In this document: positions 1 through 64,000 of the stretch, in pieces
How the letters are laid out: every line of letters begins with the position of its first letter
Numbering within the stretch: the first letter of the stretch is position 1
Origin: Frigoribacterium sp. MEB024
GTDB taxonomy: Bacteria > Actinomycetota > Actinomycetes > Actinomycetales > Microbacteriaceae
Assembly: GCF_000878135.1 (NCBI RefSeq)
Contig: NZ_JXQZ01000014.1
Location: 1 to 64,000, forward strand
Direction of reading: 5' to 3'
Length of the DNA stretch: 64,000 bases
Translations under genes and position numbers: made by a program
The notes under the pieces: generated by a model
Told to the model about the DNA's origin: nothing
Database searches by the model: none
Seen by the model: only the letters and a program-made list of their open reading frames with translations

Positions 1-173
1 GCCGAACGGGCCGCCGCCGCCGCACCCGCGGTCGGACGGCCGAGAGCCGAGGAGGCGCGGCGCCGCTCGGACGCACCGGCGGCGTCTCCGAGGCGGCGAG
101 CCCCGCCCCCGGGGCCGACGTCGGCTCACCGGCACCGACCCGCACGAACGACGAGAAGGGGGAGCGCGCATGA
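1..173 (+). CDS. C-terminal tail of an upstream gene, probably an ABC permease (partial)
   Basis: The reading frame beginning at base 3 is open from the window edge and ends in TGA at 171-173, overlapping the ATG of the next gene (ATGA). The roughly 56 visible residues are Arg-, Gly-, Ala- and Pro-rich and look disordered. A four-base overlap with a dipeptide-type ATPase gene is the usual arrangement after a DppC-type permease, so a permease tail is my inference; no family motif is visible. A copy of the GGAGGCGCGG motif (51-60) lies inside this tail. Confidence 0.5.
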   Translation, partial: RTGRRRRTRGRTAESRGGAAPLGRTGGVSEAASPAPGADVGSPAPTRTNDEKGERA

Positions 174-2287
174 CGCTCACCGAACCGGTCGACCGCACCC
201 GCGCCTCCTCGGCTCCGGTGCTCGAGGTGCACGACCTCACCGTGACCTTCCCGACCCCGGACGGCGACGTGCGCGCCGTGCGCGGCGTCGACCTGACGCT
301 GCGCCGCGGCGAGGTGCTCGGCATCGTCGGCGAGTCGGGCTCGGGCAAGTCGGTCACGAGCCTCGCCGTGCTCGGGCTGTTGCCGGCCACTGCCAAGGTC
401 ACCGGCTCGATCACGCTCGACGGCGAAGAACTGCTCGGCCGCGGCGACAAGGCGATGTCGGCGATCCGCGGCAAGCGCATCGCCATGGTCTTCCAGGACC
501 CGCTCTCGGCCTTCACCCCCGTCTACACGGTGGGTCAGCAGATCGCCGAGACCGTGCTGATCCACCGCGGCGGCACGAAGAAGCAGGCCCGCGAGCGGGC
601 GATCGAGCTGCTGGGACTCGTGGGCATCCCCGAGCCGGAGCGACGCGTCGACTCGTTCCCTCACGAGTTCTCGGGCGGCATGCGGCAGCGCGCGATGATC
701 GCCATGGCGATCGCCAACGACCCCGACGTCATCCTCGCCGACGAGCCGACCACGGCCCTCGACGTGACGATCCAGGCCCAGGTCATCTCGGTGCTGCGCA
801 CGGCGCAGCGCGAGACCGGGGCCGCGCTGCTGTTCGTCAGCCACGACCTCGGCGTCATCGCCGGGTTCGCCGACCGCATCGCCGTGATGTACGCCGGCCG
901 CGTCGTCGAGACGGCGACGGCCGACGACCTCTTCGCCCACCCGCGCATGCCCTACACCGTGGGTCTCATCGGCGCGCTGCCGCGGCTCGACCAGCGGTCG
1001 GACCAGCCGCTCGTGCCGATCCCGGGGACGCCGCCGTCGTTGCTCTCGCTGGCCCCGGGGTGCCCGTTCGCGGCACGGTGCCCGCTGGTGACGGCCGAGT
1101 GCCGAGTCGACGAGCCCGCGCTCGAGCAGGCCCCGGCGGTCGAGGCGGGTCACCGCGCGGCGTGCCTGCACGCCGACCAGCTGGTGGGCGAGGGCACCGA
1201 CCCCGAGGACGTCTACGACCTGCCGCCCGTGCCGACCTCCGGCCTGGCTGCGGTGCCGCGGGCGTCGCGGGACCGGGTGCTGCACGTCGACGGGCTCGTC
1301 AAGACGTTCCCGCTCACCAAGGGGTCGGTCTTCAAACGTCGCGTGGGCAGCGTCTGGGCGGTCGACGGGGTCGACCTCGACGTGCGCGAGGGCGAGACGC
1401 TCGGCCTGGTCGGCGAGTCCGGCTCGGGCAAGAGCACGACGTTGCACGAGATCATGGACCTCCGGGTGCCCGAGGCCGGGACCGTCGAACTGCTCGGCAC
1501 GGCCCTCGACCGCAAGCTCGACGGATCGACGGTGAAGCGCCTGCGCGGCGCGGTGTCGATGGTCTTCCAGGACCCGATGGCGAGCCTCGACCCGAGGCAG
1601 CCGGTCAGCGACATCATCGCCGAGCCGTTGCTCGCCATCGGTCGGCCCCGCGACGAGGTGTCGCGTCGGGTGCCCGAGCTGATGCGCCTCGTGGGGCTCG
1701 AACCCGCCGCCGCGACGCGCTACCCGCACGAGTTCTCGGGCGGGCAGCGGCAACGCATCTCGATCGCGCGGGCGCTGGCCGCCGATCCGAAGCTGATCGT
1801 GCTCGACGAACCGGTGTCGGCGCTCGACGTGTCGATCCAGGCCGGCGTGCTGAACCTCCTGGCCGAGCTCAAGGCGAAGCTCGACCTGTCGTACCTGTTC
1901 GTGTCGCACGACCTCTCGGTCATCCGCCACGTGGCCGACCGCGTCACGGTGATGTACCTCGGACGCACCGTCGAGACGGGCCCGGTCGACGAGGTGTTCG
2001 AGCACCCGCTGCACCCGTACACGCAGGCGCTGCTGTCGGCCGTGCCCGTGCCCGACCCGGTCAAGGAGCGGGCACGTGAGCACATCGTGCTGCCGGGTGA
2101 CCCGCCGACGCCGACGGTCAAGCAGACCGGCTGCCGGTTCCGCAGCCGCTGCCCGCTCTACGCGATGCTGCCCGAGGCGCAGCGGTCGCGCTGCGAGGAC
2201 GAGGTGCCCACGATGCTGCCGCACGGCCGCGACGGCGCCGACCACACGGCCGCCTGTCACTTCGCCCGCGAGAAGCAGCTCGTCTGA
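170..2287 (+). CDS. Dipeptide/oligopeptide ABC transporter, fused double ATP-binding protein (DppD-DppF type)
   Basis: This 705-residue cytoplasmic ATPase would power a peptide (or nickel/oligosaccharide) importer. Two full nucleotide-binding domains lie in one chain. The first has Walker A GESGSGKS near residues 54-61, signature FSGGMRQR near 167-174 and Walker B ILADEP near 188-193. The second has Walker A near 412-420 and signature FSGGQRQR near 520. Each is followed by the oligopeptide-transporter C-terminal module with clustered Cys (GCPFAARCPL; GCRFRSRCPL). One continuous frame spans both, so this is a true fusion of the DppD and DppF roles. The start is an ATG behind AAGGGGGAG, overlapping the preceding stop. 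Residues 9-15 (RTRASSA) are encoded by the dispersed motif. Substrate is unknown. Confidence 0.93.
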   Translation: MTLTEPVDRTRASSAPVLEVHDLTVTFPTPDGDVRAVRGVDLTLRRGEVLGIVGESGSGKSVTSLAVLGLLPATAKVTGSITLDGEELLGRGDKAMSAIRGKRIAMVFQDPLSAFTPVYTVGQQIAETVLIHRGGTKKQARERAIELLGLVGIPEPERRVDSFPHEFSGGMRQRAMIAMAIANDPDVILADEPTTALDVTIQAQVISVLRTAQRETGAALLFVSHDLGVIAGFADRIAVMYAGRVVETATADDLFAHPRMPYTVGLIGALPRLDQRSDQPLVPIPGTPPSLLSLAPGCPFAARCPLVTAECRVDEPALEQAPAVEAGHRAACLHADQLVGEGTDPEDVYDLPPVPTSGLAAVPRASRDRVLHVDGLVKTFPLTKGSVFKRRVGSVWAVDGVDLDVREGETLGLVGESGSGKSTTLHEIMDLRVPEAGTVELLGTALDRKLDGSTVKRLRGAVSMVFQDPMASLDPRQPVSDIIAEPLLAIGRPRDEVSRRVPELMRLVGLEPAAATRYPHEFSGGQRQRISIARALAADPKLIVLDEPVSALDVSIQAGVLNLLAELKAKLDLSYLFVSHDLSVIRHVADRVTVMYLGRTVETGPVDEVFEHPLHPYTQALLSAVPVPDPVKERAREHIVLPGDPPTPTVKQTGCRFRSRCPLYAMLPEAQRSRCEDEVPTMLPHGRDGADHTAACHFAREKQLV

Positions 2288-2294
2288 GGTCGCG

Positions 2295-2358
2295 AGACCC
2301 CAGGATCTCGCCGAGACCCCCGTGCGCGCACCGGGGTCTCGGCGGATGCCTGGGGTCT
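2295..2358. terminator. Nested inverted repeat, bidirectional terminator
   Basis: Between two convergent genes. Outer arms AGACCCCAGG (2295-2304) and CCTGGGGTCT (2349-2358) enclose inner arms CCGAGACCCC (2311-2320) and GGGGTCTCGG (2333-2342). Both pairs are perfect. There is no T-tract, as is common for actinobacterial terminators. It would serve the ABC ATPase gene and the opposing cold-shock/DUF1294 gene. Confidence 0.75.
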
Positions 2359-2372
2359 GAGCTCGCCGAGGG

Positions 2373-3014
2373 TCAGCGGAGGAGCGCGAGCGTGAGGGCG
2401 ACCACGAGCACGTCGACCGCGACCGTGGCCCAGAAGGCGAGCTGGAACGACCGCTTGCTCGTCTTGTGGCGCAGCAGCTGTTGGGCGACGAGGGCCGCGG
2501 GCCAGCCGCCGAGCAGGCCGAGCAGCAGAAGCGTCCGCTCCGGCATCCGGCGCCGTCCTCTGCGGGCCGCGGACTTGTCGAGTGCGTAGACGAGGGCCGT
2601 CAGCGCGTTGACGCCGACGAGTCCGCCGACCAGCCAGGGCGCGAGTCCGTCGAGTTGCGGGGACGTCGAGTCGCGGGTCAGGGTCCAGACGGCTGCGGCG
2701 GCGCCGAGCGTGACCACCAGTCCGACGACGAGGGCGACCGTGCCGGACCGCGTGGGACGGGGTGCCCGGGCACGAGGCGCCGACCAGCGCGAGCCGACGG
2801 CGGCCACCCGCACGGCCGCCGGGCCTCGGTCACCGTGGCGGTCGACCTCGTACGAGAACGTCTCGCCGAGCCGTGGTCGGGCGGTGCCGCGGCCGAACGC
2901 CGTGATGTGGACGAACGCGCGGCCCCGTCCCGAGGTCGGGGTGAGGAACCCGAAGCCGCGGTCGTCGTCCCACGAGGTGAGCGTGCCCTCGATCCGGGCC
3001 GGGCTGCCGGTCAT
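2373..3014 (-). CDS. Cold-shock domain / DUF1294 membrane fusion protein
   Basis: 213 residues. The N-terminus is a cold-shock OB fold with RNP-1-like RGFGFLTP and RNP-2-like AFVHIT (residues about 7-60), expected to bind single-stranded nucleic acid. After a basic linker come four hydrophobic segments, with the DUF1294 signature in the last three: a DKSAARRGRRRMPE loop, LLGLLGGWPAALVAQQ and HKTSK. The start is the ATG at 3014, chosen because TAGGGT (3022-3027) sits seven bases upstream, a leaderless-type promoter; the frame stays open a further 17 codons. CSD-DUF1294 fusions are a known family of unknown role, presumably tethering an RNA-binding domain to the membrane. Confidence 0.85.
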   Translation of the reverse strand: MTGSPARIEGTLTSWDDDRGFGFLTPTSGRGRAFVHITAFGRGTARPRLGETFSYEVDRHGDRGPAAVRVAAVGSRWSAPRARAPRPTRSGTVALVVGLVVTLGAAAAVWTLTRDSTSPQLDGLAPWLVGGLVGVNALTALVYALDKSAARRGRRRMPERTLLLLGLLGGWPAALVAQQLLRHKTSKRSFQLAFWATVAVDVLVVALTLALLR

Positions 3015-3021
3015 GCGCCCG

Positions 3022-3027
3022 ACCCTA
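3022..3027 (-). promoter_or_regulatory. -10 element of a leaderless promoter
   Basis: TAGGGT on the minus strand, seven bases before the ATG at 3014. This spacing puts the transcript start at or next to the start codon. No clear -35 is seen. Confidence 0.5.
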
Positions 3028-3054
3028 GCCCGCGTCGCCCGTGCCGCATTCGGC

Positions 3055-3139
3055 CATCCCGCCACGAGGTCGACATCCCGCCACGATTTCGCGTGGCGGA
3101 TTGTTCACTTCGTGGCGGCGTGGCGGCGTGGCGGCGTGG
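3055..3139. repeat. REP-like nested palindromic element, copy A
   Basis: Two direct copies of CATCCCGCCACGA (3055-3067, 3074-3086) are followed by the complementary CGTGGCGG (3092-3099), CACTTCGTGGCGGCG (3106-3120) and further TGGCGG units, so several stem-loops can form. The same parts in the same order occur at 52020-52087. Both copies follow the 3' end of a minus-strand gene, and in both a GGAGGCGCGG motif stands on the gene side (here 3152-3161, beyond ybaK). Confidence 0.7.
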
Positions 3140-3167
3140 GGGCAGATCCGAGGAGGCGCGGCACGGG

Positions 3168-3671
3168 TCAGTCGCGACGGATCGCGGCGTAGGTGCCGCC
3201 GGTGGCGCGCACGAGGTCGTCGGGAGCGATCTCGATGTCGAACCCGCGCCTCCCGCCGCTGACGAAGACCGAGGCGAGGGAGGCGGCGCTCGCGTCGACC
3301 ACGGTCGTCGCGGCGGTCCTCTGGCCCAGCGGGCTGATGCCGCCGACGACGTAGCCCGTGCGACGTTCGACCAGGGCGGGCTCGGCCAGCGAGGCCTTCT
3401 TCGCCCCGACGGCGGCCGCGAGCGCCTTGAGGTCGAGTCGGCCCGAGACGGGGACGACGCCCACGACGAGGGTGCCGTCGGCGTCGACCACGAGGGTCTT
3501 GAAGACGCGGTCCACGGATAGGCCGAGCTCGGCGGCGGCCTCCTCGCCGAAGTTCGTCGCCGTGTCGTGGTGCTCGTAGGTGTGGGCCGTGAACGGGATG
3601 CCGGCCGCGGTGAGCGCGACGGTGGCCGGCGTGGCGGGGCCGCGCGCGCCTCCTGCGTGTTTCGTGCTCAC
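3168..3671 (-). CDS. ybaK: YbaK/EbsC-family aminoacyl-tRNA deacylase
   Basis: 167 residues, the usual length for the Cys-tRNA(Pro)/YbaK deacylase family, which hydrolyses mischarged tRNA in trans. Family features include the N-terminal PATVALTAAGIPFTAHTYEHH strand-helix, the conserved Lys in VFKTLV, the VVGVVPVSGRLDLKALAAA segment and GGISPLGQR, which matches the active-site loop. The ATG at 3671 overlaps the glgX stop (ATGA), so the two are co-transcribed and probably translationally coupled. The functional link to glycogen debranching is not obvious. Exact tRNA specificity cannot be read from sequence. Confidence 0.88.
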   Translation of the reverse strand: MSTKHAGGARGPATPATVALTAAGIPFTAHTYEHHDTATNFGEEAAAELGLSVDRVFKTLVVDADGTLVVGVVPVSGRLDLKALAAAVGAKKASLAEPALVERRTGYVVGGISPLGQRTAATTVVDASAASLASVFVSGGRRGFDIEIAPDDLVRATGGTYAAIRRD

Positions 3672-5713
3672 GGGGCGGACTCGACCGTCGTGGCGCGGAA
3701 CACCACCACGGTCGGCCCCGAGACGAGCAAGTCGTCACCGGGGGCCGACGCCTGTGGCAGGCTGCGGTCGTCGCTCGACCAGAGCGCCTCGTACGCCGTC
3801 ACCCCGTCGTGCCGGGGGAGCGTCACCGGGACGGCGGTCTCGGCGGCGTGCACCACGACGAGCACCGTGTTGGGGGCCTCGTGCTCGGGCGTCGAGGCCG
3901 CGAGGTACTGCATCGTGCGGACGCCGGGGTCGTTCCACTCGTCGGGACGCATCTCGTCGCCCGAGGCCGAATGCCACGACATCTCGTTGGCGCTGAGCGT
4001 GCAGGCGCCGTCGAGGCCGAACCTCGACGGTCGCAGGGCGGGGTTCTCGGCCCGCAGCCGGGTCAGCGTGGCGACGTCATCGTGGAGGGCCCGGTGCCAG
4101 GGTTCGTCGGACCAGTCGACCCAGGTGAGCTCGCTGTCGGTGCAGTACGCGTTGTTGTTGCCGTGCTGGGTGCGACCGCGTTCGTCGCCGGCGGTCAGCA
4201 TCGGGATGCCGGCCGACACGAAGAGGGTGGCGAGCAGGTTGCGCATCGACCGGCGGCGGGCGTCCGAGATCCAGGGGTTGACGCTGTCGCCCTCGACGCC
4301 GTGGTTGAACGACCGGTTGTCGTCGGTGCCGTCGCGGTTGCCCTCGCCGTTGCTCAGGTTGTGCTTGCCGTCGTACGAGACGAGGTCGAGCAGGGTGAAG
4401 CCGTCGTGCGCCGTGACGAAGTTCACGCCCGACAGGGGACCACGCTCGTGGGCGTAGACGTTGCTCGACCCGCTGAGCTTGGAGGCGAAGCTGCCGAGCC
4501 CCGACGGGGGAGCGCCCTGCGAGCGGGCGGCGGCGATGTCGGTCAGCCAGAAGTCGCGGGCCCGGTTGCGGAACCGGTCGTTCCACTCGATCCAGCCGTC
4601 GGGGAACGCGCCGGTCTGCCAGCCGCCCAGGCCGACGTCCCACGGCTCGGCGATCATCTTCACGCCCTCGAGGGCGGGGTCGTCGACGATCGCGTGCAGC
4701 AGCGGGTGCTCGGGGTCGAAGACGTGGTCCGCGCCGCGACCGAGGGTGGCGGCGAGGTCGAAGCGGAACCCGTCGATCTGCACCTCGTCGGCCCAGTACC
4801 GCAGGGAGTCGAGCACGAGCCGCGAGGCGGCCGGCGTGCTCGTGTCGAGCGAGTTGCCGCACCCCGTGACGTCGACCGGCCGCCCCTCGGCGTCGTGCCG
4901 GTAGTAGGCCGACCCGTCGAGACCGCGCAGGCTCGTGACCGGGCCGCCGACCTCGCCCTCTTCGGCGGTGTGGTTGTAGACCACGTCGAGGTAGACCTCG
5001 ATGCCGGCCTCGTGCAGCAGGCGCACCATGCCCTTGAACTCGCGCAGGACCGCCGAGGCGCCGGCCAGCTGCGCGTCGCGGCTCGCGTAGGCGGCGTGCG
5101 GGGCGAAATAGCCGAGGGTGTTGTAGCCCCAGTAGTTCTCGATGCCCTGTGCGACGAGGCGCTGCTCGTCGACGTGTTGGTGCACCGGCAGCAGCTGCAC
5201 GGCCGTGACGCCGAGGCCCGTCAGGTAGGCGATGGTCGACTCGGCGGCGAGGCCGGCGTAGCTGCCCCGCAGCTCTTCGGGCACGAACGGGGCCAGCCGG
5301 GTCAGGCCGCGGACGTGCGCCTCGTAGACGACAACCCGGTCGAGCGGCGTGCGGGGCTTCGCCACCCCGCCCCAGTCGAACGACTCGTCGACGACGGTCG
5401 ACTGCCACGTGCCGCGTCCGGTGCGACCGAGGCCGCGTGCGTACGGGTCGAGCAGCTCGAGCGACGGGTCGAAGGCGTTGCCGCCCCCGGCGGGACCGTC
5501 GGCGCGCAGCCAGTAGCGACGCCCCGGGGTGAGGGCGCCGTCGGTGGCGCTCCACACGTCGTGCTCGTCGCGCACCATCGGGACGACACGGTCGTGCGGG
5601 GCGTCGTCGACCACGACGTCGACGCGGGACGCCGACGCCGACCAGACGCGCAGCGTCGGCCCGTCGGGGCCGGGACGGATGCCGAGATCGCGCAGGGGGT
5701 CGGGGTCGGTCAC
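3668..5713 (-). CDS. glgX: Glycogen debranching enzyme GlgX (isoamylase type, GH13)
   Basis: 681 residues. It cleaves alpha-1,6 branches of phosphorylase-limited glycogen in the cytoplasm. Residues about 15-95 form the CBM48 domain; the GH13 barrel follows. The nucleophile lies in GFRFDLAATLG (near 315), the acid/base in AEPWDVG (near 354) and the third carboxylate motif in TAHDGFTLLDL (near 434). The start is the GTG at 5713: it precedes the conserved start of CBM48, and TACTGT lies exactly six bases upstream, a leaderless promoter. A longer open frame to 6847 exists only because it runs antisense through the cysteine desulfurase gene and is not coding. Confidence 0.93.
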   Translation of the reverse strand: MTDPDPLRDLGIRPGPDGPTLRVWSASASRVDVVVDDAPHDRVVPMVRDEHDVWSATDGALTPGRRYWLRADGPAGGGNAFDPSLELLDPYARGLGRTGRGTWQSTVVDESFDWGGVAKPRTPLDRVVVYEAHVRGLTRLAPFVPEELRGSYAGLAAESTIAYLTGLGVTAVQLLPVHQHVDEQRLVAQGIENYWGYNTLGYFAPHAAYASRDAQLAGASAVLREFKGMVRLLHEAGIEVYLDVVYNHTAEEGEVGGPVTSLRGLDGSAYYRHDAEGRPVDVTGCGNSLDTSTPAASRLVLDSLRYWADEVQIDGFRFDLAATLGRGADHVFDPEHPLLHAIVDDPALEGVKMIAEPWDVGLGGWQTGAFPDGWIEWNDRFRNRARDFWLTDIAAARSQGAPPSGLGSFASKLSGSSNVYAHERGPLSGVNFVTAHDGFTLLDLVSYDGKHNLSNGEGNRDGTDDNRSFNHGVEGDSVNPWISDARRRSMRNLLATLFVSAGIPMLTAGDERGRTQHGNNNAYCTDSELTWVDWSDEPWHRALHDDVATLTRLRAENPALRPSRFGLDGACTLSANEMSWHSASGDEMRPDEWNDPGVRTMQYLAASTPEHEAPNTVLVVVHAAETAVPVTLPRHDGVTAYEALWSSDDRSLPQASAPGDDLLVSGPTVVVFRATTVESAP

Positions 5714-5730
5714 GCGTTTACAGTAGAGGA
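5714..5730. promoter_or_regulatory. Divergent promoter between glgX and the cysteine desulfurase gene
   Basis: On the minus strand TACTGT (5720-5725) is six bases from the glgX GTG. On the plus strand the same site reads TACAGT (5719-5724), a plausible -10 for the desulfurase. A motif variant, GGAGGCGCGT, begins at 5727 directly beside it. Confidence 0.5.
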
Positions 5731-5791
5731 GGCGCGTGTCGGCCCCGAAATCATCGAGCGTCACCGCCCCACCCAGCCTGAGGACCCGAAC

Positions 5792-6958
5792 ATGAGCGTC
5801 TACCTCGACCACGCGGCCACCACGCCGATGCACCCGGCGGCCATCGCCGCCTACGCCGAGGCGCTCGGCACGGTCGGCAACCCCTCGTCCATCCACTCGG
5901 CCGGCCAGAACGCCAAGCGCGTCCTCGAGGAGGCCCGCGAACGCGTCGCCGCGACCCTCGGCTGCGACCCGATCGAGGTCGTCTTCACCTCGGGCGGCAC
6001 CGAGGCGGTCAACCTCGCGATCAAGGGACTCTGGTGGGCGAGGCAGTCCGACCGACCGCGCCCGCGCCTCCTCGTCCCCGCCGGCGAGCACCACGCCACC
6101 GTCGACACCGTCGAGTGGCTCGAACGGTACGAGGGCGCCGTCGTCACCTGGCTGCCGCTCGACGAACAGGGTCGGCTGCGCGTCGACGCCCTCGCCGCGG
6201 CCCTCGACGAGCACGACGACGTCGCCCTCGTCAGCCTGCTCTGGGCCAACAACGAGGTCGGCACGATGCAGCCCGTCGACGAGGTCGTGGCGCTCGCCGC
6301 GGCCCACGGGGTCCCGGTGCACTCGGACGCCGTCGCGGCCTACGGGCAGGTGCCCATCGACTTCGCGGCCTCCGGGCTCGCGGCGCTCAGCGTCAGCGCC
6401 CACAAGATCGGCGGACCCATCGGCATCGGTGCGCTCGTGCTGTCGCGATCGGCGACCGTCGTGCCCCTGATCCACGGCGGCGGACAGCAGCGGCAGGTGC
6501 GGTCGGGCACGCAGGACGCCCCGGCCGCCGTCGCCTTCGCCGTCGCGGCCGAGCAGCCGCACGGGGCCTACGAGCCGTTGCGTGACCGACTGATCGCCGG
6601 GGTGCTGGCGTCGGTGCCCGGGGCGGTGCTGCGGGGCGACCCCGTCGACCGGCTGCCCGGCAACGCCCACTTCACCTTCGACGGGTGCGAGGGCGACTCG
6701 CTGCTGTTCCTGCTCGACGCCGCCGGCGTCAGCGTCTCGACCGGTTCGGCCTGCCAGGCCGGCATCCCCGAGCCGTCGCACGTGCTGCTCGGCATGGGCC
6801 TGCCCGCGGACGCGGCCCGCGGCGCGCTGCGCATGACGATCGGGCACACGAGCACCGACGCCGACGTCGACGCGCTGCTCGCGGCGCTGCCGACGGCCGT
6901 CGCGCGCGCCACGACGGCCGGCTACGCCGACCGGGCCCCGGTGCTCGGCGCCCGCTGA
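5792..6958 (+). CDS. Cysteine desulfurase (NifS/IscS family)
   Basis: 388 residues, a PLP enzyme taking sulfur from L-cysteine for tRNA thiolation or Fe-S clusters. It starts with the family hallmark YLDHAATTP. The PLP lysine is K205 in SVSAHKIGGP and the persulfide cysteine is C321 in STGSACQAG. The ATG at 5792 follows GAGGA at good spacing. In many actinobacteria this type (IscS2) is followed by mnmA for 2-thiouridine; here a terminator-like repeat and an unrelated operon follow, so the sulfur acceptor is not shown. Confidence 0.92.
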   Translation: MSVYLDHAATTPMHPAAIAAYAEALGTVGNPSSIHSAGQNAKRVLEEARERVAATLGCDPIEVVFTSGGTEAVNLAIKGLWWARQSDRPRPRLLVPAGEHHATVDTVEWLERYEGAVVTWLPLDEQGRLRVDALAAALDEHDDVALVSLLWANNEVGTMQPVDEVVALAAAHGVPVHSDAVAAYGQVPIDFAASGLAALSVSAHKIGGPIGIGALVLSRSATVVPLIHGGGQQRQVRSGTQDAPAAVAFAVAAEQPHGAYEPLRDRLIAGVLASVPGAVLRGDPVDRLPGNAHFTFDGCEGDSLLFLLDAAGVSVSTGSACQAGIPEPSHVLLGMGLPADAARGALRMTIGHTSTDADVDALLAALPTAVARATTAGYADRAPVLGAR

Positions 6959-6961
6959 TCC

Positions 6962-6978
6962 GACGCCGGGACGGCGTC
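6962..6978. terminator. Hairpin downstream of the cysteine desulfurase gene
   Basis: GACGCCG-GGA-CGGCGTC, seven perfect pairs with a three-base loop, four bases after the stop codon. Confidence 0.5.
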
Positions 6979-7005
6979 CCCTGCGGCGCCCCCCGAACGG
7001 GTGGG

Positions 7006-7034
7006 TTGTCGCCCCCGCGCGGGGGTGGTGTACT
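7006..7034 (+). promoter_or_regulatory. Candidate promoter of the SipW-type operon with a GC palindrome in the spacer
   Basis: TTGTCG (7006-7011) and TGTACT (7029-7034) are separated by 17 bases. The spacer contains the perfect palindrome CCCCCGCGCGGGGG (7012-7025), a possible operator. The first gene starts at 7185, leaving a leader of about 145 bases in which I recognise no known riboswitch. Confidence 0.4.
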
Positions 7035-7184
7035 CGTCGTCAACACACGTGAGCACGTCTCACCGGCCGGGCCCCACCATCCCTCGCCGCCGCCGCATCC
7101 CGGCACGCCGCCCGCTCACCACGGGCGTCCATGGCACCACCCGAGCGCCGCCCTCACCAGGCTGCGCGGATCAGGAGCACCACC

Positions 7185-7940
7185 ATGCCGCAGCACAGCC
7201 CTGCCTCCGACGCCCCTCGCGACGACGCCTCCCTCGACGACGTGGCGACGCTCGACCGGGCCACGCCGAGACCACGGCGCCTCCGCAAGATCGCGGCGCT
7301 CACCGCCGGCGGTGCCCTCGTCGTCGGCGGCCTCGGTTACACGGTCGCCGCCTGGACCGACAGCGAATGGGTCTACGCCGGCGACGGTTCCGGGGGCCCC
7401 GGCATCGGCACGGGCACCTTCGAGGTGCAGCAGAGCGTCACGTCGCCCTACACGGCGGGCTTCGCCGACTTCGAGGCCAACCCCGGCCAGGCCATGCTCT
7501 TCACCCCGGGCTCCCAGACCCTGAGCCCCGGCGAGAGCGTCTACGCCGGCGTCGCCCTCCGCACGACCGCGACGACGACCGTCCCGGCCGACGTCCAGGT
7601 CCGGGCCGCCGTCCCCGCGACGGGCGTGACCGTCGCCGACGCCGGGGGTTCGCTCTTCTCCGCGCTGACGGTCCGCGTGGCCACCGTCGCGGTCTCCGGC
7701 ACGGGAGCCGCCCCGACCTGCACCGCCGCCGCCTTCACCGCGCCGACGACCATCGGCACGGGTCCGCTCGCCTCGACGGGTGCCACGGCGCCGCAGCGCC
7801 TCGCCGCCGGGTCGGCCAGCACGCAGTTCTACTGCTTCGAGGTGACCCTGCCGCAGAGTGCCGCGACGGCCGCGTCCACGGCCCTTCAGGGCCGCACGGT
7901 CGCCCCGGCGTGGGAGTTCGCCTCGACCAGCGTCGAGTGA
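7185..7940 (+). CDS. Exported protein with SipW-type (alternate) signal peptide
   Basis: 251 residues. Residues about 32-62 hold a basic stretch (PRPRRLRK), a hydrophobic core (AALTAGGALVVGGLGY) and then TVAAWTDSEW, the AAWTDSE-like signature of substrates of SipW/ER-type signal peptidases. The mature part is small, Ala/Thr/Val-rich, beta-strand-like and has two Cys. Such proteins include TasA/camelysin-like fibre or matrix proteins, so a surface fibre or shell role is inferred. The ATG at 7185 follows AGGAG at seven bases. The stop overlaps the next gene's GTG (GTGA). Confidence 0.75.
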   Translation: MPQHSPASDAPRDDASLDDVATLDRATPRPRRLRKIAALTAGGALVVGGLGYTVAAWTDSEWVYAGDGSGGPGIGTGTFEVQQSVTSPYTAGFADFEANPGQAMLFTPGSQTLSPGESVYAGVALRTTATTTVPADVQVRAAVPATGVTVADAGGSLFSALTVRVATVAVSGTGAAPTCTAAAFTAPTTIGTGPLASTGATAPQRLAAGSASTQFYCFEVTLPQSAATAASTALQGRTVAPAWEFASTSVE

Positions 7941-8560
7941 CGGGCCGACCGATGGTCGACATCGAGACCCGGCCCCGAGCGGAACGCGGGGCCTCCGGGG
8001 TCGAGCCGCGCCGGGCGGACCGACGTGAGCGCCGTCGCCGTCGGCCGCGCCGTCGTGCGGTCGAGGTCGCGAGCACCGTCCTGCTGTCGGTGGTCGGCCT
8101 CGTCGGTGCGATCTGCCTTCTGTGGCTCGCCGTCTCGACGGTCCTCGGCCTGTCGCTCGTGGTCGTCCTGACCGGTTCGATGAGTCCCACCGTGCCCGCG
8201 GGCGGTGCCGTCGTCACGCGGCCGATCGCCGCGGTCGACGTGCGGCCCGGCGACGTGGTCACGGTGCCCCGGCCCGGCTTCGAGGTCCCGGTGACCCACC
8301 GCGTGGTCTCGACGAGTGCCGTGCCCGGGGACGCCGCCGCGCGATCCCTCGTGCTGCGGGGCGACGCCAACGACACCGACGACCGCGATCCCTACGTCGT
8401 GCGCGACGCCCGGATCGTCGTCGCCTCGGCCCCGGGCCTCGGCTTCGTCCTGACGACGATGTCGACCCCGCCGGCGCGAGGCCTCGCGGTCGCCGTCGTC
8501 GGTGCCGCCGTCGTGCTGGCCTTCTGGCCGACGCGACGCGGCGCGGCCCGTCGAGGGTGA
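7937..8560 (+). CDS. Signal peptidase I, ER/SipW type (S26B)
   Basis: 207 residues. A basic N-terminus precedes a membrane segment (about 40-66); the catalytic domain follows, and a second hydrophobic segment ends the protein before a basic tail. The Ser nucleophile is in LTGSMSPTVPAGG. The general base is His in VTHRVV rather than Lys, and GDANDTDD supplies the acidic residues, so this is the Ser-His ER-like class to which SipW belongs. The GTG at 7937 overlaps the preceding stop; an ATG at 7952 is the alternative. Its obvious substrates are the two neighbouring proteins with AAWTDSE-type signals. Confidence 0.85.
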   Translation: MTGRPMVDIETRPRAERGASGVEPRRADRRERRRRRPRRRAVEVASTVLLSVVGLVGAICLLWLAVSTVLGLSLVVVLTGSMSPTVPAGGAVVTRPIAAVDVRPGDVVTVPRPGFEVPVTHRVVSTSAVPGDAAARSLVLRGDANDTDDRDPYVVRDARIVVASAPGLGFVLTTMSTPPARGLAVAVVGAAVVLAFWPTRRGAARRG

Positions 8561-9474
8561 GGACGACCGTGGACCCGGCGACCGGTGCGGACCGCGGGAC
8601 CGCCACCCGCGGGCGCCGCGCCGCGCCGACGCTGCTGGCCGTCGTGGGGACGGCCGCGTTCGTGCTCGGCGGTGCCCTCACCGTCCAGGCCGGCACCGCC
8701 CGGGCCCTCGAGCCCGTGCCCGAGACCGGCCTCGACGGCCACCTCGTGCTGGCCGACGAACTGGTCGGCACCGAGGACATCGCCCCCGCGGCCCCGGGGC
8801 GCTGGCAGATCGCGACCGACGTCACCACCGGCGACCGGGTGGCCCTCGGCCTCGAGCTGGTCAGCTCGGGCTCGCTCGTCGACGACGAGGCCGGACTGAC
8901 GTTGGGGGTCGAGACCTGCGACGTCGAGTGGCAGCAGGTCGAGACGACGCCGCTGTGCGCGACCGGGGCGCGGACCGTGACCGCCCCGACCCGCGCCTCC
9001 TCGTTCGTCGACGGCAGCCCCTCGTGGCCGGTGCGTTCGGTCGGCAGCACGGGCCGGGTCTTCGTGCTCGTCAGCCTCGGTCTCGCCGGAGGACGTTCGG
9101 CGGACGACACCTCCTCCATGGGTCGGACCGCCCGCGTGGGCGTCGGCATCACGGCGACGGCCCTGGACCCCGTCGAGACGCTCCCGGCCGAGCCCGTTCC
9201 CGAACCCACCGTCACCGCCACCCCCGGTGACCCGGCGGAGCCCGGGCCCGACGCGACGGACGAGGCGGCACCCGGCCCCGCGATCGACGGCTCGGACGAC
9301 GGACGCCCCGGCGACGGACGCCCCGTCGGCGTGACCCTCAGCGGTGTGGCTGCCCCGCGCTCCCTCGCCTTCACCGGAGGCCTCTCGCTCGGTCCGGCGA
9401 TCGCGGGTGCCGGCGCCCTGCTCGTCGGCCTCGCGTTGCACCTCCGGGGACGACGCCGGGCGGTGACGTCGTGA
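8557..9474 (+). CDS. Sortase-anchored surface protein of unknown fold (LAFTG signal)
   Basis: 305 residues. A signal-like segment near residues 26-50 ends in ARA-LEP, without the AAWTD signature of its neighbours. The central domain of about 160 residues has two Cys, and a Pro/Asp-rich linker follows. The C-terminus is a complete sorting signal: LAFTG, a hydrophobic helix and RGRRR. LAxTG motifs are known class E sortase targets; no sortase gene is in this window. GTGA overlaps on both sides place it firmly in the operon. Residues TRASS are encoded by the dispersed motif at 8991-9000. I do not recognise the central domain. Confidence 0.7.
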   Translation: MRTTVDPATGADRGTATRGRRAAPTLLAVVGTAAFVLGGALTVQAGTARALEPVPETGLDGHLVLADELVGTEDIAPAAPGRWQIATDVTTGDRVALGLELVSSGSLVDDEAGLTLGVETCDVEWQQVETTPLCATGARTVTAPTRASSFVDGSPSWPVRSVGSTGRVFVLVSLGLAGGRSADDTSSMGRTARVGVGITATALDPVETLPAEPVPEPTVTATPGDPAEPGPDATDEAAPGPAIDGSDDGRPGDGRPVGVTLSGVAAPRSLAFTGGLSLGPAIAGAGALLVGLALHLRGRRRAVTS

Positions 9475-11294
9475 CCGGCACGCACGCCGGGCGACGACGC
9501 CCGACGGGTGCCGGCCGTCTGGTCGCGGCGCTCACCGCGCGCCGGGCTGTCGTCGCGGTCGCGGCCGTCGTCGCCGTCGTGGGCGCCGTCATCGTGCCCC
9601 CGCCGCCCGTGACGACCGCCGCCTGGACCGACTCCGAGCGCGCGTACGGGCTCGTCGGTACCTCGAAGTTCACCTGCGGCACCGACACCGGCTACGCGGC
9701 CGCCGCGTCCAGCCGGTTCGTGCGCGGCAGCCTGGCCGGCACCGACCTCGACACCGTCGCGGCCGTGCGCGGGGCGGACCTGACGCGCACCCGATCCGGC
9801 GTCGTCACCGCGGTGCCGACGTCGCCCGCCCCGACCACGGACGCCGGAGGCACGACGACCTTCCGCAATCCCCTCTCGGCGAGCGCGGGGTCGGGTCTCG
9901 TCGGCCTCGACCTGGCCGGGCTCGGCACGAACCTTCCGGCGGGATCGGCCGGGGCGCTGAACCAGTTCACGCGGGTCGCCCCGACCGGCACGGCGGCCGC
10001 CGCCTCGGGCCTGGTGAGCGATTCGGGCGGTCTCGGCGTGACGTCGACGACCCCGGCGTCGGCCCTTCCCGGCCCGGCCCGTGTCGGCCTCACCTCGGTG
10101 CTGCCCGCCTCGACCGCCCTCGACCGGGCCGACCTGACCGTGGGGGCGGTGGCGTCGACGGCGACCCTCGACGGGTGTCGGGCCCTCGAGAGCCGCATCT
10201 GGGGCGACGGCAGCGTGACGGGCGTGACCCGCGACTACGGCGTCGCCGGTCTCGCGCTCGAACTGCGCAGCCCGGCGGTGGCGGGGCTGTCCGGACAGGT
10301 GTCGAGCACGGTCACGAGCCTGAACACGGCCGCCGCCGGGTTGACGGGCGTCAACGGCACGATCTCGAGGACCATCCGGGACGGCGTGCTCGCCACCGTC
10401 AACGGCCTGACGAACCTGCTCAGCCTGGGCGGGGTCTCGGGTTCGGTCACCCTCACCGGCCTGAACCTCCAATCGGCCGTCGACCCGGTGCTCGCAGGGT
10501 CGGTCACGAGCACGGACGGCACGGTCACCATCACCCCGTCGACCGGTGTGGTGTCGGTCGACCTGGCCAAGCTGGTCGGCCAGCCCGGCGGTCTGAACGG
10601 ACTCGCCCCGAACACCGAGCTCGTGCTGAGCGCGGCGGCGATGGCCTCGATCACGACCACGGTCGGGTCGATGCTCGACGGCCTCACCCAGCGGGTCGTG
10701 GCGGCGCTGCAGTCCGCCGTGTCGGCGGCACAGCTGTCGGTGGCGCTCACGGTCACGCTGAAGGCGAGCGTCCTGGGCCTGCCGGTCAACGTGTTGGCCG
10801 TCAACGTGTCCATGAGTGGCTCGCTGGGACAGCTGTTCGCGTCACCGTCGACGGCGACGGCGGTGGTGACCACGCAGGTCCTCGACGGCGCACTGTCCAC
10901 CCTGCTCGGCAGTCTGCTCAACCCGCTGCTGTCGGCGCTCGTGGGGTCGGCCGGGTCGCTGCTCGCGTCCGTGGCCACGCTCGTCCGGGGTGCCCTCGTC
11001 ACCCCGATCACGACCCTGGGCACCACGCTCTCGACCACGCTCACCCCGGTCGTCACCGCGGTGGGCGCCCTGACCACCCGTCTGCCGTCCGTGCTGTCGC
11101 TGCGCGTCAACCTGCGCCCCGACCAGGCCGGCTACCCCGGGGGCGTCGTGACCACCGCGCCGGCCGACAAGTGGTCGACGAGCCCGTACCAGGTGGGGGC
11201 GCTGCGGGTGGCCCTGTCGGCCGGTGCGACGACGGTCACCTCGATCGACTTCGCGACCTCCCGCGTCGGCCCCGTCAGCACCCTGCCCCGGTAG
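9471..11294 (+). CDS. Large SipW-type exported protein, choice-of-anchor G-like
   Basis: 607 residues. After a basic N-terminus and hydrophobic core, VTTAAWTDSERAYG marks a SipW-type signal (about 30-65). The next stretch, CGTDTGYAAAASSRFVRGSLAGTDLD, resembles the choice-of-anchor G family; that assignment is from memory. The remainder is low in charge and rich in Leu, Thr, Val and Ser, with repeated SxLxGxL-like amphipathic stretches suggesting beta-rich, self-associating structure. No C-terminal sorting signal is present. It is the last gene of the operon, starting GTGA-overlapped with the LAFTG protein. Confidence 0.65.
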   Translation: MTGTHAGRRRPTGAGRLVAALTARRAVVAVAAVVAVVGAVIVPPPPVTTAAWTDSERAYGLVGTSKFTCGTDTGYAAAASSRFVRGSLAGTDLDTVAAVRGADLTRTRSGVVTAVPTSPAPTTDAGGTTTFRNPLSASAGSGLVGLDLAGLGTNLPAGSAGALNQFTRVAPTGTAAAASGLVSDSGGLGVTSTTPASALPGPARVGLTSVLPASTALDRADLTVGAVASTATLDGCRALESRIWGDGSVTGVTRDYGVAGLALELRSPAVAGLSGQVSSTVTSLNTAAAGLTGVNGTISRTIRDGVLATVNGLTNLLSLGGVSGSVTLTGLNLQSAVDPVLAGSVTSTDGTVTITPSTGVVSVDLAKLVGQPGGLNGLAPNTELVLSAAAMASITTTVGSMLDGLTQRVVAALQSAVSAAQLSVALTVTLKASVLGLPVNVLAVNVSMSGSLGQLFASPSTATAVVTTQVLDGALSTLLGSLLNPLLSALVGSAGSLLASVATLVRGALVTPITTLGTTLSTTLTPVVTAVGALTTRLPSVLSLRVNLRPDQAGYPGGVVTTAPADKWSTSPYQVGALRVALSAGATTVTSIDFATSRVGPVSTLPR

Positions 11295-11329
11295 TCGCCG
11301 CGCCGGCCACGGCGACGGCGTCGACCCGA

Positions 11330-11339
11330 GGAGGCGCGG
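11330..11339 (+). repeat. Dispersed motif copy in palindromic context
   Basis: GGAGGCGCGG inside CGACCCGAGGAGGCGCGGGTCG (11322-11343), whose ends CGACCCG and CGGGTCG are complementary. It lies in the 83-base gap after the SipW operon and may act as its terminator. Confidence 0.6.
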
Positions 11340-11377
11340 GTCGGGCCGCGCAGGCCCCCTCGCGTCAGACTGGGCCC

Positions 11378-11980
11378 ATGCAGCTCTACTCGGCCTCGCC
11401 CCTCGTCCGTACCCGCCAGGTGACCGGAGACGTGGTCGCGATCGGCCTCGTCGTCCTCTTCGTCGTGCTCGGGGTGAGCATCGCGTCCTTCATCGGCTCG
11501 TTCGCCGACCTCGGCAGGCAGCTCGAGGAGGCGGGGGCCGGCTTCCAGGGCACGATGCAGGACGCGTCGCGCGCGCTCGAGGGGTTGCCCTTGGTCGGCG
11601 GCGCCGCCAGCGCACCGTTCGACGGGGCCAGCGGCGCCGGACAGTCCCTGGCCGACGCCGGACGGCAGCAGCAGGAGGGTGTCGCCCGGGCGGCACTGGT
11701 CGCCGGACTCGTCGTGGCCGGGGTGCCGAGCCTCGTGGTGCTGTGGGTCTGGCTGCGCGGGCGGATCGCGTTCGTGCGCCGCGCCTCCTCGGTCCGTTCG
11801 CTGCTCGCCCTGCCGGGCGGCGAAGACCTGCTCGCGCTGCGGGCCCTGACCGGCCGCGACGCCAAGGCCGCCCTCGCCGTGTCGCCCGACCCCGTCGCGG
11901 CCTGGCGTGCGGGGGAGCCCGCGGTCGTCCGCCGTCTCGCCGACGTGGCCCTGCGCGAAGCGGGCGTCGCCCGGCGCTGA
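11378..11980 (+). CDS. Two-helix membrane protein of unknown function
   Basis: 200 residues. Hydrophobic segments at about 17-41 (VVAIGLVVLFVVLGVSIASFIG) and 103-125 flank an Ala/Gly-rich external or loop domain. A C-terminal cytoplasmic part of about 70 residues includes RRASSVRSLLALPGGEDLLALRALTG. It starts at the ATG 11378, with CAGACT six bases upstream (leaderless-like). RRASS is the dispersed motif read in frame. I do not recognise a family. Confidence 0.7.
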   Translation: MQLYSASPLVRTRQVTGDVVAIGLVVLFVVLGVSIASFIGSFADLGRQLEEAGAGFQGTMQDASRALEGLPLVGGAASAPFDGASGAGQSLADAGRQQQEGVARAALVAGLVVAGVPSLVVLWVWLRGRIAFVRRASSVRSLLALPGGEDLLALRALTGRDAKAALAVSPDPVAAWRAGEPAVVRRLADVALREAGVARR

Positions 11981-12081
11981 CCGGCGCCGGCCGGTGCCGC
12001 ACCGGGGGAACGGGACGAGGGAACCTTTCTGGCCGATCGGACATGTAGGGGAAGCGGCAACGGATCAGAGGGGACGTCGAC

Positions 12082-12111
12082 ATGACGACGAGAAGCGAGC
12101 GCGACGGATGA
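12082..12111 (+). CDS. Nine-codon leader peptide upstream of the ECF sigma gene
   Basis: ATG at 12082 behind GAGGGGA encodes MTTRSERDG and stops at 12109-12111, overlapping the sigma-factor ATG at 12108 (ATGA). The sigma start lacks a convincing Shine-Dalgarno, so re-initiation from this leader is plausible. Evidence is only the ribosome-binding site and the overlap. Confidence 0.35.
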   Translation: MTTRSERDG

Positions 12112-12704
12112 CGGCGACGGGGGACGACGAGGTCTGGGCCCGGGCGGTCGCCGGGGACGCGGCCGCCTTCGGGGCCGTCTTCGACCGCCACCAGGACCGG
12201 GTGCACGGTCACGCCCTGAGGTTGTGCCGTCACCGGCACGACGCCGAGGACGTCACGGCCGTGGTGTTCCTCGAGGCATGGCGCCGTCGGGACGCGGTCC
12301 GCGTCGTCGACGGCTCGGTCCTCGCGTGGTTGATGGTGACGACGGGCCACGTCGCCCAGAACCTCGCGAGGTCCACCCGTCGCCATCGTCTCGCCCTGGC
12401 CTCCCTGCCGCCGCACCCCGTCGTCGACGATCCCGCCGACGGCGTCGCGGCGCGACTCGACGTCGTCGATCGGGACCGGCGGCTGCGCCTCGCCCTCGAC
12501 GGCCTCGCGAAGGCCGATCGTGACGTCCTCGGGCTCTGCGTGCTCGAGGAGTTCCCGATGGCGACCGCGGCCGAGGCGCTCGGCGTGCCGGTCGGCACGG
12601 TCAAGTCCCGACTGTCGCGGGCCAAGGCACGACTCGCGCGAGCGATGTCGGCCTCCGAGCCGTCCACCGAACGACCCGTCACCCTGAACGGAGAGACCCG
12701 ATGA
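12108..12704 (+). CDS. ECF-family RNA polymerase sigma factor
   Basis: 198 residues. Region 2 spans about 20-90 (FDRHQDRVHGHALRLCRHRHDAEDVTAVVFLEAW) and region 4 about 125-180, with the helix-turn-helix MATAAEALGVPVGTVKSRLSRAKARL. It directs RNA polymerase to an unknown regulon. The gene after it begins at an ATGA overlap and encodes a membrane protein, the typical sigma/anti-sigma arrangement. GGGAACC at 12019-12025 resembles an ECF -35 and may indicate autoregulation; no firm -10 is assigned. Confidence 0.88.
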   Translation: MTATGDDEVWARAVAGDAAAFGAVFDRHQDRVHGHALRLCRHRHDAEDVTAVVFLEAWRRRDAVRVVDGSVLAWLMVTTGHVAQNLARSTRRHRLALASLPPHPVVDDPADGVAARLDVVDRDRRLRLALDGLAKADRDVLGLCVLEEFPMATAAEALGVPVGTVKSRLSRAKARLARAMSASEPSTERPVTLNGETR

Positions 12705-13564
12705 GCGACGCACCGAACGTCCGTCCCGACGACCGGCACGACCGGCCCGGCCTCGATCGTGATCGTGCCGAGGCCATCCGCGGCCTCCTGACCGAGACCG
12801 TCGAGCGCGAACCCGAACGCGTCCGTTCGACCCGTCGCCGCCGGGTCGTCCTGCTGTCGGTGGCCGGGGTGGCCGCCGTGGCGCTCGCCGTCGGGGGCGT
12901 CGCGCTCGCCGGGGGTGGCCCCCTGCCGTCGGGAAACGGTGAAGCGGCCCCCACCTCGCTCCCGTCCGATCGACCCGAGGACGATCCCGGCACGTCGCCG
13001 GGTGTCGTCGAACCGGCCGGGACGCCGTCGGCGACACCGGTTCCACCACCGGCACCGACACCGGTGGTGGACGATCCGACGGCCCCGTCGACCTGGGTCG
13101 TGTCCACCGATCGGATCGGGCCGCTGGTCCTCGGCGGCCGGCTCGAGGAGCAGGCCGCCCGGCTCACCACCTTCGACCGGCACGCGGACGACGGCTACGG
13201 CTGCCCGGCGTCGTTCTTCTCGGACGGCCGGGGACTGAGTCTCGCCCTCTCGCGCGGGTCGTCTCCGGACGCGACCGAGATCGCGACCGTCTCCGCCGAC
13301 ACGACGTTCGACGACCCGGCCGCCCTCGCGAGCGCCACCCCCCGGACCGCGTCCGGCATCGGGCTCGGCGACGACGAAGCGACACTGCTCGCCGCCTACC
13401 CGGATGCCGAACTCACGCTCGACCACCACGAGAGCTACGGGACGCAGTACGCCGTCGCCGGCGACGACGGACAGTACCTCGTCTTCGTGGTGGGGACCTC
13501 CGACCGGATCACCGACATGAGCGTGGGCACGACGCGCATCGCCCCGCCCGAGTACTGCGGATGA
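12701..13564 (+). CDS. Membrane-anchored partner of the ECF sigma factor (putative anti-sigma)
   Basis: 287 residues. A charged cytoplasmic N-terminus of about 50 residues (DRDRAEAIRGLLTETVEREPERV) is followed by a transmembrane helix (about 51-75), a Pro/Thr-rich linker, and an external domain of about 180 residues containing two Cys. There is no HxxxCxxC zinc anti-sigma motif. The anti-sigma role is inferred from coupling (ATGA overlap) and topology. The external part could sense a ligand. Confidence 0.6.
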   Translation: MSDAPNVRPDDRHDRPGLDRDRAEAIRGLLTETVEREPERVRSTRRRRVVLLSVAGVAAVALAVGGVALAGGGPLPSGNGEAAPTSLPSDRPEDDPGTSPGVVEPAGTPSATPVPPPAPTPVVDDPTAPSTWVVSTDRIGPLVLGGRLEEQAARLTTFDRHADDGYGCPASFFSDGRGLSLALSRGSSPDATEIATVSADTTFDDPAALASATPRTASGIGLGDDEATLLAAYPDAELTLDHHESYGTQYAVAGDDGQYLVFVVGTSDRITDMSVGTTRIAPPEYCG

Positions 13565-13587
13565 GACGAGACCTCACCCTGTCGTCG

Positions 13588-13597
13588 GGAGGCGCGG
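13588..13597 (+). repeat. Dispersed motif copy upstream of prfB
   Basis: GGAGGCGCGG in the 114-base gap between the anti-sigma-like gene and prfB. The rest of the gap is G/C-rich direct repeats of GGCGGGCGGC type. Confidence 0.6.
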
Positions 13598-13664
13598 GGC
13601 GGGTGGCGCGAGGCGGGCGGCGGGCGGCGCGGGGCACGGGCAGGCCCGGCCCACCCGGGCCGGG

Positions 13665-13670
13665 TAAGCT
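13665..13670 (+). promoter_or_regulatory. -10 element of prfB promoter
   Basis: TAAGCT lies eight bases before the prfB ATG, giving a leaderless or nearly leaderless transcript. Confidence 0.5.
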
Positions 13671-13678
13671 CGGGGACC

Positions 13679-14788
<1,110 letters not shown>

Positions 14789-14891
14789 CCAGGCGTCGCC
14801 GGCCCGGCGGCTCCCAGCACATCCATAGCCGCCTCGCCGCAGCGAGTCGCTGCGATGATCGTCGCGGACCGCGCTTAGGGTGATCCCCGTC

Positions 14892-15635
14892 ATGATTCGG
14901 TTTGATGAAGTCACCAAGGTCTACGTCGGCAACCCCCGACCCGCGCTGAACGCCGTCACCCTCGAGATCCTCAAGGGCGAGTTCGTGTTCCTCGTCGGGG
15001 CGAGCGGCTCCGGCAAGTCGAGCTTCTTGCGGCTCGTGCTGAAGGAAGAGAAGCCGTCGCAGGGGCAGATCCACGTCCTCGGCCAGCGTCTCGGCACCCT
15101 CTCGAGCCGCAAGGTCCCGTACTTCCGGCGCAACCTCGGGGTCGTGTTCCAGGACTTCCGGCTGCTGCCGCAGAAGAACGTCTTCGACAACGTCGCGTTC
15201 AGCCTGCAGGTCATCGGCAAGAGCAAGGGCTTCATCCAGGAGGCCGTCCCCGACGTCCTCAAGATGGTCGGCCTGGTCGGCAAGCAGCACCGTCTGCCGC
15301 ACGAGCTGTCGGGTGGCGAGCAGCAGCGCGTCGCGATCGCCCGCGCGATCGTCAACAAGCCGGCGATCCTGCTGGCCGACGAGCCCACCGGAAACCTCGA
15401 CCCCTCGACGAGCGCCGGCATCATGACCCTGCTCGAGCGCATCAACGCCGGTGGCACGACGGTCATCATGGCGACGCACGACGCCGGCATCGTCGACCAG
15501 ATGCAGCGTCGGGTCATCGAGCTCAGTGCGGGCAACATCCTCCGCGACGAGCGTCACGGTGGTTACCAGACCCAGGCGGTGCCCATCCAGGCCATCGGGG
15601 TCGAGGACCTCAGCACGAGAGGAGCCGACGCATGA
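14892..15635 (+). CDS. ftsE: Cell division ATP-binding protein FtsE
   Basis: 247 residues. It is the ATPase of the FtsEX complex that activates peptidoglycan hydrolases at the septum. Walker [10 protein letters not shown] lies near residues 36-44, Q-loop [10 protein letters not shown] follows, signature LSGGEQQRV is near 139 and Walker [13 protein letters not shown] near 158. I chose the ATG at 14892 ([11 protein letters not shown], the standard FtsE start) over the GTG at 14880; TAGGGT (14876-14881) is a likely -10. The end overlaps ftsX by ATGA. Confidence 0.95.
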
Positions 15636-16546
15636 GACTCGGACTCGTCATGAGCGAGGTCGGCAGCGGCCTCCGTCGCAACGCCTCGATGGTCGTCTCG
15701 GTCGTGCTCGTCACGTTCATCTCGCTGACCTTCGTCGGCACCGCGGCCCTCCTGCAGATGCAGATCACGCAGATGAAGGGCTACTGGTACGACAAGGCCC
15801 AGGTCGCCGTCTACCTCTGCACCGACACCGACACGACCGGCAACTGCACCGGCGCGATGGCGACGAAGGACCAGATCGACGGCGTCCGCGCCCAGCTCGA
15901 CAGCGACGTGCTGACGCCCTACGTCGACAAGTTCTACTTCGAGGACCAGACCCAGGCCTACGACCGCTTCAAGCAGCAGTTCGCCGACAGCCCGGCGACC
16001 GAGTTCGTGCAGCCCGCCTACCTCAACGAGACCTTCTGGGTGAACCTGAAGGACCCGACGCAGTCCGACGTCCTCACCGAGAGCCTGTCGAGCCTGGCCG
16101 GCGTCCAGAGCGTGGTCGACCAGCGCGGGTACCTCGATCCGATCTTCGCGGTGTTGAACGCCGCGAGCTACACGGCCATCGGCATCGCCTCGCTGATGCT
16201 GATCGCAGCCGTGCTCCTGATCGCCACGACCATCCGATTGAGCGCGTTCAGCCGGCGACGAGAACTCGGCATCATGCGCCTGGTCGGTGCGTCCAACCGG
16301 TTCATCCAGACGCCGTTCATCCTCGAGGGGGTGATCGCGGCCCTCGTGGGATCGTTGCTTGCGGGAGGGGCGATCATCGCGATCGTGAACTTCTTCGTGA
16401 AGGGCTACCTCGCGGTGACCTTCCAGGGCACGCCGTTCATCGGCCTGCGCGACGCGGCCCTCGTCGTGCCGATCGTCATCGTCGTCGGCATCCTGCTCGC
16501 GGCCCTCAGCGCGAACGTCGCCATCAGGCGCTACCTCAAGGTCTAG
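15632..16546 (+). CDS. ftsX: Cell division membrane protein FtsX
   Basis: 304 residues. It is the membrane partner of FtsE. The first helix is about 20-44, a large external domain about 50-175 contains the Cys pair in [11 protein letters not shown], and three helices follow (about 178-200, 230-255, 272-295). The cytoplasmic loop holds [18 protein letters not shown], typical of FtsX/MacB permeases. Start overlaps the ftsE stop. Confidence 0.95.
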
Positions 16547-16562
16547 AAGCCGGCCACGTGAA

Positions 16563-16599
16563 GGAGGCGCGGTGCCCGTCAGTCGGGCACCGCGCCTCC
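16563..16599. terminator. ftsX terminator built from two facing motif copies
   Basis: GGAGGCGCGGTGCCCG (16563-16578), loop TCAGT, CGGGCACCGCGCCTCC (16584-16599): 16 perfect pairs. The outer ten pairs are the dispersed motif and its complement. Confidence 0.8.
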
Positions 16600-16712
16600 C
16601 GCGGTGGAGTTGGGAGAATCGCGAAGCGATTCCGCGACCCCAGCGCCGAGGGAGCCTGCGACCGAGGGTCGGCATCAGGTGAGGAGAGGCTTTTGTCGTT
16701 CGACGTCTCCTG

Positions 16713-16718
16713 TATACT
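16713..16718 (+). promoter_or_regulatory. smpB promoter -10
   Basis: TATACT, with TTTTGT (16691-16696) sixteen bases upstream as a weak -35. It leaves a 5' leader of about 45 bases before smpB, enough for its AGGAGG ribosome-binding site. Confidence 0.55.
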
Positions 16719-16768
16719 GAACGGCTGCCTGTCGGCAGCACCCCCACCCGAACGACCAGGAGGCCAGC

Positions 16769-17245
16769 GTGGCGAAAGAACGCGGTGAGAAGGTCGTGGC
16801 CACGAACCGCCGCGCGCGCCACGACTACACGATCGACACCACCTACGAGGCGGGCATCGTGTTGAGCGGCACCGAGGTCAAGTCGCTGCGACAGGGTCGT
16901 GCGTCACTGGTCGACGGGTACGCCTTCGTCGACGCCGGCGAGGCGTGGCTCGACGCGGTGCACATCCCCGAGTACACCGAGGGCACCTGGAACAATCACG
17001 CGCCCCGACGCAAGCGCAAGCTGCTGCTGCACCGCCACGAGATCGACAAGATCGGGCAGAAGACCAAAGAGGGCGGCTTCACGGTCGTGCCGCTCAAGAT
17101 CTACTTCAGCGACGGCCGGGCCAAGGTCGAGATCGCCCTCGCCAAGGGCAAGCGCGAGTACGACAAGCGCCAGACCCTGCGCGAGCGCACGGCGACCCGC
17201 GAGGCCCAGTCGGCGATGTCGGTGCGCAAGCACCTGGGGGAGTGA
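16769..17245 (+). CDS. smpB: SsrA-binding protein SmpB
   Basis: 158 residues. It delivers tmRNA to stalled ribosomes. Recognisable parts are [43 protein letters not shown] and the basic tail [20 protein letters not shown]. The GTG at 16769 follows AGGAGG at six bases. tmRNA itself lies 108 bases downstream. Confidence 0.97.
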
Positions 17246-17286
17246 CCGACCGGTCGTCACCGGTGGCGCGAAGGCGTCCGACGACG

Positions 17287-17292
17287 TAGACT
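17287..17292 (+). promoter_or_regulatory. ssrA promoter -10
   Basis: TAGACT about 60 bases before mature tmRNA. The precursor leader contains a small hairpin GCACG-GAAA-CGTGC (17301-17314) and would be removed by RNase P. Confidence 0.4.
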
Positions 17293-17352
17293 GATGGGCC
17301 GCACGGAAACGTGCGTTGGTAATTCAAGAGCGTGTGACGACGGCCCCCTCAT

Positions 17353-17730
17353 GGGGATGATCGGTTTCGACATCGCCTGTGTGCGAACGAGAAGCGGGCC
17401 GAGGATCCAGGGTTATCTCGTAAACGATCTCTGGAAAACAATAAGTGCCAATAACAAGCGCACTGACTTCGCTCTCGCTGCGTAAGCAGTAGAGCCACAT
17501 GGAGTCCGTCAGTCTGGTGACCGCCTTCTAACCAGATCCTGACGTCATTTAGATGGCTTGCTGTGTGACTACGCCTGGGGGTCACACGGGACTTGCACTC
17601 GGGCTGGGCTCGTCGACCTAGAAGCCAGTAACAAAGGTCGGAGCCGAGCAGAACGCCTCATCTGGCTACGCCCGTAGAATGCGTGCAATCTCAGCGATGG
17701 ACGGGGGTTCAATTCCCCCCATCTCCACCA
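17353..17730 (+). ncRNA. ssrA: Transfer-messenger RNA (tmRNA)
   Basis: 378 bases. The acceptor stem pairs GGGGATG (17353-17359) with CATCTCC (17720-17726) and includes the G3-U70 wobble recognised by alanyl-tRNA synthetase; discriminator A and encoded CCA follow. The T-arm GGGGTTCAATTCCCC is clear. The tag frame, 17447-17485, reads ANNKRTDFALAA then TAA, ending in the usual ALAA degradation signal. It frees stalled ribosomes together with SmpB. Confidence 0.97.
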
Positions 17731-17755
17731 TCGGTCGTCGTCACACCCTCTCGAA

Positions 17756-17793
17756 CACGAACGCCCCCGCCTGATCAGGTGGGGGCGTTCGTG
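17756..17793. terminator. tmRNA terminator
   Basis: A 38-base palindrome centred on TGATCA: CACGAACGCCCCCGCCTG pairs with CAGGTGGGGGCGTTCGTG with a single G-T wobble. It begins 26 bases after the tmRNA CCA. Confidence 0.8.
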
Positions 17794-17818
17794 CGTCCGC
17801 GGCCTGACGTTCCGCGCC

Positions 17819-17888
17819 GTGTCGCACCGCCGGATGAGCATCGCGCCGCCCATTTCGACGGTGCGATGGTCATTCGGCGGTGCGACAC
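17819..17888. repeat. 70-bp imperfect inverted repeat
   Basis: Arms of 26 bases, 17819-17844 and 17863-17888, match at 24 positions; outer ends are GTGTCGCACCGCCG and CGGCGGTGCGACAC. The 18-base centre is unpaired or weakly paired. It lies between the tmRNA terminator and the terminator of the opposing surface-protein gene, so it is not needed as either. Confidence 0.7.
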
Positions 17889-17926
17889 CCCTGCGGCCAC
17901 GTCGGGTGGCCGCCGCCGGACGCGGA

Positions 17927-17964
17927 ACGGCCCCCGCCGCTGCCGAGGCAGCGACGGGGGCCGT
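17927..17964. terminator. Terminator of the LAFTG surface protein gene
   Basis: ACGGCCCCCGCCGCTGCC (17927-17944) pairs with GGCAGCGACGGGGGCCGT (17947-17964) with one G-T pair and a two-base loop. It is 17 bases past the TAA on the minus strand. Confidence 0.8.
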
Positions 17965-17980
17965 CGTCGTGGTGCGGGTG

Positions 17981-19516
17981 TTACTCGCCGGCCACGTCGC
18001 TGGTCGCGAGCTTCGCGCGACGGCGAGCGAGGACCATCAGCGTCGAGCCCAGCAGCAGGACGGCGGCGCCGATGCCGATGGCGGCCTCGGTGCCTTCGCT
18101 ACCGGTGAAGGCCAGGCCCGTGGGGGTGGCGATCGGGGTGGCGGGAGTGCCGGCCGGGACGACCGCGGCGATGAGGCTGAAAGCCACGTCGGCCGAGGGG
18201 TCCGAGACGATCGGCTGACCGGCGGCGTCGAGCACCGGCAGGCCGTCGGCGTCGAGGAGGAACGACACGGCGGCAGCCGTGTAGTCGTTCGGCGTCAGGG
18301 CGAGGGTGACGGTCCAGTTGCCGGCGGCGTCGACGACGATCGGGTCGGCGGGGTCGGCGGGGACCGCAGCGGCGGCGGCGCGTCCGTTCTCGGCGGCCTC
18401 GAGCTCGTCCAGCTGGTCCGTCGGGACGACGGCGAGCAGGATGTTCGAGCCGGGGGTGCCGGTGCCCTCGAAGGTGACCTGGTCACCGACGACGACCTGA
18501 CCCTGGGTGGGCGAGGTGATGACCGGGGCGTCGAGGACGACGGCGGTCGGGGGAACGACCACGGCGGGCAGGCTGAACGAGCGGGTGACGTCACCCGAGC
18601 CGGCGCCGCCCGTGATCTGGGTCACGTTGACGGTCTGCGCCACCGTGGCGTCGTCCGGGTAGGTGTAGTCGAGCGACCACTGTCCGTCGACGACGGCGAC
18701 GGCGCCGGTACCGGGGAGGCGGTTGCCGTCGGTGTCGAGGACGTTGACGGTCGAGCCGGAGGTGCCGGTACCCGAGAAGGTGACGGTGCGCGTGGCGGTG
18801 GTCGTGCCCTCGGCGGGCGTGACGACGTCGAGCGTCTGGCCCTGCGGCAGGACGAAGGCGACGGGGGTGTCACCCGTGCCGGCGCCGCCGGTGACCTGGG
18901 TCACGCGCACGCTCTGGTTGCGGTCGACGGTCTCGGGGTAGGTGTAGACGAGCGACCACTGGCCGGCGACGACGGCGACGGCGCCGGTACCGGGGAGGCG
19001 GTTGCCGTCCGTGCCGAGCACGTTGACGGTCGAGCCCGAGATGCCGGTGCCCGAGAAGGTGACGGTGCGCGAGGCAAGCTGCTGAGCGACCTCGGGGGTC
19101 GTCACCGAGAAAGTCTCGGCCGGGGTGACGGCGGGCAGGACGAAGGCGCGAGCCTGCGGGTCGCTGAAGCCGCTGCCGCCGTAGAGGCCGGTGACGTAGA
19201 CGCTCTGGTTGACGGCGTCGGTGTCGGCGTACGTGAGCGTCGTCGACCAGGTCGTCGAGTTCCCCGTGTTGATGCGGTCCGCGCGGGTGCCCGAGTCGTC
19301 GGTGCCCTTGTAGACGTCGACGGTGGCTCCGGCCGCGACGGTGCCGGACACGACGACGGTCCGCGACGTCGTGGTGGCGCCGGCCTCCGGGGTCGAGATG
19401 ACCAGCGAGGCGGGGGCGGCCTGTGCCGCGGTGACGGAGAGGAGGGCCCCTCCGAGGGCGAGCGTGAGGACGGCCGGAACGGCCACCGCACGGCGCCAAG
19501 AGAACTTGGTGATCAC
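17981..19516 (-). CDS. Repeat-containing surface protein with LAFTG sorting signal
   Basis: 511 residues. The signal peptide ends AQA-APA after residue 33. The body is a series of Ig-like beta domains of about 80-85 residues, each with an SRTVTFSGTG...GSTVNVL start. Two adjacent units are nearly identical (both carry GTDGNRLPG or DTDGNRLPG, then TGAVAVV), pointing to recent duplication. The C-terminus is LAFTG (468-472), a hydrophobic helix and ARRRAKL, a class E sortase-type anchor. It is likely an adhesin-like wall protein. The GTG at 19516 starts exactly before ITKFSWRRA, the signal peptide n-region. No sortase is nearby. Confidence 0.8.
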   Translation of the reverse strand: MITKFSWRRAVAVPAVLTLALGGALLSVTAAQAAPASLVISTPEAGATTTSRTVVVSGTVAAGATVDVYKGTDDSGTRADRINTGNSTTWSTTLTYADTDAVNQSVYVTGLYGGSGFSDPQARAFVLPAVTPAETFSVTTPEVAQQLASRTVTFSGTGISGSTVNVLGTDGNRLPGTGAVAVVAGQWSLVYTYPETVDRNQSVRVTQVTGGAGTGDTPVAFVLPQGQTLDVVTPAEGTTTATRTVTFSGTGTSGSTVNVLDTDGNRLPGTGAVAVVDGQWSLDYTYPDDATVAQTVNVTQITGGAGSGDVTRSFSLPAVVVPPTAVVLDAPVITSPTQGQVVVGDQVTFEGTGTPGSNILLAVVPTDQLDELEAAENGRAAAAAVPADPADPIVVDAAGNWTVTLALTPNDYTAAAVSFLLDADGLPVLDAAGQPIVSDPSADVAFSLIAAVVPAGTPATPIATPTGLAFTGSEGTEAAIGIGAAVLLLGSTLMVLARRRAKLATSDVAGE

Positions 19517-19754
19517 GTGGTGAGTGCTTTCTTGATCGGTGGTGCAAGCGTCATCGCTTGTCCGCCACGGCCCAGCGCCGGGTGAGACACGCAGTGCCGG
19601 CCCGGAGGGCAGCACCCCCTCAAGCTATCTTCAACCTGAGAGAACCACACTGTTCGGTGCAGGAAGCGCCGGGTGATTTCAAAGACACCCACGCATCACC
19701 CCTGCGCGGGGGCCATTCAGCCCGGAATCTGCTATCGACCTGTTCGGGGGGTGA

Positions 19755-20639
19755 TCATGCCGGTGCCGGTCCCGACGACCCCCGCCGCACGAGTGACGCG
19801 GGCGGCGCCTCGACCGACGCCACGCCCTCGCCCGCCAGCACGGCGAGCAGCATGCCGGCCGCCACCTCGCCGATGCGCTGCACGTCGTGGCTGACCGCCG
19901 ACAGCGACGGTGTCGACAACTGGCACTGCGAGGAGTCGTCCCAGGCGACGAGCGTCAGCCGGGTCGGCACCTCGACCCCGAGGCGCTGCGCCGCGGCGAG
20001 GCCGCCGAGCGCCATCTGGTCGTTGTCGAAGACGACGGCCGTCGGCGGCATCGGCTGCGAGAGCAGACGCGAGAGGGCGGCCGCGCCGGCGTCCCACGAG
20101 TAGTCGCCCTCGATCGTCCGGACGACGGACGAGGAGGCGCGACTCGCGGCGACCAGCGCCTCCTGCCTCACCTGCGTGTGCAGCAGCGCCGCCGGGCCCG
20201 ACACGTGCGCCAGCCGACGGTGCCCGTCCGCGACGAGCGCGGCCACCGTGTCGCGCATGGCGACGCCGTCGCCGGTCCAGACGGCGGGCAGGTCGCCCGA
20301 GAGCGCGGGGTCGCCGAGCACGACCGCGGGCAGGCCGAGCTCGCGCAGCAGGGCGGGGCGGGGGTCGTCGTCGGTGAGGTCGACCAGCACCACCGCGCCG
20401 AAGTCGCCCGAGGTCGCCCACCGCCGGTAGGCCGCCAGTTCGGCGTCGCGATCGGCGAGGGCCTGCAGCAACAGGGTGTGGCCCCGGGGACGCAGCACGC
20501 GTTCGATGCCGGCGATGAGTTCGTGGTAGAACGGCTCCGCCCCCAAGATCTCGCCGGGGCGGACGAGGGCGAGACCGACGCGACGGCGGTCGCCCGGCCC
20601 GGCAGGGGCCACCCGGGTGTCGACGATCGAGTCGGTCAT
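19755..20639 (-). CDS. LacI/GalR-type sugar-sensor protein lacking the DNA-binding domain
   Basis: 294 residues. RRVGLALVRPGEILGAEPFYHELIAGIERVL onward is the periplasmic-binding-like effector domain of LacI regulators through to VRRGSSG. Normal family members have an N-terminal helix-turn-helix of about 60 residues; here only about 20 residues precede the sensor core. The ATG at 20639 is supported by TAGGTT seven bases upstream, and extending upstream reveals no helix-turn-helix in this frame. It is divergent from a ROK regulator with its own helix-turn-helix, so it may sense sugar without binding DNA, or be a decayed repressor. SRASSS near 160-165 is the dispersed motif in frame. Confidence 0.75.
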   Translation of the reverse strand: MTDSIVDTRVAPAGPGDRRRVGLALVRPGEILGAEPFYHELIAGIERVLRPRGHTLLLQALADRDAELAAYRRWATSGDFGAVVLVDLTDDDPRPALLRELGLPAVVLGDPALSGDLPAVWTGDGVAMRDTVAALVADGHRRLAHVSGPAALLHTQVRQEALVAASRASSSVVRTIEGDYSWDAGAAALSRLLSQPMPPTAVVFDNDQMALGGLAAAQRLGVEVPTRLTLVAWDDSSQCQLSTPSLSAVSHDVQRIGEVAAGMLLAVLAGEGVASVEAPPASLVRRGSSGPAPA

Positions 20640-20680
20640 GCGCCCGAACCTACAGCCCCCGACAGGTCGGAGCGACGCCC

Positions 20681-21940
20681 GTGGTGACCCGCGACCCCGA
20701 TCCGACCGCGCCTCGGCCCGCCTCGTACCCGCGGCCCACGACGCAGTCCCCGGCGCAGCCCGCACCGCAGACGAGCCGCGAACTCGTCGTCGACCTCGTG
20801 CGGTCGTCGGGTCCGATCAGCCGGGTCGAGCTCGCGCAGGCCAGCGGCTTGACGCAGGCGTCGATCTCGACGATCGTCCGGCGGCTGCTCGACGAGGGCC
20901 TCGTCCGCGAGACCGGTCGGGCGGCGTCGACGGGCGGCAAGCCCCGCACCATGGTCGAGATCAACCCGCGGGCCGTCTACGGCATGGGCGTGCAGATCGG
21001 CGCGGACTCGCTCACCTACGTCGTCACCGACATGCGCGGGGGAGTCGTCGGCCGCCTGCAGGTCGACGCCGGACCGGCCGCGTCCGACGACGTCACGGCC
21101 GCCGCTGTCCGCGTCGTGGACGGCTTCCACGACGTCGTCGGCAGCCTCGGACTCGCGAGCGGGGCGGTGGCCGGCCTGGCCGTCGTCGGTCCGCGGGCGA
21201 CCCTCGCGCACGGTGTCCGCACGGGCCCGCGCTCCACCGAGAGCGCTCTCCACGCCGGGCTGCACGCCGCGCTGGCCCTGCGCCTCGGTCTGCCCGTCAT
21301 CGTCGACAACGACGCGGCGGCCGCGGCGCTCGGCGAGTTCTGGAGTCGCCAGGTGCCGCGCTCCGAGACGTTCGCCTGCGTGTACCTCGGCACGGGGGTC
21401 GGATCGGGCATCGTGCTCGACGGGGCGCTGCACCGCGGCGCGAGTTCGGGCGCCGGCGAGCTCGGCCACGTCTCGATCGACCTCGACGGTGAGCCCTGCT
21501 ACTGCGGCAACCGCGGCTGCCTCGAGCTCGCCGCCTCGCCGGGGGCCGTCGTGGCCCGGGCGCACCGCGACGCCGCCGCGTTCGACGACCTCGGCCTGAC
21601 CTGGGCCCCGGGCGGGGTCGCGCGGGACTTCGACCTGCTCGCGCGGGCCGCGATCGCCGGTCACGTCGCGGCCGACGCCCTGGTCACCCGGGCGGCCGGG
21701 CAACTCGCCGCGGGCGTCGTCACCCTCGCCAACCTGCTCGACCTCGACCGCGTCGTCCTGAGCGGCCCCGGGGTCGCGGTCGCCGGCTCGATCTACGCCC
21801 GCGCGGCCGTCGACGCCCTGGCCAGCACGGCGTTCTCGCGGGGCGTCCACACGACACGGGTCGAGGTCTCGACCGACCCGCGCGACGCGGCCGCGATCGG
21901 CGCGGCCGCCCTCGTCGTGCAACGCGCCATCTCGCGCTGA
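20681..21940 (+). CDS. ROK-family transcriptional regulator / sugar kinase-like protein
   Basis: 419 residues. A winged helix-turn-helix (about 33-85, ISRVELAQASGLTQASISTIVRRLLDEGLV) precedes an ASKHA domain with the ROK zinc site CYCGNRGCLE (Cys at 273, 275, 280) and VDNDAAAAALGEFW. NagC/XylR-like ROK proteins repress sugar uptake genes until a sugar binds. The start is GTG 20681 (or GTG 20684). It is followed by an ABC importer whose promoter carries a palindrome, its probable operator. Confidence 0.9.
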   Translation: MVTRDPDPTAPRPASYPRPTTQSPAQPAPQTSRELVVDLVRSSGPISRVELAQASGLTQASISTIVRRLLDEGLVRETGRAASTGGKPRTMVEINPRAVYGMGVQIGADSLTYVVTDMRGGVVGRLQVDAGPAASDDVTAAAVRVVDGFHDVVGSLGLASGAVAGLAVVGPRATLAHGVRTGPRSTESALHAGLHAALALRLGLPVIVDNDAAAAALGEFWSRQVPRSETFACVYLGTGVGSGIVLDGALHRGASSGAGELGHVSIDLDGEPCYCGNRGCLELAASPGAVVARAHRDAAAFDDLGLTWAPGGVARDFDLLARAAIAGHVAADALVTRAAGQLAAGVVTLANLLDLDRVVLSGPGVAVAGSIYARAAVDALASTAFSRGVHTTRVEVSTDPRDAAAIGAAALVVQRAISR

Positions 21941-21996
21941 CCCCGCGGCGCGGTGCGGCAGGAGGCGCAGGTCACGATCCCGACACGGGCTCACGA

Positions 21997-22032
21997 CTTT
22001 CTTGACTCGCTTACGTAAGTCGTCTAAGAAAG
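21997..22032 (+). promoter_or_regulatory. Promoter of the ABC importer overlapped by a palindromic operator
   Basis: TTGACT (22002-22007) and TAAGAA (22025-22030) with a 17-base spacer form a good housekeeping promoter. The spacer centre is the palindrome CTTACGTAAG (22010-22019), and outer arms CTTTCTT (21997-22003) and AAGAAAG (22026-22032) mirror each other, so the operator covers both hexamers. The adjacent ROK protein is the likely repressor. Confidence 0.65.
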
Positions 22033-22077
22033 ACCCCGGGACCAGGCGACGGCGCCTGGCCAGACGAAGGGTCGACG

Positions 22078-23754
22078 ATGCCTCTCTCCATGACCAACCG
22101 CCGACGGGTCGGATTCGGTGCGATCGCACTCGCGACCGCCGCGGGCCTGGCGCTCACCGGCTGCACCGCCTCGAGCGGAGGCGACGAAGGCGGGATCACC
22201 GCCAACACGGGCCCCGCGGGCGACCTCACCGCCAACTTCAACCCGTTCTCGGCCACGGCCGACAGCACCTCGCAGGGCCTGCTCTACGAGCAGCTCTTCT
22301 ACTACAACGTCCTCACGGGCGCCGACCCCAAGCCGATGCTGGGCGAGGACTACGAGTGGAACGACGACGGCACCGAGCTGACGGTCGACCTGCGCACCGG
22401 CGTGCAGTGGAGCGACGGCGAGGACTTCACGGCCGACGACGTCGCGTACACGTTCCAGACGATGCTCGACAAGCCCGAGCTGAACCGCGTCGGCTTCGAG
22501 GGCACCGTCGAGGCCGCGGACGACGACACGGTGGTCTTCACGTTCGACGACACCTCGTTCGTCAAGGGCCCCGACATCCTCGGCCAGGCCGCGATCGTGC
22601 CCGAGCACGTCTTCTCGAAGCTGTCCGACATCGCCACCGACCCGGTCGAGAAGCCGGTCGGCACCGGCCCGTACATGCTCGACACCTTCACCCCGCAGAG
22701 CTACGTCTACAAGGCGAACCCGAACTACTGGCAGTCGGGCAAGCCCGAGGTCAAGAGCATCCGGTACATCGCCCTGGCGAACAACACGTCGGCCACCGAC
22801 GCGATCGTCGGCGGCGACCTCGACTGGTCGAGCATCTTCATCCCCGAGGCCGACAAGGTGCTCGGCAGCAACCCCGACGTCAGCTACGTCGCCACCCCGC
22901 TGCAGCAGATCACGTTGATGACCTGCTCGAACGCCGACCTCGGCTGCACCGGCCCGCAGACCGACCCGGCCGTGCGCCAGGCGATCTACAAGGCGATGAA
23001 CCGCGACCAGCTGAACGACCTGGCCTTCTCGGGCACGAACAAGCAGATCTCGCCGACCTTCATGACCCTCGGTCGTGACGACGACTACATCAGCCCCGAC
23101 GTCGAGAAGGAGACGCCGATGACGGCCGACACCGAGGGCGCCGACGCGCTGCTGCAGTCGGCCGGCTACGCGAAGGGCTCGGACGGCATCTACGCCAAGG
23201 ACGGCCAGAAGCTGCAGCTCGAGATCCAGGTCGTCACGGGCTACTCGGACTACATCGCGGCGATCGACGCCATGGCCGAGCAGCTGCGCGCGGTCGGCAT
23301 CGAGATCACGCAGAGCGCCAAGTCGTACAACGAGTGGGTCGCCGCCCGCAACAACGGGCAGTTCCAGCTGACGATGGACTCGCTCGGCCAGGGCCCCTCG
23401 ACCGACCCGTACTACCTCTACAACGGCAACTTCGACTCGACGACGACCTCGCCGGTGGGCGAGCAGGCGATCAACAACTTCGCCCGTTACTCGAACCCGA
23501 CCGTCGACGCCGCGATCGTCGCGGCCGAGCAGACGGACGACGTCGCGGCGAAGACCGAGCAGTACTTCACGATCCAGAAGGAGATCGTGAAGGACATGCC
23601 CTACATCCCCGTGCTGCTGCAGTCGACGCTGACCGAGTTCAACTCCGCGAAGGTGACCGGTTGGCCCACCGGCGACGACGACACCGAGAACTTCCCGGCG
23701 ACGTGGAAGACCTGGGACAACGCCCAGACCGTCCTGAACCTGAAGCTCAAGTGA
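22078..23754 (+). CDS. ABC transporter substrate-binding lipoprotein, family 5
   Basis: 558 residues. Lipobox LALTGC with the lipidated Cys at 29; then a SBP_bac_5 fold (TANFNPFSATADSTSQGLLYEQLF ... VDLRTGVQWSDGEDFTADDVAYTF). Family 5 binds peptides, but many actinobacterial and Thermotoga members bind beta-linked oligosaccharides. Because a ROK regulator and a beta-mannosidase flank this operon, an oligosaccharide ligand is my preferred inference. Start ATG 22078; ATG 22090 is possible. Confidence 0.9.
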   Translation: MPLSMTNRRRVGFGAIALATAAGLALTGCTASSGGDEGGITANTGPAGDLTANFNPFSATADSTSQGLLYEQLFYYNVLTGADPKPMLGEDYEWNDDGTELTVDLRTGVQWSDGEDFTADDVAYTFQTMLDKPELNRVGFEGTVEAADDDTVVFTFDDTSFVKGPDILGQAAIVPEHVFSKLSDIATDPVEKPVGTGPYMLDTFTPQSYVYKANPNYWQSGKPEVKSIRYIALANNTSATDAIVGGDLDWSSIFIPEADKVLGSNPDVSYVATPLQQITLMTCSNADLGCTGPQTDPAVRQAIYKAMNRDQLNDLAFSGTNKQISPTFMTLGRDDDYISPDVEKETPMTADTEGADALLQSAGYAKGSDGIYAKDGQKLQLEIQVVTGYSDYIAAIDAMAEQLRAVGIEITQSAKSYNEWVAARNNGQFQLTMDSLGQGPSTDPYYLYNGNFDSTTTSPVGEQAINNFARYSNPTVDAAIVAAEQTDDVAAKTEQYFTIQKEIVKDMPYIPVLLQSTLTEFNSAKVTGWPTGDDDTENFPATWKTWDNAQTVLNLKLK

Positions 23755-23777
23755 TCGTGGTCGGAACCGAGAAGGTC

Positions 23778-23788
23778 AGGAGGCGCGG
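23778..23788 (+). promoter_or_regulatory. Shine-Dalgarno formed by the dispersed motif
   Basis: AGGAGGCGCGG immediately precedes the GTG at 23789; AGGAGG is five bases from the start. Here the repeated motif supplies the ribosome-binding site. Confidence 0.65.
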
Positions 23789-24778
23789 GTGAGGTACGTC
23801 GCCCAGAAGGTCGGCTTCTACGCGGTCGCGTTGTTCGCGGCGCTGACGCTGAACTTCTTCATCCCGCGGTTGCTGCCCGGTGACCCGGTGGACATCCTGC
23901 TGGCCAAGATGCAGCAGAAGGGACCGGTCAGCGAGGCGACCGTGACCAGCCTGCGCCTCCTTCTCGGTTCCGACTCGGACGAACCGCTGTTCTCGCAGTA
24001 CGTGCAGTACCTCGGCAACCTGGCCCGGGGGGACCTCGGCATCTCGGTGTCGTACTTCCCGGCCGGGGTGTCGACCATCATCGGCCAGGCCATCCCGTGG
24101 ACGATCGCCCTGATCGGCATCGCGACGATCCTGTCGTTCGTCTTCGGGGTGGGCCTCGGCACCCTCGCCGGGTGGAAGCGCGGCTCGGTGCTCGACAACT
24201 TCATCCCCGTGACGACGATGTTCCAGGCGGTGCCGTACTTCTGGCTCGCTCTCATCCTGTTGTACGTGTTCGGCAGCATCCTGCGGGTGTTCCCGCTGTC
24301 GGGCGGTTACAACGTCTACGAGGCGACGCCGGGGCTCAACTGGACGTTCGTCCAGAGCGCGGTCCTCTACGGCACGCTGCCGGCGCTGACGATCATCATC
24401 TCGTCGGTCGGCGGCTGGCTGCTCGGCATGCGCAACATGATGGTGTCGACCCTCAGTGAGGACTACATCGTCACCGCCGAGGCCAAGGGCCTGTCGCCGA
24501 TGCGCATCCGGCAGTCGTACGCGGCCCGCAACGCCGTGCTGCCGCAGTTCGCGGGCTTCGCGATCTCGCTCGGGTTCGTCGTGTCGGGCTCGATCGTGAC
24601 CGAGCAGGTGTTCTCGTACCCGGGCATCGGCAACGCGCTCTTCACGGCGACGCAGAACAACGACTACGCGCTGATGCAGGGCATCTTCCTGGTCATCACC
24701 CTCGCCGTGCTGGGGACGAACTTCATCGTCGACCTGATGTACGGCTTCATCGACCCGCGCACGCGCGTCAAGCGTTAG
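23789..24778 (+). CDS. ABC transporter permease (DppB type)
   Basis: 329 residues with six transmembrane segments and the EAA loop AEAKGLSPMRIRQSYAARNA near residues 229-248, which contacts the ATPase. The N-terminal helix and RLLPGDPVD motif are typical of DppB/OppB. It forms the membrane channel with the next gene product, which begins ten bases downstream. Confidence 0.93.
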   Translation: MRYVAQKVGFYAVALFAALTLNFFIPRLLPGDPVDILLAKMQQKGPVSEATVTSLRLLLGSDSDEPLFSQYVQYLGNLARGDLGISVSYFPAGVSTIIGQAIPWTIALIGIATILSFVFGVGLGTLAGWKRGSVLDNFIPVTTMFQAVPYFWLALILLYVFGSILRVFPLSGGYNVYEATPGLNWTFVQSAVLYGTLPALTIIISSVGGWLLGMRNMMVSTLSEDYIVTAEAKGLSPMRIRQSYAARNAVLPQFAGFAISLGFVVSGSIVTEQVFSYPGIGNALFTATQNNDYALMQGIFLVITLAVLGTNFIVDLMYGFIDPRTRVKR

Positions 24779-24788
24779 GACGACGAGC

Positions 24789-25780
24789 ATGTCCACGATC
24801 GACCTCGGCCAGCTCGCCGACCCGAACTCGCCCACCGGTGACAGCGGGGCGGGCGCCGGCCGGAAGGGCCTCACGCGGGTCTTCCCGCACGTGACGCCCA
24901 AGCTCTGGGTGGGGGCCGGCATGATCGCCGCCATCGCCCTGTTCGGCCTGGTCTTCCCGTTCGTCGTCCAGAACCCGCAGGCCATCAGCGACGTCGGCCT
25001 GAGCGCCCCGAGCGGTGACCACCTGCTCGGCACCACGCAGACCGGGCAGGACGTCTTCGCCCAGCTCGCCTACGCCACTCGCGGCTCGCTGCTGATCGGG
25101 GTGCTGGTCGGCGTCGTCGCGATGGCGTTGGCCATCGTCTTCGGCGTCATCGGCACCTACGTCGGCGGGTTCGTCGACGAGGCGTTCTCGTTGTTCTCGA
25201 ACGTCGTGCTGGTCATCCCCGGCCTGCCGCTCGCCATCATCGTGTCGAGCTACGTGCCGCAGAAGGGCCTCGTGGTGATCGCCTTCGTGATCGTCATCAC
25301 GAGCTGGGCGGCCAGCGCCCGAGTGCTGCGCGCCATCACGCTGAGCCTGCGGTCGCGCGACTACGTCGCCGCGTCGCGGGTGTCGGGCGAGAAGACCTGG
25401 CGCATCGTCGCCGTCGAGATCCTGCCCAACGTGCTGCCGGTGCTCGCGAGCCAGTTCTTGTTCGCGGTGATCTTCGCGATCCTCGCCGAGGCGGGTCTGT
25501 CGTTCCTGGGGCTCGGCGTCTCGGGACAGTTCACCTGGGGCTCGATGCTGTACTTCGCCCAGAACGGCCTCGCGCTGCGACTCGGCGCCTGGTGGTGGTT
25601 CGTGCCGCCGGGGCTGATGATCGCCCTGCTCGGCTGCGCGCTGTCGCTGATGAACTTCGCCATCGACGAGATCATCAACCCCAAGCTGCGCGACCAGACC
25701 CGGGCCGGCGTCAGCCGGGCCGACCGCAAGCGACTGGCGCGGGCCGAGGCCGCCGCCGGCACCACCGAGGGGGCCACCGC

Positions 25781-25784
<4 letters not shown>
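24789..25784 (+). CDS. ABC transporter permease (DppC type)
   Basis: 331 residues. A cytoplasmic N-terminus of about 40 residues, then HLLGTTQTGQDVFAQLAYATRGSL, the DppC hallmark, five or six transmembrane segments, and the EAA loop AASRVSGEKTWRIVAVEILP near 192-211. The tail is Arg/Ala-rich. The stop overlaps the ATPase start by ATGA. Confidence 0.93.
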
Positions 25785-26694
<910 letters not shown>

Positions 26695-26698
<4 letters not shown>

Positions 26699-27510
26699 GC
26701 ACGCTCGAGTTCCGCAACGTCGTCAAGGACTACCGGGTGCGCGGGGGACGGGGTGAGAAGGGTCGCCTCCGCGCGGTGGACGACGTCAGCTTCACGCTCG
26801 AGGCCGGCAAGACGGTCGCCCTGGTCGGGGAGAGCGGCAGCGGCAAGTCGACGATCGCCAAGATGCTGCTGCAGCTCGAGCGGCCGACGAGCGGGTCGAT
26901 CGTGCTCGACGGCGCCGTCGCGCCCCGTCACGGTGACGCCCTGCGGCGCTACCGCAGCGACGTGCAGATGGTGTTCCAGGACCCGTTCGCGTCGCTCAAC
27001 CCGTTCCACTCGATCGGGCACCACCTGGCGCGGCCGCTGTTGCTGCACGGCAAGGCGACGCGGTCGACGGTCGACGAGAAGGTGCGCGAGCTGCTCGGGC
27101 GGGTGCAGCTCGGTCCGGCCGCCGACGTCGCCGCGCGTCGACCCCATGAGCTGTCGGGCGGGCAGCGGCAGCGCGTGGCGATCGCCAGGGCCCTGGCGCC
27201 CGAGCCGCGCATCCTGATCGCGGACGAGCCCGTGTCGATGCTCGACGTGTCGATCCGGCTCGGGGTGCTCAACCTGCTGGCCGAACTGCAGCGGCAAGAA
27301 GACCTGGGCGTGCTCTACATCACGCACGACCTGGCGACGGCCCGCCACTTCTCGGACGAGATCCTCGTGATGTACAAGGGGCAGGTGGTCGAGCGGGGGA
27401 CCCCGGACGACGTGATCCTGAACCCGCAGCACCCGTACACGCAGCAGCTCGCCGAGGCCGCGCCCGACCCCGAGAAGCGCATCGCCGAGCGGCGCGCCGC
27501 CCGCGCCTGA
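26695..27510 (+). CDS. ABC transporter ATP-binding protein (DppF type)
   Basis: 271 residues. Walker A GESGSGKST near 43-51, signature LSGGQRQRV near 153, Walker B ILIADEPVSMLD near 176. It is the second ATPase of the importer. GTG at 26695 overlaps the DppD-like stop and follows AGGAGG from the dispersed motif. Confidence 0.92.
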
Positions 27511-27565
27511 CCGGCGCCGCGCCTCCTGCCGTCCGCCCCCTCACCCGCCCTGACGCGACGAACCA

Positions 27566-27613
27566 CGTTCCGTGCCATGAACCACGAACCTTCGTGGTTC
27601 ATGGCACGGAACG
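27566..27613. terminator. Long palindrome between the ABC operon and the beta-mannosidase gene
   Basis: Perfect 23-base arms (27566-27588 and 27591-27613) around a two-base centre; the ends are CGTTCCGTGCCATGAACC and GGTTCATGGCACGGAACG. Further partial repeats (AACCACG before, GGGTTCATGG after) flank it. It is longer than a terminator needs to be. The preceding gap also holds a motif copy at 27517-27526. Confidence 0.65.
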
Positions 27614-27676
27614 GGGTTCATGGTGGGGCGAGGCCGCCCTGCCACCACCACCCCTCACTCGATCGCTGGGAGCGAC

Positions 27677-30313
27677 ATGAGCACCACCGAGACCACCACC
27701 ACGGGCACCACCCCAACCACCACCACCGGCACCACGACCCGCGCGACGCAGCGCACCGCCCGCACCCTGCACACCGGCTGGAGCCTGCGCAGCACCGCCG
27801 GCCCCGTGCCTCCCGAGATCGCGGCCGTCGACGTGCCCGCCACCGTCCCGGGCACGGTGCACACCGACCTGCTGGCGGCCGGCCTGATCGTCGACCCCTA
27901 CCTCGACGCGAACGAGCACCTGCTCGCCTGGATCGGGCAGGCCGACTGGTCGTACACGTCGTCCTTCGACTGGCGGCCCGACGGGCACGACCGCCACGAG
28001 CTGGTGTTCGCGGGCCTCGACACGGTGGCCACCGTGCTGCTCAACGGCGAGGTGGTGGCCGAGACGCGCAACCAGCACCGCACCTACCGCGTCGCGGTCG
28101 ACGGCCGGCTGCGCGAGGGGTCGAACGACCTCGAGGTTCGGTTCGGCTCGCCGGTGGCCTACGCCGACGCGCAGAGCCTGGCGCTCGGTTACCGACCGCA
28201 CGTGAACCACCACCCCTACAACGCGATCCGCAAGATGGCGTGCAGCTTCGGCTGGGACTGGGGTCTCGACACGGCGACCTCGGGCATCTGGAAGCCCGTG
28301 ACGCTCGAGTCGTGGTCGTCGGTCCGGCTGGCGGCGGTGCGACCGGTCGTCACGGTCGACGGGGCGCGGGGCGTCGTCGACGTGCACGTCGACCTCGAGC
28401 GCGCCGGGGCGGACGCCGGGCCGGTGACGGTCCGGGCGACCGTCGGCGACGTCACGCAGGAGGCGCGGGTCGAGCCGGGCGCGGACTCCACCGTCCTGCA
28501 GGTGGTCGTCGACGACCCCGAGCTGTGGTGGCCGCGCGGTCACGGCGGGCAGCCGCTCTCCGACGTGAGGGTCTCGGTGACCGGGGGAGCGGGCGGGGAC
28601 GCCAGCCGCGCCTCCTCGGGGGGTGACGGCGACGGGGTCGACGCGCCGGGGGCCGAGGCGCCGGCCGGCGGGGGCTCGGCGGACGACGTGCTCGACGAGT
28701 GGTCGTCGCGGATCGGGTTCCGGACCGTCGAGGTGCAGGTCGACCCCGACGACATCGGCACGAGCTTCACGGTCGTCGTGAACGGCGAGCCGCTGTGGGT
28801 CAAGGGGGCGAACTGGATTCCCGACGACGCGTTCCCGCACCGCATCGGGCGCGACCGCTACCGGGAGCGCATCGAGCAGGCCGAGTTCGGCAACGTGAAC
28901 CTGCTGCGGGTGTGGGGTGGCGGCATCTTCGAGTCCGACGACTTCTACGAGCTGTGCGACGAGCGCGGCATGCTCACCTGGCAGGACTTCCTGTTCGCCT
29001 GTGCCGCCTACGCGGAGGAGGACCCGCTGCGCGGCGAGGTCGAGGCCGAGGTGCGTGACAACGTGACGCGGCTGATGACGCACCCGAGCCTGGTGCTCTG
29101 GACGGGCAACAACGAGAACATCTGGGGTCACGACGAGTGGGGTTGGGAGCGTCGGCTCGACGGGGCGACCTGGGGGCTGGGCTACTACCTCGACCTGCTG
29201 CCGGCGTTGGTGGGCGAGCTCGACCCGGGGCGTCCGTACGCGGCGGGCAGCCCCTGGTCGGGCAGCCTCGACGTGGCGCAGAGCGACCCCGACCACGGGT
29301 CGGTGCACCTGTGGGAGCAGTGGAACCGCAAGGACTACCCGACCTACCGTGACGTGGTGCCGCGCTTCGTGGCCGAGTTCGGCTGGCAGGGGCCCCCGAC
29401 CTGGTCGGCGATGACGCGGGCGATCCACGACGAGCCGCTCACCCCCGAGTCGCCCGGCATGATCGTGCACCAGAAGGCGATGCAGGGCAACGACAAGCTG
29501 ACCGACGGGCTGCTGGCGCACTACCCGCTGCCGAACGAGATCGAGGCGTGGCACTGGGCGATGCAGTTGAACCAGGCGAATGCGGTGCAGGTGGCGCTCG
29601 AGCACTTCCGGTCGCACGCGCCGCGGTGCAGGGGGGCCGTGGTGTGGCAGATCAACGACTGCTGGCCGGTGACGTCGTGGGCCGCGGTCGACGGCGACGG
29701 GCAGCGCAAGCCGCTGCTCTACGCGATGCGGCACGCCTTCGCCGACCGGCTCGTGACGATCCAGCCCCGCGACGGCGGTCTCGCGGCCGTGGTGGTCAAC
29801 GACACCGAGGAGGCGCTGGCCGGCCCGCTCGTGCTGCGGCGCGTCGCGTACGACGGTCGCGTCCTCGCCTCGGAGCAGGTGTCGCTCACGGTGGCGGCCC
29901 GAGACACGGTGACCGTGTCGGTGCCCTCGTCGGTGGCGGAGTTCGGGGCGCCCGAGTCGGAGCTGCTCGTGGCGTCGGCGGACGGGGTGGCGCGCGGGCT
30001 GTGGTTCCCGGTCGAGCCGCGGGATTCGGCGCTCGCCGCGGCGTCGGTGTCGACGTCGGTGACGGCGCTGGCCGCGGGTGCGGGCGTGGAGGCGGGCGCG
30101 GGCTACCGGGTCGAGGTGACGGCGGGTTCGCTCGTGCGCGACCTGGCGCTGCTCGTCGACAAGGTCGACCCCGCGGCGACGGTGGACGAGATGCTCGTGA
30201 CCCTGCTGCCGGGCGAGACGGCCGTGTTCACGGTGGCGTCCGACGTGGTCGGCGTGGAGGAGGAGTTCGTTGCGCAACGGGTGTTGCGTACCGCGAACGA
30301 GTTGGTCGGGTGA
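27677..30313 (+). CDS. Beta-mannosidase (glycoside hydrolase family 2)
   Basis: 878 residues without a signal peptide, so cytoplasmic; it would release mannose from the non-reducing end of imported beta-mannosides. The sugar-binding domain has WIGQADWSY and NHHPYNAIRKMACSFGWDWG, typical of the family. The acid/base is E480 in WTGNNENIWG and the nucleophile E567 in VAEFGWQGPP. A low-complexity insert near 300-340 (Gly/Ala/Asp-rich) contains ASRASSGG from a motif copy; another copy gives TQEARVEP. The N-terminus is Thr-rich. The start ATG at 27677 follows GGGAG. Confidence 0.9.
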   Translation: MSTTETTTTGTTPTTTTGTTTRATQRTARTLHTGWSLRSTAGPVPPEIAAVDVPATVPGTVHTDLLAAGLIVDPYLDANEHLLAWIGQADWSYTSSFDWRPDGHDRHELVFAGLDTVATVLLNGEVVAETRNQHRTYRVAVDGRLREGSNDLEVRFGSPVAYADAQSLALGYRPHVNHHPYNAIRKMACSFGWDWGLDTATSGIWKPVTLESWSSVRLAAVRPVVTVDGARGVVDVHVDLERAGADAGPVTVRATVGDVTQEARVEPGADSTVLQVVVDDPELWWPRGHGGQPLSDVRVSVTGGAGGDASRASSGGDGDGVDAPGAEAPAGGGSADDVLDEWSSRIGFRTVEVQVDPDDIGTSFTVVVNGEPLWVKGANWIPDDAFPHRIGRDRYRERIEQAEFGNVNLLRVWGGGIFESDDFYELCDERGMLTWQDFLFACAAYAEEDPLRGEVEAEVRDNVTRLMTHPSLVLWTGNNENIWGHDEWGWERRLDGATWGLGYYLDLLPALVGELDPGRPYAAGSPWSGSLDVAQSDPDHGSVHLWEQWNRKDYPTYRDVVPRFVAEFGWQGPPTWSAMTRAIHDEPLTPESPGMIVHQKAMQGNDKLTDGLLAHYPLPNEIEAWHWAMQLNQANAVQVALEHFRSHAPRCRGAVVWQINDCWPVTSWAAVDGDGQRKPLLYAMRHAFADRLVTIQPRDGGLAAVVVNDTEEALAGPLVLRRVAYDGRVLASEQVSLTVAARDTVTVSVPSSVAEFGAPESELLVASADGVARGLWFPVEPRDSALAAASVSTSVTALAAGAGVEAGAGYRVEVTAGSLVRDLALLVDKVDPAATVDEMLVTLLPGETAVFTVASDVVGVEEEFVAQRVLRTANELVG

Positions 30314-30367
30314 GGGAGGCCGTCGTTCGGGGCGGTGAAGTCCGGCGAGGAATCGTCGGCTCCTTGT

Positions 30368-30373
30368 TATAGT
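30368..30373 (+). promoter_or_regulatory. -10 element upstream of the LCP gene
   Basis: TATAGT about 50 bases before the LCP start codon. No convincing -35. It is the likely promoter of the plus-strand polysaccharide arm. Confidence 0.4.
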
Positions 30374-30424
30374 CAGATGCGCTGTGGCCGAGATCCGTGA
30401 CCGAGTGCTAGGGGAGCGAGCCGC

Positions 30425-31480
30425 ATGAGCGACATCTTCACGCTGACGCCGGACGAGGGCGACGGTGGCGAGCCGACGCCGCAGAAGAAGCGCAAGCGGC
30501 GTCGCTCGAAGCCGGTCATCGCTCTGATCACGCTGGCGTCGGTGCTGGTGGGGGTCATCGTGATCATCGGGGTCGTGGGCGGCGTCTACGCGTCCCGGCT
30601 GGCGAACTCGTTCAACGACAACGCGACGAAGATCGAGCAGGCCTTCCCCGAGGAGTCGACGCGTCCGGCGCCGGCACCCGACGGGGCGATGAACATCCTG
30701 CTGATGGGTTCGGACTCCCGGGCCGACGCGACGACCATCGACGACCCGTCGTCGTCGGACCAGCGGACCGACTCGATGATGCTGGTGCACGTCGACGCCG
30801 ACCGCGAGAACGTCTACGTGATGTCGATCATGCGCGACCTCTACGTGCCGATCCCTGACCACGGCTCGAACAAGATCAACGCGGCCTTTGCGTACGGCGG
30901 TTCGCCCTTGACGGTCCAGACGGTTGAGCAGCTGCTCGGCGTCCGCATCGACCACGTCGCCATCATCGACTTCGAGGGCTTCAAGGGCATGACGACGGCG
31001 CTGGGCGGGGTCGACGTGTTCTCGCCGCAGGCCTTCTCGACCAAGGGCGGCTTTTCCTACGTGGCCGGACTCAACAAACTCGAAGGCGACGCGGCGCTGG
31101 CGTTCGTCCGTGAGCGCTACGCGTTCGCGGACGCGGACTTCACCCGGGTCAAGAACCAGCAGGCGTTCGTCAAGGGTCTGGCCAACACGATCCTGAGCCG
31201 GTCGACACTGACCGACCCCGGCAAGGTCTCGGCCTTCGTCACGGCGATGTCGCCGTACCTCACCGTCGACAGAGAATTCGACATCGGAACGATCGCCTCG
31301 CTCGGCGTCAGTCTGCGGTCGATCGACGCATCGAAGATGCACTTCTTCACGGTGCCGACCGCTGGCACCGGCTCGGTGGGCGGCCAGTCCATCGTGAACG
31401 TCGACCAGTCCGGCCTCGACGCCGTCAAGGCCGCTCTGGCCAACGACTCGTTGAACACCCTGCCGATCGCGCAGAACTGA
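30425..31480 (+). CDS. LytR-CpsA-Psr (LCP) family cell-wall glycopolymer ligase
   Basis: 351 residues. A basic cytoplasmic N-terminus (KKRKRRRSK), one helix (about 33-57) and an external LCP domain beginning NILLMGSDSRAD, then TDSMMLVHVDADRENVYVMSIMRDLYV with the conserved Asp and Arg residues. LCP enzymes transfer polyprenyl-linked polymers to peptidoglycan. At the head of the polysaccharide locus it probably attaches the product made by the following genes. Confidence 0.9.
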   Translation: MSDIFTLTPDEGDGGEPTPQKKRKRRRSKPVIALITLASVLVGVIVIIGVVGGVYASRLANSFNDNATKIEQAFPEESTRPAPAPDGAMNILLMGSDSRADATTIDDPSSSDQRTDSMMLVHVDADRENVYVMSIMRDLYVPIPDHGSNKINAAFAYGGSPLTVQTVEQLLGVRIDHVAIIDFEGFKGMTTALGGVDVFSPQAFSTKGGFSYVAGLNKLEGDAALAFVRERYAFADADFTRVKNQQAFVKGLANTILSRSTLTDPGKVSAFVTAMSPYLTVDREFDIGTIASLGVSLRSIDASKMHFFTVPTAGTGSVGGQSIVNVDQSGLDAVKAALANDSLNTLPIAQN

Positions 31481-31584
31481 TTCGGCAGCGTCAGTCGACG
31501 ACTCGGTCGGTCCTCTCGGCATCAGCCGGCCCTCGTCGTTTCTCACCACCTCGGCGCGGTCACCTCAAGAGAAAGCCAGTGCAC

Positions 31585-31650
31585 ATGAACGAAGCCGTCG
31601 CGACAGAGGGAAGCCTTGCTCGCCTCCCACCGACCGGTTCTGGCCGATGA
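31585..31650 (+). CDS. 21-residue upstream ORF coupled to the acetyltransferase gene
   Basis: ATG at 31585, stop at 31648-31650 overlapping the next ATG at 31647. It ends ARLPPTGSGR. The acetyltransferase start has no Shine-Dalgarno of its own, so coupling is plausible. No other support. Confidence 0.3.
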   Translation: MNEAVATEGSLARLPPTGSGR

Positions 31651-32237
31651 GCTTCATCGCCGACTCGGCACAAGTCCACCCGACCTCGAGGATCGGTTCG
31701 GGTACGAAGATATGGGACCTCGCCCAAGTGCGCGAGCACGCCGTGATCGGCCTCGACTGCGTCGTCGGTCGCGCGGCCTACATCGACGAGGGCGTGCGCT
31801 TGGGCGACCGGTGCAAGGTGCAGAACGCGGCCCTGCTCTACGCCCCCGCGGTACTCGCCGACGGCGTGTTCGTCGGGCCCGGTGTGATCTTCACGAACGA
31901 CACCTACCCCCGAGCCGTCAATGCGGATGGTTCGGCCAAGGATGCGGACGACTGGACACCGACAGGGGTGTCCGTTTCGGAGGGTGCATCGATCGGCGCC
32001 CGCGCCGTGTGCGTCGCCCCGGTGGAGATCGGACGATGGGCCACCGTCGCAGCCGGTGCAGTGGTCACGCGAGACGTGCCCGACCACGCACTCGTCGTCG
32101 GCGTTCCCGCCCGACGCATCGGGTGGGTGGGCAAGAGTGGTCGTCGGCTGGTCACCGAGGGCACCGCCTGGCTCGACGAGACGACTCGAGAACGATACAA
32201 AGAGCGCGATGGCGTGCTGATGGAGATCACGAAATGA
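31647..32237 (+). CDS. WbpD-type sugar N-acetyltransferase (left-handed beta helix)
   Basis: 196 residues of hexapeptide repeats (IGSGTKIWDLAQVREHAVIG ... GVFVGPGVIFTND ... VEIGRWATVAAGAVVTRDVP). The HAVIG and FTNDTYPR segments match UDP-2-acetamido-3-amino-glucuronate N-acetyltransferases. It would acetylate the 3-amino group made by the next gene's aminotransferase. ATGA overlap with that gene. Confidence 0.85.
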   Translation: MSFIADSAQVHPTSRIGSGTKIWDLAQVREHAVIGLDCVVGRAAYIDEGVRLGDRCKVQNAALLYAPAVLADGVFVGPGVIFTNDTYPRAVNADGSAKDADDWTPTGVSVSEGASIGARAVCVAPVEIGRWATVAAGAVVTRDVPDHALVVGVPARRIGWVGKSGRRLVTEGTAWLDETTRERYKERDGVLMEITK

Positions 32238-33325
32238 CCATGGAATTCATACCGTCCGCACGCCCGCTGATCGGTGACGACGAGCGAGAGGCGGTCGACG
32301 CCGTCCTCCGTTCCGGCATGTTGGCACAGGGGCCGGAGGTCGCTGCGTTCGAGCAGGAGTTCTCGGCCGAGCTAACTCGCGGTCGTTCATCGGTTGCGGT
32401 CAACTCGGGCACCTCCGCCCTCCACCTGGGCCTCCTCGCTGCGGGAGTCGGGCCTGGTGACGAGGTCATCGTCCCGTCCTTCACGTTCGCGGCCACGGCG
32501 AACTCCGTTGCCCTCACCGGAGCGACGCCCGTCTTCGCCGACATCGACCCCGCGACGTTCTGTCTCGATGCAGCCTCTGTCGAGTCGTTCGTCACGGATC
32601 GCACGGTCGGAGTGATGCCCGTGCACCTCTATGGGCAGTCCGCCGACATGACCGCCCTCTCGGCCCTCGCCACGGACAAGGGCCTCCGCATCTTCGAAGA
32701 CGCAGCCCAAGCGCACGGTGCGACGTGGGACGGCCAGCAAGTCGGCACGTTCGGTGTGTTCGGGGCGTTCAGCCTCTACCCCACCAAGAACATGACTTCG
32801 GGAGAGGGCGGCATGCTCACCGTGGACGACGCGACTGTCGAACGGACGATCCGCCTGCTGCGCAACCAGGGGATGGACCGCCAGTACCAGAACGAGCTGG
32901 TGGGCTTCAACATGCGCATGACCGACCTCCACGCCGCCATCGGCAGGACGCAACTCCGCAAATTGGCCGGTTGGACGCAATCGCGTCGGGCCCACGCGGC
33001 CGAGTTCGATCGCCGGCTCCGGGGAGTGGTCACGCCTCCCGTTGCTGCAGGCGCCGGTCACGTCTACCACCAGTACACGATCCGTGTCGAAGACGACCGA
33101 GACGGCTTCGCGGCAGCGCTCAAGAGCGAATTCGCTGTCGGAAGCGGCGTGTACTACCCCGTGCCGAACCACCGACTGCCGTCCTTCGCGCGCGGTGTCG
33201 ATCTTCCGGAGACCGAGAAGGCAGCACGCGAGGTGCTCTCGATCCCCGTGCACCCGTCGCTCAACGAGACCGAGATCGATCGCATCGTCGACGCCGTGAA
33301 CATCCTCGCCACGGCAGGTGCATGA
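32234..33325 (+). CDS. WbpE-type DegT/DnrJ/EryC1 aminotransferase
   Basis: 363 residues, a PLP sugar aminotransferase. Motifs include NSGTSALHLGLLAAGVGPGD, the carboxylate in FEDAAQAHGA and the PLP lysine K185 in LYPTKNMTSGEGG. That lysine motif is typical of WbpE, which aminates the 3-keto UDP-GlcNAcA. ATGA overlaps on both sides. Confidence 0.88.
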   Translation: MTMEFIPSARPLIGDDEREAVDAVLRSGMLAQGPEVAAFEQEFSAELTRGRSSVAVNSGTSALHLGLLAAGVGPGDEVIVPSFTFAATANSVALTGATPVFADIDPATFCLDAASVESFVTDRTVGVMPVHLYGQSADMTALSALATDKGLRIFEDAAQAHGATWDGQQVGTFGVFGAFSLYPTKNMTSGEGGMLTVDDATVERTIRLLRNQGMDRQYQNELVGFNMRMTDLHAAIGRTQLRKLAGWTQSRRAHAAEFDRRLRGVVTPPVAAGAGHVYHQYTIRVEDDRDGFAAALKSEFAVGSGVYYPVPNHRLPSFARGVDLPETEKAAREVLSIPVHPSLNETEIDRIVDAVNILATAGA

Positions 33326-34317
33326 TGGGGGCGGTCATCAAGGTCGCTCTGGTCGGCCTGGGCATGATGGGCCGCCATCATGCGAGGGTGCTTCGGGGAG
33401 TGGACGGGGTCGAACTCGTCGCGGCCGTCGACGCCCAAGGAGACACACACAGGGCGCTCGGCCAGGGTGTTCCCCTGTTCACCACCGTCGAGCAGGCCAT
33501 CGAGCACGGCATCGACGCGGCCGTGGTCGCGGTGCCGACGATCTTCCACGAAGAGATCGGTCTTACCCTGGCCGCGGCGGGGGTCCACTGCCTGATCGAG
33601 AAACCCGTCGCGCACGACGTCGACGCCGGCCGGCGACTGGTCGAGGCCTTCGACGCCGCGGGCCTGGTCGGTGCCGTGGGGCACATCGAGCGTTACAACC
33701 CCGCCCTGCAGAGCCTCCGGTCCCGCATCGCGGCAGGCGATCTCGGCGAGGTCTACCAGATCGCGACGAGGCGGCAGGGTCCCTTCCCTGCCCGGATCGC
33801 GGACGTCGGTGTCGTCAAGGACCTGGCCACGCACGACATCGACCTTACGGCCTGGTTGGCACAGAGCGGATTCGAGACCATCTTCGCCCAGAGTGCCCAT
33901 CGCAGCGGCCGCCCTAACGAGGACCTCGTGTCTGTCTCGGGTCGCCTTCGCAACGGCATCGTCACGAACCACCTCGTGAACTGGCTCTCGCCGTTGAAAG
34001 AGCGCGTCACGACGGTCACGGGGGAGAAGGGAACGTTCGTCGCCGACACCATCACGGCCGACCTGACCTTCTTCGCCAACGGAACCGTGTCGACGAGCTG
34101 GGATTCGATCGCCGCGTTCCGGGGGGTGTCCGAAGGCGAGATGGTCCGCTATGCCCTGACGAAGCGGGAGCCGTTGCTCGTCGAGCACGAAGCCTTCCGC
34201 GACGCCATCCTTGGTCGCGCGAACGACATTGTCACTTTGCGGGACGGGCTCGACACGCTCCGAGTCGCCGAAGCGGTCGTCGAAGCGTCGCGCACCTCCA
34301 CCGCCATCACGATCTGA
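33322..34317 (+). CDS. WbpB-type Gfo/Idh/MocA sugar-nucleotide 3-dehydrogenase
   Basis: 331 residues. Rossmann motif VALVGLGMMGRHH at the N-terminus, EKPVAHDVDAG with the conserved Lys, and VVKDLATHDIDL with the catalytic His region. It would oxidise C3 of UDP-GlcNAcA. The ATG at 33322 overlaps the aminotransferase stop. Confidence 0.87.
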   Translation: MMGAVIKVALVGLGMMGRHHARVLRGVDGVELVAAVDAQGDTHRALGQGVPLFTTVEQAIEHGIDAAVVAVPTIFHEEIGLTLAAAGVHCLIEKPVAHDVDAGRRLVEAFDAAGLVGAVGHIERYNPALQSLRSRIAAGDLGEVYQIATRRQGPFPARIADVGVVKDLATHDIDLTAWLAQSGFETIFAQSAHRSGRPNEDLVSVSGRLRNGIVTNHLVNWLSPLKERVTTVTGEKGTFVADTITADLTFFANGTVSTSWDSIAAFRGVSEGEMVRYALTKREPLLVEHEAFRDAILGRANDIVTLRDGLDTLRVAEAVVEASRTSTAITI

Positions 34318-34327
34318 ACGGGAACCC

Positions 34328-35671
34328 ATGAGCAAGAACGTCCTCAACATCTCCGTCGTCGGCCTCGGAAAGATCGGCCTGCCCCTCGCGGTCCAGTTCG
34401 CGTCCAAGGGCCACGCGGTCTCCGGCGTCGACATCGACCAGAGGGTCGTGGATCTGGTGAACGGCGCTGTCGAGCCGTTCCCCGGCGAACACGGTCTCGC
34501 CGACGCACTGCGTGACGTGGTGCCTCGCGGGCTGCTCAAGGCCGTCACAAACTACGGCGATGCCATCGCCGACAGCGACGTCGTGGTCGTCGTCGTACCG
34601 CTGTTCGTCGACGACGAAGCACGACCCGACTTCGGGTGGATGGACTCCGCCACGCGGTCGATCGCCGAGCACATGACCCCGGGAACCCTCGTCTCGTACG
34701 AGACGACCCTGCCTGTCGGCACCACCCGAGACCGATGGGTTCCACTCCTGGCTGAAGGTAGTGGACTCGCCGAAGGCACGGACTTCCACGTCGTGTTCTC
34801 ACCCGAACGTGTCTTGACCGGGCGCGTCTTCAGCGATCTGCGCAAGTACCCGAAACTGATCGGCGGGCTGAGCGTCGAGGGTGCGCGCCAGGCTCGAGAC
34901 TTCTACGAGGCCGTCCTCGACTTCGACGAGCGTGCCGACCTGCCGCGGGCGAACGGCGTGTGGGACCTGGGCAGCGCGGAAGCGGCCGAACTCGCGAAGC
35001 TTGCCGAGACGACCTACCGGGACGTCAACATCGGACTCGCGAACGAGTTCGCGCTGTACGCCGATCGTGTGGGCATCGACGTCCACGCAGTGATCGACGC
35101 GTGCAACTCGCAGCCCTACAGCCACATCCACCGGCCCGGGATCGCCGTCGGAGGGCACTGCATCCCGGTCTACCCGCGTCTCTACCTCTGGAACGACCCT
35201 GGGGCCACGATCGTCAGCGCGGCCCGTGCCGCGAACGTCGCGATGCCTGCTCGCACCATCGATGCCTTGGCGGCGCTGCACGGAGACCTGACGGGCGAGA
35301 CCGTCGCCGTCCTCGGGGCCGCCTATCGCGGTGGCGTCAAGGAGACAGCCTTCTCGGGCATCTTCGATGCCGTCGATGCACTGAGGGCACGAGGGGCTCG
35401 TGTGCTCGTCAATGACCCCCTCTACACATCCGATGAGCTGGCGGCGTACGGATTCGAGTCGTTCCAGGAGGGACAGGCCGCTGACGCGCTCGTCCTGCAG
35501 GCGGATCACGAGGTCTACCAGAACTGGAGCCACGAGCAGGCGCCCGGCGTGCGCACCGTGATCGACGGTCGACGGGGTCTTGATTCGGGGGCCTGGGGCG
35601 AGGCAACGTTCGTCCGATTGGGTGATGGCGCGGCCGCGCGCTCTGGCGACATTAATCGCAGCGCCGTCTGA
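34328..35671 (+). CDS. WbpA-type UDP-GlcNAc/UDP-ManNAc 6-dehydrogenase
   Basis: 447 residues. NAD-binding ISVVGLGKIGLPLAVQFA, the central helix domain with TYRDVNIGLANEF, and the catalytic C278 in VGGHCIPVYP. It oxidises C6 of a UDP-HexNAc twice. With the three preceding genes it makes up the known WbpA-B-E-D route to UDP-2,3-diacetamido uronic acid. ATG at 34328, ten bases after the previous gene. Confidence 0.9.
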   Translation: MSKNVLNISVVGLGKIGLPLAVQFASKGHAVSGVDIDQRVVDLVNGAVEPFPGEHGLADALRDVVPRGLLKAVTNYGDAIADSDVVVVVVPLFVDDEARPDFGWMDSATRSIAEHMTPGTLVSYETTLPVGTTRDRWVPLLAEGSGLAEGTDFHVVFSPERVLTGRVFSDLRKYPKLIGGLSVEGARQARDFYEAVLDFDERADLPRANGVWDLGSAEAAELAKLAETTYRDVNIGLANEFALYADRVGIDVHAVIDACNSQPYSHIHRPGIAVGGHCIPVYPRLYLWNDPGATIVSAARAANVAMPARTIDALAALHGDLTGETVAVLGAAYRGGVKETAFSGIFDAVDALRARGARVLVNDPLYTSDELAAYGFESFQEGQAADALVLQADHEVYQNWSHEQAPGVRTVIDGRRGLDSGAWGEATFVRLGDGAAARSGDINRSAV

Positions 35672-35704
35672 CCCGGAGCCGGTAAAACCGGCACAAGCAT
35701 CAGC

Positions 35705-37051
35705 GTGGAACATTCAGGAGGTGAGAACAGGTCGTTGCCAAAAGCCAAATTTCGCCTGCCCACGCGGCTGAGAAGTGGTGTCGCTCTCATCCTGGCCGGC
35801 AGCATTGCCGGTCAAGGCATCATCGTCCTGTCCTCGCCCTTGCTCACCAGGCTCTATGACGCCGCAGATTTCGGATCTCTGGCCGTGATCACGTCCCTCT
35901 CAGCGATCGGAGGGGCCGTGGTCACGTTGAATTGGGAACGTGCTGTCGTCGTGCCCCGGAGCCCGGGAATCGCCAGGTCGCTCGTGTGGCTCGCTCTGGC
36001 CTCTGCCGTTGTCCTATCCAGCGTGCTGGCGCTCGTGGCCTGGCTTTCGAGAGACTGGCTGGCGACGACCTTCAGTGCACCGTTCCTGACGCGAGACTGG
36101 TGGTTGATCCCCGTCACCGTCATGGCCATCGCGCTCTTCAAGATCTACTCGAGCACGCTCACCCGCCGCCAAGCTTATGGCCGCCTTGGGATCCGGAATG
36201 CGATGCAGGGATGGGCTCAGGTCGCTTTCAACATCCTGATGGGGTTGGCAAGCGTCGGTGGTTCTTTGGGGCTCACCCTCGGAACAGCTGTCGGTCGGAT
36301 CTTTGCGGTGGGTGGTGCGGTGAGGGTCCGCAAACCCGTTACGGAACTTGTTCCACGTACAAAGCCCATTCCTCCGGGCCGCATGTTCGCAGTGGCCTCA
36401 GCAAGATTCCGCCGACTGCCACTCGTCTCCACGTGGTCCTCGTTGCTCAACGTCGTGGGGCTTCAGGCGCCCATCCTTGTGTTGACGGCCGCTTACGGGC
36501 TTTACGAGATAGGTTTCGTTGCGTTGACGATGCGCGTCCTGGCTGCCCCTGTCGGCATCATCGCTGACGCTACAGCTCAATACGTCGAGGGCTCTCTTGG
36601 TGTCCTCATTCGTGGACGTGCACGCATCGGACCCTTGCTGAACCGAACCGAGTTTTTCTTGGCCCTCATCGTCGTTCTACCACTAATCGCAATCATCGTG
36701 GGCGGGCCGTCGATCTTCTCCATTGTCTTCGGCGACGAATGGCGAACGGCAGGCCAGTACGCACGTATTTTCGCCCTCACGTATGCCCTCCAGTTGGTGG
36801 TGGTGCCCGTAAGCCGGGTGCTGCTGCTCATCGACCGAACGAAGGTCCAGCTCGCTTGGGACCTCAGCCGATCGATCATCGTCATCGGCGCAGTTGCCAT
36901 GGTGAGCAGCCTCGGAGCGTCGCTCACGACGGCCATCGTTGTTCTCGCGAGCGTCCAATCGATTATGTACGTGGCGCTGTTGGTCCTCATTCGCATAACT
37001 GTCGCTAACCACGATGGGAGGGGAGAAATCGATGTCTCAAGCGTTTCCTAG
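35705..37051 (+). CDS. Wzx-type oligosaccharide flippase
   Basis: 448 residues with about 12 hydrophobic segments; the start RLRSGVALILAGSIAGQGIIVLSSPLLTRLYDAADFG is typical of the polysaccharide flippase family. It moves the lipid-linked repeat unit across the membrane. The start is uncertain: GTG 35705 has no ribosome-binding site, whereas TTG 35735 in the same frame follows AGGAGG (35716-35721) at 13 bases. Base use is visibly richer in A/T than upstream, hinting at exchange. Confidence 0.85.
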   Translation: MEHSGGENRSLPKAKFRLPTRLRSGVALILAGSIAGQGIIVLSSPLLTRLYDAADFGSLAVITSLSAIGGAVVTLNWERAVVVPRSPGIARSLVWLALASAVVLSSVLALVAWLSRDWLATTFSAPFLTRDWWLIPVTVMAIALFKIYSSTLTRRQAYGRLGIRNAMQGWAQVAFNILMGLASVGGSLGLTLGTAVGRIFAVGGAVRVRKPVTELVPRTKPIPPGRMFAVASARFRRLPLVSTWSSLLNVVGLQAPILVLTAAYGLYEIGFVALTMRVLAAPVGIIADATAQYVEGSLGVLIRGRARIGPLLNRTEFFLALIVVLPLIAIIVGGPSIFSIVFGDEWRTAGQYARIFALTYALQLVVVPVSRVLLLIDRTKVQLAWDLSRSIIVIGAVAMVSSLGASLTTAIVVLASVQSIMYVALLVLIRITVANHDGRGEIDVSSVS

Positions 37052-37168
37052 ACGGGCCAAGCAAGCCTTGGCGTCGTCAACGTTTTCGAGCACCGCCGGC
37101 GAGCCATCTCTCCTGCAATACTGCTGCCCACCCGGTTGGCACGTTGGTGCCAGCGGTAAGGAGTCATA

Positions 37169-38404
37169 GTGCGTAAGCAGAATGGAGCTCTTACCAGAGC
37201 CCATGTCGTAGACGCCGTGGTCCCGTTCTCCTGCGTTCTTCTTCTCTTCTCAGGTGCTGTCAAAAGCAGCCCAGCCCTCGGTTGGCTGCCGTTCGATCTA
37301 ACGCTCGCGAGTGCCTCGCTTGTCGTCCTGGGAATAGCTATACGGCTTGTCAGGGCCGGGACGTCGTTCGTTGTTGAGCCGAAAGCCGTTCTGTTTCTGG
37401 TGGCTTTTCTGCCGGGCTGGTTCTTTGGGGTTCAGAACGATTACGCGAGCGACAAGCTCCAGGGGATGCTGTTGACGGTGATTGCCGTGGCAGGGTCGTT
37501 CTATCTTCTAGCCAACGAGCGACGTCGGCGCTATTGGGTCATGTGGTTTGTGGTGTTGGGTGCGGCCGTCCTCCTTAACGGTCTTATTTTTCCGAATCTC
37601 GAAGTCACCCTGGGGCGGCTTGCCGCAGAGGGGTCGAACACGATCACGGCCGGCCGCGCCACAGGAGCTGCGCTCGTCATCGCCTTCAGCCTTCTACTGG
37701 TGTCCCGCGGCGCCTCTCGGATCGCTCTAGCCGCCCTGGCTGTCGTGTTCGCCTACGGCATGTTGGAGTCGGGCTCACGAGGACCAGTGTTTGCGGCCGC
37801 TCTAGCTGTCGTGGCTGTGGCGGTGTTCGTCAGTCGCCAGGGCAAGTTCCGGCGAATCCTGCTTGTTGCCATTGGACTAGTTGTCGCATGGCTGTTCATA
37901 ACGAGGAGCAGTAGCTCGGGTATTGAGCGAATCCAGGGTGCTTTCGCTTCTGATGGCTCTGCCACAGCTTCGCGAGATGCCATCTGGGCTGCGGCAACGC
38001 GATACATCTCCGACGTGCCCCAGTCTTTCACCGGTGTGGGCTGGGCCAACTTCTCCTCTGTTCTTCGCAATGGTGAAGCATTGGACTCCGGTGACCGCCA
38101 GTATGCGCACAACGTCGTGCTCGAAACCCTCGTGGAAGGTGGCTGGATCGCAGGTCTGGCGACTGTGGTGTTTTTGGTCCTGTCCTTGGTTCGATTGCGT
38201 CGGCAGGCCGTGACCCCAGTCGGAGTGGTCCTGTTCGCGATGGGCGTCTATTTCGTTGTGAATGCCATGGTTTCAGGCGACGTGAATGACAACAGAATGA
38301 TGTGGGCCACGTTGGCTCTGTCTTGGATCGTTCCCCTTGACCACCGTAGAGACGGTGTCGTAGACGCACGAAGTCGACCTGACAAGAGTCTGCAGCGACA
38401 CTAA
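37169..38404 (+). CDS. Wzy-type O-antigen polymerase/ligase membrane protein
   Basis: 411 residues, about 10-12 transmembrane segments. The C-terminal half carries YAHNVVLETLVEGGW, the Wzy_C-like HN...E..G motif of O-antigen ligases and polymerases, and RGPVFAAALAVV upstream. It would polymerise flipped repeat units. GTG at 37169 behind AAGGAG. Lower GC than flanks. Confidence 0.85.
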   Translation: MRKQNGALTRAHVVDAVVPFSCVLLLFSGAVKSSPALGWLPFDLTLASASLVVLGIAIRLVRAGTSFVVEPKAVLFLVAFLPGWFFGVQNDYASDKLQGMLLTVIAVAGSFYLLANERRRRYWVMWFVVLGAAVLLNGLIFPNLEVTLGRLAAEGSNTITAGRATGAALVIAFSLLLVSRGASRIALAALAVVFAYGMLESGSRGPVFAAALAVVAVAVFVSRQGKFRRILLVAIGLVVAWLFITRSSSSGIERIQGAFASDGSATASRDAIWAAATRYISDVPQSFTGVGWANFSSVLRNGEALDSGDRQYAHNVVLETLVEGGWIAGLATVVFLVLSLVRLRRQAVTPVGVVLFAMGVYFVVNAMVSGDVNDNRMMWATLALSWIVPLDHRRDGVVDARSRPDKSLQRH

Positions 38405-38648
38405 AAAAGCCTGCTCAATGCACGAGCGATTAGGACACGTCCGAGGCTGCTCGTTCATGGGCGCGTAGAAGCAAGCCCTCGGCCCGACAGCAAACCATTG
38501 TCCGACTATGCCCATTCGTTAGCTCTCGGCCGCATAGGAGTCGAAGGTCTGACGGACCGCCAGTCAAAGGAGGGTTGATTCTCGTGGTTCAGAGGTCAGC
38601 ATGGCCGAGCCGTAAAAATTGAAGACAATCGTCAGGCGAGACAGCGCA
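38405..38648. other. 244-base gap between convergent wzy-like and GT4 genes
   Basis: Relatively A/T-rich. I see no ORF of meaningful size, no strong hairpin and no insertion-sequence end. This is where the two arms of the polysaccharide locus meet. Confidence 0.5.
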
Positions 38649-39785
38649 TTACTTCTTCTGGACGGTTGGCACGCTGACGAGGAGTTCGTAAACCGCTAGG
38701 AGAGTCTTCTCCTGGCTGGTCCAGTTGAGTTCCGCTAAAGCTGCTCGCTTCGCATTCTCTCCATGACGGTGAAGTAGCTCCAAGTCGTTCGCGTACGCAG
38801 ACACAGCGATGGCGACCGCCTCGGATGAAGTCTCGTCGACAAAGGTCGCGCAGTCGAGAGGCTCGAGGATGGAGCGCCAGAGGGGAAAATCGGACGCTAT
38901 GACTGGCAAGCCGGCGGCCATGTACTCGAACATCTTCGTCGGAAGGGAGTCCCGGTACGCCACTGTGTCCTGGAGCACGACGAGACCAACGCGGGCCTGG
39001 ACGAGGAGGTCGCGTGCTTCGGCGGGCGAAACCTTGCCGTGCACTTCGGTGCGTTCCACATGCAGAACGTTCGAGAACAGGTCGGCCGTGCTCGCAGGCA
39101 CGAAGTGACCGGCAAGACTCAACTTCCAGTCAGAAGGGAAAGCGTTGTCGTCCACGGCAGCAGCCATGACTTGAGCGCCGCGAGTGTCGCTGATGGCTCC
39201 GACGTAGACCACGTGCAGGGGACGGTCGTCCAAGTTAGGGAGATCGGCGTCTTGCTGTCGCAGTCTCGGGTAGTTCTTCACGACGGTGGTCTTTGCGGCG
39301 GGAAACCTGCGGGCAATGGTCTCGGTGGCGGCGATCACGTGGTCACTCGACGACGCGACGAGGGTGAGAATTCCGGCAGCTCGAGCGACAGCACTGCGCA
39401 AAGGCTTGGGCAGGTAGTGCTTGTCCATTATCTGAGAGGGCAGGTCTTCGTGGGCGTCGAAGATGACCTTACGCCCCAGCGTGCGAAGCACCGGGATAGC
39501 CCAGATGAGTTCGGGATCGTGCAGATGTACGACTGACGCCTGCGACCTTACGGCGAGAAACACGGCCTGCAGGCTGCTGATGGTCAAACGCCGGAGACGC
39601 GTCCGTCGAGGAATGAGTTTCACTTTGACCGAAGAGAGCTGGGCTTTTTCGCTCGACTCAACCGCGATGAGGACGACGTCGTATCCCGCGTCGTGAAGAG
39701 ACACGGCCTCACGAAGATGCACTCGGTTGTCGGTCCAAGGGTGTGCGGAAGAGACGTGAGCGACGCGGTTGCGTTGTTGAATCAT
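38649..39785 (-). CDS. Glycosyltransferase family 4
   Basis: 378 residues, GT-B fold. N-terminal VAHVSSAHPWTDNRVHLREAVSLHDAGYDVVLIAVES; HLHDPELIWAIPVLR; FDAHEDLPSQI; C-terminal KMFEYMAAGLPVIASDFPLW, the nucleotide-sugar E-x7-E region typical of GT4. It adds a sugar to the repeat unit in the cytoplasm; donor unknown. ATG 39785 chosen; a TTG at 39794 would give a TTGA overlap with the preceding gene. Last gene of the minus-strand operon. Confidence 0.85.
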   Translation of the reverse strand: MIQQRNRVAHVSSAHPWTDNRVHLREAVSLHDAGYDVVLIAVESSEKAQLSSVKVKLIPRRTRLRRLTISSLQAVFLAVRSQASVVHLHDPELIWAIPVLRTLGRKVIFDAHEDLPSQIMDKHYLPKPLRSAVARAAGILTLVASSSDHVIAATETIARRFPAAKTTVVKNYPRLRQQDADLPNLDDRPLHVVYVGAISDTRGAQVMAAAVDDNAFPSDWKLSLAGHFVPASTADLFSNVLHVERTEVHGKVSPAEARDLLVQARVGLVVLQDTVAYRDSLPTKMFEYMAAGLPVIASDFPLWRSILEPLDCATFVDETSSEAVAIAVSAYANDLELLHRHGENAKRAALAELNWTSQEKTLLAVYELLVSVPTVQKK

Positions 39786-39790
39786 GGCTA

Positions 39791-41056
39791 TCAATCCGGA
39801 GGCGTAGTTGGGGCGGTATGAGTCGCCGATTTCGGCTCCAAAAGGGGGACCAGGGCCCGAGACAGGCGCCGGGCGAGGACCGAGTAGTCGTATTCGCTCT
39901 TGACGTACTCTCGACCGCGCGAACCCATTGCGGCTCGTTCGGCGGCTGGGGTGTCTTGCAGCTGCTGCATCGCTTCGGCGATCGCCGAGACGTCGTTTGC
40001 GGGGACCACGAATCCAGCGGAGGCATCCGCGACCGGATTGTTGGATGCGTTGCTAGCGAAGATGATCGGACGGGCGGCAGAGAGGTACTCGAACAGCTTG
40101 TTCAGCGATATCCCGTACTTGTAGAGGGGCAGATCGAGCATGTTGGCAATGAGTGCGTCACTGTCAGCCGAGATCTGCGTGAGCTGAGATTGCGGCACTG
40201 CACCTTGCAATCGAATCTGAGACCCCCATTGCGAGGTCGTGGCCCGGCGCTTGATCTCGTCGAAGTCGGCCCCGTCACCCACCAGTCGGAGCCGCGCATG
40301 CGGGCTTCCGCCCCTGGCGAGGTACAACTCGAAGGCCTCTACTAACGTGTCGACAGCGTTGGCTCGGCCGATCGAGCCGAAGTAGGTGAAAGTCGGGCCG
40401 GCCGCCTCGTCGGCAGGTGGCGTAGACGCTTCGCCGGGCTCGACACCGTTGCTGATCCAGACGAATGGCACGTCGTGGCCCCAGGCTTTGAGATAGTCAC
40501 CCACCCCTGGCAGAGGTGAGATGACCAGCTGCGAGCGCTCGATGGTTCTCTTCTCGATCCACCTGAGAATGTGGGCCAGCGGATGGTGGCGCGTGATCGC
40601 CCCCATGTCGATGAGAGTCTCTGGCCAAAGATCACGCGTCTCGAAGACGAATGGGACCGCCTTGCGTCGGGCCACGGTGGACGCAGCCCAAGCCGCGAGC
40701 GGATGAACCGTACTTCCGATCACGAGGTCAGGGGAGTCGAGGTTTCGCAAGGCGAGGAGTCGCGCCGAGAACGTGACCATGTTGATGACTCGACTGAAAC
40801 CACCTTTCTCGTACGCAGGCGCCTCGAGCAGGCGGAAGAGGGGGCCGTGTTCGTCACCACCCAGCGTGGCACCGCGGGGAGACAGCTGACGTCCACTTGG
40901 ATGATCTGTGCTGGCCGCGATGACAGTGACACGCCAACCGAGGCTCTCGAGGTGCTGAGCCAGCCTGTAATGACGTCCGCTTCGGCCATGGACGTCCGGG
41001 TGCACGGCGTAGTGGTTGACGAACCACAGGTGTGGTCGGCGTCGCTCCTCGGTCAT
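39791..41056 (-). CDS. Glycosyltransferase family 4, WbuB-like
   Basis: 421 residues. VNHYAVHPDVHGRSGRHYRLAQHLESLGWRVTVIAAS and ETRDLWPETLIDMG match the WbuB/FnlC subgroup; the C-terminal motif is KLFEYLSAARPIIFAS. WbuB-type enzymes commonly transfer acetamido sugars such as FucNAc. Overlaps the acetyltransferase gene by ATGA. Confidence 0.85.
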   Translation of the reverse strand: MTEERRRPHLWFVNHYAVHPDVHGRSGRHYRLAQHLESLGWRVTVIAASTDHPSGRQLSPRGATLGGDEHGPLFRLLEAPAYEKGGFSRVINMVTFSARLLALRNLDSPDLVIGSTVHPLAAWAASTVARRKAVPFVFETRDLWPETLIDMGAITRHHPLAHILRWIEKRTIERSQLVISPLPGVGDYLKAWGHDVPFVWISNGVEPGEASTPPADEAAGPTFTYFGSIGRANAVDTLVEAFELYLARGGSPHARLRLVGDGADFDEIKRRATTSQWGSQIRLQGAVPQSQLTQISADSDALIANMLDLPLYKYGISLNKLFEYLSAARPIIFASNASNNPVADASAGFVVPANDVSAIAEAMQQLQDTPAAERAAMGSRGREYVKSEYDYSVLARRLSRALVPLLEPKSATHTAPTTPPD

Positions 41057-41694
41057 CGTGCGGGAACACCTTTCACGGTGGTAAAGGCCGGTACATCACG
41101 CGTAACGCAGGCAGCGGCACCGACCGTCGCGCCACGACCCACGTGGAGGCCCTGCAGAATCACAGCACCGGCGCCGACCAGACTTTCGTCCAGGATGACG
41201 ACGCCTCCTGAAATGATTGCGCCTGGATTCACCGAGACGCAGGCTTCCAACCGAGCGTCGTGCCCGATCGTCGAGTTTGGATTGAGGTGCACGTGCGGAC
41301 CGATCTCGACGCCCGTCGACACTTGAGTCCCGGCACAAATGACCGACCCTTCACCTACGCTCGTCAGAGTGCCGATCTCAGCTCTGGGATGAATCACCGT
41401 TGCGGCGGTGAGGCCATGGGAACCGATCTGATCTGCGATCTGGGCTCGACTCGCTGGCGAACCGACCGCGATGACATAGGCCGCTGACGGGTTCGTGAGA
41501 AGCCACTCGGCAAGAGGGCCCAACCAGCGGATGCCGCGTCGAGAGAGGAGAAGGAGGGCGGACTCGGAGGGGGCGTCGTCCACGACGCCGAGAACATGCC
41601 AGCTCCCCGGGGACTGCTTCTCGATGGCGTCCAGGACGTCCAGCGTCTCGCGCCCGAAACCGCCGGCCCCGACGACGACGATGTCAATGTTCAT
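41053..41694 (-). CDS. PglD/NeuD-type acetyltransferase
   Basis: 213 residues. An N-terminal Rossmann-like domain (DIVVVGAGGFGRETLDVLDAI) precedes a left-handed beta helix (GVEIGPHVHLNPNSTIGHDARL), the PglD architecture. It would N-acetylate UDP-4-amino-4,6-dideoxy-GlcNAc to UDP-diacetylbacillosamine. The start MNIDIVVVG at 41694 lies inside the end of the upstream sugar transferase gene (11-base overlap). Confidence 0.85.
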   Translation of the reverse strand: MNIDIVVVGAGGFGRETLDVLDAIEKQSPGSWHVLGVVDDAPSESALLLLSRRGIRWLGPLAEWLLTNPSAAYVIAVGSPASRAQIADQIGSHGLTAATVIHPRAEIGTLTSVGEGSVICAGTQVSTGVEIGPHVHLNPNSTIGHDARLEACVSVNPGAIISGGVVILDESLVGAGAVILQGLHVGRGATVGAAACVTRDVPAFTTVKGVPAR

Positions 41695-42316
41695 GGAGCA
41701 CGCCCCCATTGCCGACGAATTCAGCCGACGTCACCGAGGTCGAGTCCGTGATGCCCTCCCGGCGGAGGACTTTCCTCACCGTCGACAAGAGAATCCGCAG
41801 ATCACCTACGAACGACCTGGTCTCGACGTAGCGCACGTCGAGCTCGAGCTTGTCCGCCCACGAGATCGCATTGCGGCCGTTGACCTGGGCGAGTCCGGTC
41901 ACGCCGGGGCGGACGTCGTGACGGCGAGCCTGCCTGGGGGAGTAGCGCTCGAGATAGCGAACGAGCAAGGGGCGCGGTCCGACGAGGCTCATGTCGCCCC
42001 GCAGCACGTTCCACAACGTGGGTAGTTCGTCGAGGCTCGTCGAGCGCAGGATGGCTCCGAAAGCCGTCATGCGGTCCTTGTCCGTCACCAAGCCGCGGGC
42101 CTCGTCGACGGGCAACATCGTGCGGAACTTCACTAGGTCGAAGACCTTGGCGCCCTTGCCCGGGCGCGCCTGGACGAACAGCACCGGCCGCCCTAGGCGT
42201 CGGGCGATGACGGCGGCCAACACGAGTTGGACGGGGGCGGTGACGACCAGCCCGCCACCGGCGACGGCGACGTCGATTGTACGCTTGGCAATTCGATCTG
42301 CGAGCCCTGCCTTCAT
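41684..42316 (-). CDS. PglC-type initiating sugar-phosphate transferase
   Basis: 210 residues. A single N-terminal re-entrant hydrophobic segment (VAVAGGGLVVTAPVQLVLAAVIA), KFRTM, then TSLDELPTLWNVLRGDMSLVGPRPLL, the bacterial sugar transferase signature. The small size, without extra membrane domains, matches monotopic PglC-type enzymes that put diacetylbacillosamine phosphate on undecaprenyl phosphate. ATG 42316 overlaps the aminotransferase stop. Confidence 0.9.
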   Translation of the reverse strand: MKAGLADRIAKRTIDVAVAGGGLVVTAPVQLVLAAVIARRLGRPVLFVQARPGKGAKVFDLVKFRTMLPVDEARGLVTDKDRMTAFGAILRSTSLDELPTLWNVLRGDMSLVGPRPLLVRYLERYSPRQARRHDVRPGVTGLAQVNGRNAISWADKLELDVRYVETRSFVGDLRILLSTVRKVLRREGITDSTSVTSAEFVGNGGVLHEH

Positions 42317-43446
42317 GAGGCGTCCAAGAAGGACTGGATGCGGTCCTGGACGCGATCTCGCTGCCCGGCGTCGAGAGCCGAACCGCTCGGCAGCGTCAGC
42401 CCGAGCTCGAAGAGTCGCTCGGAGGCACCCGTCACGCGCGCACGAGCCGACACGAACACGGGCTGCAGGTGCATGGGCTTCCACAACGGACGCGACTCGA
42501 TCTGCACCTCGGCCAACCAGGCCGACAGATCGGCCGGCGCCCAACCGGTGACCGAACGGTCGACGAGGATCGATGTCAGCCACACGTTGTCGAATTCGTC
42601 GCCGTCGCGACCGAAGATCTCGACACCCTCGACCCCGGCGAAGAGCGAGGCGTACAACTCACGCATCTCTCGGCGCCGAGCGATCATCTTGTCGAGTCGG
42701 GTCAGCTGTGCCCGTCCGAGGGCCGCCAACAGGTTGCTGAGACGGTAGTTATAGCCGATCTCGGTGTGCTCGTAATGGGCGACGGGCTGTCGGGCCTGCG
42801 TCGACAGGTAACGCACACGCTGCGCCAGGTCTCCGTCGTCGGTCAGTAACATGCCGCCGCCCGATGTCGTCATGATCTTGTTGCCGTTGAACGAGACCGC
42901 GGACGCATCGCCGAACGATCCGGCGGCACGTCCTCGATGAGATGCGCCGAGCGACTCCGCTGCGTCGACGAGCAGTCGCACGCCGTGTCGATCGGTGAGC
43001 TCGGTGATGGCGGTGTAGTCGACGGCCTTCCCGAGCAGGTCGACGGGCACGACCGCGCCCACTCGTTCGCCCGAGGCCGTGAGCTCGTCGAGAACACCGG
43101 AGAGCAGGACCGGGTCCATGTTGCCGGTCTCGGGGTCACAGTCGACGAAGTACGGCTCGGCGCCCGTGTAGGCGATGGCGTTCGCCGTTGCGGCGAAGGT
43201 CATCGAGGACGTGGGCACGACGTCACCCGGTCCCACGCCCCAGGCGACGAGAGCGACGTGCAGGGCCGACGTGCCCGAGTTGAGGGCCACGCCGTGCCCT
43301 ACCCCGACCCGCTCGGCGACTTCGCGCTCGAAGGCGTCGACGTCCGGGCCCAGGGGAGCGATCCAGCCGCCGGCCATGGCCGCCAGAACGTACTGCTGCT
43401 CGAGTTCGCCCACGTCGGGCGAGCTCATGTAGATCCGTTCGGTCAC
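42313..43446 (-). CDS. PglE-type DegT/DnrJ/EryC1 aminotransferase
   Basis: 377 residues. Starts IYMSSPDVGELEQQYVLAAMAGGWIAPLGPDV, as in PglE and related 4-aminotransferases. NSGTSALHVALVAWGVGPGD, DAAESLGASH and the PLP lysine in SFNGNKIMTTSGGG (near 187) are clear. It would aminate the 4-keto product of the adjacent dehydratase. GTG 43446 overlaps that gene's stop. Confidence 0.9.
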   Translation of the reverse strand: MTERIYMSSPDVGELEQQYVLAAMAGGWIAPLGPDVDAFEREVAERVGVGHGVALNSGTSALHVALVAWGVGPGDVVPTSSMTFAATANAIAYTGAEPYFVDCDPETGNMDPVLLSGVLDELTASGERVGAVVPVDLLGKAVDYTAITELTDRHGVRLLVDAAESLGASHRGRAAGSFGDASAVSFNGNKIMTTSGGGMLLTDDGDLAQRVRYLSTQARQPVAHYEHTEIGYNYRLSNLLAALGRAQLTRLDKMIARRREMRELYASLFAGVEGVEIFGRDGDEFDNVWLTSILVDRSVTGWAPADLSAWLAEVQIESRPLWKPMHLQPVFVSARARVTGASERLFELGLTLPSGSALDAGQRDRVQDRIQSFLDAS

Positions 43447-45245
43447 TCGGGTACTTCCTGTTTCGGGTTGAGACTGAGCTCCGCGGTCCACGGGCCCGAG
43501 TGAGCGTGCACGCCGTCGAGTTGAGACGGGTGCAAAGCGGGGACGGCAGTGTGCGAGATCTTCGGGTGGACGGGACGGTTGTCGCTCTCGCCGAGGCCGA
43601 CGAGTTCCTCGTGCATCTTCTCGCCCTCGCGCAGACCGGTGTAGACGATGCCGATGTCCCTGCCCGACATGGCGATCATCCGCTCGGCGATGTCGAGGAT
43701 GCGCACGGGCTCGCCCATGTCGAGGATGAGGACCTCGCTGGGCGCCCCAATGCCACCGGCCTGCACCACGAGGTGGCACGCCTCGGGAATGGTCATGAAG
43801 AACCGCGTCACGTCGGGGTGTGTGACGGTCAGCGGGCCACCGGCCTCGATCAGGGACGTGAACACGGGCAGCATCGACCCGCGGCTGCCGAGCACGTTGC
43901 CGAACCGCACCGACAGGTAGCGCGCACCGGTCTCGTCCGCGGCCCACGCGGTCAACCGCTCGGCGAGCCGCTTAGAGTGCCCGAGCACGCTCGTCGGGTT
44001 CGCGGCCTTGTCGGTCGAGATGTTGACGAAGGTCGTCACCCCGACCGCCTTGCTCGCGTCCAGCACGTTCTGCGTGCCGAGCACGTTGGTCTTCCACGCC
44101 TCGTCCGGGTACTGCTCGAGCATCGGCAGGTGCTTAAGTGCCGCCGCATGAAAGACCACCTCGGGTCGACGGTCCGCGAAGATCGCTCGCAGCGCGTCCG
44201 CGTCCCTGATGTCGGCGAGCACGACCTCTCTCGTGTCGAGCAGGCCGTTGCCCGAGATCGACAACTGTGACTGCTGCAGGCCGGTCTCGTCACGGTCGAG
44301 CATGATCAGCTCGGACGGGCCGAACTTGGCGATCTGGCGGCACAGCTCGCTGCCGATCGAGCCGCCGGCGCCGGTCACGAGCACGCGCTTGCCCGCCAGG
44401 TAGCCCGCGATCGATTCGACCTGAGTGTCGACGGGGTGGCGGCCGATGATGTCCTCGATCGCGATGTCGCGCACGTCGCCGAGTCGCGACCTGCCCTCGA
44501 GGATCTCGTCCAGCAGCGGCAGCACCATCACCCGAAGGCCGGCCTCGGCCGCCCGGTCGGTGACGTCCTGCAACAGGGGAGCATCGGCCTTGGCGATGCC
44601 GACGATGATCGCCTTCGCCCCACTCCGCTCGGCCGCGGCGACGAGGTCGTGACGCGTGCCCACGACATGGACGCCCTCGATGCGCAACCCCGCCCGAGAA
44701 GGGTCGTCGTCGATCAGGCCCACGGGGAGGTACGGCGATTCGGGGTCCGTCAGCATGCGGCGGATGAGGTGGTTCGCCAGACGACCCGCGCCGAAGATCA
44801 GAGTCGGCTGGGCTCCCTCGCCCGGACGGTGCTGACTGTCGACGTAAAGGCGCGCCACGTAGCGCAGCGCCCCCATGAAGACGAAGGCGACCGGCAGGGC
44901 GATCAACATCGTGCTTCGCGCCAGCATGATCTCCGTCCCGAACACCAGCACCGGGACACCCACGGCGATCCCGGTCACGACCACGACCCGCATGATGGTG
45001 CGCACCTCGGCGAAGCTGCCCGGTACGAACCGGCGACGGTAGAGCCCGGTCGCATAGCCGAGCGCCGCGCCGAGCAGGACGGTCACGGTGGCGACGCCGA
45101 GGACCGCGGTCCACGTGACGGCGTCGTACGAGAAGTCGTAGCGCAGCGACACGGCGAAGACGATCGCGACGACCCAGACCAGGGCATCGAGCGCGACCTG
45201 CAGGCCGGTGCGCCGGGCCGGTGAGGCCATGAACCGGTCGATCAC
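43443..45245 (-). CDS. PglF/CapD-type membrane UDP-GlcNAc 4,6-dehydratase
   Basis: 600 residues. Four N-terminal transmembrane segments (about 10-130), a first nucleotide-binding-like domain (LIFGAGRLANHLIRRM), then the SDR catalytic domain: VLVTGAGGSIGSELCRQI near 290 and STDKAANPTSVLGHSKRLAE with the conserved Lys of this long form. GTG 45245 gives a GTGA overlap with the preceding stop. First enzyme of the bacillosamine set. Confidence 0.92.
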   Translation of the reverse strand: MIDRFMASPARRTGLQVALDALVWVVAIVFAVSLRYDFSYDAVTWTAVLGVATVTVLLGAALGYATGLYRRRFVPGSFAEVRTIMRVVVVTGIAVGVPVLVFGTEIMLARSTMLIALPVAFVFMGALRYVARLYVDSQHRPGEGAQPTLIFGAGRLANHLIRRMLTDPESPYLPVGLIDDDPSRAGLRIEGVHVVGTRHDLVAAAERSGAKAIIVGIAKADAPLLQDVTDRAAEAGLRVMVLPLLDEILEGRSRLGDVRDIAIEDIIGRHPVDTQVESIAGYLAGKRVLVTGAGGSIGSELCRQIAKFGPSELIMLDRDETGLQQSQLSISGNGLLDTREVVLADIRDADALRAIFADRRPEVVFHAAALKHLPMLEQYPDEAWKTNVLGTQNVLDASKAVGVTTFVNISTDKAANPTSVLGHSKRLAERLTAWAADETGARYLSVRFGNVLGSRGSMLPVFTSLIEAGGPLTVTHPDVTRFFMTIPEACHLVVQAGGIGAPSEVLILDMGEPVRILDIAERMIAMSGRDIGIVYTGLREGEKMHEELVGLGESDNRPVHPKISHTAVPALHPSQLDGVHAHSGPWTAELSLNPKQEVPE

Positions 45246-46216
45246 CAGGTCACCCCACCGTTGGTCGAAATCAGCACGGTGTCGTCGGCCCACAGCCACA
45301 AGGCGTCCGTCCCGGCGGACAGGGTGACAGAACCCGGGGTTGCGGAGGATGCCGGAGCGCAGCCTACGCGTGTCGAGTCGGCGCCCGGTGCGGACGCGGG
45401 TACGGAGACCGCGGTTCCCTCGCAGTCGGCAGCGCCGACCGAGGCGACGAGGTAGGTGCCCACGTCCGCGGTCACGGCCACTGCGCCCTCGACTGCCGTC
45501 CCGGAATCCCAGGTGCTCGCGCCGTCAGTCGTCCGGAAGAACCGGCGGTCGCTGCACAGCACGCCGGCTTCGGTGTCGCTGATGACCGCGAGGTCGACGA
45601 CCGCCGCGCACGGAGCTGGACGGTCACCCGCAGGGGAGTGCACGGTGCCCGGGGTGGACCGCGCGACGAACCACGAGGCGGCCAGTCGCTCGGGGTAGTC
45701 GCGGAACTCGGCCCCGCCCGAAAAGGTCTGCGAGAACGCCGTGGCGCAGGTCGTGCCGGCCGGGCCGACGACGAAGGCCGATACCGCGTCCATGGCCTGC
45801 ACCCGGTCGATGGCAGCTGGGTCTCCGCTGGTGGACACCGACAGCGGCGACCAGGTCGCCCCGGCTGACGTCGTCAGTTCGAGCGTGGGGGACGGCCCCG
45901 CCCTCCCGGGCGTGCACGTGCCGGACTCGGCCCGCCATGCGGTGACGGCATCGACCGCCGACAGCAGTCGCGTCGGGGTGACGGCCTCGGCCACGGGCGT
46001 CGGCGTCTCGGTCGGTTCCGGCGCGACTGTGGTCTCGACCGGCACGGGCGTCGGCGTGACGGCGGGTTGGGCGTCGGCAGCCAGACCAGACGGTTCGCGG
46101 GTGAACGCGAGCGCGACGAGTCCGAGGTCGACGAGGGCGAAGGCGCCGATGCCGATCAGGGCGAGTCGGCGGCGGGCCCGGGCTTGCGAGCCCCGCTTGC
46201 GACGAGCGTCAGGCAT
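45242..46216 (-). CDS. Membrane-anchored or secreted Asp-box protein of unknown function
   Basis: 324 residues. Basic N-terminus, one helix (about 19-40), a Thr/Pro/Val linker (VTPTPVPVETTVAPEPTETP), then a beta-rich external domain with four or more Cys. Three Asp-box-like motifs stand out: TTSAGATW, TTDGASTW and STNGGVTW, the last forming the very C-terminus. Asp boxes mark beta-propellers of sialidase or YCF48 type, though three blades are few. Overlaps on both sides put it in the polysaccharide operon. It may bind the glycan or a biosynthetic enzyme outside the membrane. Confidence 0.65.
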   Translation of the reverse strand: MPDARRKRGSQARARRRLALIGIGAFALVDLGLVALAFTREPSGLAADAQPAVTPTPVPVETTVAPEPTETPTPVAEAVTPTRLLSAVDAVTAWRAESGTCTPGRAGPSPTLELTTSAGATWSPLSVSTSGDPAAIDRVQAMDAVSAFVVGPAGTTCATAFSQTFSGGAEFRDYPERLAASWFVARSTPGTVHSPAGDRPAPCAAVVDLAVISDTEAGVLCSDRRFFRTTDGASTWDSGTAVEGAVAVTADVGTYLVASVGAADCEGTAVSVPASAPGADSTRVGCAPASSATPGSVTLSAGTDALWLWADDTVLISTNGGVTW

Positions 46217-46854
46217 CAGCGGTCACCCCCGTCGAGGGCGGCGGCGCGGGTCAGCAGCTCGACGAGCGTGTCGGCCGCGGGCACCAGTTGGCGACCCGAC
46301 GCGGCGAACGTCTCGTCCGAGCGGCGATACGGGTCGACCACGTCGTCGTCCAGTGGATCGTTCGGAGCCTCGACCGAGCCGCGTCGCGAGGCGAGCAGGG
46401 CGACGGTGGCCCGCAGCCGGTCGGCCACCGTCGAGGCACCCGCCGGCAGGGCGTCGGCGAGCTGCACATCGGTCACGTCGCGAGCGAGGCGGGCGGCCTC
46501 GCGAAGCGTGAAGGTGTACCGGCTGGACCGGGGGTGCATCGAGACCACGGCGCGACGGTGTTCGCGGGCCAGGGCGATGACGAGGTCGGCGCCGCGGACG
46601 TCGCGCTCGAAGAGGAAGCGCGCCCGATGCTCGTCGGGTTCGAGGTCGAACGACCGGGCCAGGGCCCTGGCCTGCTCGGGCATCACGTCGTCGTCGACGG
46701 CCATGGTGCCCGCGCTCGACACGGCGACGTCGTCGAGGGGCGAGAGACCGCGGCGCAGGTAGAGCTCGGCCAAGGGCGACCGGCAGATGTTGCCCGTGCA
46801 GACCGTGAGCAGCGAGAAGGTGGACGGCGTGGGCTGGGGGATCAGGAACGACAT
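46216..46854 (-). CDS. Low-molecular-weight protein tyrosine phosphatase
   Basis: 212 residues. The catalytic P-loop VCTGNICRSP (Cys 19, Arg 25) is near the N-terminus and DPYRRSDE near 174 supplies the general acid Asp. Such Wzb/PtpA-like enzymes dephosphorylate the tyrosine kinase beside them and so set polymer length and export. The kinase gene is immediately upstream (seven bases). Confidence 0.9.
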   Translation of the reverse strand: MSFLIPQPTPSTFSLLTVCTGNICRSPLAELYLRRGLSPLDDVAVSSAGTMAVDDDVMPEQARALARSFDLEPDEHRARFLFERDVRGADLVIALAREHRRAVVSMHPRSSRYTFTLREAARLARDVTDVQLADALPAGASTVADRLRATVALLASRRGSVEAPNDPLDDDVVDPYRRSDETFAASGRQLVPAADTLVELLTRAAALDGGDR

Positions 46855-46861
46855 CTCGCGC

Positions 46862-48301
46862 CTACTTCGCCGTGCGTGAACTCGTCTTCGGAGCGGCCGG
46901 CAGGTCGCCGACGCCGGCCTCGGGGGTGTCCTGCTCCATGCCGTAGTACGCCCCGTAGTTGCCGTAACCGTAGGCGTCGGGCCCCTTCGTGGGCAGCATG
47001 GTCAGCACGATGCCGTGCACCTTGCTGCCGATGTGCTCGAGGTTGCGCAACGCGGACTGCAGCTCGTTGCGAGTCGTACGGCCCGCGGCCGACACGACTA
47101 TCGCACCGCCGGTCAGCTTGCTGAGGATGGCCGCGTCGGTCACCGGCAGCAGGGGAGGTGCGTCGATGAGCACGTAGTCGAACGACGTCGTCAGCGATTC
47201 GATGAGCGCCGACATGGCCTTCGAGCCGAGCAGCTCGCTCGGGTTCGGGGGAACGCGACCGGCCGGCAGCACGTACATCGTGCCGCGGCCCCAAGGCTGC
47301 AGGACGTCCTGCAGGTCCGCGCGGCCGATCAACACGTCGGTCAGCCCGACGACGCCCTCGAGGCCCAACGTGTCGGCCAGGCGGGGCAGCCGCAGGTCGC
47401 CGTCGACCACGGCCACCGTGGCCCCGGTCTCGGCGAGGGCCACCGCGAGGTTGGCCGTCGTGGTCGTCTTGCCCTCACCGGGCAGCGACGAGGTGACGAC
47501 GAAGCAGCGGCTCTGCGACTCGACGTTGACGAACTGCAGGTTGGTCCGCAGGGTGCGGAACGACTCGGACCGCGGGTTGCGCGGATCGACGTGCACGATC
47601 AACGGGTGCTTCTTCGCCCCGGGGTCGAAGCTGATGCCGCCGACGATGGGCGCGTCGGTCACGAGTTCGACGTCGTGCGAGCCGTGGATGCGGGTGTCGA
47701 GGGTGCTGCGCAGCACCGCTGCACCGACGCCGAGGGCCAACCCGATCAGGAGGCCCAGACCGAGGTTGAGGGCGGTGCGGGGGGTCGCGGGTGTCGAGGC
47801 GACCGACCCGGGGACGATCGTGGCGATCTTGACCAGGCTCGCGCCTCCACCGGTCGGCGTCTCGAGCTCGTTGACGACGACGTCGGTGAGGGAGGTACCC
47901 ACCGCGTTGGCGATGTCGGCGGCGCGTTGGGCGTCGGTGTCGGTCACCGTGATGTTGATCAGCACGGTGTTGAGGGGTGATTCGGCAGTGATCATCGAGG
48001 CGAGGCCGGCCGCCGTGGTGTCCAGGCTGAGCTGGTCGATCACCGGGTCGAGCACCGCGTCGCTCGTCACGACGTCGACGTACGACCTGACCTTCTGTTG
48101 GGCTGCGCTGCTGCCCTGCACGGCGTCGACCGTGGTCGACGAGTCCTGCGCCTGGACCGAGACGAACAACCGGGTCGACGACACGTAGGTCGGCGTCGCC
48201 AGGATCGAGCTGAGCGCTCCCGCAGCGAGGCCGACGAGCGTCAGAGCGGCGATGAAGATCCAGCCCTTACGGAGAATGCGGATGTAGTCACGGAGTTCCA
48301 C
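46862..48301 (-). CDS. Wzz domain / BY-type tyrosine autokinase
   Basis: 479 residues. An N-terminal Wzz domain with helices about 14-34 and 175-195 surrounds an external coil; the cytoplasmic kinase has Walker A LPGEGKTTTT (K278), Walker A' VVDGDLRLPR and Walker B VLIDAPPLL. The C-terminal tyrosine cluster (AYGYGNYGAYYG) is the autophosphorylation site. It controls chain length and export of the polysaccharide. The GTG at 48301 starts ELRDYIRILRKGW, the usual beginning. First gene of the minus-strand operon. Confidence 0.93.
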   Translation of the reverse strand: MELRDYIRILRKGWIFIAALTLVGLAAGALSSILATPTYVSSTRLFVSVQAQDSSTTVDAVQGSSAAQQKVRSYVDVVTSDAVLDPVIDQLSLDTTAAGLASMITAESPLNTVLINITVTDTDAQRAADIANAVGTSLTDVVVNELETPTGGGASLVKIATIVPGSVASTPATPRTALNLGLGLLIGLALGVGAAVLRSTLDTRIHGSHDVELVTDAPIVGGISFDPGAKKHPLIVHVDPRNPRSESFRTLRTNLQFVNVESQSRCFVVTSSLPGEGKTTTTANLAVALAETGATVAVVDGDLRLPRLADTLGLEGVVGLTDVLIGRADLQDVLQPWGRGTMYVLPAGRVPPNPSELLGSKAMSALIESLTTSFDYVLIDAPPLLPVTDAAILSKLTGGAIVVSAAGRTTRNELQSALRNLEHIGSKVHGIVLTMLPTKGPDAYGYGNYGAYYGMEQDTPEAGVGDLPAAPKTSSRTAK

Positions 48302-48630
48302 GTGGCTGAGGTCCTGTCCTGATCGGGTTCGGGCACCGTTGCAGGAACCCCGGCAGTCGTAGCACGGACCATGCCTCCCGGCACCCTGATGGCTCCCCGC
48401 GACTCTGCGCCGTGACCAATACTCACACACGGGACGCCCGGAAGGGGTACATATGTTGTCCGATCCGGCGAAGTGGCCCCCGAACGGGGGTGCACAGGGC
48501 CGTACCGCGACACCCGTCGCTGAACGTCCGCCTGAACGCTCGCTGTGATTCGGGCGCACCGCCCGACCCGCGCAATAGCCTGCCGACGACGGGCACGTCC
48601 CGTGCTCGCACGTGATCAAGGAGGATCACC
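48302..48630. other. Divergent intergenic region between the polysaccharide operon and formaldehyde dehydrogenase
   Basis: 329 bases that must hold promoters in both directions. TAGCCT (48576-48581) is a possible plus-strand -10 for the dehydrogenase, whose ribosome-binding site AAGGAGG is clear. A CATATG lies near 48451. I cannot assign a confident minus-strand promoter. No ORF or dispersed motif copy is present. Confidence 0.5.
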
Positions 48631-49851
48631 ATGGCAACGAATCACGCGGTCGCCTACAAGGGCCCCGGCCAGGTCGAGGTCATCGACGTCGACTACCCGA
48701 CCTTCGAGCTGAAGGACGGCCCCGGCGTCAACCCGGCCAACGTCGGGCGCAAGGTCAACCACGGCGCGATCCTGCGCACGGTCGCCACCAACATCTGCGG
48801 TTCCGACCAGCACATGGTCCGCGGCCGCACCACCGCCCCGACGAACCTCGTCCTCGGCCACGAGATCACCGGCGAGGTCGTCGAGGTCGGCCCCGACGTC
48901 GAGTTCATCAAGGTCGGCGACATCGTCTCGGTGCCGTTCAACATCGCCTGCGGCCGCTGCCGCAACTGCAAGGAACGCAAGACCGGCATCTGCCTCAACG
49001 TCAACCCCGACCGTCCCGGCAGCGCCTACGGCTACGTCGACATGGGCGGCTGGGTCGGCGGTCAGGCCGAGTACGTGCTCGTGCCCTACGCCGACTGGAA
49101 CCTCCTGAAGTTCCCCGACGCCGACCAGGCCATGGAGAAGATCCTCGACCTGGCGATGCTCTCCGACATCTTCCCGACCGGCTTCCACGGCGCCGTCACC
49201 GCGGGCGTCGAGGTCGGCTCGACCGTCTACGTCGCCGGAGCCGGCCCCGTCGGCCTCGCCGCCGCCACCGGAGCCCTGCTGCTCGGTGCCAGCGTCGTCA
49301 TCGTCGGCGACATGAACGCCGACCGCCTCGCGCAGGCCCGCAGCTTCGGCTGCGAGACCGTCGACCTGACCAAGGGCGACCCGGCCGACCAGATCGACCA
49401 GATCCTGGGGGAGCCCCTCGTCGACTGCGGCATCGACGCGGTCGGCTTCGAGGCCAAGGGGCACGGCGGCGGGTCGGGTGACGAGGCGCCCGCCACGGTG
49501 CTGAACTCGCTGATGGACATCACCGCGGCGGGTGGCGCCCTCGGCATCCCGGGGCTCTACGTCACCGGCGACCCGGGCGGAGTCGACGAGGCCGCCCAGA
49601 AGGGCTCGCTGTCGCTCAGCCTCGGCACCGGCTGGGCCAAGTCGCTGTCGTTCACCACGGGCCAGTGCCCGGTGATGAAGTACAACCGACAGCTGATGAT
49701 GGCGATCCTCCACGACCGCACGAGCATCGCGAAGAACGTCCACGCCCAGGCGATCAGCCTCGCGGACGCCCCGCGCGGCTACGCCGAGTTCGACAAGGGC
49801 GCCGCCACGAAGTACGTCCTCAACCCGAACGACCTGATCAAGGCGGCCTAG
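48631..49851 (+). CDS. fdhA: Glutathione-independent formaldehyde dehydrogenase (zinc MDR family)
   Basis: 406 residues. Catalytic zinc ligands in ATNICGSDQH and GHEITG; structural zinc Cys in CGRCRNCKERKTGIC; NAD site VYVAGAGPVGLAAA. The long insertion near 30-50 and the C-terminal STRAND TGQCPVMKYNRQLM match Pseudomonas putida-type FDH, which oxidises formaldehyde (or dismutates aldehydes) with tightly bound NAD. Related 2,3-butanediol-type dehydrogenases are the alternative. Followed by a strong terminator. Confidence 0.88.
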   Translation: MATNHAVAYKGPGQVEVIDVDYPTFELKDGPGVNPANVGRKVNHGAILRTVATNICGSDQHMVRGRTTAPTNLVLGHEITGEVVEVGPDVEFIKVGDIVSVPFNIACGRCRNCKERKTGICLNVNPDRPGSAYGYVDMGGWVGGQAEYVLVPYADWNLLKFPDADQAMEKILDLAMLSDIFPTGFHGAVTAGVEVGSTVYVAGAGPVGLAAATGALLLGASVVIVGDMNADRLAQARSFGCETVDLTKGDPADQIDQILGEPLVDCGIDAVGFEAKGHGGGSGDEAPATVLNSLMDITAAGGALGIPGLYVTGDPGGVDEAAQKGSLSLSLGTGWAKSLSFTTGQCPVMKYNRQLMMAILHDRTSIAKNVHAQAISLADAPRGYAEFDKGAATKYVLNPNDLIKAA

Positions 49852-49862
49852 CGCCCGTCGCC

Positions 49863-49917
49863 CCCGCGCCTCCTCGGCTCTCGGTCCCCACGACCGACAG
49901 AGCCCGGGAGGCGCGGG
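49863..49917. terminator. fdhA terminator with motif copies in its stem
   Basis: CCCGCGCCTCC (49863-49873) pairs with GGAGGCGCGGG (49907-49917); inside, GGCTCT (49876-49881) pairs with AGAGCC (49900-49905) and GGTC with GACC around CCCAC. The outer stem is the dispersed motif in both orientations. Confidence 0.75.
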
Positions 49918-49995
49918 TCGGCCCACCCGGGCCGCCCCGTTCCGCAGCCACTCGCGTCGTTGCATGCCGTGCACGGTGTATGACGGAACGATCCC

Positions 49996-51537
49996 ATGAC
50001 GAAGACATCCGACACCCCTGCCCCGGGAGGCGCCGACGCCGCCCGCCCCGCCTCCGGCCACGGCCGCGCCGCCCGCTCCGACGAGGAACGCCAGAAATGG
50101 CGCGCGTTCGCCGTGTGCGTCGGCGTCGCCGCCCTGACGATCCTCGACCTGTCGAAGGTCAACGTCGGACTGCCCAGCATCGAGGCGTCGCTCGGCGCCG
50201 GGCCCACCGCCCTGCAGCTGATCGTCGCCGGCTACGCCCTCGCCTTCGGTCTGTCGCTCGTGCCGTCCGGCCGCCTCGGCGACCTCAAATCGCGCCGCAT
50301 GATGTTCGTCATCGGCCTGACCTCGTTCACCGTCGCCAGCCTGCTCTGCGCCCTCGCCCCGACCATCGAGTTGCTCGTCGCCGCACGCATCCTGCAGGGC
50401 GTCGCCGCCGGCATCCAGATGCCGCAGGTGCTCGGACTCATCCAGCAGCTCTTCCAGGGCAAGGAGCGCGGCCGCGCCTTCGGCTTCTTCGGCGCCATCA
50501 TCGGCGTCAGCACCGCGTTCGGCCCGACCCTCGGCGGCCTGCTCATCGCGATCGGCGGCCCCGAGGACGGCTGGCGCCTGCTGTTCTGGATGAACATCCC
50601 GCTCGGCCTGATCGCCATCTTCTTCGCCCTCAAGCTGCTGCCGAAGACCCGCACGGCCTCGAACGGCCACAACGAACTCGACCTGTTCGGCATCGTGCTG
50701 CTCGGCCTGACGATCTTCACCCTCATGCTGCCGTTCGTGCTGACGACCGGCCAGGGGGACGACCCGCTGCGCTGGCTCTTCTTGATCGGCTTCGTCGGGT
50801 TCGGCGCCGCTTTCGTCTGGTGGGAGCAGCGCTACAAGGCCCGCGGCAAGTCGCCGGTCGTGCACTTCAGCCTGTTCTCGCTCGCGTCGTACCGCAACGG
50901 CACCCTGATCGCCACGGTCTACTTCTGCGCGCTGCCCGCGACCTTCCTGCTGACGACGCTGTACCTGCAGCAGGGGCTCGGCCTCGAACCCGTCTACGCC
51001 GGCATGGTCACCATCCCGTTCGCCCTGACCAGCGCCGTCGCCGCGTTCTACGGCGGACGCCTCGTCGACCGCTTCGGTCGCAGCCTGGTCGTGCTCGGGC
51101 TCATCCTCGTCGCGGTGGGCTTCGTCGCCCTGCTGCTCGCTGCCGTGCTCACCCCGCGCGACATCACGCCCTACGCCATGGGCATCGGCATGCTCATCGC
51201 CGGCACGGGTGGTGGCTTCGTCATCTCGCCGAACCAGACGCTGACGCTGGCCGAGGTGCCCGTCGAGATGGGCGGCGTCGCCGGCTCGATGGGGCAGGTC
51301 GGCCAGCGCGCCGGCACGGCCATCGGCACGGCGGCCGCAGTCTCGACGTTCTACTCGGTCATCGCCGGGGCCGGGGGAGCCGAGGGCGCCGACCTCGACA
51401 TCTACCACGAGGCCTACCGCAACGGCTTCTTCGTCACGATCGCCCTGGTGTCCGTGGCGCTCGTGCTCGGGCTGATGGACCTCCGTGCCCGCAAGAAGGG
51501 GCGCGTGGGCGACGGGGCTGAGGCTGCTGCTGCGTAG
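49996..51537 (+). CDS. MFS drug exporter, DHA2 (EmrB/QacA) family
   Basis: 513 residues with about 14 transmembrane helices. Motif A-like GRLGDLKSRRMMFVIG and the helix-5 region GVSTAFGPTLGGLLI support a drug:proton antiporter. LDLSKVNVGLPSIEASLGAGPTALQLIVAGYALAF is the typical DHA2 start. Substrate unknown. The start ATG 49996 lacks a strong ribosome-binding site. Confidence 0.88.
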   Translation: MTKTSDTPAPGGADAARPASGHGRAARSDEERQKWRAFAVCVGVAALTILDLSKVNVGLPSIEASLGAGPTALQLIVAGYALAFGLSLVPSGRLGDLKSRRMMFVIGLTSFTVASLLCALAPTIELLVAARILQGVAAGIQMPQVLGLIQQLFQGKERGRAFGFFGAIIGVSTAFGPTLGGLLIAIGGPEDGWRLLFWMNIPLGLIAIFFALKLLPKTRTASNGHNELDLFGIVLLGLTIFTLMLPFVLTTGQGDDPLRWLFLIGFVGFGAAFVWWEQRYKARGKSPVVHFSLFSLASYRNGTLIATVYFCALPATFLLTTLYLQQGLGLEPVYAGMVTIPFALTSAVAAFYGGRLVDRFGRSLVVLGLILVAVGFVALLLAAVLTPRDITPYAMGIGMLIAGTGGGFVISPNQTLTLAEVPVEMGGVAGSMGQVGQRAGTAIGTAAAVSTFYSVIAGAGGAEGADLDIYHEAYRNGFFVTIALVSVALVLGLMDLRARKKGRVGDGAEAAAA

Positions 51538-51560
51538 TCGGTGACCCGCGTCGTCGGGGT

Positions 51561-51645
51561 GACCCGCGCCTCCTCGCTGAGACGCGCCTCCTCGGCGAGG
51601 CGCGCCTCCTCGCTGAGACGCGCCTCCTCAGCGAGACGCGCCGGG
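51561..51645. repeat. Tandem array of the dispersed motif
   Basis: Starting with GACCCGCGCCTCCTCGCTGA (51561-51580), 18-base units follow at 51581, 51599 and 51617, each of the form GACGCGCCTCCTCGCTGA with one to three changes, and a broken fifth at 51635. It lies 24 bases after the MFS stop. The GACGCG/CTGAGACGCG joints suggest slippage amplification of one copy. Confidence 0.85.
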
Positions 51646-51661
51646 TGGCGCGCCCCGCAGG

Positions 51662-51802
51662 TCAGAGGCGGGCGAAGGCCTCGACGACGTAGCTCGTGAC
51701 GTCGACCTGGCGCGTGCCCGGCAGGGCGATCGACGCGGGGTCGACCGAACCGGCGGCGGTGCTGGTGGTGGCGGAGACGGAGACGGCGGGCGTGACGAAC
51801 AT
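51662..51802 (-). CDS. 46-residue small protein of unknown function
   Basis: ATG at 51802 preceded by GAAAGG at six bases, one of the better ribosome-binding sites here. The product begins MFVTPAVSVSATTSTAAG and ends RQVDVTSYVVEAFARL; it has no Cys and is Ser/Thr/Val-rich. Upstream is a strong hairpin. It could be a secreted or precursor peptide, but no maturation genes are adjacent. I do not recognise it; coding status is supported by ribosome-binding site and codon use only. Confidence 0.5.
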   Translation of the reverse strand: MFVTPAVSVSATTSTAAGSVDPASIALPGTRQVDVTSYVVEAFARL

Positions 51803-51846
51803 GGTGGGCCTTTCGGTCGGCTGATGAGGCGGTTGACGGGGCCCGG

Positions 51847-51872
51847 CCGCCCGTCACAGGGAGACGGGCGGC
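51847..51872 (-). promoter_or_regulatory. Structured leader hairpin upstream of the small ORF
   Basis: CCGCCCGTC and GACGGGCGG pair across a short loop, within a wider GGGGCTCCGCCGCC...GGCCGGGCCCC pairing on the minus strand. It sits about 45 bases before the 46-codon ORF. It could be a regulatory leader or a terminator of an unseen transcript. No known riboswitch class is recognised. Confidence 0.4.
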
Positions 51873-52019
51873 GGAGCCCCTGACGTCCCTGCCCGAGATG
51901 CTCGGTGCTCCTGCTGGAGCCGGCGACGTCGTGCGACCAGTCAAGCCGTCCGGACGTTGCGTGAACATGAGCGCAGGGCTGAGTCGCCCTCCGTCGCAGG
52001 GATGAACCTCGACCGCCGT

Positions 52020-52087
52020 CATCCCGCCACGAAAAACGAGCCGCCACGTAAAAACGTGGCGGCTCGTGTACTTCGTGGTGGCGTGGG
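52020..52087. repeat. REP-like nested palindromic element, copy B
   Basis: CATCCCGCCACGA (52020-52032), inner stem ACGAGCCGCCACGT-AAAA-ACGTGGCGGCTCGT (52036-52067), then TACTTCGTGGTGGCGTGGG (52069-52087) pairing back to the first part. It shares order and sequence with 3055-3139 and, like it, lies just past a minus-strand gene (hisN), where it may also terminate transcription. Confidence 0.7.
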
Positions 52088-52098
52088 CCCCACAGCGG

Positions 52099-52932
52099 TC
52101 AAGCAGGAGGCGCGGCCACGACCTCGAGGACGCTCTCGTGCAGCAGTCCGTTCGTCGCGATCGCGGTGCCGTGCCAGGGGCCCGGCTGGCCGTCGGCGCT
52201 CGTGAAGCGACCGCCGGCCTCCTCGACGACGACGGCCACGGCGGCCATGTCGTAGGGCTGCAGGTCGAACTCGCCCGCGATGTCGAGCGCGCCCTCGGCG
52301 ACGAGCATGTACGACCAGAAGTCGCCGTACGCGCGCGTCCGCCAGACCCGGCCCGTCAGCTCGAGCAGCTGCGGCAGGCGCCCGGCGTCGATCCAGTACT
52401 CGAGCCCGTTGAAGCTCAGCGACGCGTCGGCCAGGTCGCGCACGCCCGACACCCGCAGCGGCCCATCGTGCTCGGTCGAGAAGGCGCCACCACCTTGCGT
52501 CGCCCACCAGCGCCGGTCGAGCGCCGGAGCGCTGACCACGCCCACCACGGGCACCCCGTCGACGACGAGCGAGATCAACGCCGCCCAGACCGGCACCCCG
52601 CGCAGGAAGTTCGCCGTGCCGTCGATCGGGTCGACCACCCACTGGCGGTGCGAGGGAGCGTCGTGGCCGTACTCCTCGCCGTAGAAGGTGTCGTCGGGGC
52701 GGGCGGCGGCGACCCGCTCGCGGATCGCCCGCTCGACGGCCTGGTCGGCGTCGGTCACGTGCGACCGGTCGGGCTTGAGCGACACGTGCAGGTCGGCCGA
52801 CCGGTACCGCTCAGTGCTGATCGCGTCGGCCAGGTCGGCCAGCTCGAGCGCGAGCGCCAGGTCGTCCGCCCACGGCGTCCCGGTCGATCGGTCGGACGAG
52901 GAGGCGCGGGTCGGCTCGGCAGCATCGGTCAC
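52099..52932 (-). CDS. hisN: Histidinol-phosphatase / inositol monophosphatase family protein
   Basis: 277 residues. Metal-binding GEEYG and WVVDPIDGTANFLRG are the family signatures; DFWSYMLVAEGALDIAGEFDLQPYDMAA supplies the last metal Asp. The neighbourhood (rsgA, aroA, sigR-rsrA) is where actinobacteria carry HisN, the last phosphatase of histidine synthesis, so that role is preferred over inositol phosphatase. GTG 52932 has TACGCT exactly six bases upstream (leaderless). EPTRASSSD near residues 6-14 and the last codons (AAPPA) are both motif copies. Confidence 0.85.
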   Translation of the reverse strand: MTDAAEPTRASSSDRSTGTPWADDLALALELADLADAISTERYRSADLHVSLKPDRSHVTDADQAVERAIRERVAAARPDDTFYGEEYGHDAPSHRQWVVDPIDGTANFLRGVPVWAALISLVVDGVPVVGVVSAPALDRRWWATQGGGAFSTEHDGPLRVSGVRDLADASLSFNGLEYWIDAGRLPQLLELTGRVWRTRAYGDFWSYMLVAEGALDIAGEFDLQPYDMAAVAVVVEEAGGRFTSADGQPGPWHGTAIATNGLLHESVLEVVAAPPA

Positions 52933-52938
52933 CTCGTC

Positions 52939-52944
52939 AGCGTA
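52939..52944 (-). promoter_or_regulatory. -10 element of the hisN leaderless promoter
   Basis: TACGCT on the minus strand, six bases before the GTG at 52932. Confidence 0.5.
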
Positions 52945-53012
52945 CCCAGCCCGCCCTGCTCGTCCGCGCGCTGCCCGCCTGACCGACCCGCGCCTCCTGG
53001 GCTGGCGTCGCC

Positions 53013-53078
53013 GAAGCGGGCGTGTTCGTCGACGGCGGGCCTGCGCGGCCGCCCGTCGAGCACGGACTCGCCCGCTTC
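53013..53078. terminator. rsgA terminator, long branched hairpin
   Basis: Outer arms GAAGCGGGCG (53013-53022) and CGCCCGCTTC (53069-53078) enclose a second inverted repeat CGACGGCGGGC / GCCGCCCGTCG. It lies 19 bases past the rsgA stop on the minus strand. A motif copy (52988-52997) sits next to it. Confidence 0.65.
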
Positions 53079-53096
53079 ACAGGTCGCGGCGGTGCG

Positions 53097-54227
53097 CTAG
53101 CCGAGCTCGTCGCTGCGCGCGTCGTCGGCGGCTGCCGCGAGGTCACGCGCGCTCACGCCGCCCTTGGACGCGAGCAGCGACTGCAGCGACTCGAGCCGTT
53201 CGCGACCGACGTCGCCGAGCTCGCCGGCCTCGATGCGGTCGACGATCTCCCAGTCGTGGGCCTCGGCCAGCGGGATGCCGTCGACCGGCTCGCCCTCGGC
53301 CGGGATCGCGTGCGCCGCGAACGACTTGAGGATGTTCTCGGGGTCGACGTGCCCGAGCCCGAACGAGCGGACGCCCGGGGTGTCGACGATCCAACCGCCG
53401 GTCGGCACCTTGAACGACACCGTCGACGACGACGTGTGCCGCCCTCGTCCGGTGACGGCGTTGACCACGCCGACCTCGCGCCGCGACCCGGTCAGGGCGT
53501 TGACGAGGGTGGACTTGCCGACGCCCGAGTGGCCGACCGTGACCGTCACGTGCCCGTCGAGGATGCCGCGCAGCTCGTCGAGCGCGGGGGAGACCTGCCC
53601 GCCCGGAGCGACCTCATCGAACGAGGTCGACGTCGTCGTCACGATGCGCAGGTCGAAGCACGAGAAGTGCGCCGCGAACGGCGCCGGGTCGGCGAGGTCG
53701 GTCTTGGTGATGCAGAGGATCGGCTCGACCCCGGCGTCGAACGCCGCCACCATGTAGCGGTCGACCAGGCGGGGCCGGGGCTCGGGGTCGGCGGCGGCCA
53801 CGACGATGAGCATCTGGTCGGCGTTGGCGACGATGACGCGCTCGACGGCGTCGCTGTCGTCGGCACTGCGCCGCAGCAGGGTCGTGCGCTCCTGCACCTT
53901 GACGATCCGCGCGAGCGACCCCTCGGAGCCGCTCGTGTCGCCGACGACGCCGACGCGGTCGCCGGTCACGACGCTCTTCTTGCCGAGTTCGCGGGCCCGG
54001 GCCGTCGTGATCTCGCGTTCGTCGGGCGTGCCGGCGTCCATCAGCACGCCGTAGCGGCCACGGTCGACGGTCCAGACGACCCCCTCTTCGGCGTTGGCGT
54101 AGGCCGGTCGCTGCTTGGTGCGGGGCTTGTTGCCCTTGGGGTTCGGGCGCACCCGCACCGAGCTCTCGTCGTACTCGCCGTAGTCGCGCTCGTCGTCGGC
54201 GTCGTCGCCGTCGTTCCACCAGCTCAT
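53097..54227 (-). CDS. rsgA: Ribosome small-subunit GTPase RsgA
   Basis: 376 residues. An OB-like N-terminal region is followed by a circularly permuted GTPase: ITKTDLAD (G4) comes before GHSGVGKSTLVNALTG (G1) and DTPGVRSFGL (G3). It assists 30S subunit maturation. The usual C-terminal zinc module (Cys-Cys-His-Cys) is absent: the region after G3 has no cysteine. ATG 54227 overlaps the stop of a short repeated upstream ORF. Confidence 0.92.
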   Translation of the reverse strand: MSWWNDGDDADDERDYGEYDESSVRVRPNPKGNKPRTKQRPAYANAEEGVVWTVDRGRYGVLMDAGTPDEREITTARARELGKKSVVTGDRVGVVGDTSGSEGSLARIVKVQERTTLLRRSADDSDAVERVIVANADQMLIVVAAADPEPRPRLVDRYMVAAFDAGVEPILCITKTDLADPAPFAAHFSCFDLRIVTTTSTSFDEVAPGGQVSPALDELRGILDGHVTVTVGHSGVGKSTLVNALTGSRREVGVVNAVTGRGRHTSSSTVSFKVPTGGWIVDTPGVRSFGLGHVDPENILKSFAAHAIPAEGEPVDGIPLAEAHDWEIVDRIEAGELGDVGRERLESLQSLLASKGGVSARDLAAAADDARSDELG

Positions 54228-54283
54228 CGTGCCTCGCTCATCGTCGACCGTGCCTCGCTCGTTCCGTGCCGTGCCCCGCTCAT
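54224..54283 (-). CDS. 19-residue upstream ORF with duplicated units before rsgA
   Basis: ATG at 54283 to TGA at 54224-54226, overlapping the rsgA ATG (ATGA). It encodes MSGARHGTSEARSTMSEAR; the DNA is built from repeats of ATGAGCGAGGCACG, so SEAR occurs twice and SGAR once, and rsgA itself begins after one such unit. Coding status is uncertain. Confidence 0.35.
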   Translation of the reverse strand: MSGARHGTSEARSTMSEAR

Positions 54284-54300
54284 CGTCGTCGGCCCGGCGC

Positions 54301-55716
54301 CTAGAGGAACCCGAGCAGGTCGATGTCGGCGGGGCTCTGTCGGACGGTGCGGCCGAGCATGTCGTCCCACAGCTCGACGAACTGCGGCAGCGTCTTGGCG
54401 ACGACGCGGACGTCGTCGAGCTCGACGCCCTCGACCGCCAGGCCGATGATCGCCGCGGCGGTCGCCATGCGGTGGTCCTCGTAGGTGCGCCACTGGCCCG
54501 CGTGCAGCGGGGACGGCTCGATGCGCAGGCCGTCCTCGAGTTCGGTCACCGCGCCTCCGAGGGCGTTGATCTCGGCCGCCAGGGCCGCGAGGCGATCGGT
54601 CTCGTGACCGCGCAGGTGGCCGATGCCGGTGATCGTGCTGGGGCCCGACGCCAGGGCGGCGAGGGCGACGAGTGCGGGGGCGAGCTCGCCGCCGCGGGAC
54701 AGGTCGACGTCGACTCCGGGCAACGAGCCGCCGCCGACGAGGCCCACGCCGCCATCGACGGTCAGGGTGTCGCCGTCGAGCGTGACGGTCGCGCCCCAGA
54801 GCGGCAGCAGGTCGATCAGGTCGGCCCCGACCTGGGTCGTGTCGGCGGGCCAGTGCGCGATGGAGACGGTGCCGCCCGCGACCAGGGCGGCCACGAGGAA
54901 CGGTGCCGCGTTCGACAGGTCGGGTTCGATGACGACCTCGCGTCCCTCGATCGGAGTCGGCGGCACGATCCAGGTGCCGACGGCGGGCGAGGCGACCTCG
55001 ACCCCGCGCTGAGCGAGGGCGTCGACGGTCATCTCGATGTGCGGCAGGCTCGGCAGGCGTTCGCCGGTGTGGGTCAGGGTGAGGCCGCGCTCGAAGCGGG
55101 CGGCCGAGAGCAGCAGGCCCGAGACGAACTGGCTCGAGGCCGACGCGTCGATCTCGACGTCGCCGCCCTCGACCTCGCCGGTGCCGTAGAGGCTGAACGG
55201 CAGGGCGCCGCGGCCGTCGTCGTTCACCTCGACGCCGAGGGCACGGAGCGCCTCGATCGTCGTGCGCATGGGTCGCTTGCGGGCGCTGGCGTCGCCGTCG
55301 AACGTCACCGGGCCGAGGGCGAGCGCCGCGACCGGGGGCAGGAACCTCATGACCGTGCCGGCCAGGCCGCAGTCGATCGTCGCCCCGCCCTGCAGGTCGC
55401 CCGGCGTGACGACCAGGTCGGGCCCGAAGGGGGAGTCGTTGGGTAACTCGGTGACCGTCGTGCCCAGCGCCTTCAGCGCCTCGATCATCAGCGCCGTGTC
55501 GCGCGAGTGCAGCGGCAGGCGCAGCGTCGAGGGCGACGACGCCAGCGCCGAGAGCACCAGTTCGCGGTTCGTCAGCGACTTCGACCCGGGCAGGGACGAG
55601 GAGGCGCGCAACGGCCCGGAGGCGGTGGGCGCCACCCAGCGCCCCTCGTCGACCTCGGGAACCTTTCCGTCGCCGTAGGGAGAGAACTCGGGCCCGGAAT
55701 ACCTGTACACCTGCAT
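54301..55716 (-). CDS. aroA: 3-phosphoshikimate 1-carboxyvinyltransferase (EPSP synthase)
   Basis: 471 residues, normal length. It joins shikimate 3-phosphate and PEP in aromatic amino acid synthesis. Motifs: [19 protein letters not shown] near 33, [16 protein letters not shown], and [13 protein letters not shown]; the catalytic region [14 protein letters not shown] follows. ATG 55716 ([10 protein letters not shown]) chosen; TACTGT (55726-55731) lies nine bases upstream. The first codons overlap the divergent sigR promoter. [10 protein letters not shown] just before the first active-site motif derives from a motif variant. Confidence 0.95.
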
Positions 55717-55721
55717 CGGTT
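55696..55721 (+). promoter_or_regulatory. SigR-type autoregulatory promoter
   Basis: GGAAT (55696-55700), exactly 18 bases, then GTT (55719-55721): the full consensus for SigR-family thiol-stress promoters. It stands in front of the sigR homologue and overlaps the start of the divergent aroA. Confidence 0.8.
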
Positions 55722-55812
55722 CACCACAGTAATGCAGCAAGAACCTGGAGGACCTGTGCCTGTCGCACTCGCACCGAGGGAAATCACCGTCGCCGAACTA
55801 GAATCGGCCCTG

Positions 55813-56502
55813 ATGAGCACCCCCGAGGGCCACGAGCCCACACCGACCGATGCCGCCGTCGAACCGACCGAGGCCGACGTCGACGCCGCCCTCGAGGCCG
55901 TCGACGCCGACGCCGTGAAGCGCGCCCTGTTCGAAGAGCAGGCGCTTCCGTTCATGGACCAGCTCTACGCCGCGGGCATGCGCATGACGCGCAACCCCGC
56001 CGACGCCAGCGACCTCGTCCAAGAGACCTTCGTCAAGGCGTACGCGGCGTTCGCGCAGTTCCAGCAGGGCACCAACCTGAAGGCCTGGCTCTACCGCATC
56101 CAGACCAACACGTTCATCAACACGTATCGCAAGAAGCAGCGCGACCCGTACCAGGGCACGATCGACGAGTTGGAAGACTGGCAGATGGGCGGCGCCGAGT
56201 CGGCGACCCGCGCCTCCGGCTCGACCCGCTCGGCCGAGGCCGAGGCGATCGACCACCTCCCCGACAGCGCCGTGAAGGACGCCCTGCAGAAGGTCCCCGA
56301 AGACTTCCGCATGGCCGTGTACTTCGCGGACGTCGAAGGCTTCTCGTACCAAGAGATCGCCGACATCATGAAGACCCCCGTGGGCACCGTGATGAGCCGC
56401 CTGCACCGCGGCCGTCGCCTGCTCCGTGAACTCCTCGCCGACTACGCGCGCGATCGTGGCATCGCCGTCCCCGTCGGCCCGTCGAAGGGCGCAAAGAAAT
56501 GA
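55813..56502 (+). CDS. sigR: SigR-type ECF sigma factor (thiol/oxidative stress)
   Basis: 229 residues from ATG 55813. Region 2 (about 40-110) has [25 protein letters not shown] and [24 protein letters not shown]; region 4 (about 160-215) has [28 protein letters not shown]. SigR drives thioredoxin, mycothiol and protease genes under disulfide stress. In-frame upstream starts exist at GTG 55756 (GGAGG four bases before) and ATG 55732, giving 19- or 27-residue extensions, reminiscent of the Streptomyces SigR long form. The inter-domain linker [13 protein letters not shown] is a motif copy. ATGA overlap with rsrA. Confidence 0.95.
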
Positions 56503-56744
56503 CCGATTGCGGTTGCACCAAGGCCAAGGCCGAACTCGAGGACTACCTGCACAACGAGTTGTGCCGCGAGGACGCGGCCGACATCCGCGAGCACATGGCG
56601 AACTGCGGCGACTGCTCGGGCGAGCACAAGGTCGGCGTCGTGCTGACCGAGGCCGTCCAGCGCGCCTGCCGCGAGACGGCACCCGAAGACCTGCGGGCGA
56701 CCGTCCTGGCACGGTTGCGCGAGCTGCAGTCGGCGCACCGCTAG
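56499..56744 (+). CDS. rsrA: Redox-sensing zinc anti-sigma factor RsrA
   Basis: 81 residues. The ZAS motif HMANCGDC gives His 32, Cys 36 and Cys 39; Cys 4, 6 and 22 are further candidates for the fourth ligand and disulfide switch. Reduced, zinc-bound RsrA holds SigR inactive; oxidation frees it. ATGA overlap with sigR ensures matched synthesis. Confidence 0.95.
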
Positions 56745-56792
56745 TCGTCGCGCTCCGTGCCGAGCCGGTCGTCACATGACGAACGGCTGCGC

Positions 56793-56798
56793 TAGCGT
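56793..56798 (+). promoter_or_regulatory. -10 element of a leaderless promoter
   Basis: TAGCGT, six bases before the ATG of the GNAT gene at 56805. Confidence 0.5.
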
Positions 56799-56804
56799 CG
56801 AGGC

Positions 56805-57245
56805 ATGACCGCAACGGTGCAGCCCCTCGGCATCCCGACCACCAGCGACCTCGACGACCTCGTGTCGTTGATCGGCCTGCTCGGCTACGCGCTCGACGCG
56901 GACGTCCTCTCGCGGCGGCTGGCACGGCTGACTGCCGACGCGGGGCACGAGACCTGGGTCGTGCGGGGCGACGACGGGCGCATCACGGCCGTGGCAGGCG
57001 GTCACGTCGTGTGGGCCTACAACGACGATGCGCCGACGGCTGAGCTGCTGCTGCTCGTGGTGTCGGCCGAGGCGCGCCGCGACGGCGTGGGGTCGTACCT
57101 GCTCGGCCACTTCGAGTCGTGGGCCCGGGGGCACCAGGCGCGCGTGCTGAACGCGGTCTCGGCTGCCGCGACCGACTCGGCCAACCGCTTCTACCGCAAG
57201 CGTGGTTACCACGAGGCCGGCGTCCGCTACTCGAAGCTCGTCTGA
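56805..57245 (+). CDS. GNAT-family N-acetyltransferase
   Basis: 146 residues. The acetyl-CoA-binding motif A is LLLLVVSAEARRDGVGSYLLGHFESWA (about 83-109), and ATDSANRFYRKRGYHEAG is the C-terminal GNAT motif. Substrate unknown. Start fixed by the ATG directly after a leaderless-type -10. Confidence 0.85.
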   Translation: MTATVQPLGIPTTSDLDDLVSLIGLLGYALDADVLSRRLARLTADAGHETWVVRGDDGRITAVAGGHVVWAYNDDAPTAELLLLVVSAEARRDGVGSYLLGHFESWARGHQARVLNAVSAAATDSANRFYRKRGYHEAGVRYSKLV

Positions 57246-57306
57246 CCGCCGCGGCTTCCCGCCGCCGAGACGGCGGCGTCATCGTCGGCTGAACCTGCCG
57301 CCGGCG

Positions 57307-57710
57307 GTCGGCAACTCAGGACTCACGGTGCGCTGAACCCGCGAAGACGCCAAGAGGGGCACGTACTCCTCAGTCGCCGAGGACGGACCCCCGTGGCCGC
57401 TGATGTCGCAGGTCGCGCGTCGCCTGTCGCCTGTCGCGCGTTCTGGATGGTGTGTCGGGTGTCGCGGTCGGCAATTCCTGGCCGGTGTCGCGCAGCGGTC
57501 TGAGCGGTCTGAGCGGTGTTGAGCGCACAGGAGTCCTGAGTTGCCGACGGCGGGCCGGGGCCGGAGCGGCGGGGTCCGGGTTCTGCTCGACCACGGGCGT
57601 GGGAGCCGACAGCGTGAGGTGTGGGCGGGCCGGTGTCGGCAACTCAGGAGAACGGTCGCGAATCAGGCGGCTGGCGCGCGGCGAGGCGACAGGAGTCCTG
57701 AGTTGCCGAC
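57307..57710. repeat. Cluster of 18-bp inverted repeats
   Basis: GTCGGCAACTCAGGACTC occurs at 57307-57324, its exact complement at 57531-57548 and 57693-57710, a 15-base copy at 57635-57649 and a diverged one at 57467-57481. They form two inverted pairs. Between them are short tandem runs (GGTCTGAGC doubled near 57500, CTGTCGC doubled near 57424). No ORF with family features is present in this 630-base gap. Confidence 0.8.
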
Positions 57711-57793
57711 GTGCGACGGGCGACGTGCGACGTCGGCGACGTGCGACGTGCGACGTGTGACGTCGGCGACGGAGACGAGGGACGAGGGACGAG
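57709..57793. repeat. Low-complexity tandem tract
   Basis: Runs of CGACGTG/GACGTGC units (57709-57770) followed by GACGAGG three times (57774-57793). It directly follows the inverted-repeat cluster and precedes the kgd terminator. Confidence 0.7.
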
Positions 57794-57816
57794 GCGGAAC
57801 GATCGGACACGCGAGA

Positions 57817-57858
57817 CGACCGTGGCCGCGCCCCCGGCAGGAGGCACGGCCACGGTCG
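57817..57858. terminator. kgd terminator
   Basis: CGACCGTGGCCG (57817-57828) and CGGCCACGGTCG (57847-57858), 12 perfect pairs; the loop contains a motif variant GGAGGCACGG. It is 17 bases past the kgd stop on the minus strand. Confidence 0.75.
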
Positions 57859-57875
57859 AGCGGGCAGGCGACCGT

Positions 57876-60800
57876 CTAGAGGTCGAGCGCCTCGGCGATC
57901 AGGGTCGCCTGCTGCGCGGCGCTCGCCTTGTTCGACCCGGCGGCCGGCGAAGCCGACGCGGGACGCGACGCGACGCGGATCTGTCGGTCGAGGTGCTTCT
58001 GCAGCTCGAGCACGACGAACGGCCACGCGCCCTGGTTCTCGGGCTCTTCTTGCGCCCAGACCAGCTCGGCGGATGGGTAGCGGTCGAGCACGCGGCGGAT
58101 CTCGTCGAGCGGCAGCGGGTAGAGCTGCTCGAGGCGGACCAGCGCGACGTCGTTCTGGACGCCCCGCTTGTCGAGCTCGGACGAGAGGTCGTAGTGGATC
58201 TTGCCGCTGTGCAGGACGACGCGCTTCGTCGACTCGGGTTCGGACACCCGCGTGCAGTCGAGCACCGGCTCGAAGCGACCCGAGGTGAAGGCGTCGACCC
58301 CGCTGGTCGCCCCGCGCAGCCGCAGCATGGCCTTCGGCGTGAAGACCACGAGCGGACGACGCGGGCGGGCGTAGGCCTGACGGCGCAGCAGGTGGAAGTA
58401 CGACGCGGGCGTCGACGGCCGGGCGATCGTCATGTTGTCCTCGGCACAGAGCTGCAGGAAGCGTTCGATGCGGGCGGACGAGTGGTCGGGGCCCTGACCC
58501 TCGTAGCCGTGCGGCAACAGGAGCACGACGCTCGAACGTTGTCCCCATTTCTGCTCGGCCGACGAGATGAACTCGTCGATGACGGTCTGGGCGCCGTTGC
58601 TGAAGTCGCCGAACTGGGCTTCCCACAACACGAGTGCGTCGGCCCGTTCGACCGAGTAGCCGTACTCGAAGGCCATGGCCGCGTACTCGCTGAGCAGCGA
58701 GTCGTAGATCCAGAGCTTCGCCTGGTTGTCGGCGATGTTCTGCAGCGGCAGCCACTCCTGGCCGTTCTCACGGTCGTGCAGCACCGAGTGCCGTTGCACG
58801 AAGGTGCCGCGACGGCTGTCCTGACCGGCGAGGCGCACGGGCGTGCCCTCGGTCAGCAACGAGCCGAAGGCGAGCAACTCGGCGAAGGCCCAGTCGATGC
58901 CGCCGTTGCGGCTCATGTCGACGCGCTTCTTCAGCAGTTGCTGCAGCTTCGGGTGCACCGAGAACCCGGCCGGCGGGTTGTCGTGCGCGTCCCCGATGTC
59001 GTGCACGAGCTCGAGCGAGACCCCCGTGGTCTCGGGCTCGCCCCGGGCGTCGTCCTGCTGGGCGACGGGACGCTCCAGGTCGGCGACGTCGCCGTCGTCG
59101 CTCGTGACGACCGGGATCGACCCGGTCTGGGCGGCGTGCGTCTCGGCGAAGGCGCGCTCGAGGCGCTCCTGGAAGTCGCGGTGGGCGCCGTCGTACTCGT
59201 CTTGCGTGATGTCGCCTCGACCGACGAGGGCCTCGGTGTAGAGGGTGCGCACCGAGCGCTTCTGCTCGATGAGGTTGTACATCAGCGGCTGGGTCATCGA
59301 GGGGTCGTCGCCCTCGTTGTGGCCGCGTCGGCGGTAGCAGACGAGGTCGATGACGATGTCGCGCTTGAACTGCTGACGGTACGAGAACGCGAGCTCGGCG
59401 ACGCGGGCCACGGCCTCGGGGTCGTCGCCGTTCACGTGGAAGATCGGCGCCTGGATCGTCTTGGCGACGTCGGTGGAGTACACCGAGGTGCGCGACTCGG
59501 ACGGCGGCGTCGTGAAGCCCACCTGGTTGTTGATGACGATGTGGATGGTGCCGCCGACGCGGTAACCGCGCAGCTGCGACATCTGCAGCGTCTCGACCAC
59601 GACGCCCTGACCGGCCATGGCCGCGTCGCCGTGGATCAGGATGGGCAGCGTGCTGAAGGCGCCGGTCGTCCCGCGGTCTTGCTTGGCGCGCACGATGCCC
59701 TCGAGCACGCCGTCACCGGCCTCGAGGTGCGACGGGTTCGCGGCCAGGTACACCGGGATGGTCTCGCCGACGGCGCTCGTGAACTCGCCCTCGGTGCCGA
59801 GGTGGTACTTGACGTCGCCCGAGCCCTGGACCGTCTTGGGGTCTTGCGTGCCCTCGAACTCGCGGAAGATCTGACCGTAGGTCTTGCCGGCGATGTTCGT
59901 CAGCACGTTCAGGCGCCCGCGGTGGGCCATGCCGATCGCGACCTCGTCGAGGCCTTCGCGGGCGGCGTGCTGCATGACCGTGTCGAGCAGCGAGATCGTG
60001 GACTCGCCGCCCTCGAGGCTGAAGCGCTTCTGGCCGACGTACTTCGTCTGCAGGAAGGTCTCGAAGGCCTCGGCCTCGTTGAGCTTCGCGAGGATGCGCA
60101 TCTGCTCGTCGTGCGAGGGCTTCGTGTAGGGCACCTCGAGGTGGTCCTGGATCCACTTGCGCTGTGCCGGGTCCTGGATGTGCATGTACTCGACGCCGAT
60201 GGTGCGGCAGTACGAGTCGCGCAGGATGCCGAGGATGTCGCGCAGCAGGGCATGGGTGCGGCCGCCCAGGCCGCCGGTGACGAATTCGCGGTCGAGGTCC
60301 CAGAAGGTGAGCCCGTGGCTCTCGATCGCGAGGTCGGGGTGCGTCCGCTGGCGGTACTCGAGCGGGTCGATGTCGGCCATCAGGTGGCCGCGCACGCGGT
60401 AGCTGTTGATCAGCTCTTGCACGCGGGCCGTCTTGCTGACGCGCTCGGCCAGGTTGACGTTGATGTCGGCGTTCCAGTGGATCGGCTCGTACGGGATGCG
60501 CAGCGCCGCGAAGATGTCCTCGTAGAAGCCGCGCTGCCCGATCAGCAGCTCGTGCACCTTCTTGAGGAACTCTCCCGAGCCCGCCCCCTGGATGACCCGG
60601 TGGTCGTAGGTGCTGGTCAGCGTGATGGTCTTGCCGATGCCCAACTCGACCAGGGTCTTCGAGGCCGAGCCCTGGAACTCGGCCGGGTAGTCGAGCGCAC
60701 CGGCGCCGATGATGGCCCCCGCGCCCTTCATCAGACGGGGCACGCTGTGCACGGTGCCGATGCCACCGGGGTTGGTCAGCGAGATCGTGTTGCCCTGGAA

Positions 60801-61649
60801 GTCGGCGGCCGCGAGTTTGTTGTCGCGGGCCCGCTTGACGATGTCCTCGTAGGCGGTCAGGAACTCGCCGAAGTGCATCTCTTCGGCCTTCTTGATGCCG
60901 GGCACGAGCAGGGCACGGGTACCGTCGGGCTTCGGGATGTCGATCGCGAGGCCGAGGTTGACGTGCGCCGGCGTGACGACCGACGGCTTGCCGTCGACCT
61001 CGTCGTAGTAGACGTTCTGGCTGGGGAACTCTTTCAGGGCCTGCACCAGGGCCCAACCGATGAGGTGGGTGAACGACACCTTGCCGCCGCGGGCACGCTT
61101 GAGGTGGTTGTTGATGACGATGCGGTTGTCGATCATCAGCTTCGCCGGGATCGTGCGGACGCTCGTCGCGGTGGGCACGGTGAGGCTGGCGTCCATGTTC
61201 GTGGCGAGCGACTTGGCCATGCCGCGCAGGGGCGAGACGACGTTCTCGGCCTCGGGCGTGGGCTGCTCGCCGGGGGTCGTGGGCTTCGCCTTGGCCTTGT
61301 CGGGCACCTGGGCCGGGATCGGCTTCGCCGCCGGCTCGACCGAGGTGGTGCGCGCGGCGGCCTTCTGACCGGCGGCGGCAGCAGCGGCGGGTGCCGGGGC
61401 CCCGGCCGCCGGAGCGGCACCGGAGGACGCAGGAGGCGCGGGCGCGGTCTCGACGGACGGTGCGGCGGGCGACGTGGGCGCGGACCCGCTCTCGGGCGGC
61501 GTGTAGGCCTCGAGGATCGGCCACCACGACTCGTCGACCGAGTTCTTGTCGACCACCCACTGCTCGTAGAGCTCGTCGACGAGCCACTCGTTGGCCCCGA
61601 ACTCGGCTGCAGCGCCGTCGTCAGTTGTACCGGTCACGTGGCTTGACAC
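57876..61649 (-). CDS. kgd: Multifunctional 2-oxoglutarate dehydrogenase E1o/E2o (Kgd/OdhA type)
   Basis: 1257 residues. After a short N-terminal segment (NEWLVDELYEQWV) and an Ala/Pro linker (about 50-130) comes the E2 succinyltransferase catalytic domain (about 135-360; IDNRIVINNHLKRA; the DHRVIQGAGSG motif), then the thiamine-diphosphate E1 domain with GDAAMAGQG near 670 and VINNQVGFTT. No lipoyl domain is present, as in all actinobacterial OdhA/Kgd. It runs the oxoglutarate step of the TCA cycle with E2p and Lpd. GTG 61649 (VSSHVTG) is chosen; GTG 61637 is possible. PAPPASSG in the linker is a motif copy. Confidence 0.96.
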   Translation of the reverse strand: MSSHVTGTTDDGAAAEFGANEWLVDELYEQWVVDKNSVDESWWPILEAYTPPESGSAPTSPAAPSVETAPAPPASSGAAPAAGAPAPAAAAAAGQKAAARTTSVEPAAKPIPAQVPDKAKAKPTTPGEQPTPEAENVVSPLRGMAKSLATNMDASLTVPTATSVRTIPAKLMIDNRIVINNHLKRARGGKVSFTHLIGWALVQALKEFPSQNVYYDEVDGKPSVVTPAHVNLGLAIDIPKPDGTRALLVPGIKKAEEMHFGEFLTAYEDIVKRARDNKLAAADFQGNTISLTNPGGIGTVHSVPRLMKGAGAIIGAGALDYPAEFQGSASKTLVELGIGKTITLTSTYDHRVIQGAGSGEFLKKVHELLIGQRGFYEDIFAALRIPYEPIHWNADINVNLAERVSKTARVQELINSYRVRGHLMADIDPLEYRQRTHPDLAIESHGLTFWDLDREFVTGGLGGRTHALLRDILGILRDSYCRTIGVEYMHIQDPAQRKWIQDHLEVPYTKPSHDEQMRILAKLNEAEAFETFLQTKYVGQKRFSLEGGESTISLLDTVMQHAAREGLDEVAIGMAHRGRLNVLTNIAGKTYGQIFREFEGTQDPKTVQGSGDVKYHLGTEGEFTSAVGETIPVYLAANPSHLEAGDGVLEGIVRAKQDRGTTGAFSTLPILIHGDAAMAGQGVVVETLQMSQLRGYRVGGTIHIVINNQVGFTTPPSESRTSVYSTDVAKTIQAPIFHVNGDDPEAVARVAELAFSYRQQFKRDIVIDLVCYRRRGHNEGDDPSMTQPLMYNLIEQKRSVRTLYTEALVGRGDITQDEYDGAHRDFQERLERAFAETHAAQTGSIPVVTSDDGDVADLERPVAQQDDARGEPETTGVSLELVHDIGDAHDNPPAGFSVHPKLQQLLKKRVDMSRNGGIDWAFAELLAFGSLLTEGTPVRLAGQDSRRGTFVQRHSVLHDRENGQEWLPLQNIADNQAKLWIYDSLLSEYAAMAFEYGYSVERADALVLWEAQFGDFSNGAQTVIDEFISSAEQKWGQRSSVVLLLPHGYEGQGPDHSSARIERFLQLCAEDNMTIARPSTPASYFHLLRRQAYARPRRPLVVFTPKAMLRLRGATSGVDAFTSGRFEPVLDCTRVSEPESTKRVVLHSGKIHYDLSSELDKRGVQNDVALVRLEQLYPLPLDEIRRVLDRYPSAELVWAQEEPENQGAWPFVVLELQKHLDRQIRVASRPASASPAAGSNKASAAQQATLIAEALDL

Positions 61650-61759
61650 AGCCGATCGCCCACTCTCCGTTGATTGTTGATCAGTGCGTGGGCTGCGACG
61701 CCCACCTCTGCCAGCTTAAGCGCAAACGGCCGGTCCTCGGCGGGACGACTCACAGGGAT

Positions 61760-61765
61760 TACCGT
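61760..61765 (+). promoter_or_regulatory. -10 element of the guaB1 leaderless promoter
   Basis: TACCGT, six bases before the ATG at 61772. Confidence 0.5.
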
Positions 61766-61771
61766 GGACCC

Positions 61772-63208
61772 ATGCGGTTCTACGAGACGACCCCCACGCA
61801 CGATCTGACCTACTCCGACGTGTTCCTCGTCCCGAGCCGGTCGTCGATCACCAGCAGGCTCGACGTGTCCCTCGCCCCGGGCGACGGCACGGGGGCCACG
61901 ATCCCGATCGTGTCGGCCAACATGAACTCGGTCACGGGCCCTCGCCTGGCGGCGACCCTGGCCCGTCGCGGCGGGCTCGGCGTGCTGCCGCAGGACATGC
62001 ACCTGCAAGACCTCGACGCCGCCATCCGCTGGGTCAAGGCCCAGCCCGTCGACTACGACACGCCCTACTCGCTCGACGCGGGGCAGACCGTCGAGCAGGC
62101 GCTGTCGGTCGTCCCGGCCGTCGAGGGCCACGGCATCGTCCTGCACGACGGCACGGGGGCCTACCTCGGCTGCATCGCCACCTCCCGTCTGGCCACGGCC
62201 CCGCGGGACGCGGTGCTCGGCGACCTGCTGCACGGCGCCCTGACCTCCCTCGACGCGGACGACGTCGACAGCCCGCGCGACGCGTTCGACCGCATGGTGG
62301 CGGCCGACATCCACTTCGCCCCCGTGCTGCGGCACGGTCGGGTCGTCGGCACGGTGAGCCGCAAGAGCGCGCTGCGGTCGACGATCTACCAGCCCGCCGT
62401 CGACGCCGACGGCCGGCTCCGCGTCGCCGCGGCGGTCGGCATCAACGGCGACGTCGCGGGCAAGGCGAAGGCCCTCGCCGCGGCAGGCGTCGACGTCCTC
62501 GTGATCGACACGGCGCACGGCGACCAGGACGGCATGATCCGGGCCGTCCAGGCGGTGTCCGCCCTCGACCTGGGCCTGCCGATCGTCGCGGGCAACGTCG
62601 TCACCGAAGAGGCCGTGAGGCACCTCGTCGCCGCGGGCGCGTCCATCGTCAAGGTGGGCGTCGGGCCGGGTGCCATGTGCACCACGCGCATGATGACCGC
62701 CGTCGGTCGTCCCCAGTTCTCGGCCGTGCTCGAGACGGCGGCGACCGCCCGTGCCCTCGGGGCGCACGTCTGGGCCGACGGCGGCGTGCGCTACCCGCGC
62801 GACGTGGCGCTCGCCCTCGCGGCGGGCGCGTCATCGGTGATGATCGGCTCGTGGTTCGCCGGCACCATCGAGGCTCCGGGCGAGCTCGCGAGCGACGAGC
62901 GAGGCCTCTACAAAGAGAGCTGGGGCATGGCGTCGACCAAGGCCGTGCGCGGTCGCTTCGAGCGCCTCGACCCGTACGAGCTGGCCCGCAAGACGCTCTT
63001 CGCCGAGGGCATCTCGTCGTCGAAGATCTACCTCGACCCGCTGCGTCCCGGCGTCGAGGACCTCCTCGACATGATCACGTCGGGCGTCCGCAGCTCGTTC
63101 ACCTACGCCGGGGCGACGTCGGTCCCCGAGTTCGCCGAGCGTGCGCTCGTCGGCGTCCAGTCGGCGGCCGGGTACGAAGAGGGCAAGGCGCTCCCCGTCA
63201 GCTGGTGA
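61772..63208 (+). CDS. guaB1: GuaB1-family IMP dehydrogenase-related protein (GMP reductase)
   Basis: 478 residues. TIM barrel of the IMPDH/GMPR type with a CBS pair inserted at about 95-200. The catalytic Cys is C303 in GPGAMCTTRMMTAVGRPQ; NAD/IMP loops ADGGVRYPRDVALALAAGA and SKIYLDPLRPG follow. Actinobacterial GuaB1 proteins have been shown to act as GMP reductases in purine salvage rather than as IMPDH. ATG follows a leaderless -10. Confidence 0.92.
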   Translation: MRFYETTPTHDLTYSDVFLVPSRSSITSRLDVSLAPGDGTGATIPIVSANMNSVTGPRLAATLARRGGLGVLPQDMHLQDLDAAIRWVKAQPVDYDTPYSLDAGQTVEQALSVVPAVEGHGIVLHDGTGAYLGCIATSRLATAPRDAVLGDLLHGALTSLDADDVDSPRDAFDRMVAADIHFAPVLRHGRVVGTVSRKSALRSTIYQPAVDADGRLRVAAAVGINGDVAGKAKALAAAGVDVLVIDTAHGDQDGMIRAVQAVSALDLGLPIVAGNVVTEEAVRHLVAAGASIVKVGVGPGAMCTTRMMTAVGRPQFSAVLETAATARALGAHVWADGGVRYPRDVALALAAGASSVMIGSWFAGTIEAPGELASDERGLYKESWGMASTKAVRGRFERLDPYELARKTLFAEGISSSKIYLDPLRPGVEDLLDMITSGVRSSFTYAGATSVPEFAERALVGVQSAAGYEEGKALPVSW

Positions 63209-63264
63209 GACGGGGCCGAGATCGCGCGACGGGAACCGTCCCGGTGCCGTAAGATCGCCCGTCT

Positions 63265-63369
63265 ATGGATGACCCTCCGTCTCAGACGACCGCACCCTCC
63301 CACCATCTCGCGCCGTGCCTCCTGACCACGGGCCCTTCGGCCGCCGAGCGGGGTGACTCCGCCCGGTGA
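63265..63369 (+). CDS. 34-codon upstream ORF coupled to the CNNM gene
   Basis: ATG 63265 shortly after TAAGAT (63250-63255); it encodes MDDPPSQTTAPSHH... and stops at 63367-63369, overlapping the GTG at 63366. Proline-rich leader peptides upstream of magnesium transport genes are known to control them by ribosome stalling; whether this one does is inference. Confidence 0.4.
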   Translation: MDDPPSQTTAPSHHLAPCLLTTGPSAAERGDSAR

Positions 63370-64000
63370 ACGAGTGGATACTGCTCGCGTTCGGCCTGCT
63401 GCTCACCGTCGGCACCGGCCTCTTCGTGGCCAGCGAGTTCTCGCTGGTCAACCTCGACCGGTCCGACCTCGAGGCCCGTCAGTCCCGAGGTGAGAAGGGG
63501 CTCGCCCCGACCATCGGGGCGCTGCGCATCACGTCGACCCACCTGTCGAGTGCCCAGCTCGGCATCACGCTGACGACCCTGCTGACCGGCTACACGATGG
63601 AGCCCGCGATCTCGCGCCTCCTGTCGCCGCCGCTCACCGCGGTCGGCGTGCCCGAGGGGGTCGTCGCGGTCGGTGCCCCGATCGTCTCGATCGTCGTCGC
63701 GACCCTGCTGTCGATGATCATCGGCGAGCTCGTGCCCAAGAACTTCGCCCTGGCCCTCCCGCTCAAGACGGCGAAGCTGGTCATCCCGTTCCAGGTGCTG
63801 TTCACCACGGTGTTCAAGCCCGCGGTCGCCCTGCTCAACAACACGGCCAACGCCGTGCTGCGGGCCATGGGCATCGAACCGAAAGAAGAGCTGTCGGGTG
63901 CCCGGACGGCCGAAGAGCTGTCGTCGCTCGTGCGCCGCTCGGCGACCGAGGGCAGCCTCGACCGCGACACGGCGACCCTGCTCGCCCGCACGCTCGTGTT
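63366..64000 (+). CDS. CNNM/HlyC-CorC family transporter (5' part, runs off the window)
   Basis: About 211 residues visible. A DUF21/CNNM transmembrane domain: EWILLAFGLLLTVGTGLFVASEFSLVNLDR, STHLSSAQLGITLTTLLTGYTMEPA and IIGELVPKNFALA are all family signatures. CBS and CorC domains should follow beyond 64000. These proteins are implicated in magnesium or cobalt efflux, although some are annotated as haemolysins. GTG 63366 overlaps the short upstream ORF. Confidence 0.9.
   Translation, partial: MNEWILLAFGLLLTVGTGLFVASEFSLVNLDRSDLEARQSRGEKGLAPTIGALRITSTHLSSAQLGITLTTLLTGYTMEPAISRLLSPPLTAVGVPEGVVAVGAPIVSIVVATLLSMIIGELVPKNFALALPLKTAKLVIPFQVLFTTVFKPAVALLNNTANAVLRAMGIEPKEELSGARTAEELSSLVRRSATEGSLDRDTATLLARTLV

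Follow-up and report, generated by a model that had tools for sequence, protein, structure and literature searches.

The locus at positions 30425–48301 of the window, the 64,000-nucleotide stretch of Frigoribacterium sp. MEB024 analysed here, raises the question of what a Gram-positive bacterium would build with gene sets for two unusual diacetamido sugars, and whether these sets belong together. All sixteen genes are open, from the ATG of the LCP gene (30425) to the GTG of the Wzz/kinase gene (48301), and they form two convergent runs in the order LCP, WbpD, WbpE, WbpB, WbpA, Wzx and Wzy (plus strand) and Wzz/tyrosine kinase, phosphatase, a 324-aa membrane protein, PglF, PglE, PglC, PglD and two GT4 enzymes (minus strand) (Table 1). 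Pfam matches were obtained for 15 of the 16, the exception being the 324-aa gene situated between phosphatase and PglF; both sugar gene sets of the preliminary description are supported. There are 14 junctions between adjacent genes inside the arms; with the starts as chosen, nine of them are overlaps of 1–11 bases and five are gaps of 7–166 bases, an arrangement that suggests a single operon for each arm. A terminator scan of the convergent gap returned a single weak minus-strand candidate (38427–38413; 0.3 expected). Several of the searches used PglF and kinase queries longer than the proteins of Table 1, either by two to three residues or by the whole open frame.

Table 1. Genes of the locus and the predicted exchangeable segment (window coordinates).
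Feature	Position	Strand	Evidence or remark
LCP (LytR-CpsA-Psr) wall-polymer ligase	30425..31480	+	PF03816 3e-43; TIGR00350 above cut-off
WbpD/WlbB-type N-acetyltransferase	31647..32237	+	3mqg 1.7e-33
WbpE-type (3-)aminotransferase	32234..33325	+	PF01041 1.2e-118; class certain, substrate from context
WbpB-type Gfo/Idh 3-dehydrogenase	33322..34317	+	NF040723 2.2e-60
WbpA-type UDP-HexNAc 6-dehydrogenase	34328..35671	+	TIGR03026 above cut-off
Wzx flippase	35705..37051	+	PF13440 3.6e-07
Wzy polymerase	37169..38404	+	PF04932 2e-16
GT4 glycosyltransferase b	38649..39794	-	PF00534 + PF13692
GT4 glycosyltransferase a	39791..41056	-	PF13579, PF13692
PglD-type 4-amino-sugar N-acetyltransferase	41053..41694	-	PF17836 PglD_N 7.3e-10; TIGR03570
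PglC-type small monotopic phosphoglycosyl transferase	41684..42316	-	C. concisus PglC 8e37 7.2e-58
PglE-type 4-aminotransferase	42313..43446	-	7b0m 4.1e-71
PglF-type membrane UDP-GlcNAc 4,6-dehydratase	43443..45245 (GTG; start may be upstream, to 45299)	-	PF02719 3.9e-103
324-aa membrane protein, Asp-box-like motifs	45242..46216	-	without Pfam match
Low-molecular-weight tyrosine phosphatase	46216..46854	-	PF01451 1.4e-17
Wzz-tyrosine autokinase fusion	46862..48301 (GTG; open frame to 48619)	-	PF02706 2.2e-12; TIGR01007 178.7 bits, above cut-off
Exchangeable cassette (predicted)	31474..43464	.	other polysaccharide genes in its place in sister genomes

Within the minus arm, the PglF product matched WlaL 5bju (1.1e-75), which we take to be C. 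jejuni PglF, followed by CapE as the next distinct enzyme (2.7e-39). It retains STDK, with Leu in place of the PglF Met, and missed the cut-offs of the inverting enzymes PseB (173.3 bits against 407.75) and FnlA (139.3 against 730), as a membrane non-inverting 4,6-dehydratase would. PglD exceeded the TIGR03570 cut-off (185.1 bits; cut-off 160.8) and carries a PglD_N domain, and the alignment of PglC with 8e37 spans residues 4–202 of 210. We regard these three predicted assignments as good. That of PglE rests on family plus context: 7b0m ranked first among solved relatives, followed by 1o61 (4.5e-70) and 4ztc (3e-69), both presumably C. jejuni PglE with a similar C-terminal segment, and by a perosamine synthetase (5.9e-67) about 10 bits behind PglE.

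In the plus arm, WbpD aligned over residues 4–190 of 196 with 3mqg, presumably WlbB, the next relative scoring 4e-23 and QdtC 3.9e-14, which points to a good assignment. The putative WbpE, WbpB and WbpA assignments rest on family plus context, all three proteins scoring below every specific NCBIfam equivalog cut-off. For WbpE, 7b0d (4e-80), perosamine synthetases and the transaminase 2oga all outscored WbpE 3nyu (2.1e-66), QdtB following at 1.1e-62, and a regular expression for a WbpE motif matched none of 80 rows. WbpB scored best with the archaeal UDP-GlcNAc 3-dehydrogenase family NF040723 (204.7 bits, below its cut-off of 450; next family 108.2 bits); its solved relatives lie at 1e-20 or weaker, and it has the EKP and D..HD motifs, as do its relatives. 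WbpA belongs to the 6-dehydrogenase class (TIGR03026, 299.1 bits against 189.8), with UDP-ManNAc dehydrogenases as its top scores, above TviB, in NCBIfam and among solved structures (NF040825 240.6 bits, TviB 122.6, TuaD 93.6; 4r16 3.9e-63). A dTDP-3-amino sugar route of the Qdt/Fdt kind was rejected: QdtC falls far behind WlbB for the acetyltransferase, though QdtB scores near WbpE, and none of the sixteen locus genes matched the required isomerase.

The configuration at C2 depends on a 2-epimerase (WbpI). None is present in the locus, and a PF02350 search of the genome returned a single gene, on another contig (C47), which passes the wecB cut-off (235.3 bits against 210.15). This gene adjoins a CapF/WbcJ-like gene (204 bits, below 500), with an FnlA-like gene nearby (443 bits, below 730), a gene set of the UDP-FucNAc type, in which such a 2-epimerase has a step of its own. 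Since the genome's only 2-epimerase lies there and not in the locus, GlcNAc3NAcA, with the gluco configuration retained, is the likelier uronic acid.

Pfam and NCBIfam matches give a complete Wzx/Wzy-type set (PGT, flippase, polymerase, Wzz/kinase and LCP), so that the Wzx/Wzy route, the PglC-type initiating enzyme and the LCP wall ligase gene of the preliminary description all stand. A second LCP is encoded at C47. GT4 b has relatives 46–50% identical in four Curtobacterium genomes (L050, L053, L060 and L065). The 324-aa protein is 60–85% identical at the site in the five other full-locus genomes of the genus, and homologues of 31–34% identity lie near Wzz/kinase genes in G074, L076 and L089. 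Its AlphaFold2 model, built from a three-row alignment, is of low confidence (mean pLDDT 46, all residues below 90) and predicts one helix, at 11–39.

On this basis the locus probably, though by no means certainly, builds a cell-wall-linked acidic Wzx/Wzy polysaccharide containing QuiNAc4NAc and GlcNAc3NAcA, its sugar and assembly genes being swapped within a constant frame. The substrate of every enzyme, the repeat unit and the wall attachment are predictions from sequence. PglF, PglE and PglD would convert UDP-GlcNAc to UDP-N,N'-diacetylbacillosamine (UDP-QuiNAc4NAc), and PglC would transfer diacetylbacillosamine phosphate onto undecaprenyl phosphate. WbpA, WbpB, WbpE and WbpD would convert UDP-GlcNAc to UDP-GlcNAc3NAcA, which one GT4 would add, the other adding a third, ordinary sugar. 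Wzx would flip this unit of roughly three sugars, Wzy would join the units under the control of the Wzz/tyrosine kinase and the phosphatase, and LCP would attach the chain to peptidoglycan. Bacillosamine had been placed at the reducing end only; because the initiating sugar of a Wzy polymer is part of every repeat, a PglC-initiated QuiNAc4NAc should instead recur in each one.

To assess whether the two sets occur together elsewhere, we considered the best 80 of 554 confirmed relatives and a 150-genome family sample. WbpD, WbpE and WbpB cluster within 4 kb in 69 of the 80, and all four Wbp genes occur in 55. In the family sample WbpB was found in 31 genomes, PglE (at least 60% identity) in 18 and both in 11 (Fisher p = 6.6e-5, uncorrected for kinship). 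The grouping is therefore not due to chance. Nevertheless, the two genes lie within 30 kb in just three of the 11 co-occurring genomes, our own among them, and within the genus WbpB is present in 3 of 16 genomes and PglE in 10. The Wbp arm is therefore no fixed companion of the Pgl arm, and at this site the interior is exchanged. A grouping of Wbp D-E-B-A, Wzx, PglC, PglD, GT4 a and PglE recurs on other contigs of two genomes of the genus, G156 and G160, and G160 has no PglF at E ≤ 1e-100. Curtobacterium L065 has both sugar sets, Wzx, both GT4 genes and the kinase, with a 2-epimerase in the locus; in L050, L053 and L060 the Wbp set is joined by both GT4 genes and a PGT 58–60% identical to the locus PglC, and their genomes lack PglE at E ≤ 1e-60. 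Some relatives thus have only parts of the sets, and the L050/L053/L060 and G160 cases indicate that a complete bacillosamine route need not accompany PglC, PglE and the Wbp set when these move.

Of 16 genomes of the genus searched, six, our own included, carry the full locus at this position; in the five others the LCP edge and the PglF-to-kinase side are kept (80–97% protein identity for LCP, PglF and kinase), LCP, at 80–96%, forming the constant left edge. The interiors between these flanks measure 8–15 kb and are almost unrelated to that of the window, which has 331 bp in common with one of the five; the largest sharing between any two interiors is about 4.1 kb (G153/G157). When only nucleotide matches over 200–250 bases were listed, those with the sister genomes ended at 31447–31474 on the LCP side and resumed at 41636 (G154), 42348 (G157), 42453 (G158), 43464 (G153) and 43540 (G110), with one further 344-base match in the PglC of G157. 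The site is empty or decayed in five further genus genomes, and in G156 LCP remains while the cassette is gone. GC3 is 0.65–0.86 inside the cassette and 0.85–0.97 in nine genes outside. Gene content, gene order, the conserved frame and the breakpoints are direct observations, and conserved flanks around non-homologous interiors were found here in close relatives. By these comparisons the middle of the cluster, flanked by LCP at one end and at the other by PglF, the 324-aa protein, phosphatase and kinase, is swapped between strains in the manner of capsule serotypes, and we infer that the exchange proceeds by homologous recombination. The locus is thus predicted to be a serotype-like Wzx/Wzy wall-polysaccharide cassette, of a kind already known, the locus itself being new.

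The pgl system of Campylobacter has the same PglF, PglE, PglD and PglC enzymes and makes a protein N-glycan with an oligosaccharyl transferase. No such transferase was found among the family matches of the sixteen genes. Campylobacter-like protein glycosylation was set aside because Wzy, Wzz/kinase and LCP indicate a polymer. Pneumococcal-type cps loci have an LCP at the edge, kinase/phosphatase regulators and an exchangeable central part that encodes Wzx, Wzy and transferases. The present locus shares these features; it differs in that LCP lies at one end and kinase/phosphatase at the other, with PglF on the constant side. One gene of such loci, cps2A, is treated in PMC7831098.

The view that these sugars are mainly Gram-negative is outdated, each pathway being already known in Gram-positives: B. 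subtilis EpsA-O and Streptomyces teichuronic-like polymers contain them by NMR (PMC11447030, PMC10653937, PMC13274773). B. subtilis epsA-O resembles our locus in its PglF/E/D/C-like set (EpsC, EpsN, EpsM, EpsL), tyrosine kinase and flippase, and has QuiNAc4NAc in the repeat by NMR, as predicted here; it differs in its biofilm polymer, its six predicted glycosyltransferases and a published repeat in which GlcNAc3NAcA does not appear (PMC10653937, PMC11447030). The Streptomyces Utr loci (S. griseus, S. antibioticus; PMC13274773) likewise serve an actinobacterial wall polymer, have a dehydrogenase, an aminotransferase/oxidase pair and an N-acetyltransferase assigned to GlcNAc3NAcA, and vary in gene content between related species. 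In Utr, TarS/TarM-like enzymes link the polymer to the ribitol phosphate of wall teichoic acid, whereas the present locus is predicted to use PglC, Wzx, Wzy and LCP and to add a second diacetamido sugar. The P. aeruginosa Wbp pathway has the same WbpA, B, E and D steps from UDP-GlcNAc, but leads through the epimerase WbpI, which our locus lacks, to an LPS O-antigen, not a wall polymer (PMC10622841).

That the uronic acid instead ends as ManNAc3NAcA, or that WbpA uses UDP-ManNAc, the C47 2-epimerase also serving the locus, seems rather improbable. A UDP-ManNAc supply would be allowed by that epimerase passing wecB and by the WbpA scores; a 2-epimerase lies in the locus in 43 of the best 80 of 554 relatives (35 of 70 loci above 20 kb), and S. 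griseus uses ManNAc3NAcA. Nevertheless, the UDP-FucNAc-type surroundings of the C47 gene speak against it, as does S. antibioticus, in whose Utr locus neither of the two S. griseus epimerases is present and which makes a polymer of the gluco sugar GlcNAc3NAcA (PMC13274773). It is quite improbable that WbpB, WbpE and WbpD act on UDP-GlcNAc before or without C6 oxidation to give UDP-GlcNAc3NAc, WbpA making a separate uronic acid: the best family of WbpB, the position of WbpA, which follows D-E-B here and lies elsewhere in many relatives, and WbpE/WbpB-like pairs beside unrelated metabolic genes on Streptomyces plasmids, which in both stretches examined (WbpB identity 56% and 54%) stand without D and A, would fit, but Streptomyces (PMC13274773) and P. 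aeruginosa (PMC10622841) have these four activities ascribed to GlcNAc3NAcA/ManNAc3NAcA, and the locus offers just two GT4 genes for any further sugars.

A first sugar other than bacillosamine, the PGT and PglE-like enzyme using or making another 4-amino sugar (e.g. FucNAc4NAc or 4-amino-FucNAc), appears unlikely. The near score of perosamine synthetase, the similar PGTs of the PglE-less Curtobacterium genomes, and G157 and G158, where PglF and PglE are retained alongside another PGT and the region read gave no PglD match, are consistent with it; against it, PglD is present and of the right subfamily, and PRPLLV.YL and VNGRNAISW are common to the locus PglC and that of C. concisus, where the PglE-less Curtobacterium enzymes have PRPTL and GRNALPW. 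PGTs of other PglE loci vary at these sites, and in a small tree of few sequences the closest grouping of C. concisus PglC is with the C47, G157 and G158 PGTs and excludes the locus PglC. That the polymer is instead secreted or forms a loosely held capsule, LCP acting on some other polymer, is somewhat unlikely: EpsA-O, the closest bacillosamine operon, makes a biofilm exopolysaccharide (PMC11447030), a second LCP exists and G156 retains LCP without the cassette, but LCP occupies the same locus edge in all six full-locus genomes among the 16 searched.

We therefore favour a capsule-like cluster that probably makes a wall polysaccharide with two unusual sugars. More tentatively, and as a possibility we would not yet call probable, both sugars may share one wall polymer repeat at a serotype-switching site, PglF being a fixed hub that feeds whichever 4-keto-sugar branch is carried by the cassette then in place; switching could be driven by phages or lectin-guided antibacterial toxins reading the wall polymer. 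If right, this would be a Gram-positive wall polymer combining two sugars previously reported in separate polymers in the Streptomyces and B. subtilis papers, and with just two GT4 genes to assign it lends itself to a simple chemical test. The comparison of relatives is of greater use, with constant LCP, PglF, kinase and phosphatase around almost wholly different interiors; what is new here is that the locus is, as predicted from these genomes, an exchangeable cassette in the genus. Umbrella toxins use as receptors the teichuronic polymers of Streptomyces, which contain the same uronic acid (PMC13274773), so a testable selective force exists, and the constant flanks together with the empty or decayed sites provide a ready strain set for asking what drives wall-polymer variation.

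The locus is organized as two convergent arms, whose junction lies between positions 38404 and 38649, and adjacent genes overlap by 1–11 bases in 9 of 14 pairs. Gene classes were assigned using Pfam and NCBIfam, and both these classes and the gene order agree with the preliminary description, which was right in placing the gene sets for two diacetamido sugars in a single locus and whose prediction is mostly sound.

Features of the predicted wall-polysaccharide locus
Feature	Position	Strand
Plus arm, in order: LCP, WbpD, WbpE, WbpB, WbpA, Wzx, Wzy	30425–38404	+
Minus arm, in order: Wzz/tyrosine kinase, low-molecular-weight phosphatase, 324-aa membrane protein, PglF, PglE, PglC, PglD, GT4a, GT4b	48301 to 38649	-
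324-aa membrane protein, Asp-box-like motifs, no Pfam family	45242–46216	

PglF is a full-length membrane-type dehydratase whose top solved relative is WlaL (1.1e-75), which we take to be C. jejuni PglF, with CapE as the next distinct enzyme (2.7e-39), and it falls below the NCBIfam cut-offs of PseB and FnlA. Alignment with WlaL revealed that the STDK motif is kept and that Leu replaces the Met of PglF; inverting dehydratases carry Tyr at this position. The motif was detected in 14 of 15 sequences, all 14 having Leu. PglC matches C. concisus PglC (7.2e-58) and PglD exceeds the TIGR03570 cut-off. PglE is nearest to 7b0m and C. jejuni PglE, with a perosamine synthetase only about 10 bits behind, so that its assignment leans partly on the neighbouring genes. 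A second PglF-like dehydratase, 60–61% identical to that of the window, is encoded on another contig of the genome (L101/L002, G000 C38:13728–15428). The 324-aa protein is conserved in the genus's full loci, in the Terracoccus (L076) and Terrabacter (L089) loci and in genome G074, each time close to genes for a Wzz/kinase and phosphatase; it may represent a so far unrecognised component of export or ligation. AlphaFold2 yielded no usable model for it.

Within the Wbp set, the WbpD assignment is clear (3mqg, 1.7e-33, near full length). WbpE is a DegT aminotransferase that the scores do not single out as WbpE; the best family for WbpB is an archaeal UDP-GlcNAc 3-dehydrogenase, with a score under its cut-off; and WbpA is a UDP-sugar dehydrogenase scoring highest with UDP-ManNAc dehydrogenases. 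The genome holds a single 2-epimerase (PF02350), on contig C47, which also passes the wecB cut-off. It adjoins a match to a WbcJ/CapF-type reductase (203.9 bits, cut-off 500), itself preceded by an FnlA-like dehydratase gene (443.1 bits, cut-off 730), and thus apparently belongs to a UDP-FucNAc set. A correction to the preliminary description is that the uronic acid more likely has the gluco configuration, the Wbp product being likelier UDP-GlcNAc3NAcA; the same sugar occurs in archaeal N-glycans (PMC2952790). The same contig carries a second polysaccharide locus (L100, G000 C47:1–12000, and L009), with a PglC-like PGT, a Wzz/kinase and the FnlA-like, WbcJ/CapF-like and epimerase genes, as well as a second LCP gene (C47:11359–12300).

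Assembly would follow the Wzy route, as outlined in PMC7831098. The preliminary description confined bacillosamine to the reducing end; the initiating sugar instead returns in every repeat unit, a pattern that NMR demonstrated in B. subtilis EpsA-O (PMC11447030). That description also placed the two sugars mainly in Gram-negatives, yet PMC10653937 and PMC13274773 document both in Gram-positive bacteria, the latter describing a GlcNAc3NAcA chain made by S. antibioticus. Literature searches found no report of a single polymer with both sugars, which is weak evidence of absence. As chemistry, the predicted polymer unites known elements in a new way.

WbpB relatives are widespread in Actinobacteria, with 63–71% identity in the best 80 of 554 confirmed matches. 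At the set identity limits, WbpD, WbpE and WbpA were found in 72, 80 and 58 of these 80 named loci, respectively, D-E-B within 4 kb in 69, all four Wbp genes in 55 and a 2-epimerase in 43. A PglC-like enzyme was present in six (L050, L053, L060, L065, L076, L089), three of which also contain PglE and PglF: L065 from Curtobacterium, L076 and L089. These counts are minima, since no flank exceeded 10 kb and 10 of the 80 loci span 20 kb or less. Across 150 genomes of the family, WbpB occurs in 31 and PglE in 18 at 60% identity or more (24 at the E cut-off); 11 genomes have both, within 30 kb in three of them. Against the two-sugar reading of the locus, PglE is absent from the genomes of L050, L053 and L060 (E ≤ 1e-60), and genome G160 has PglE, PglC, PglD and the Wbp set, with PglF not found at E ≤ 1e-100. 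Also against it, the WbpE/WbpB-like pair in both Streptomyces plasmid stretches examined (L130, L131) neighbours genes encoding TauD dioxygenase, FAD oxidoreductase and phosphopantetheine-binding (carrier) proteins, and perhaps serves to make a 3-amino sugar for a natural product.

In the genus sample (16 genomes, own included), PglE is present in 10 and WbpB in 3. The site was located by three anchors, the flanking dehydrogenase gene (48631–49851), LCP and PglF, and read in 10 of the 15 other genomes; G035, G150, G152, G159 and G160, in which the site was not placed, gave no match to the dehydrogenase at the cut-off. Six genomes carry a full locus (G000, the genome of the window, G110, G153, G154, G157, G158), and three retain PglF alone (G151, G155, G162). 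The interior is gone in G156, LCP directly adjoining the dehydrogenase gene, and G161 has lost 30313–47296; what survives of the Wzz/kinase gene at its deletion scar (L129, C1:682049–682054) is an N-terminal fragment, which points to secondary loss.

When the other five full loci are compared with the window, nucleotide similarity ends at 31447–31474, the end of LCP, and returns at 41636, 42348, 42453, 43464 or 43540, between the PglD start and the PglF end; G157 has an extra 344-base match in PglC. The interiors measure 7.7–15.1 kb, and the 12-kb interior of the window has 331 bases, and no more, in common with one of these five loci. GC3 is 0.65–0.86 in the cassette genes versus 0.85–0.97 in nine genes outside. 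A related Wbp, PglC, PglD, GT4a, Wzx and PglE grouping lies in G156 and G160 on contigs other than that of the best LCP.

A Pfam scan of 20 predicted interior genes from G154, G158, G157 and G110 (none from G153) identified Wzy, flippase, GT4, PGT, acyltransferase and dehydrogenase genes, including a WecA-type PGT in G110, and assigned no family to three. A short PglF-domain gene in G153 and G157 is FnlA-like by eye (36–37% to PglF). The exchanged cassette of G157 also encodes a 617-aa GT4 fused to a PglC-like PGT (L108:6320–8170). The first gene past LCP in G153, G154, G157 and G158 encodes a UDP-sugar dehydrogenase only 31–32% identical to WbpA of the window, which suggests that their polymers are probably acidic, with differing uronic acids. 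We infer that homologous recombination exchanges the cassettes, acting within a constant frame formed by LCP on one side and PglF, the 324-aa protein, phosphatase and kinase on the other. This cassette structure is a more interesting result than the chemistry.
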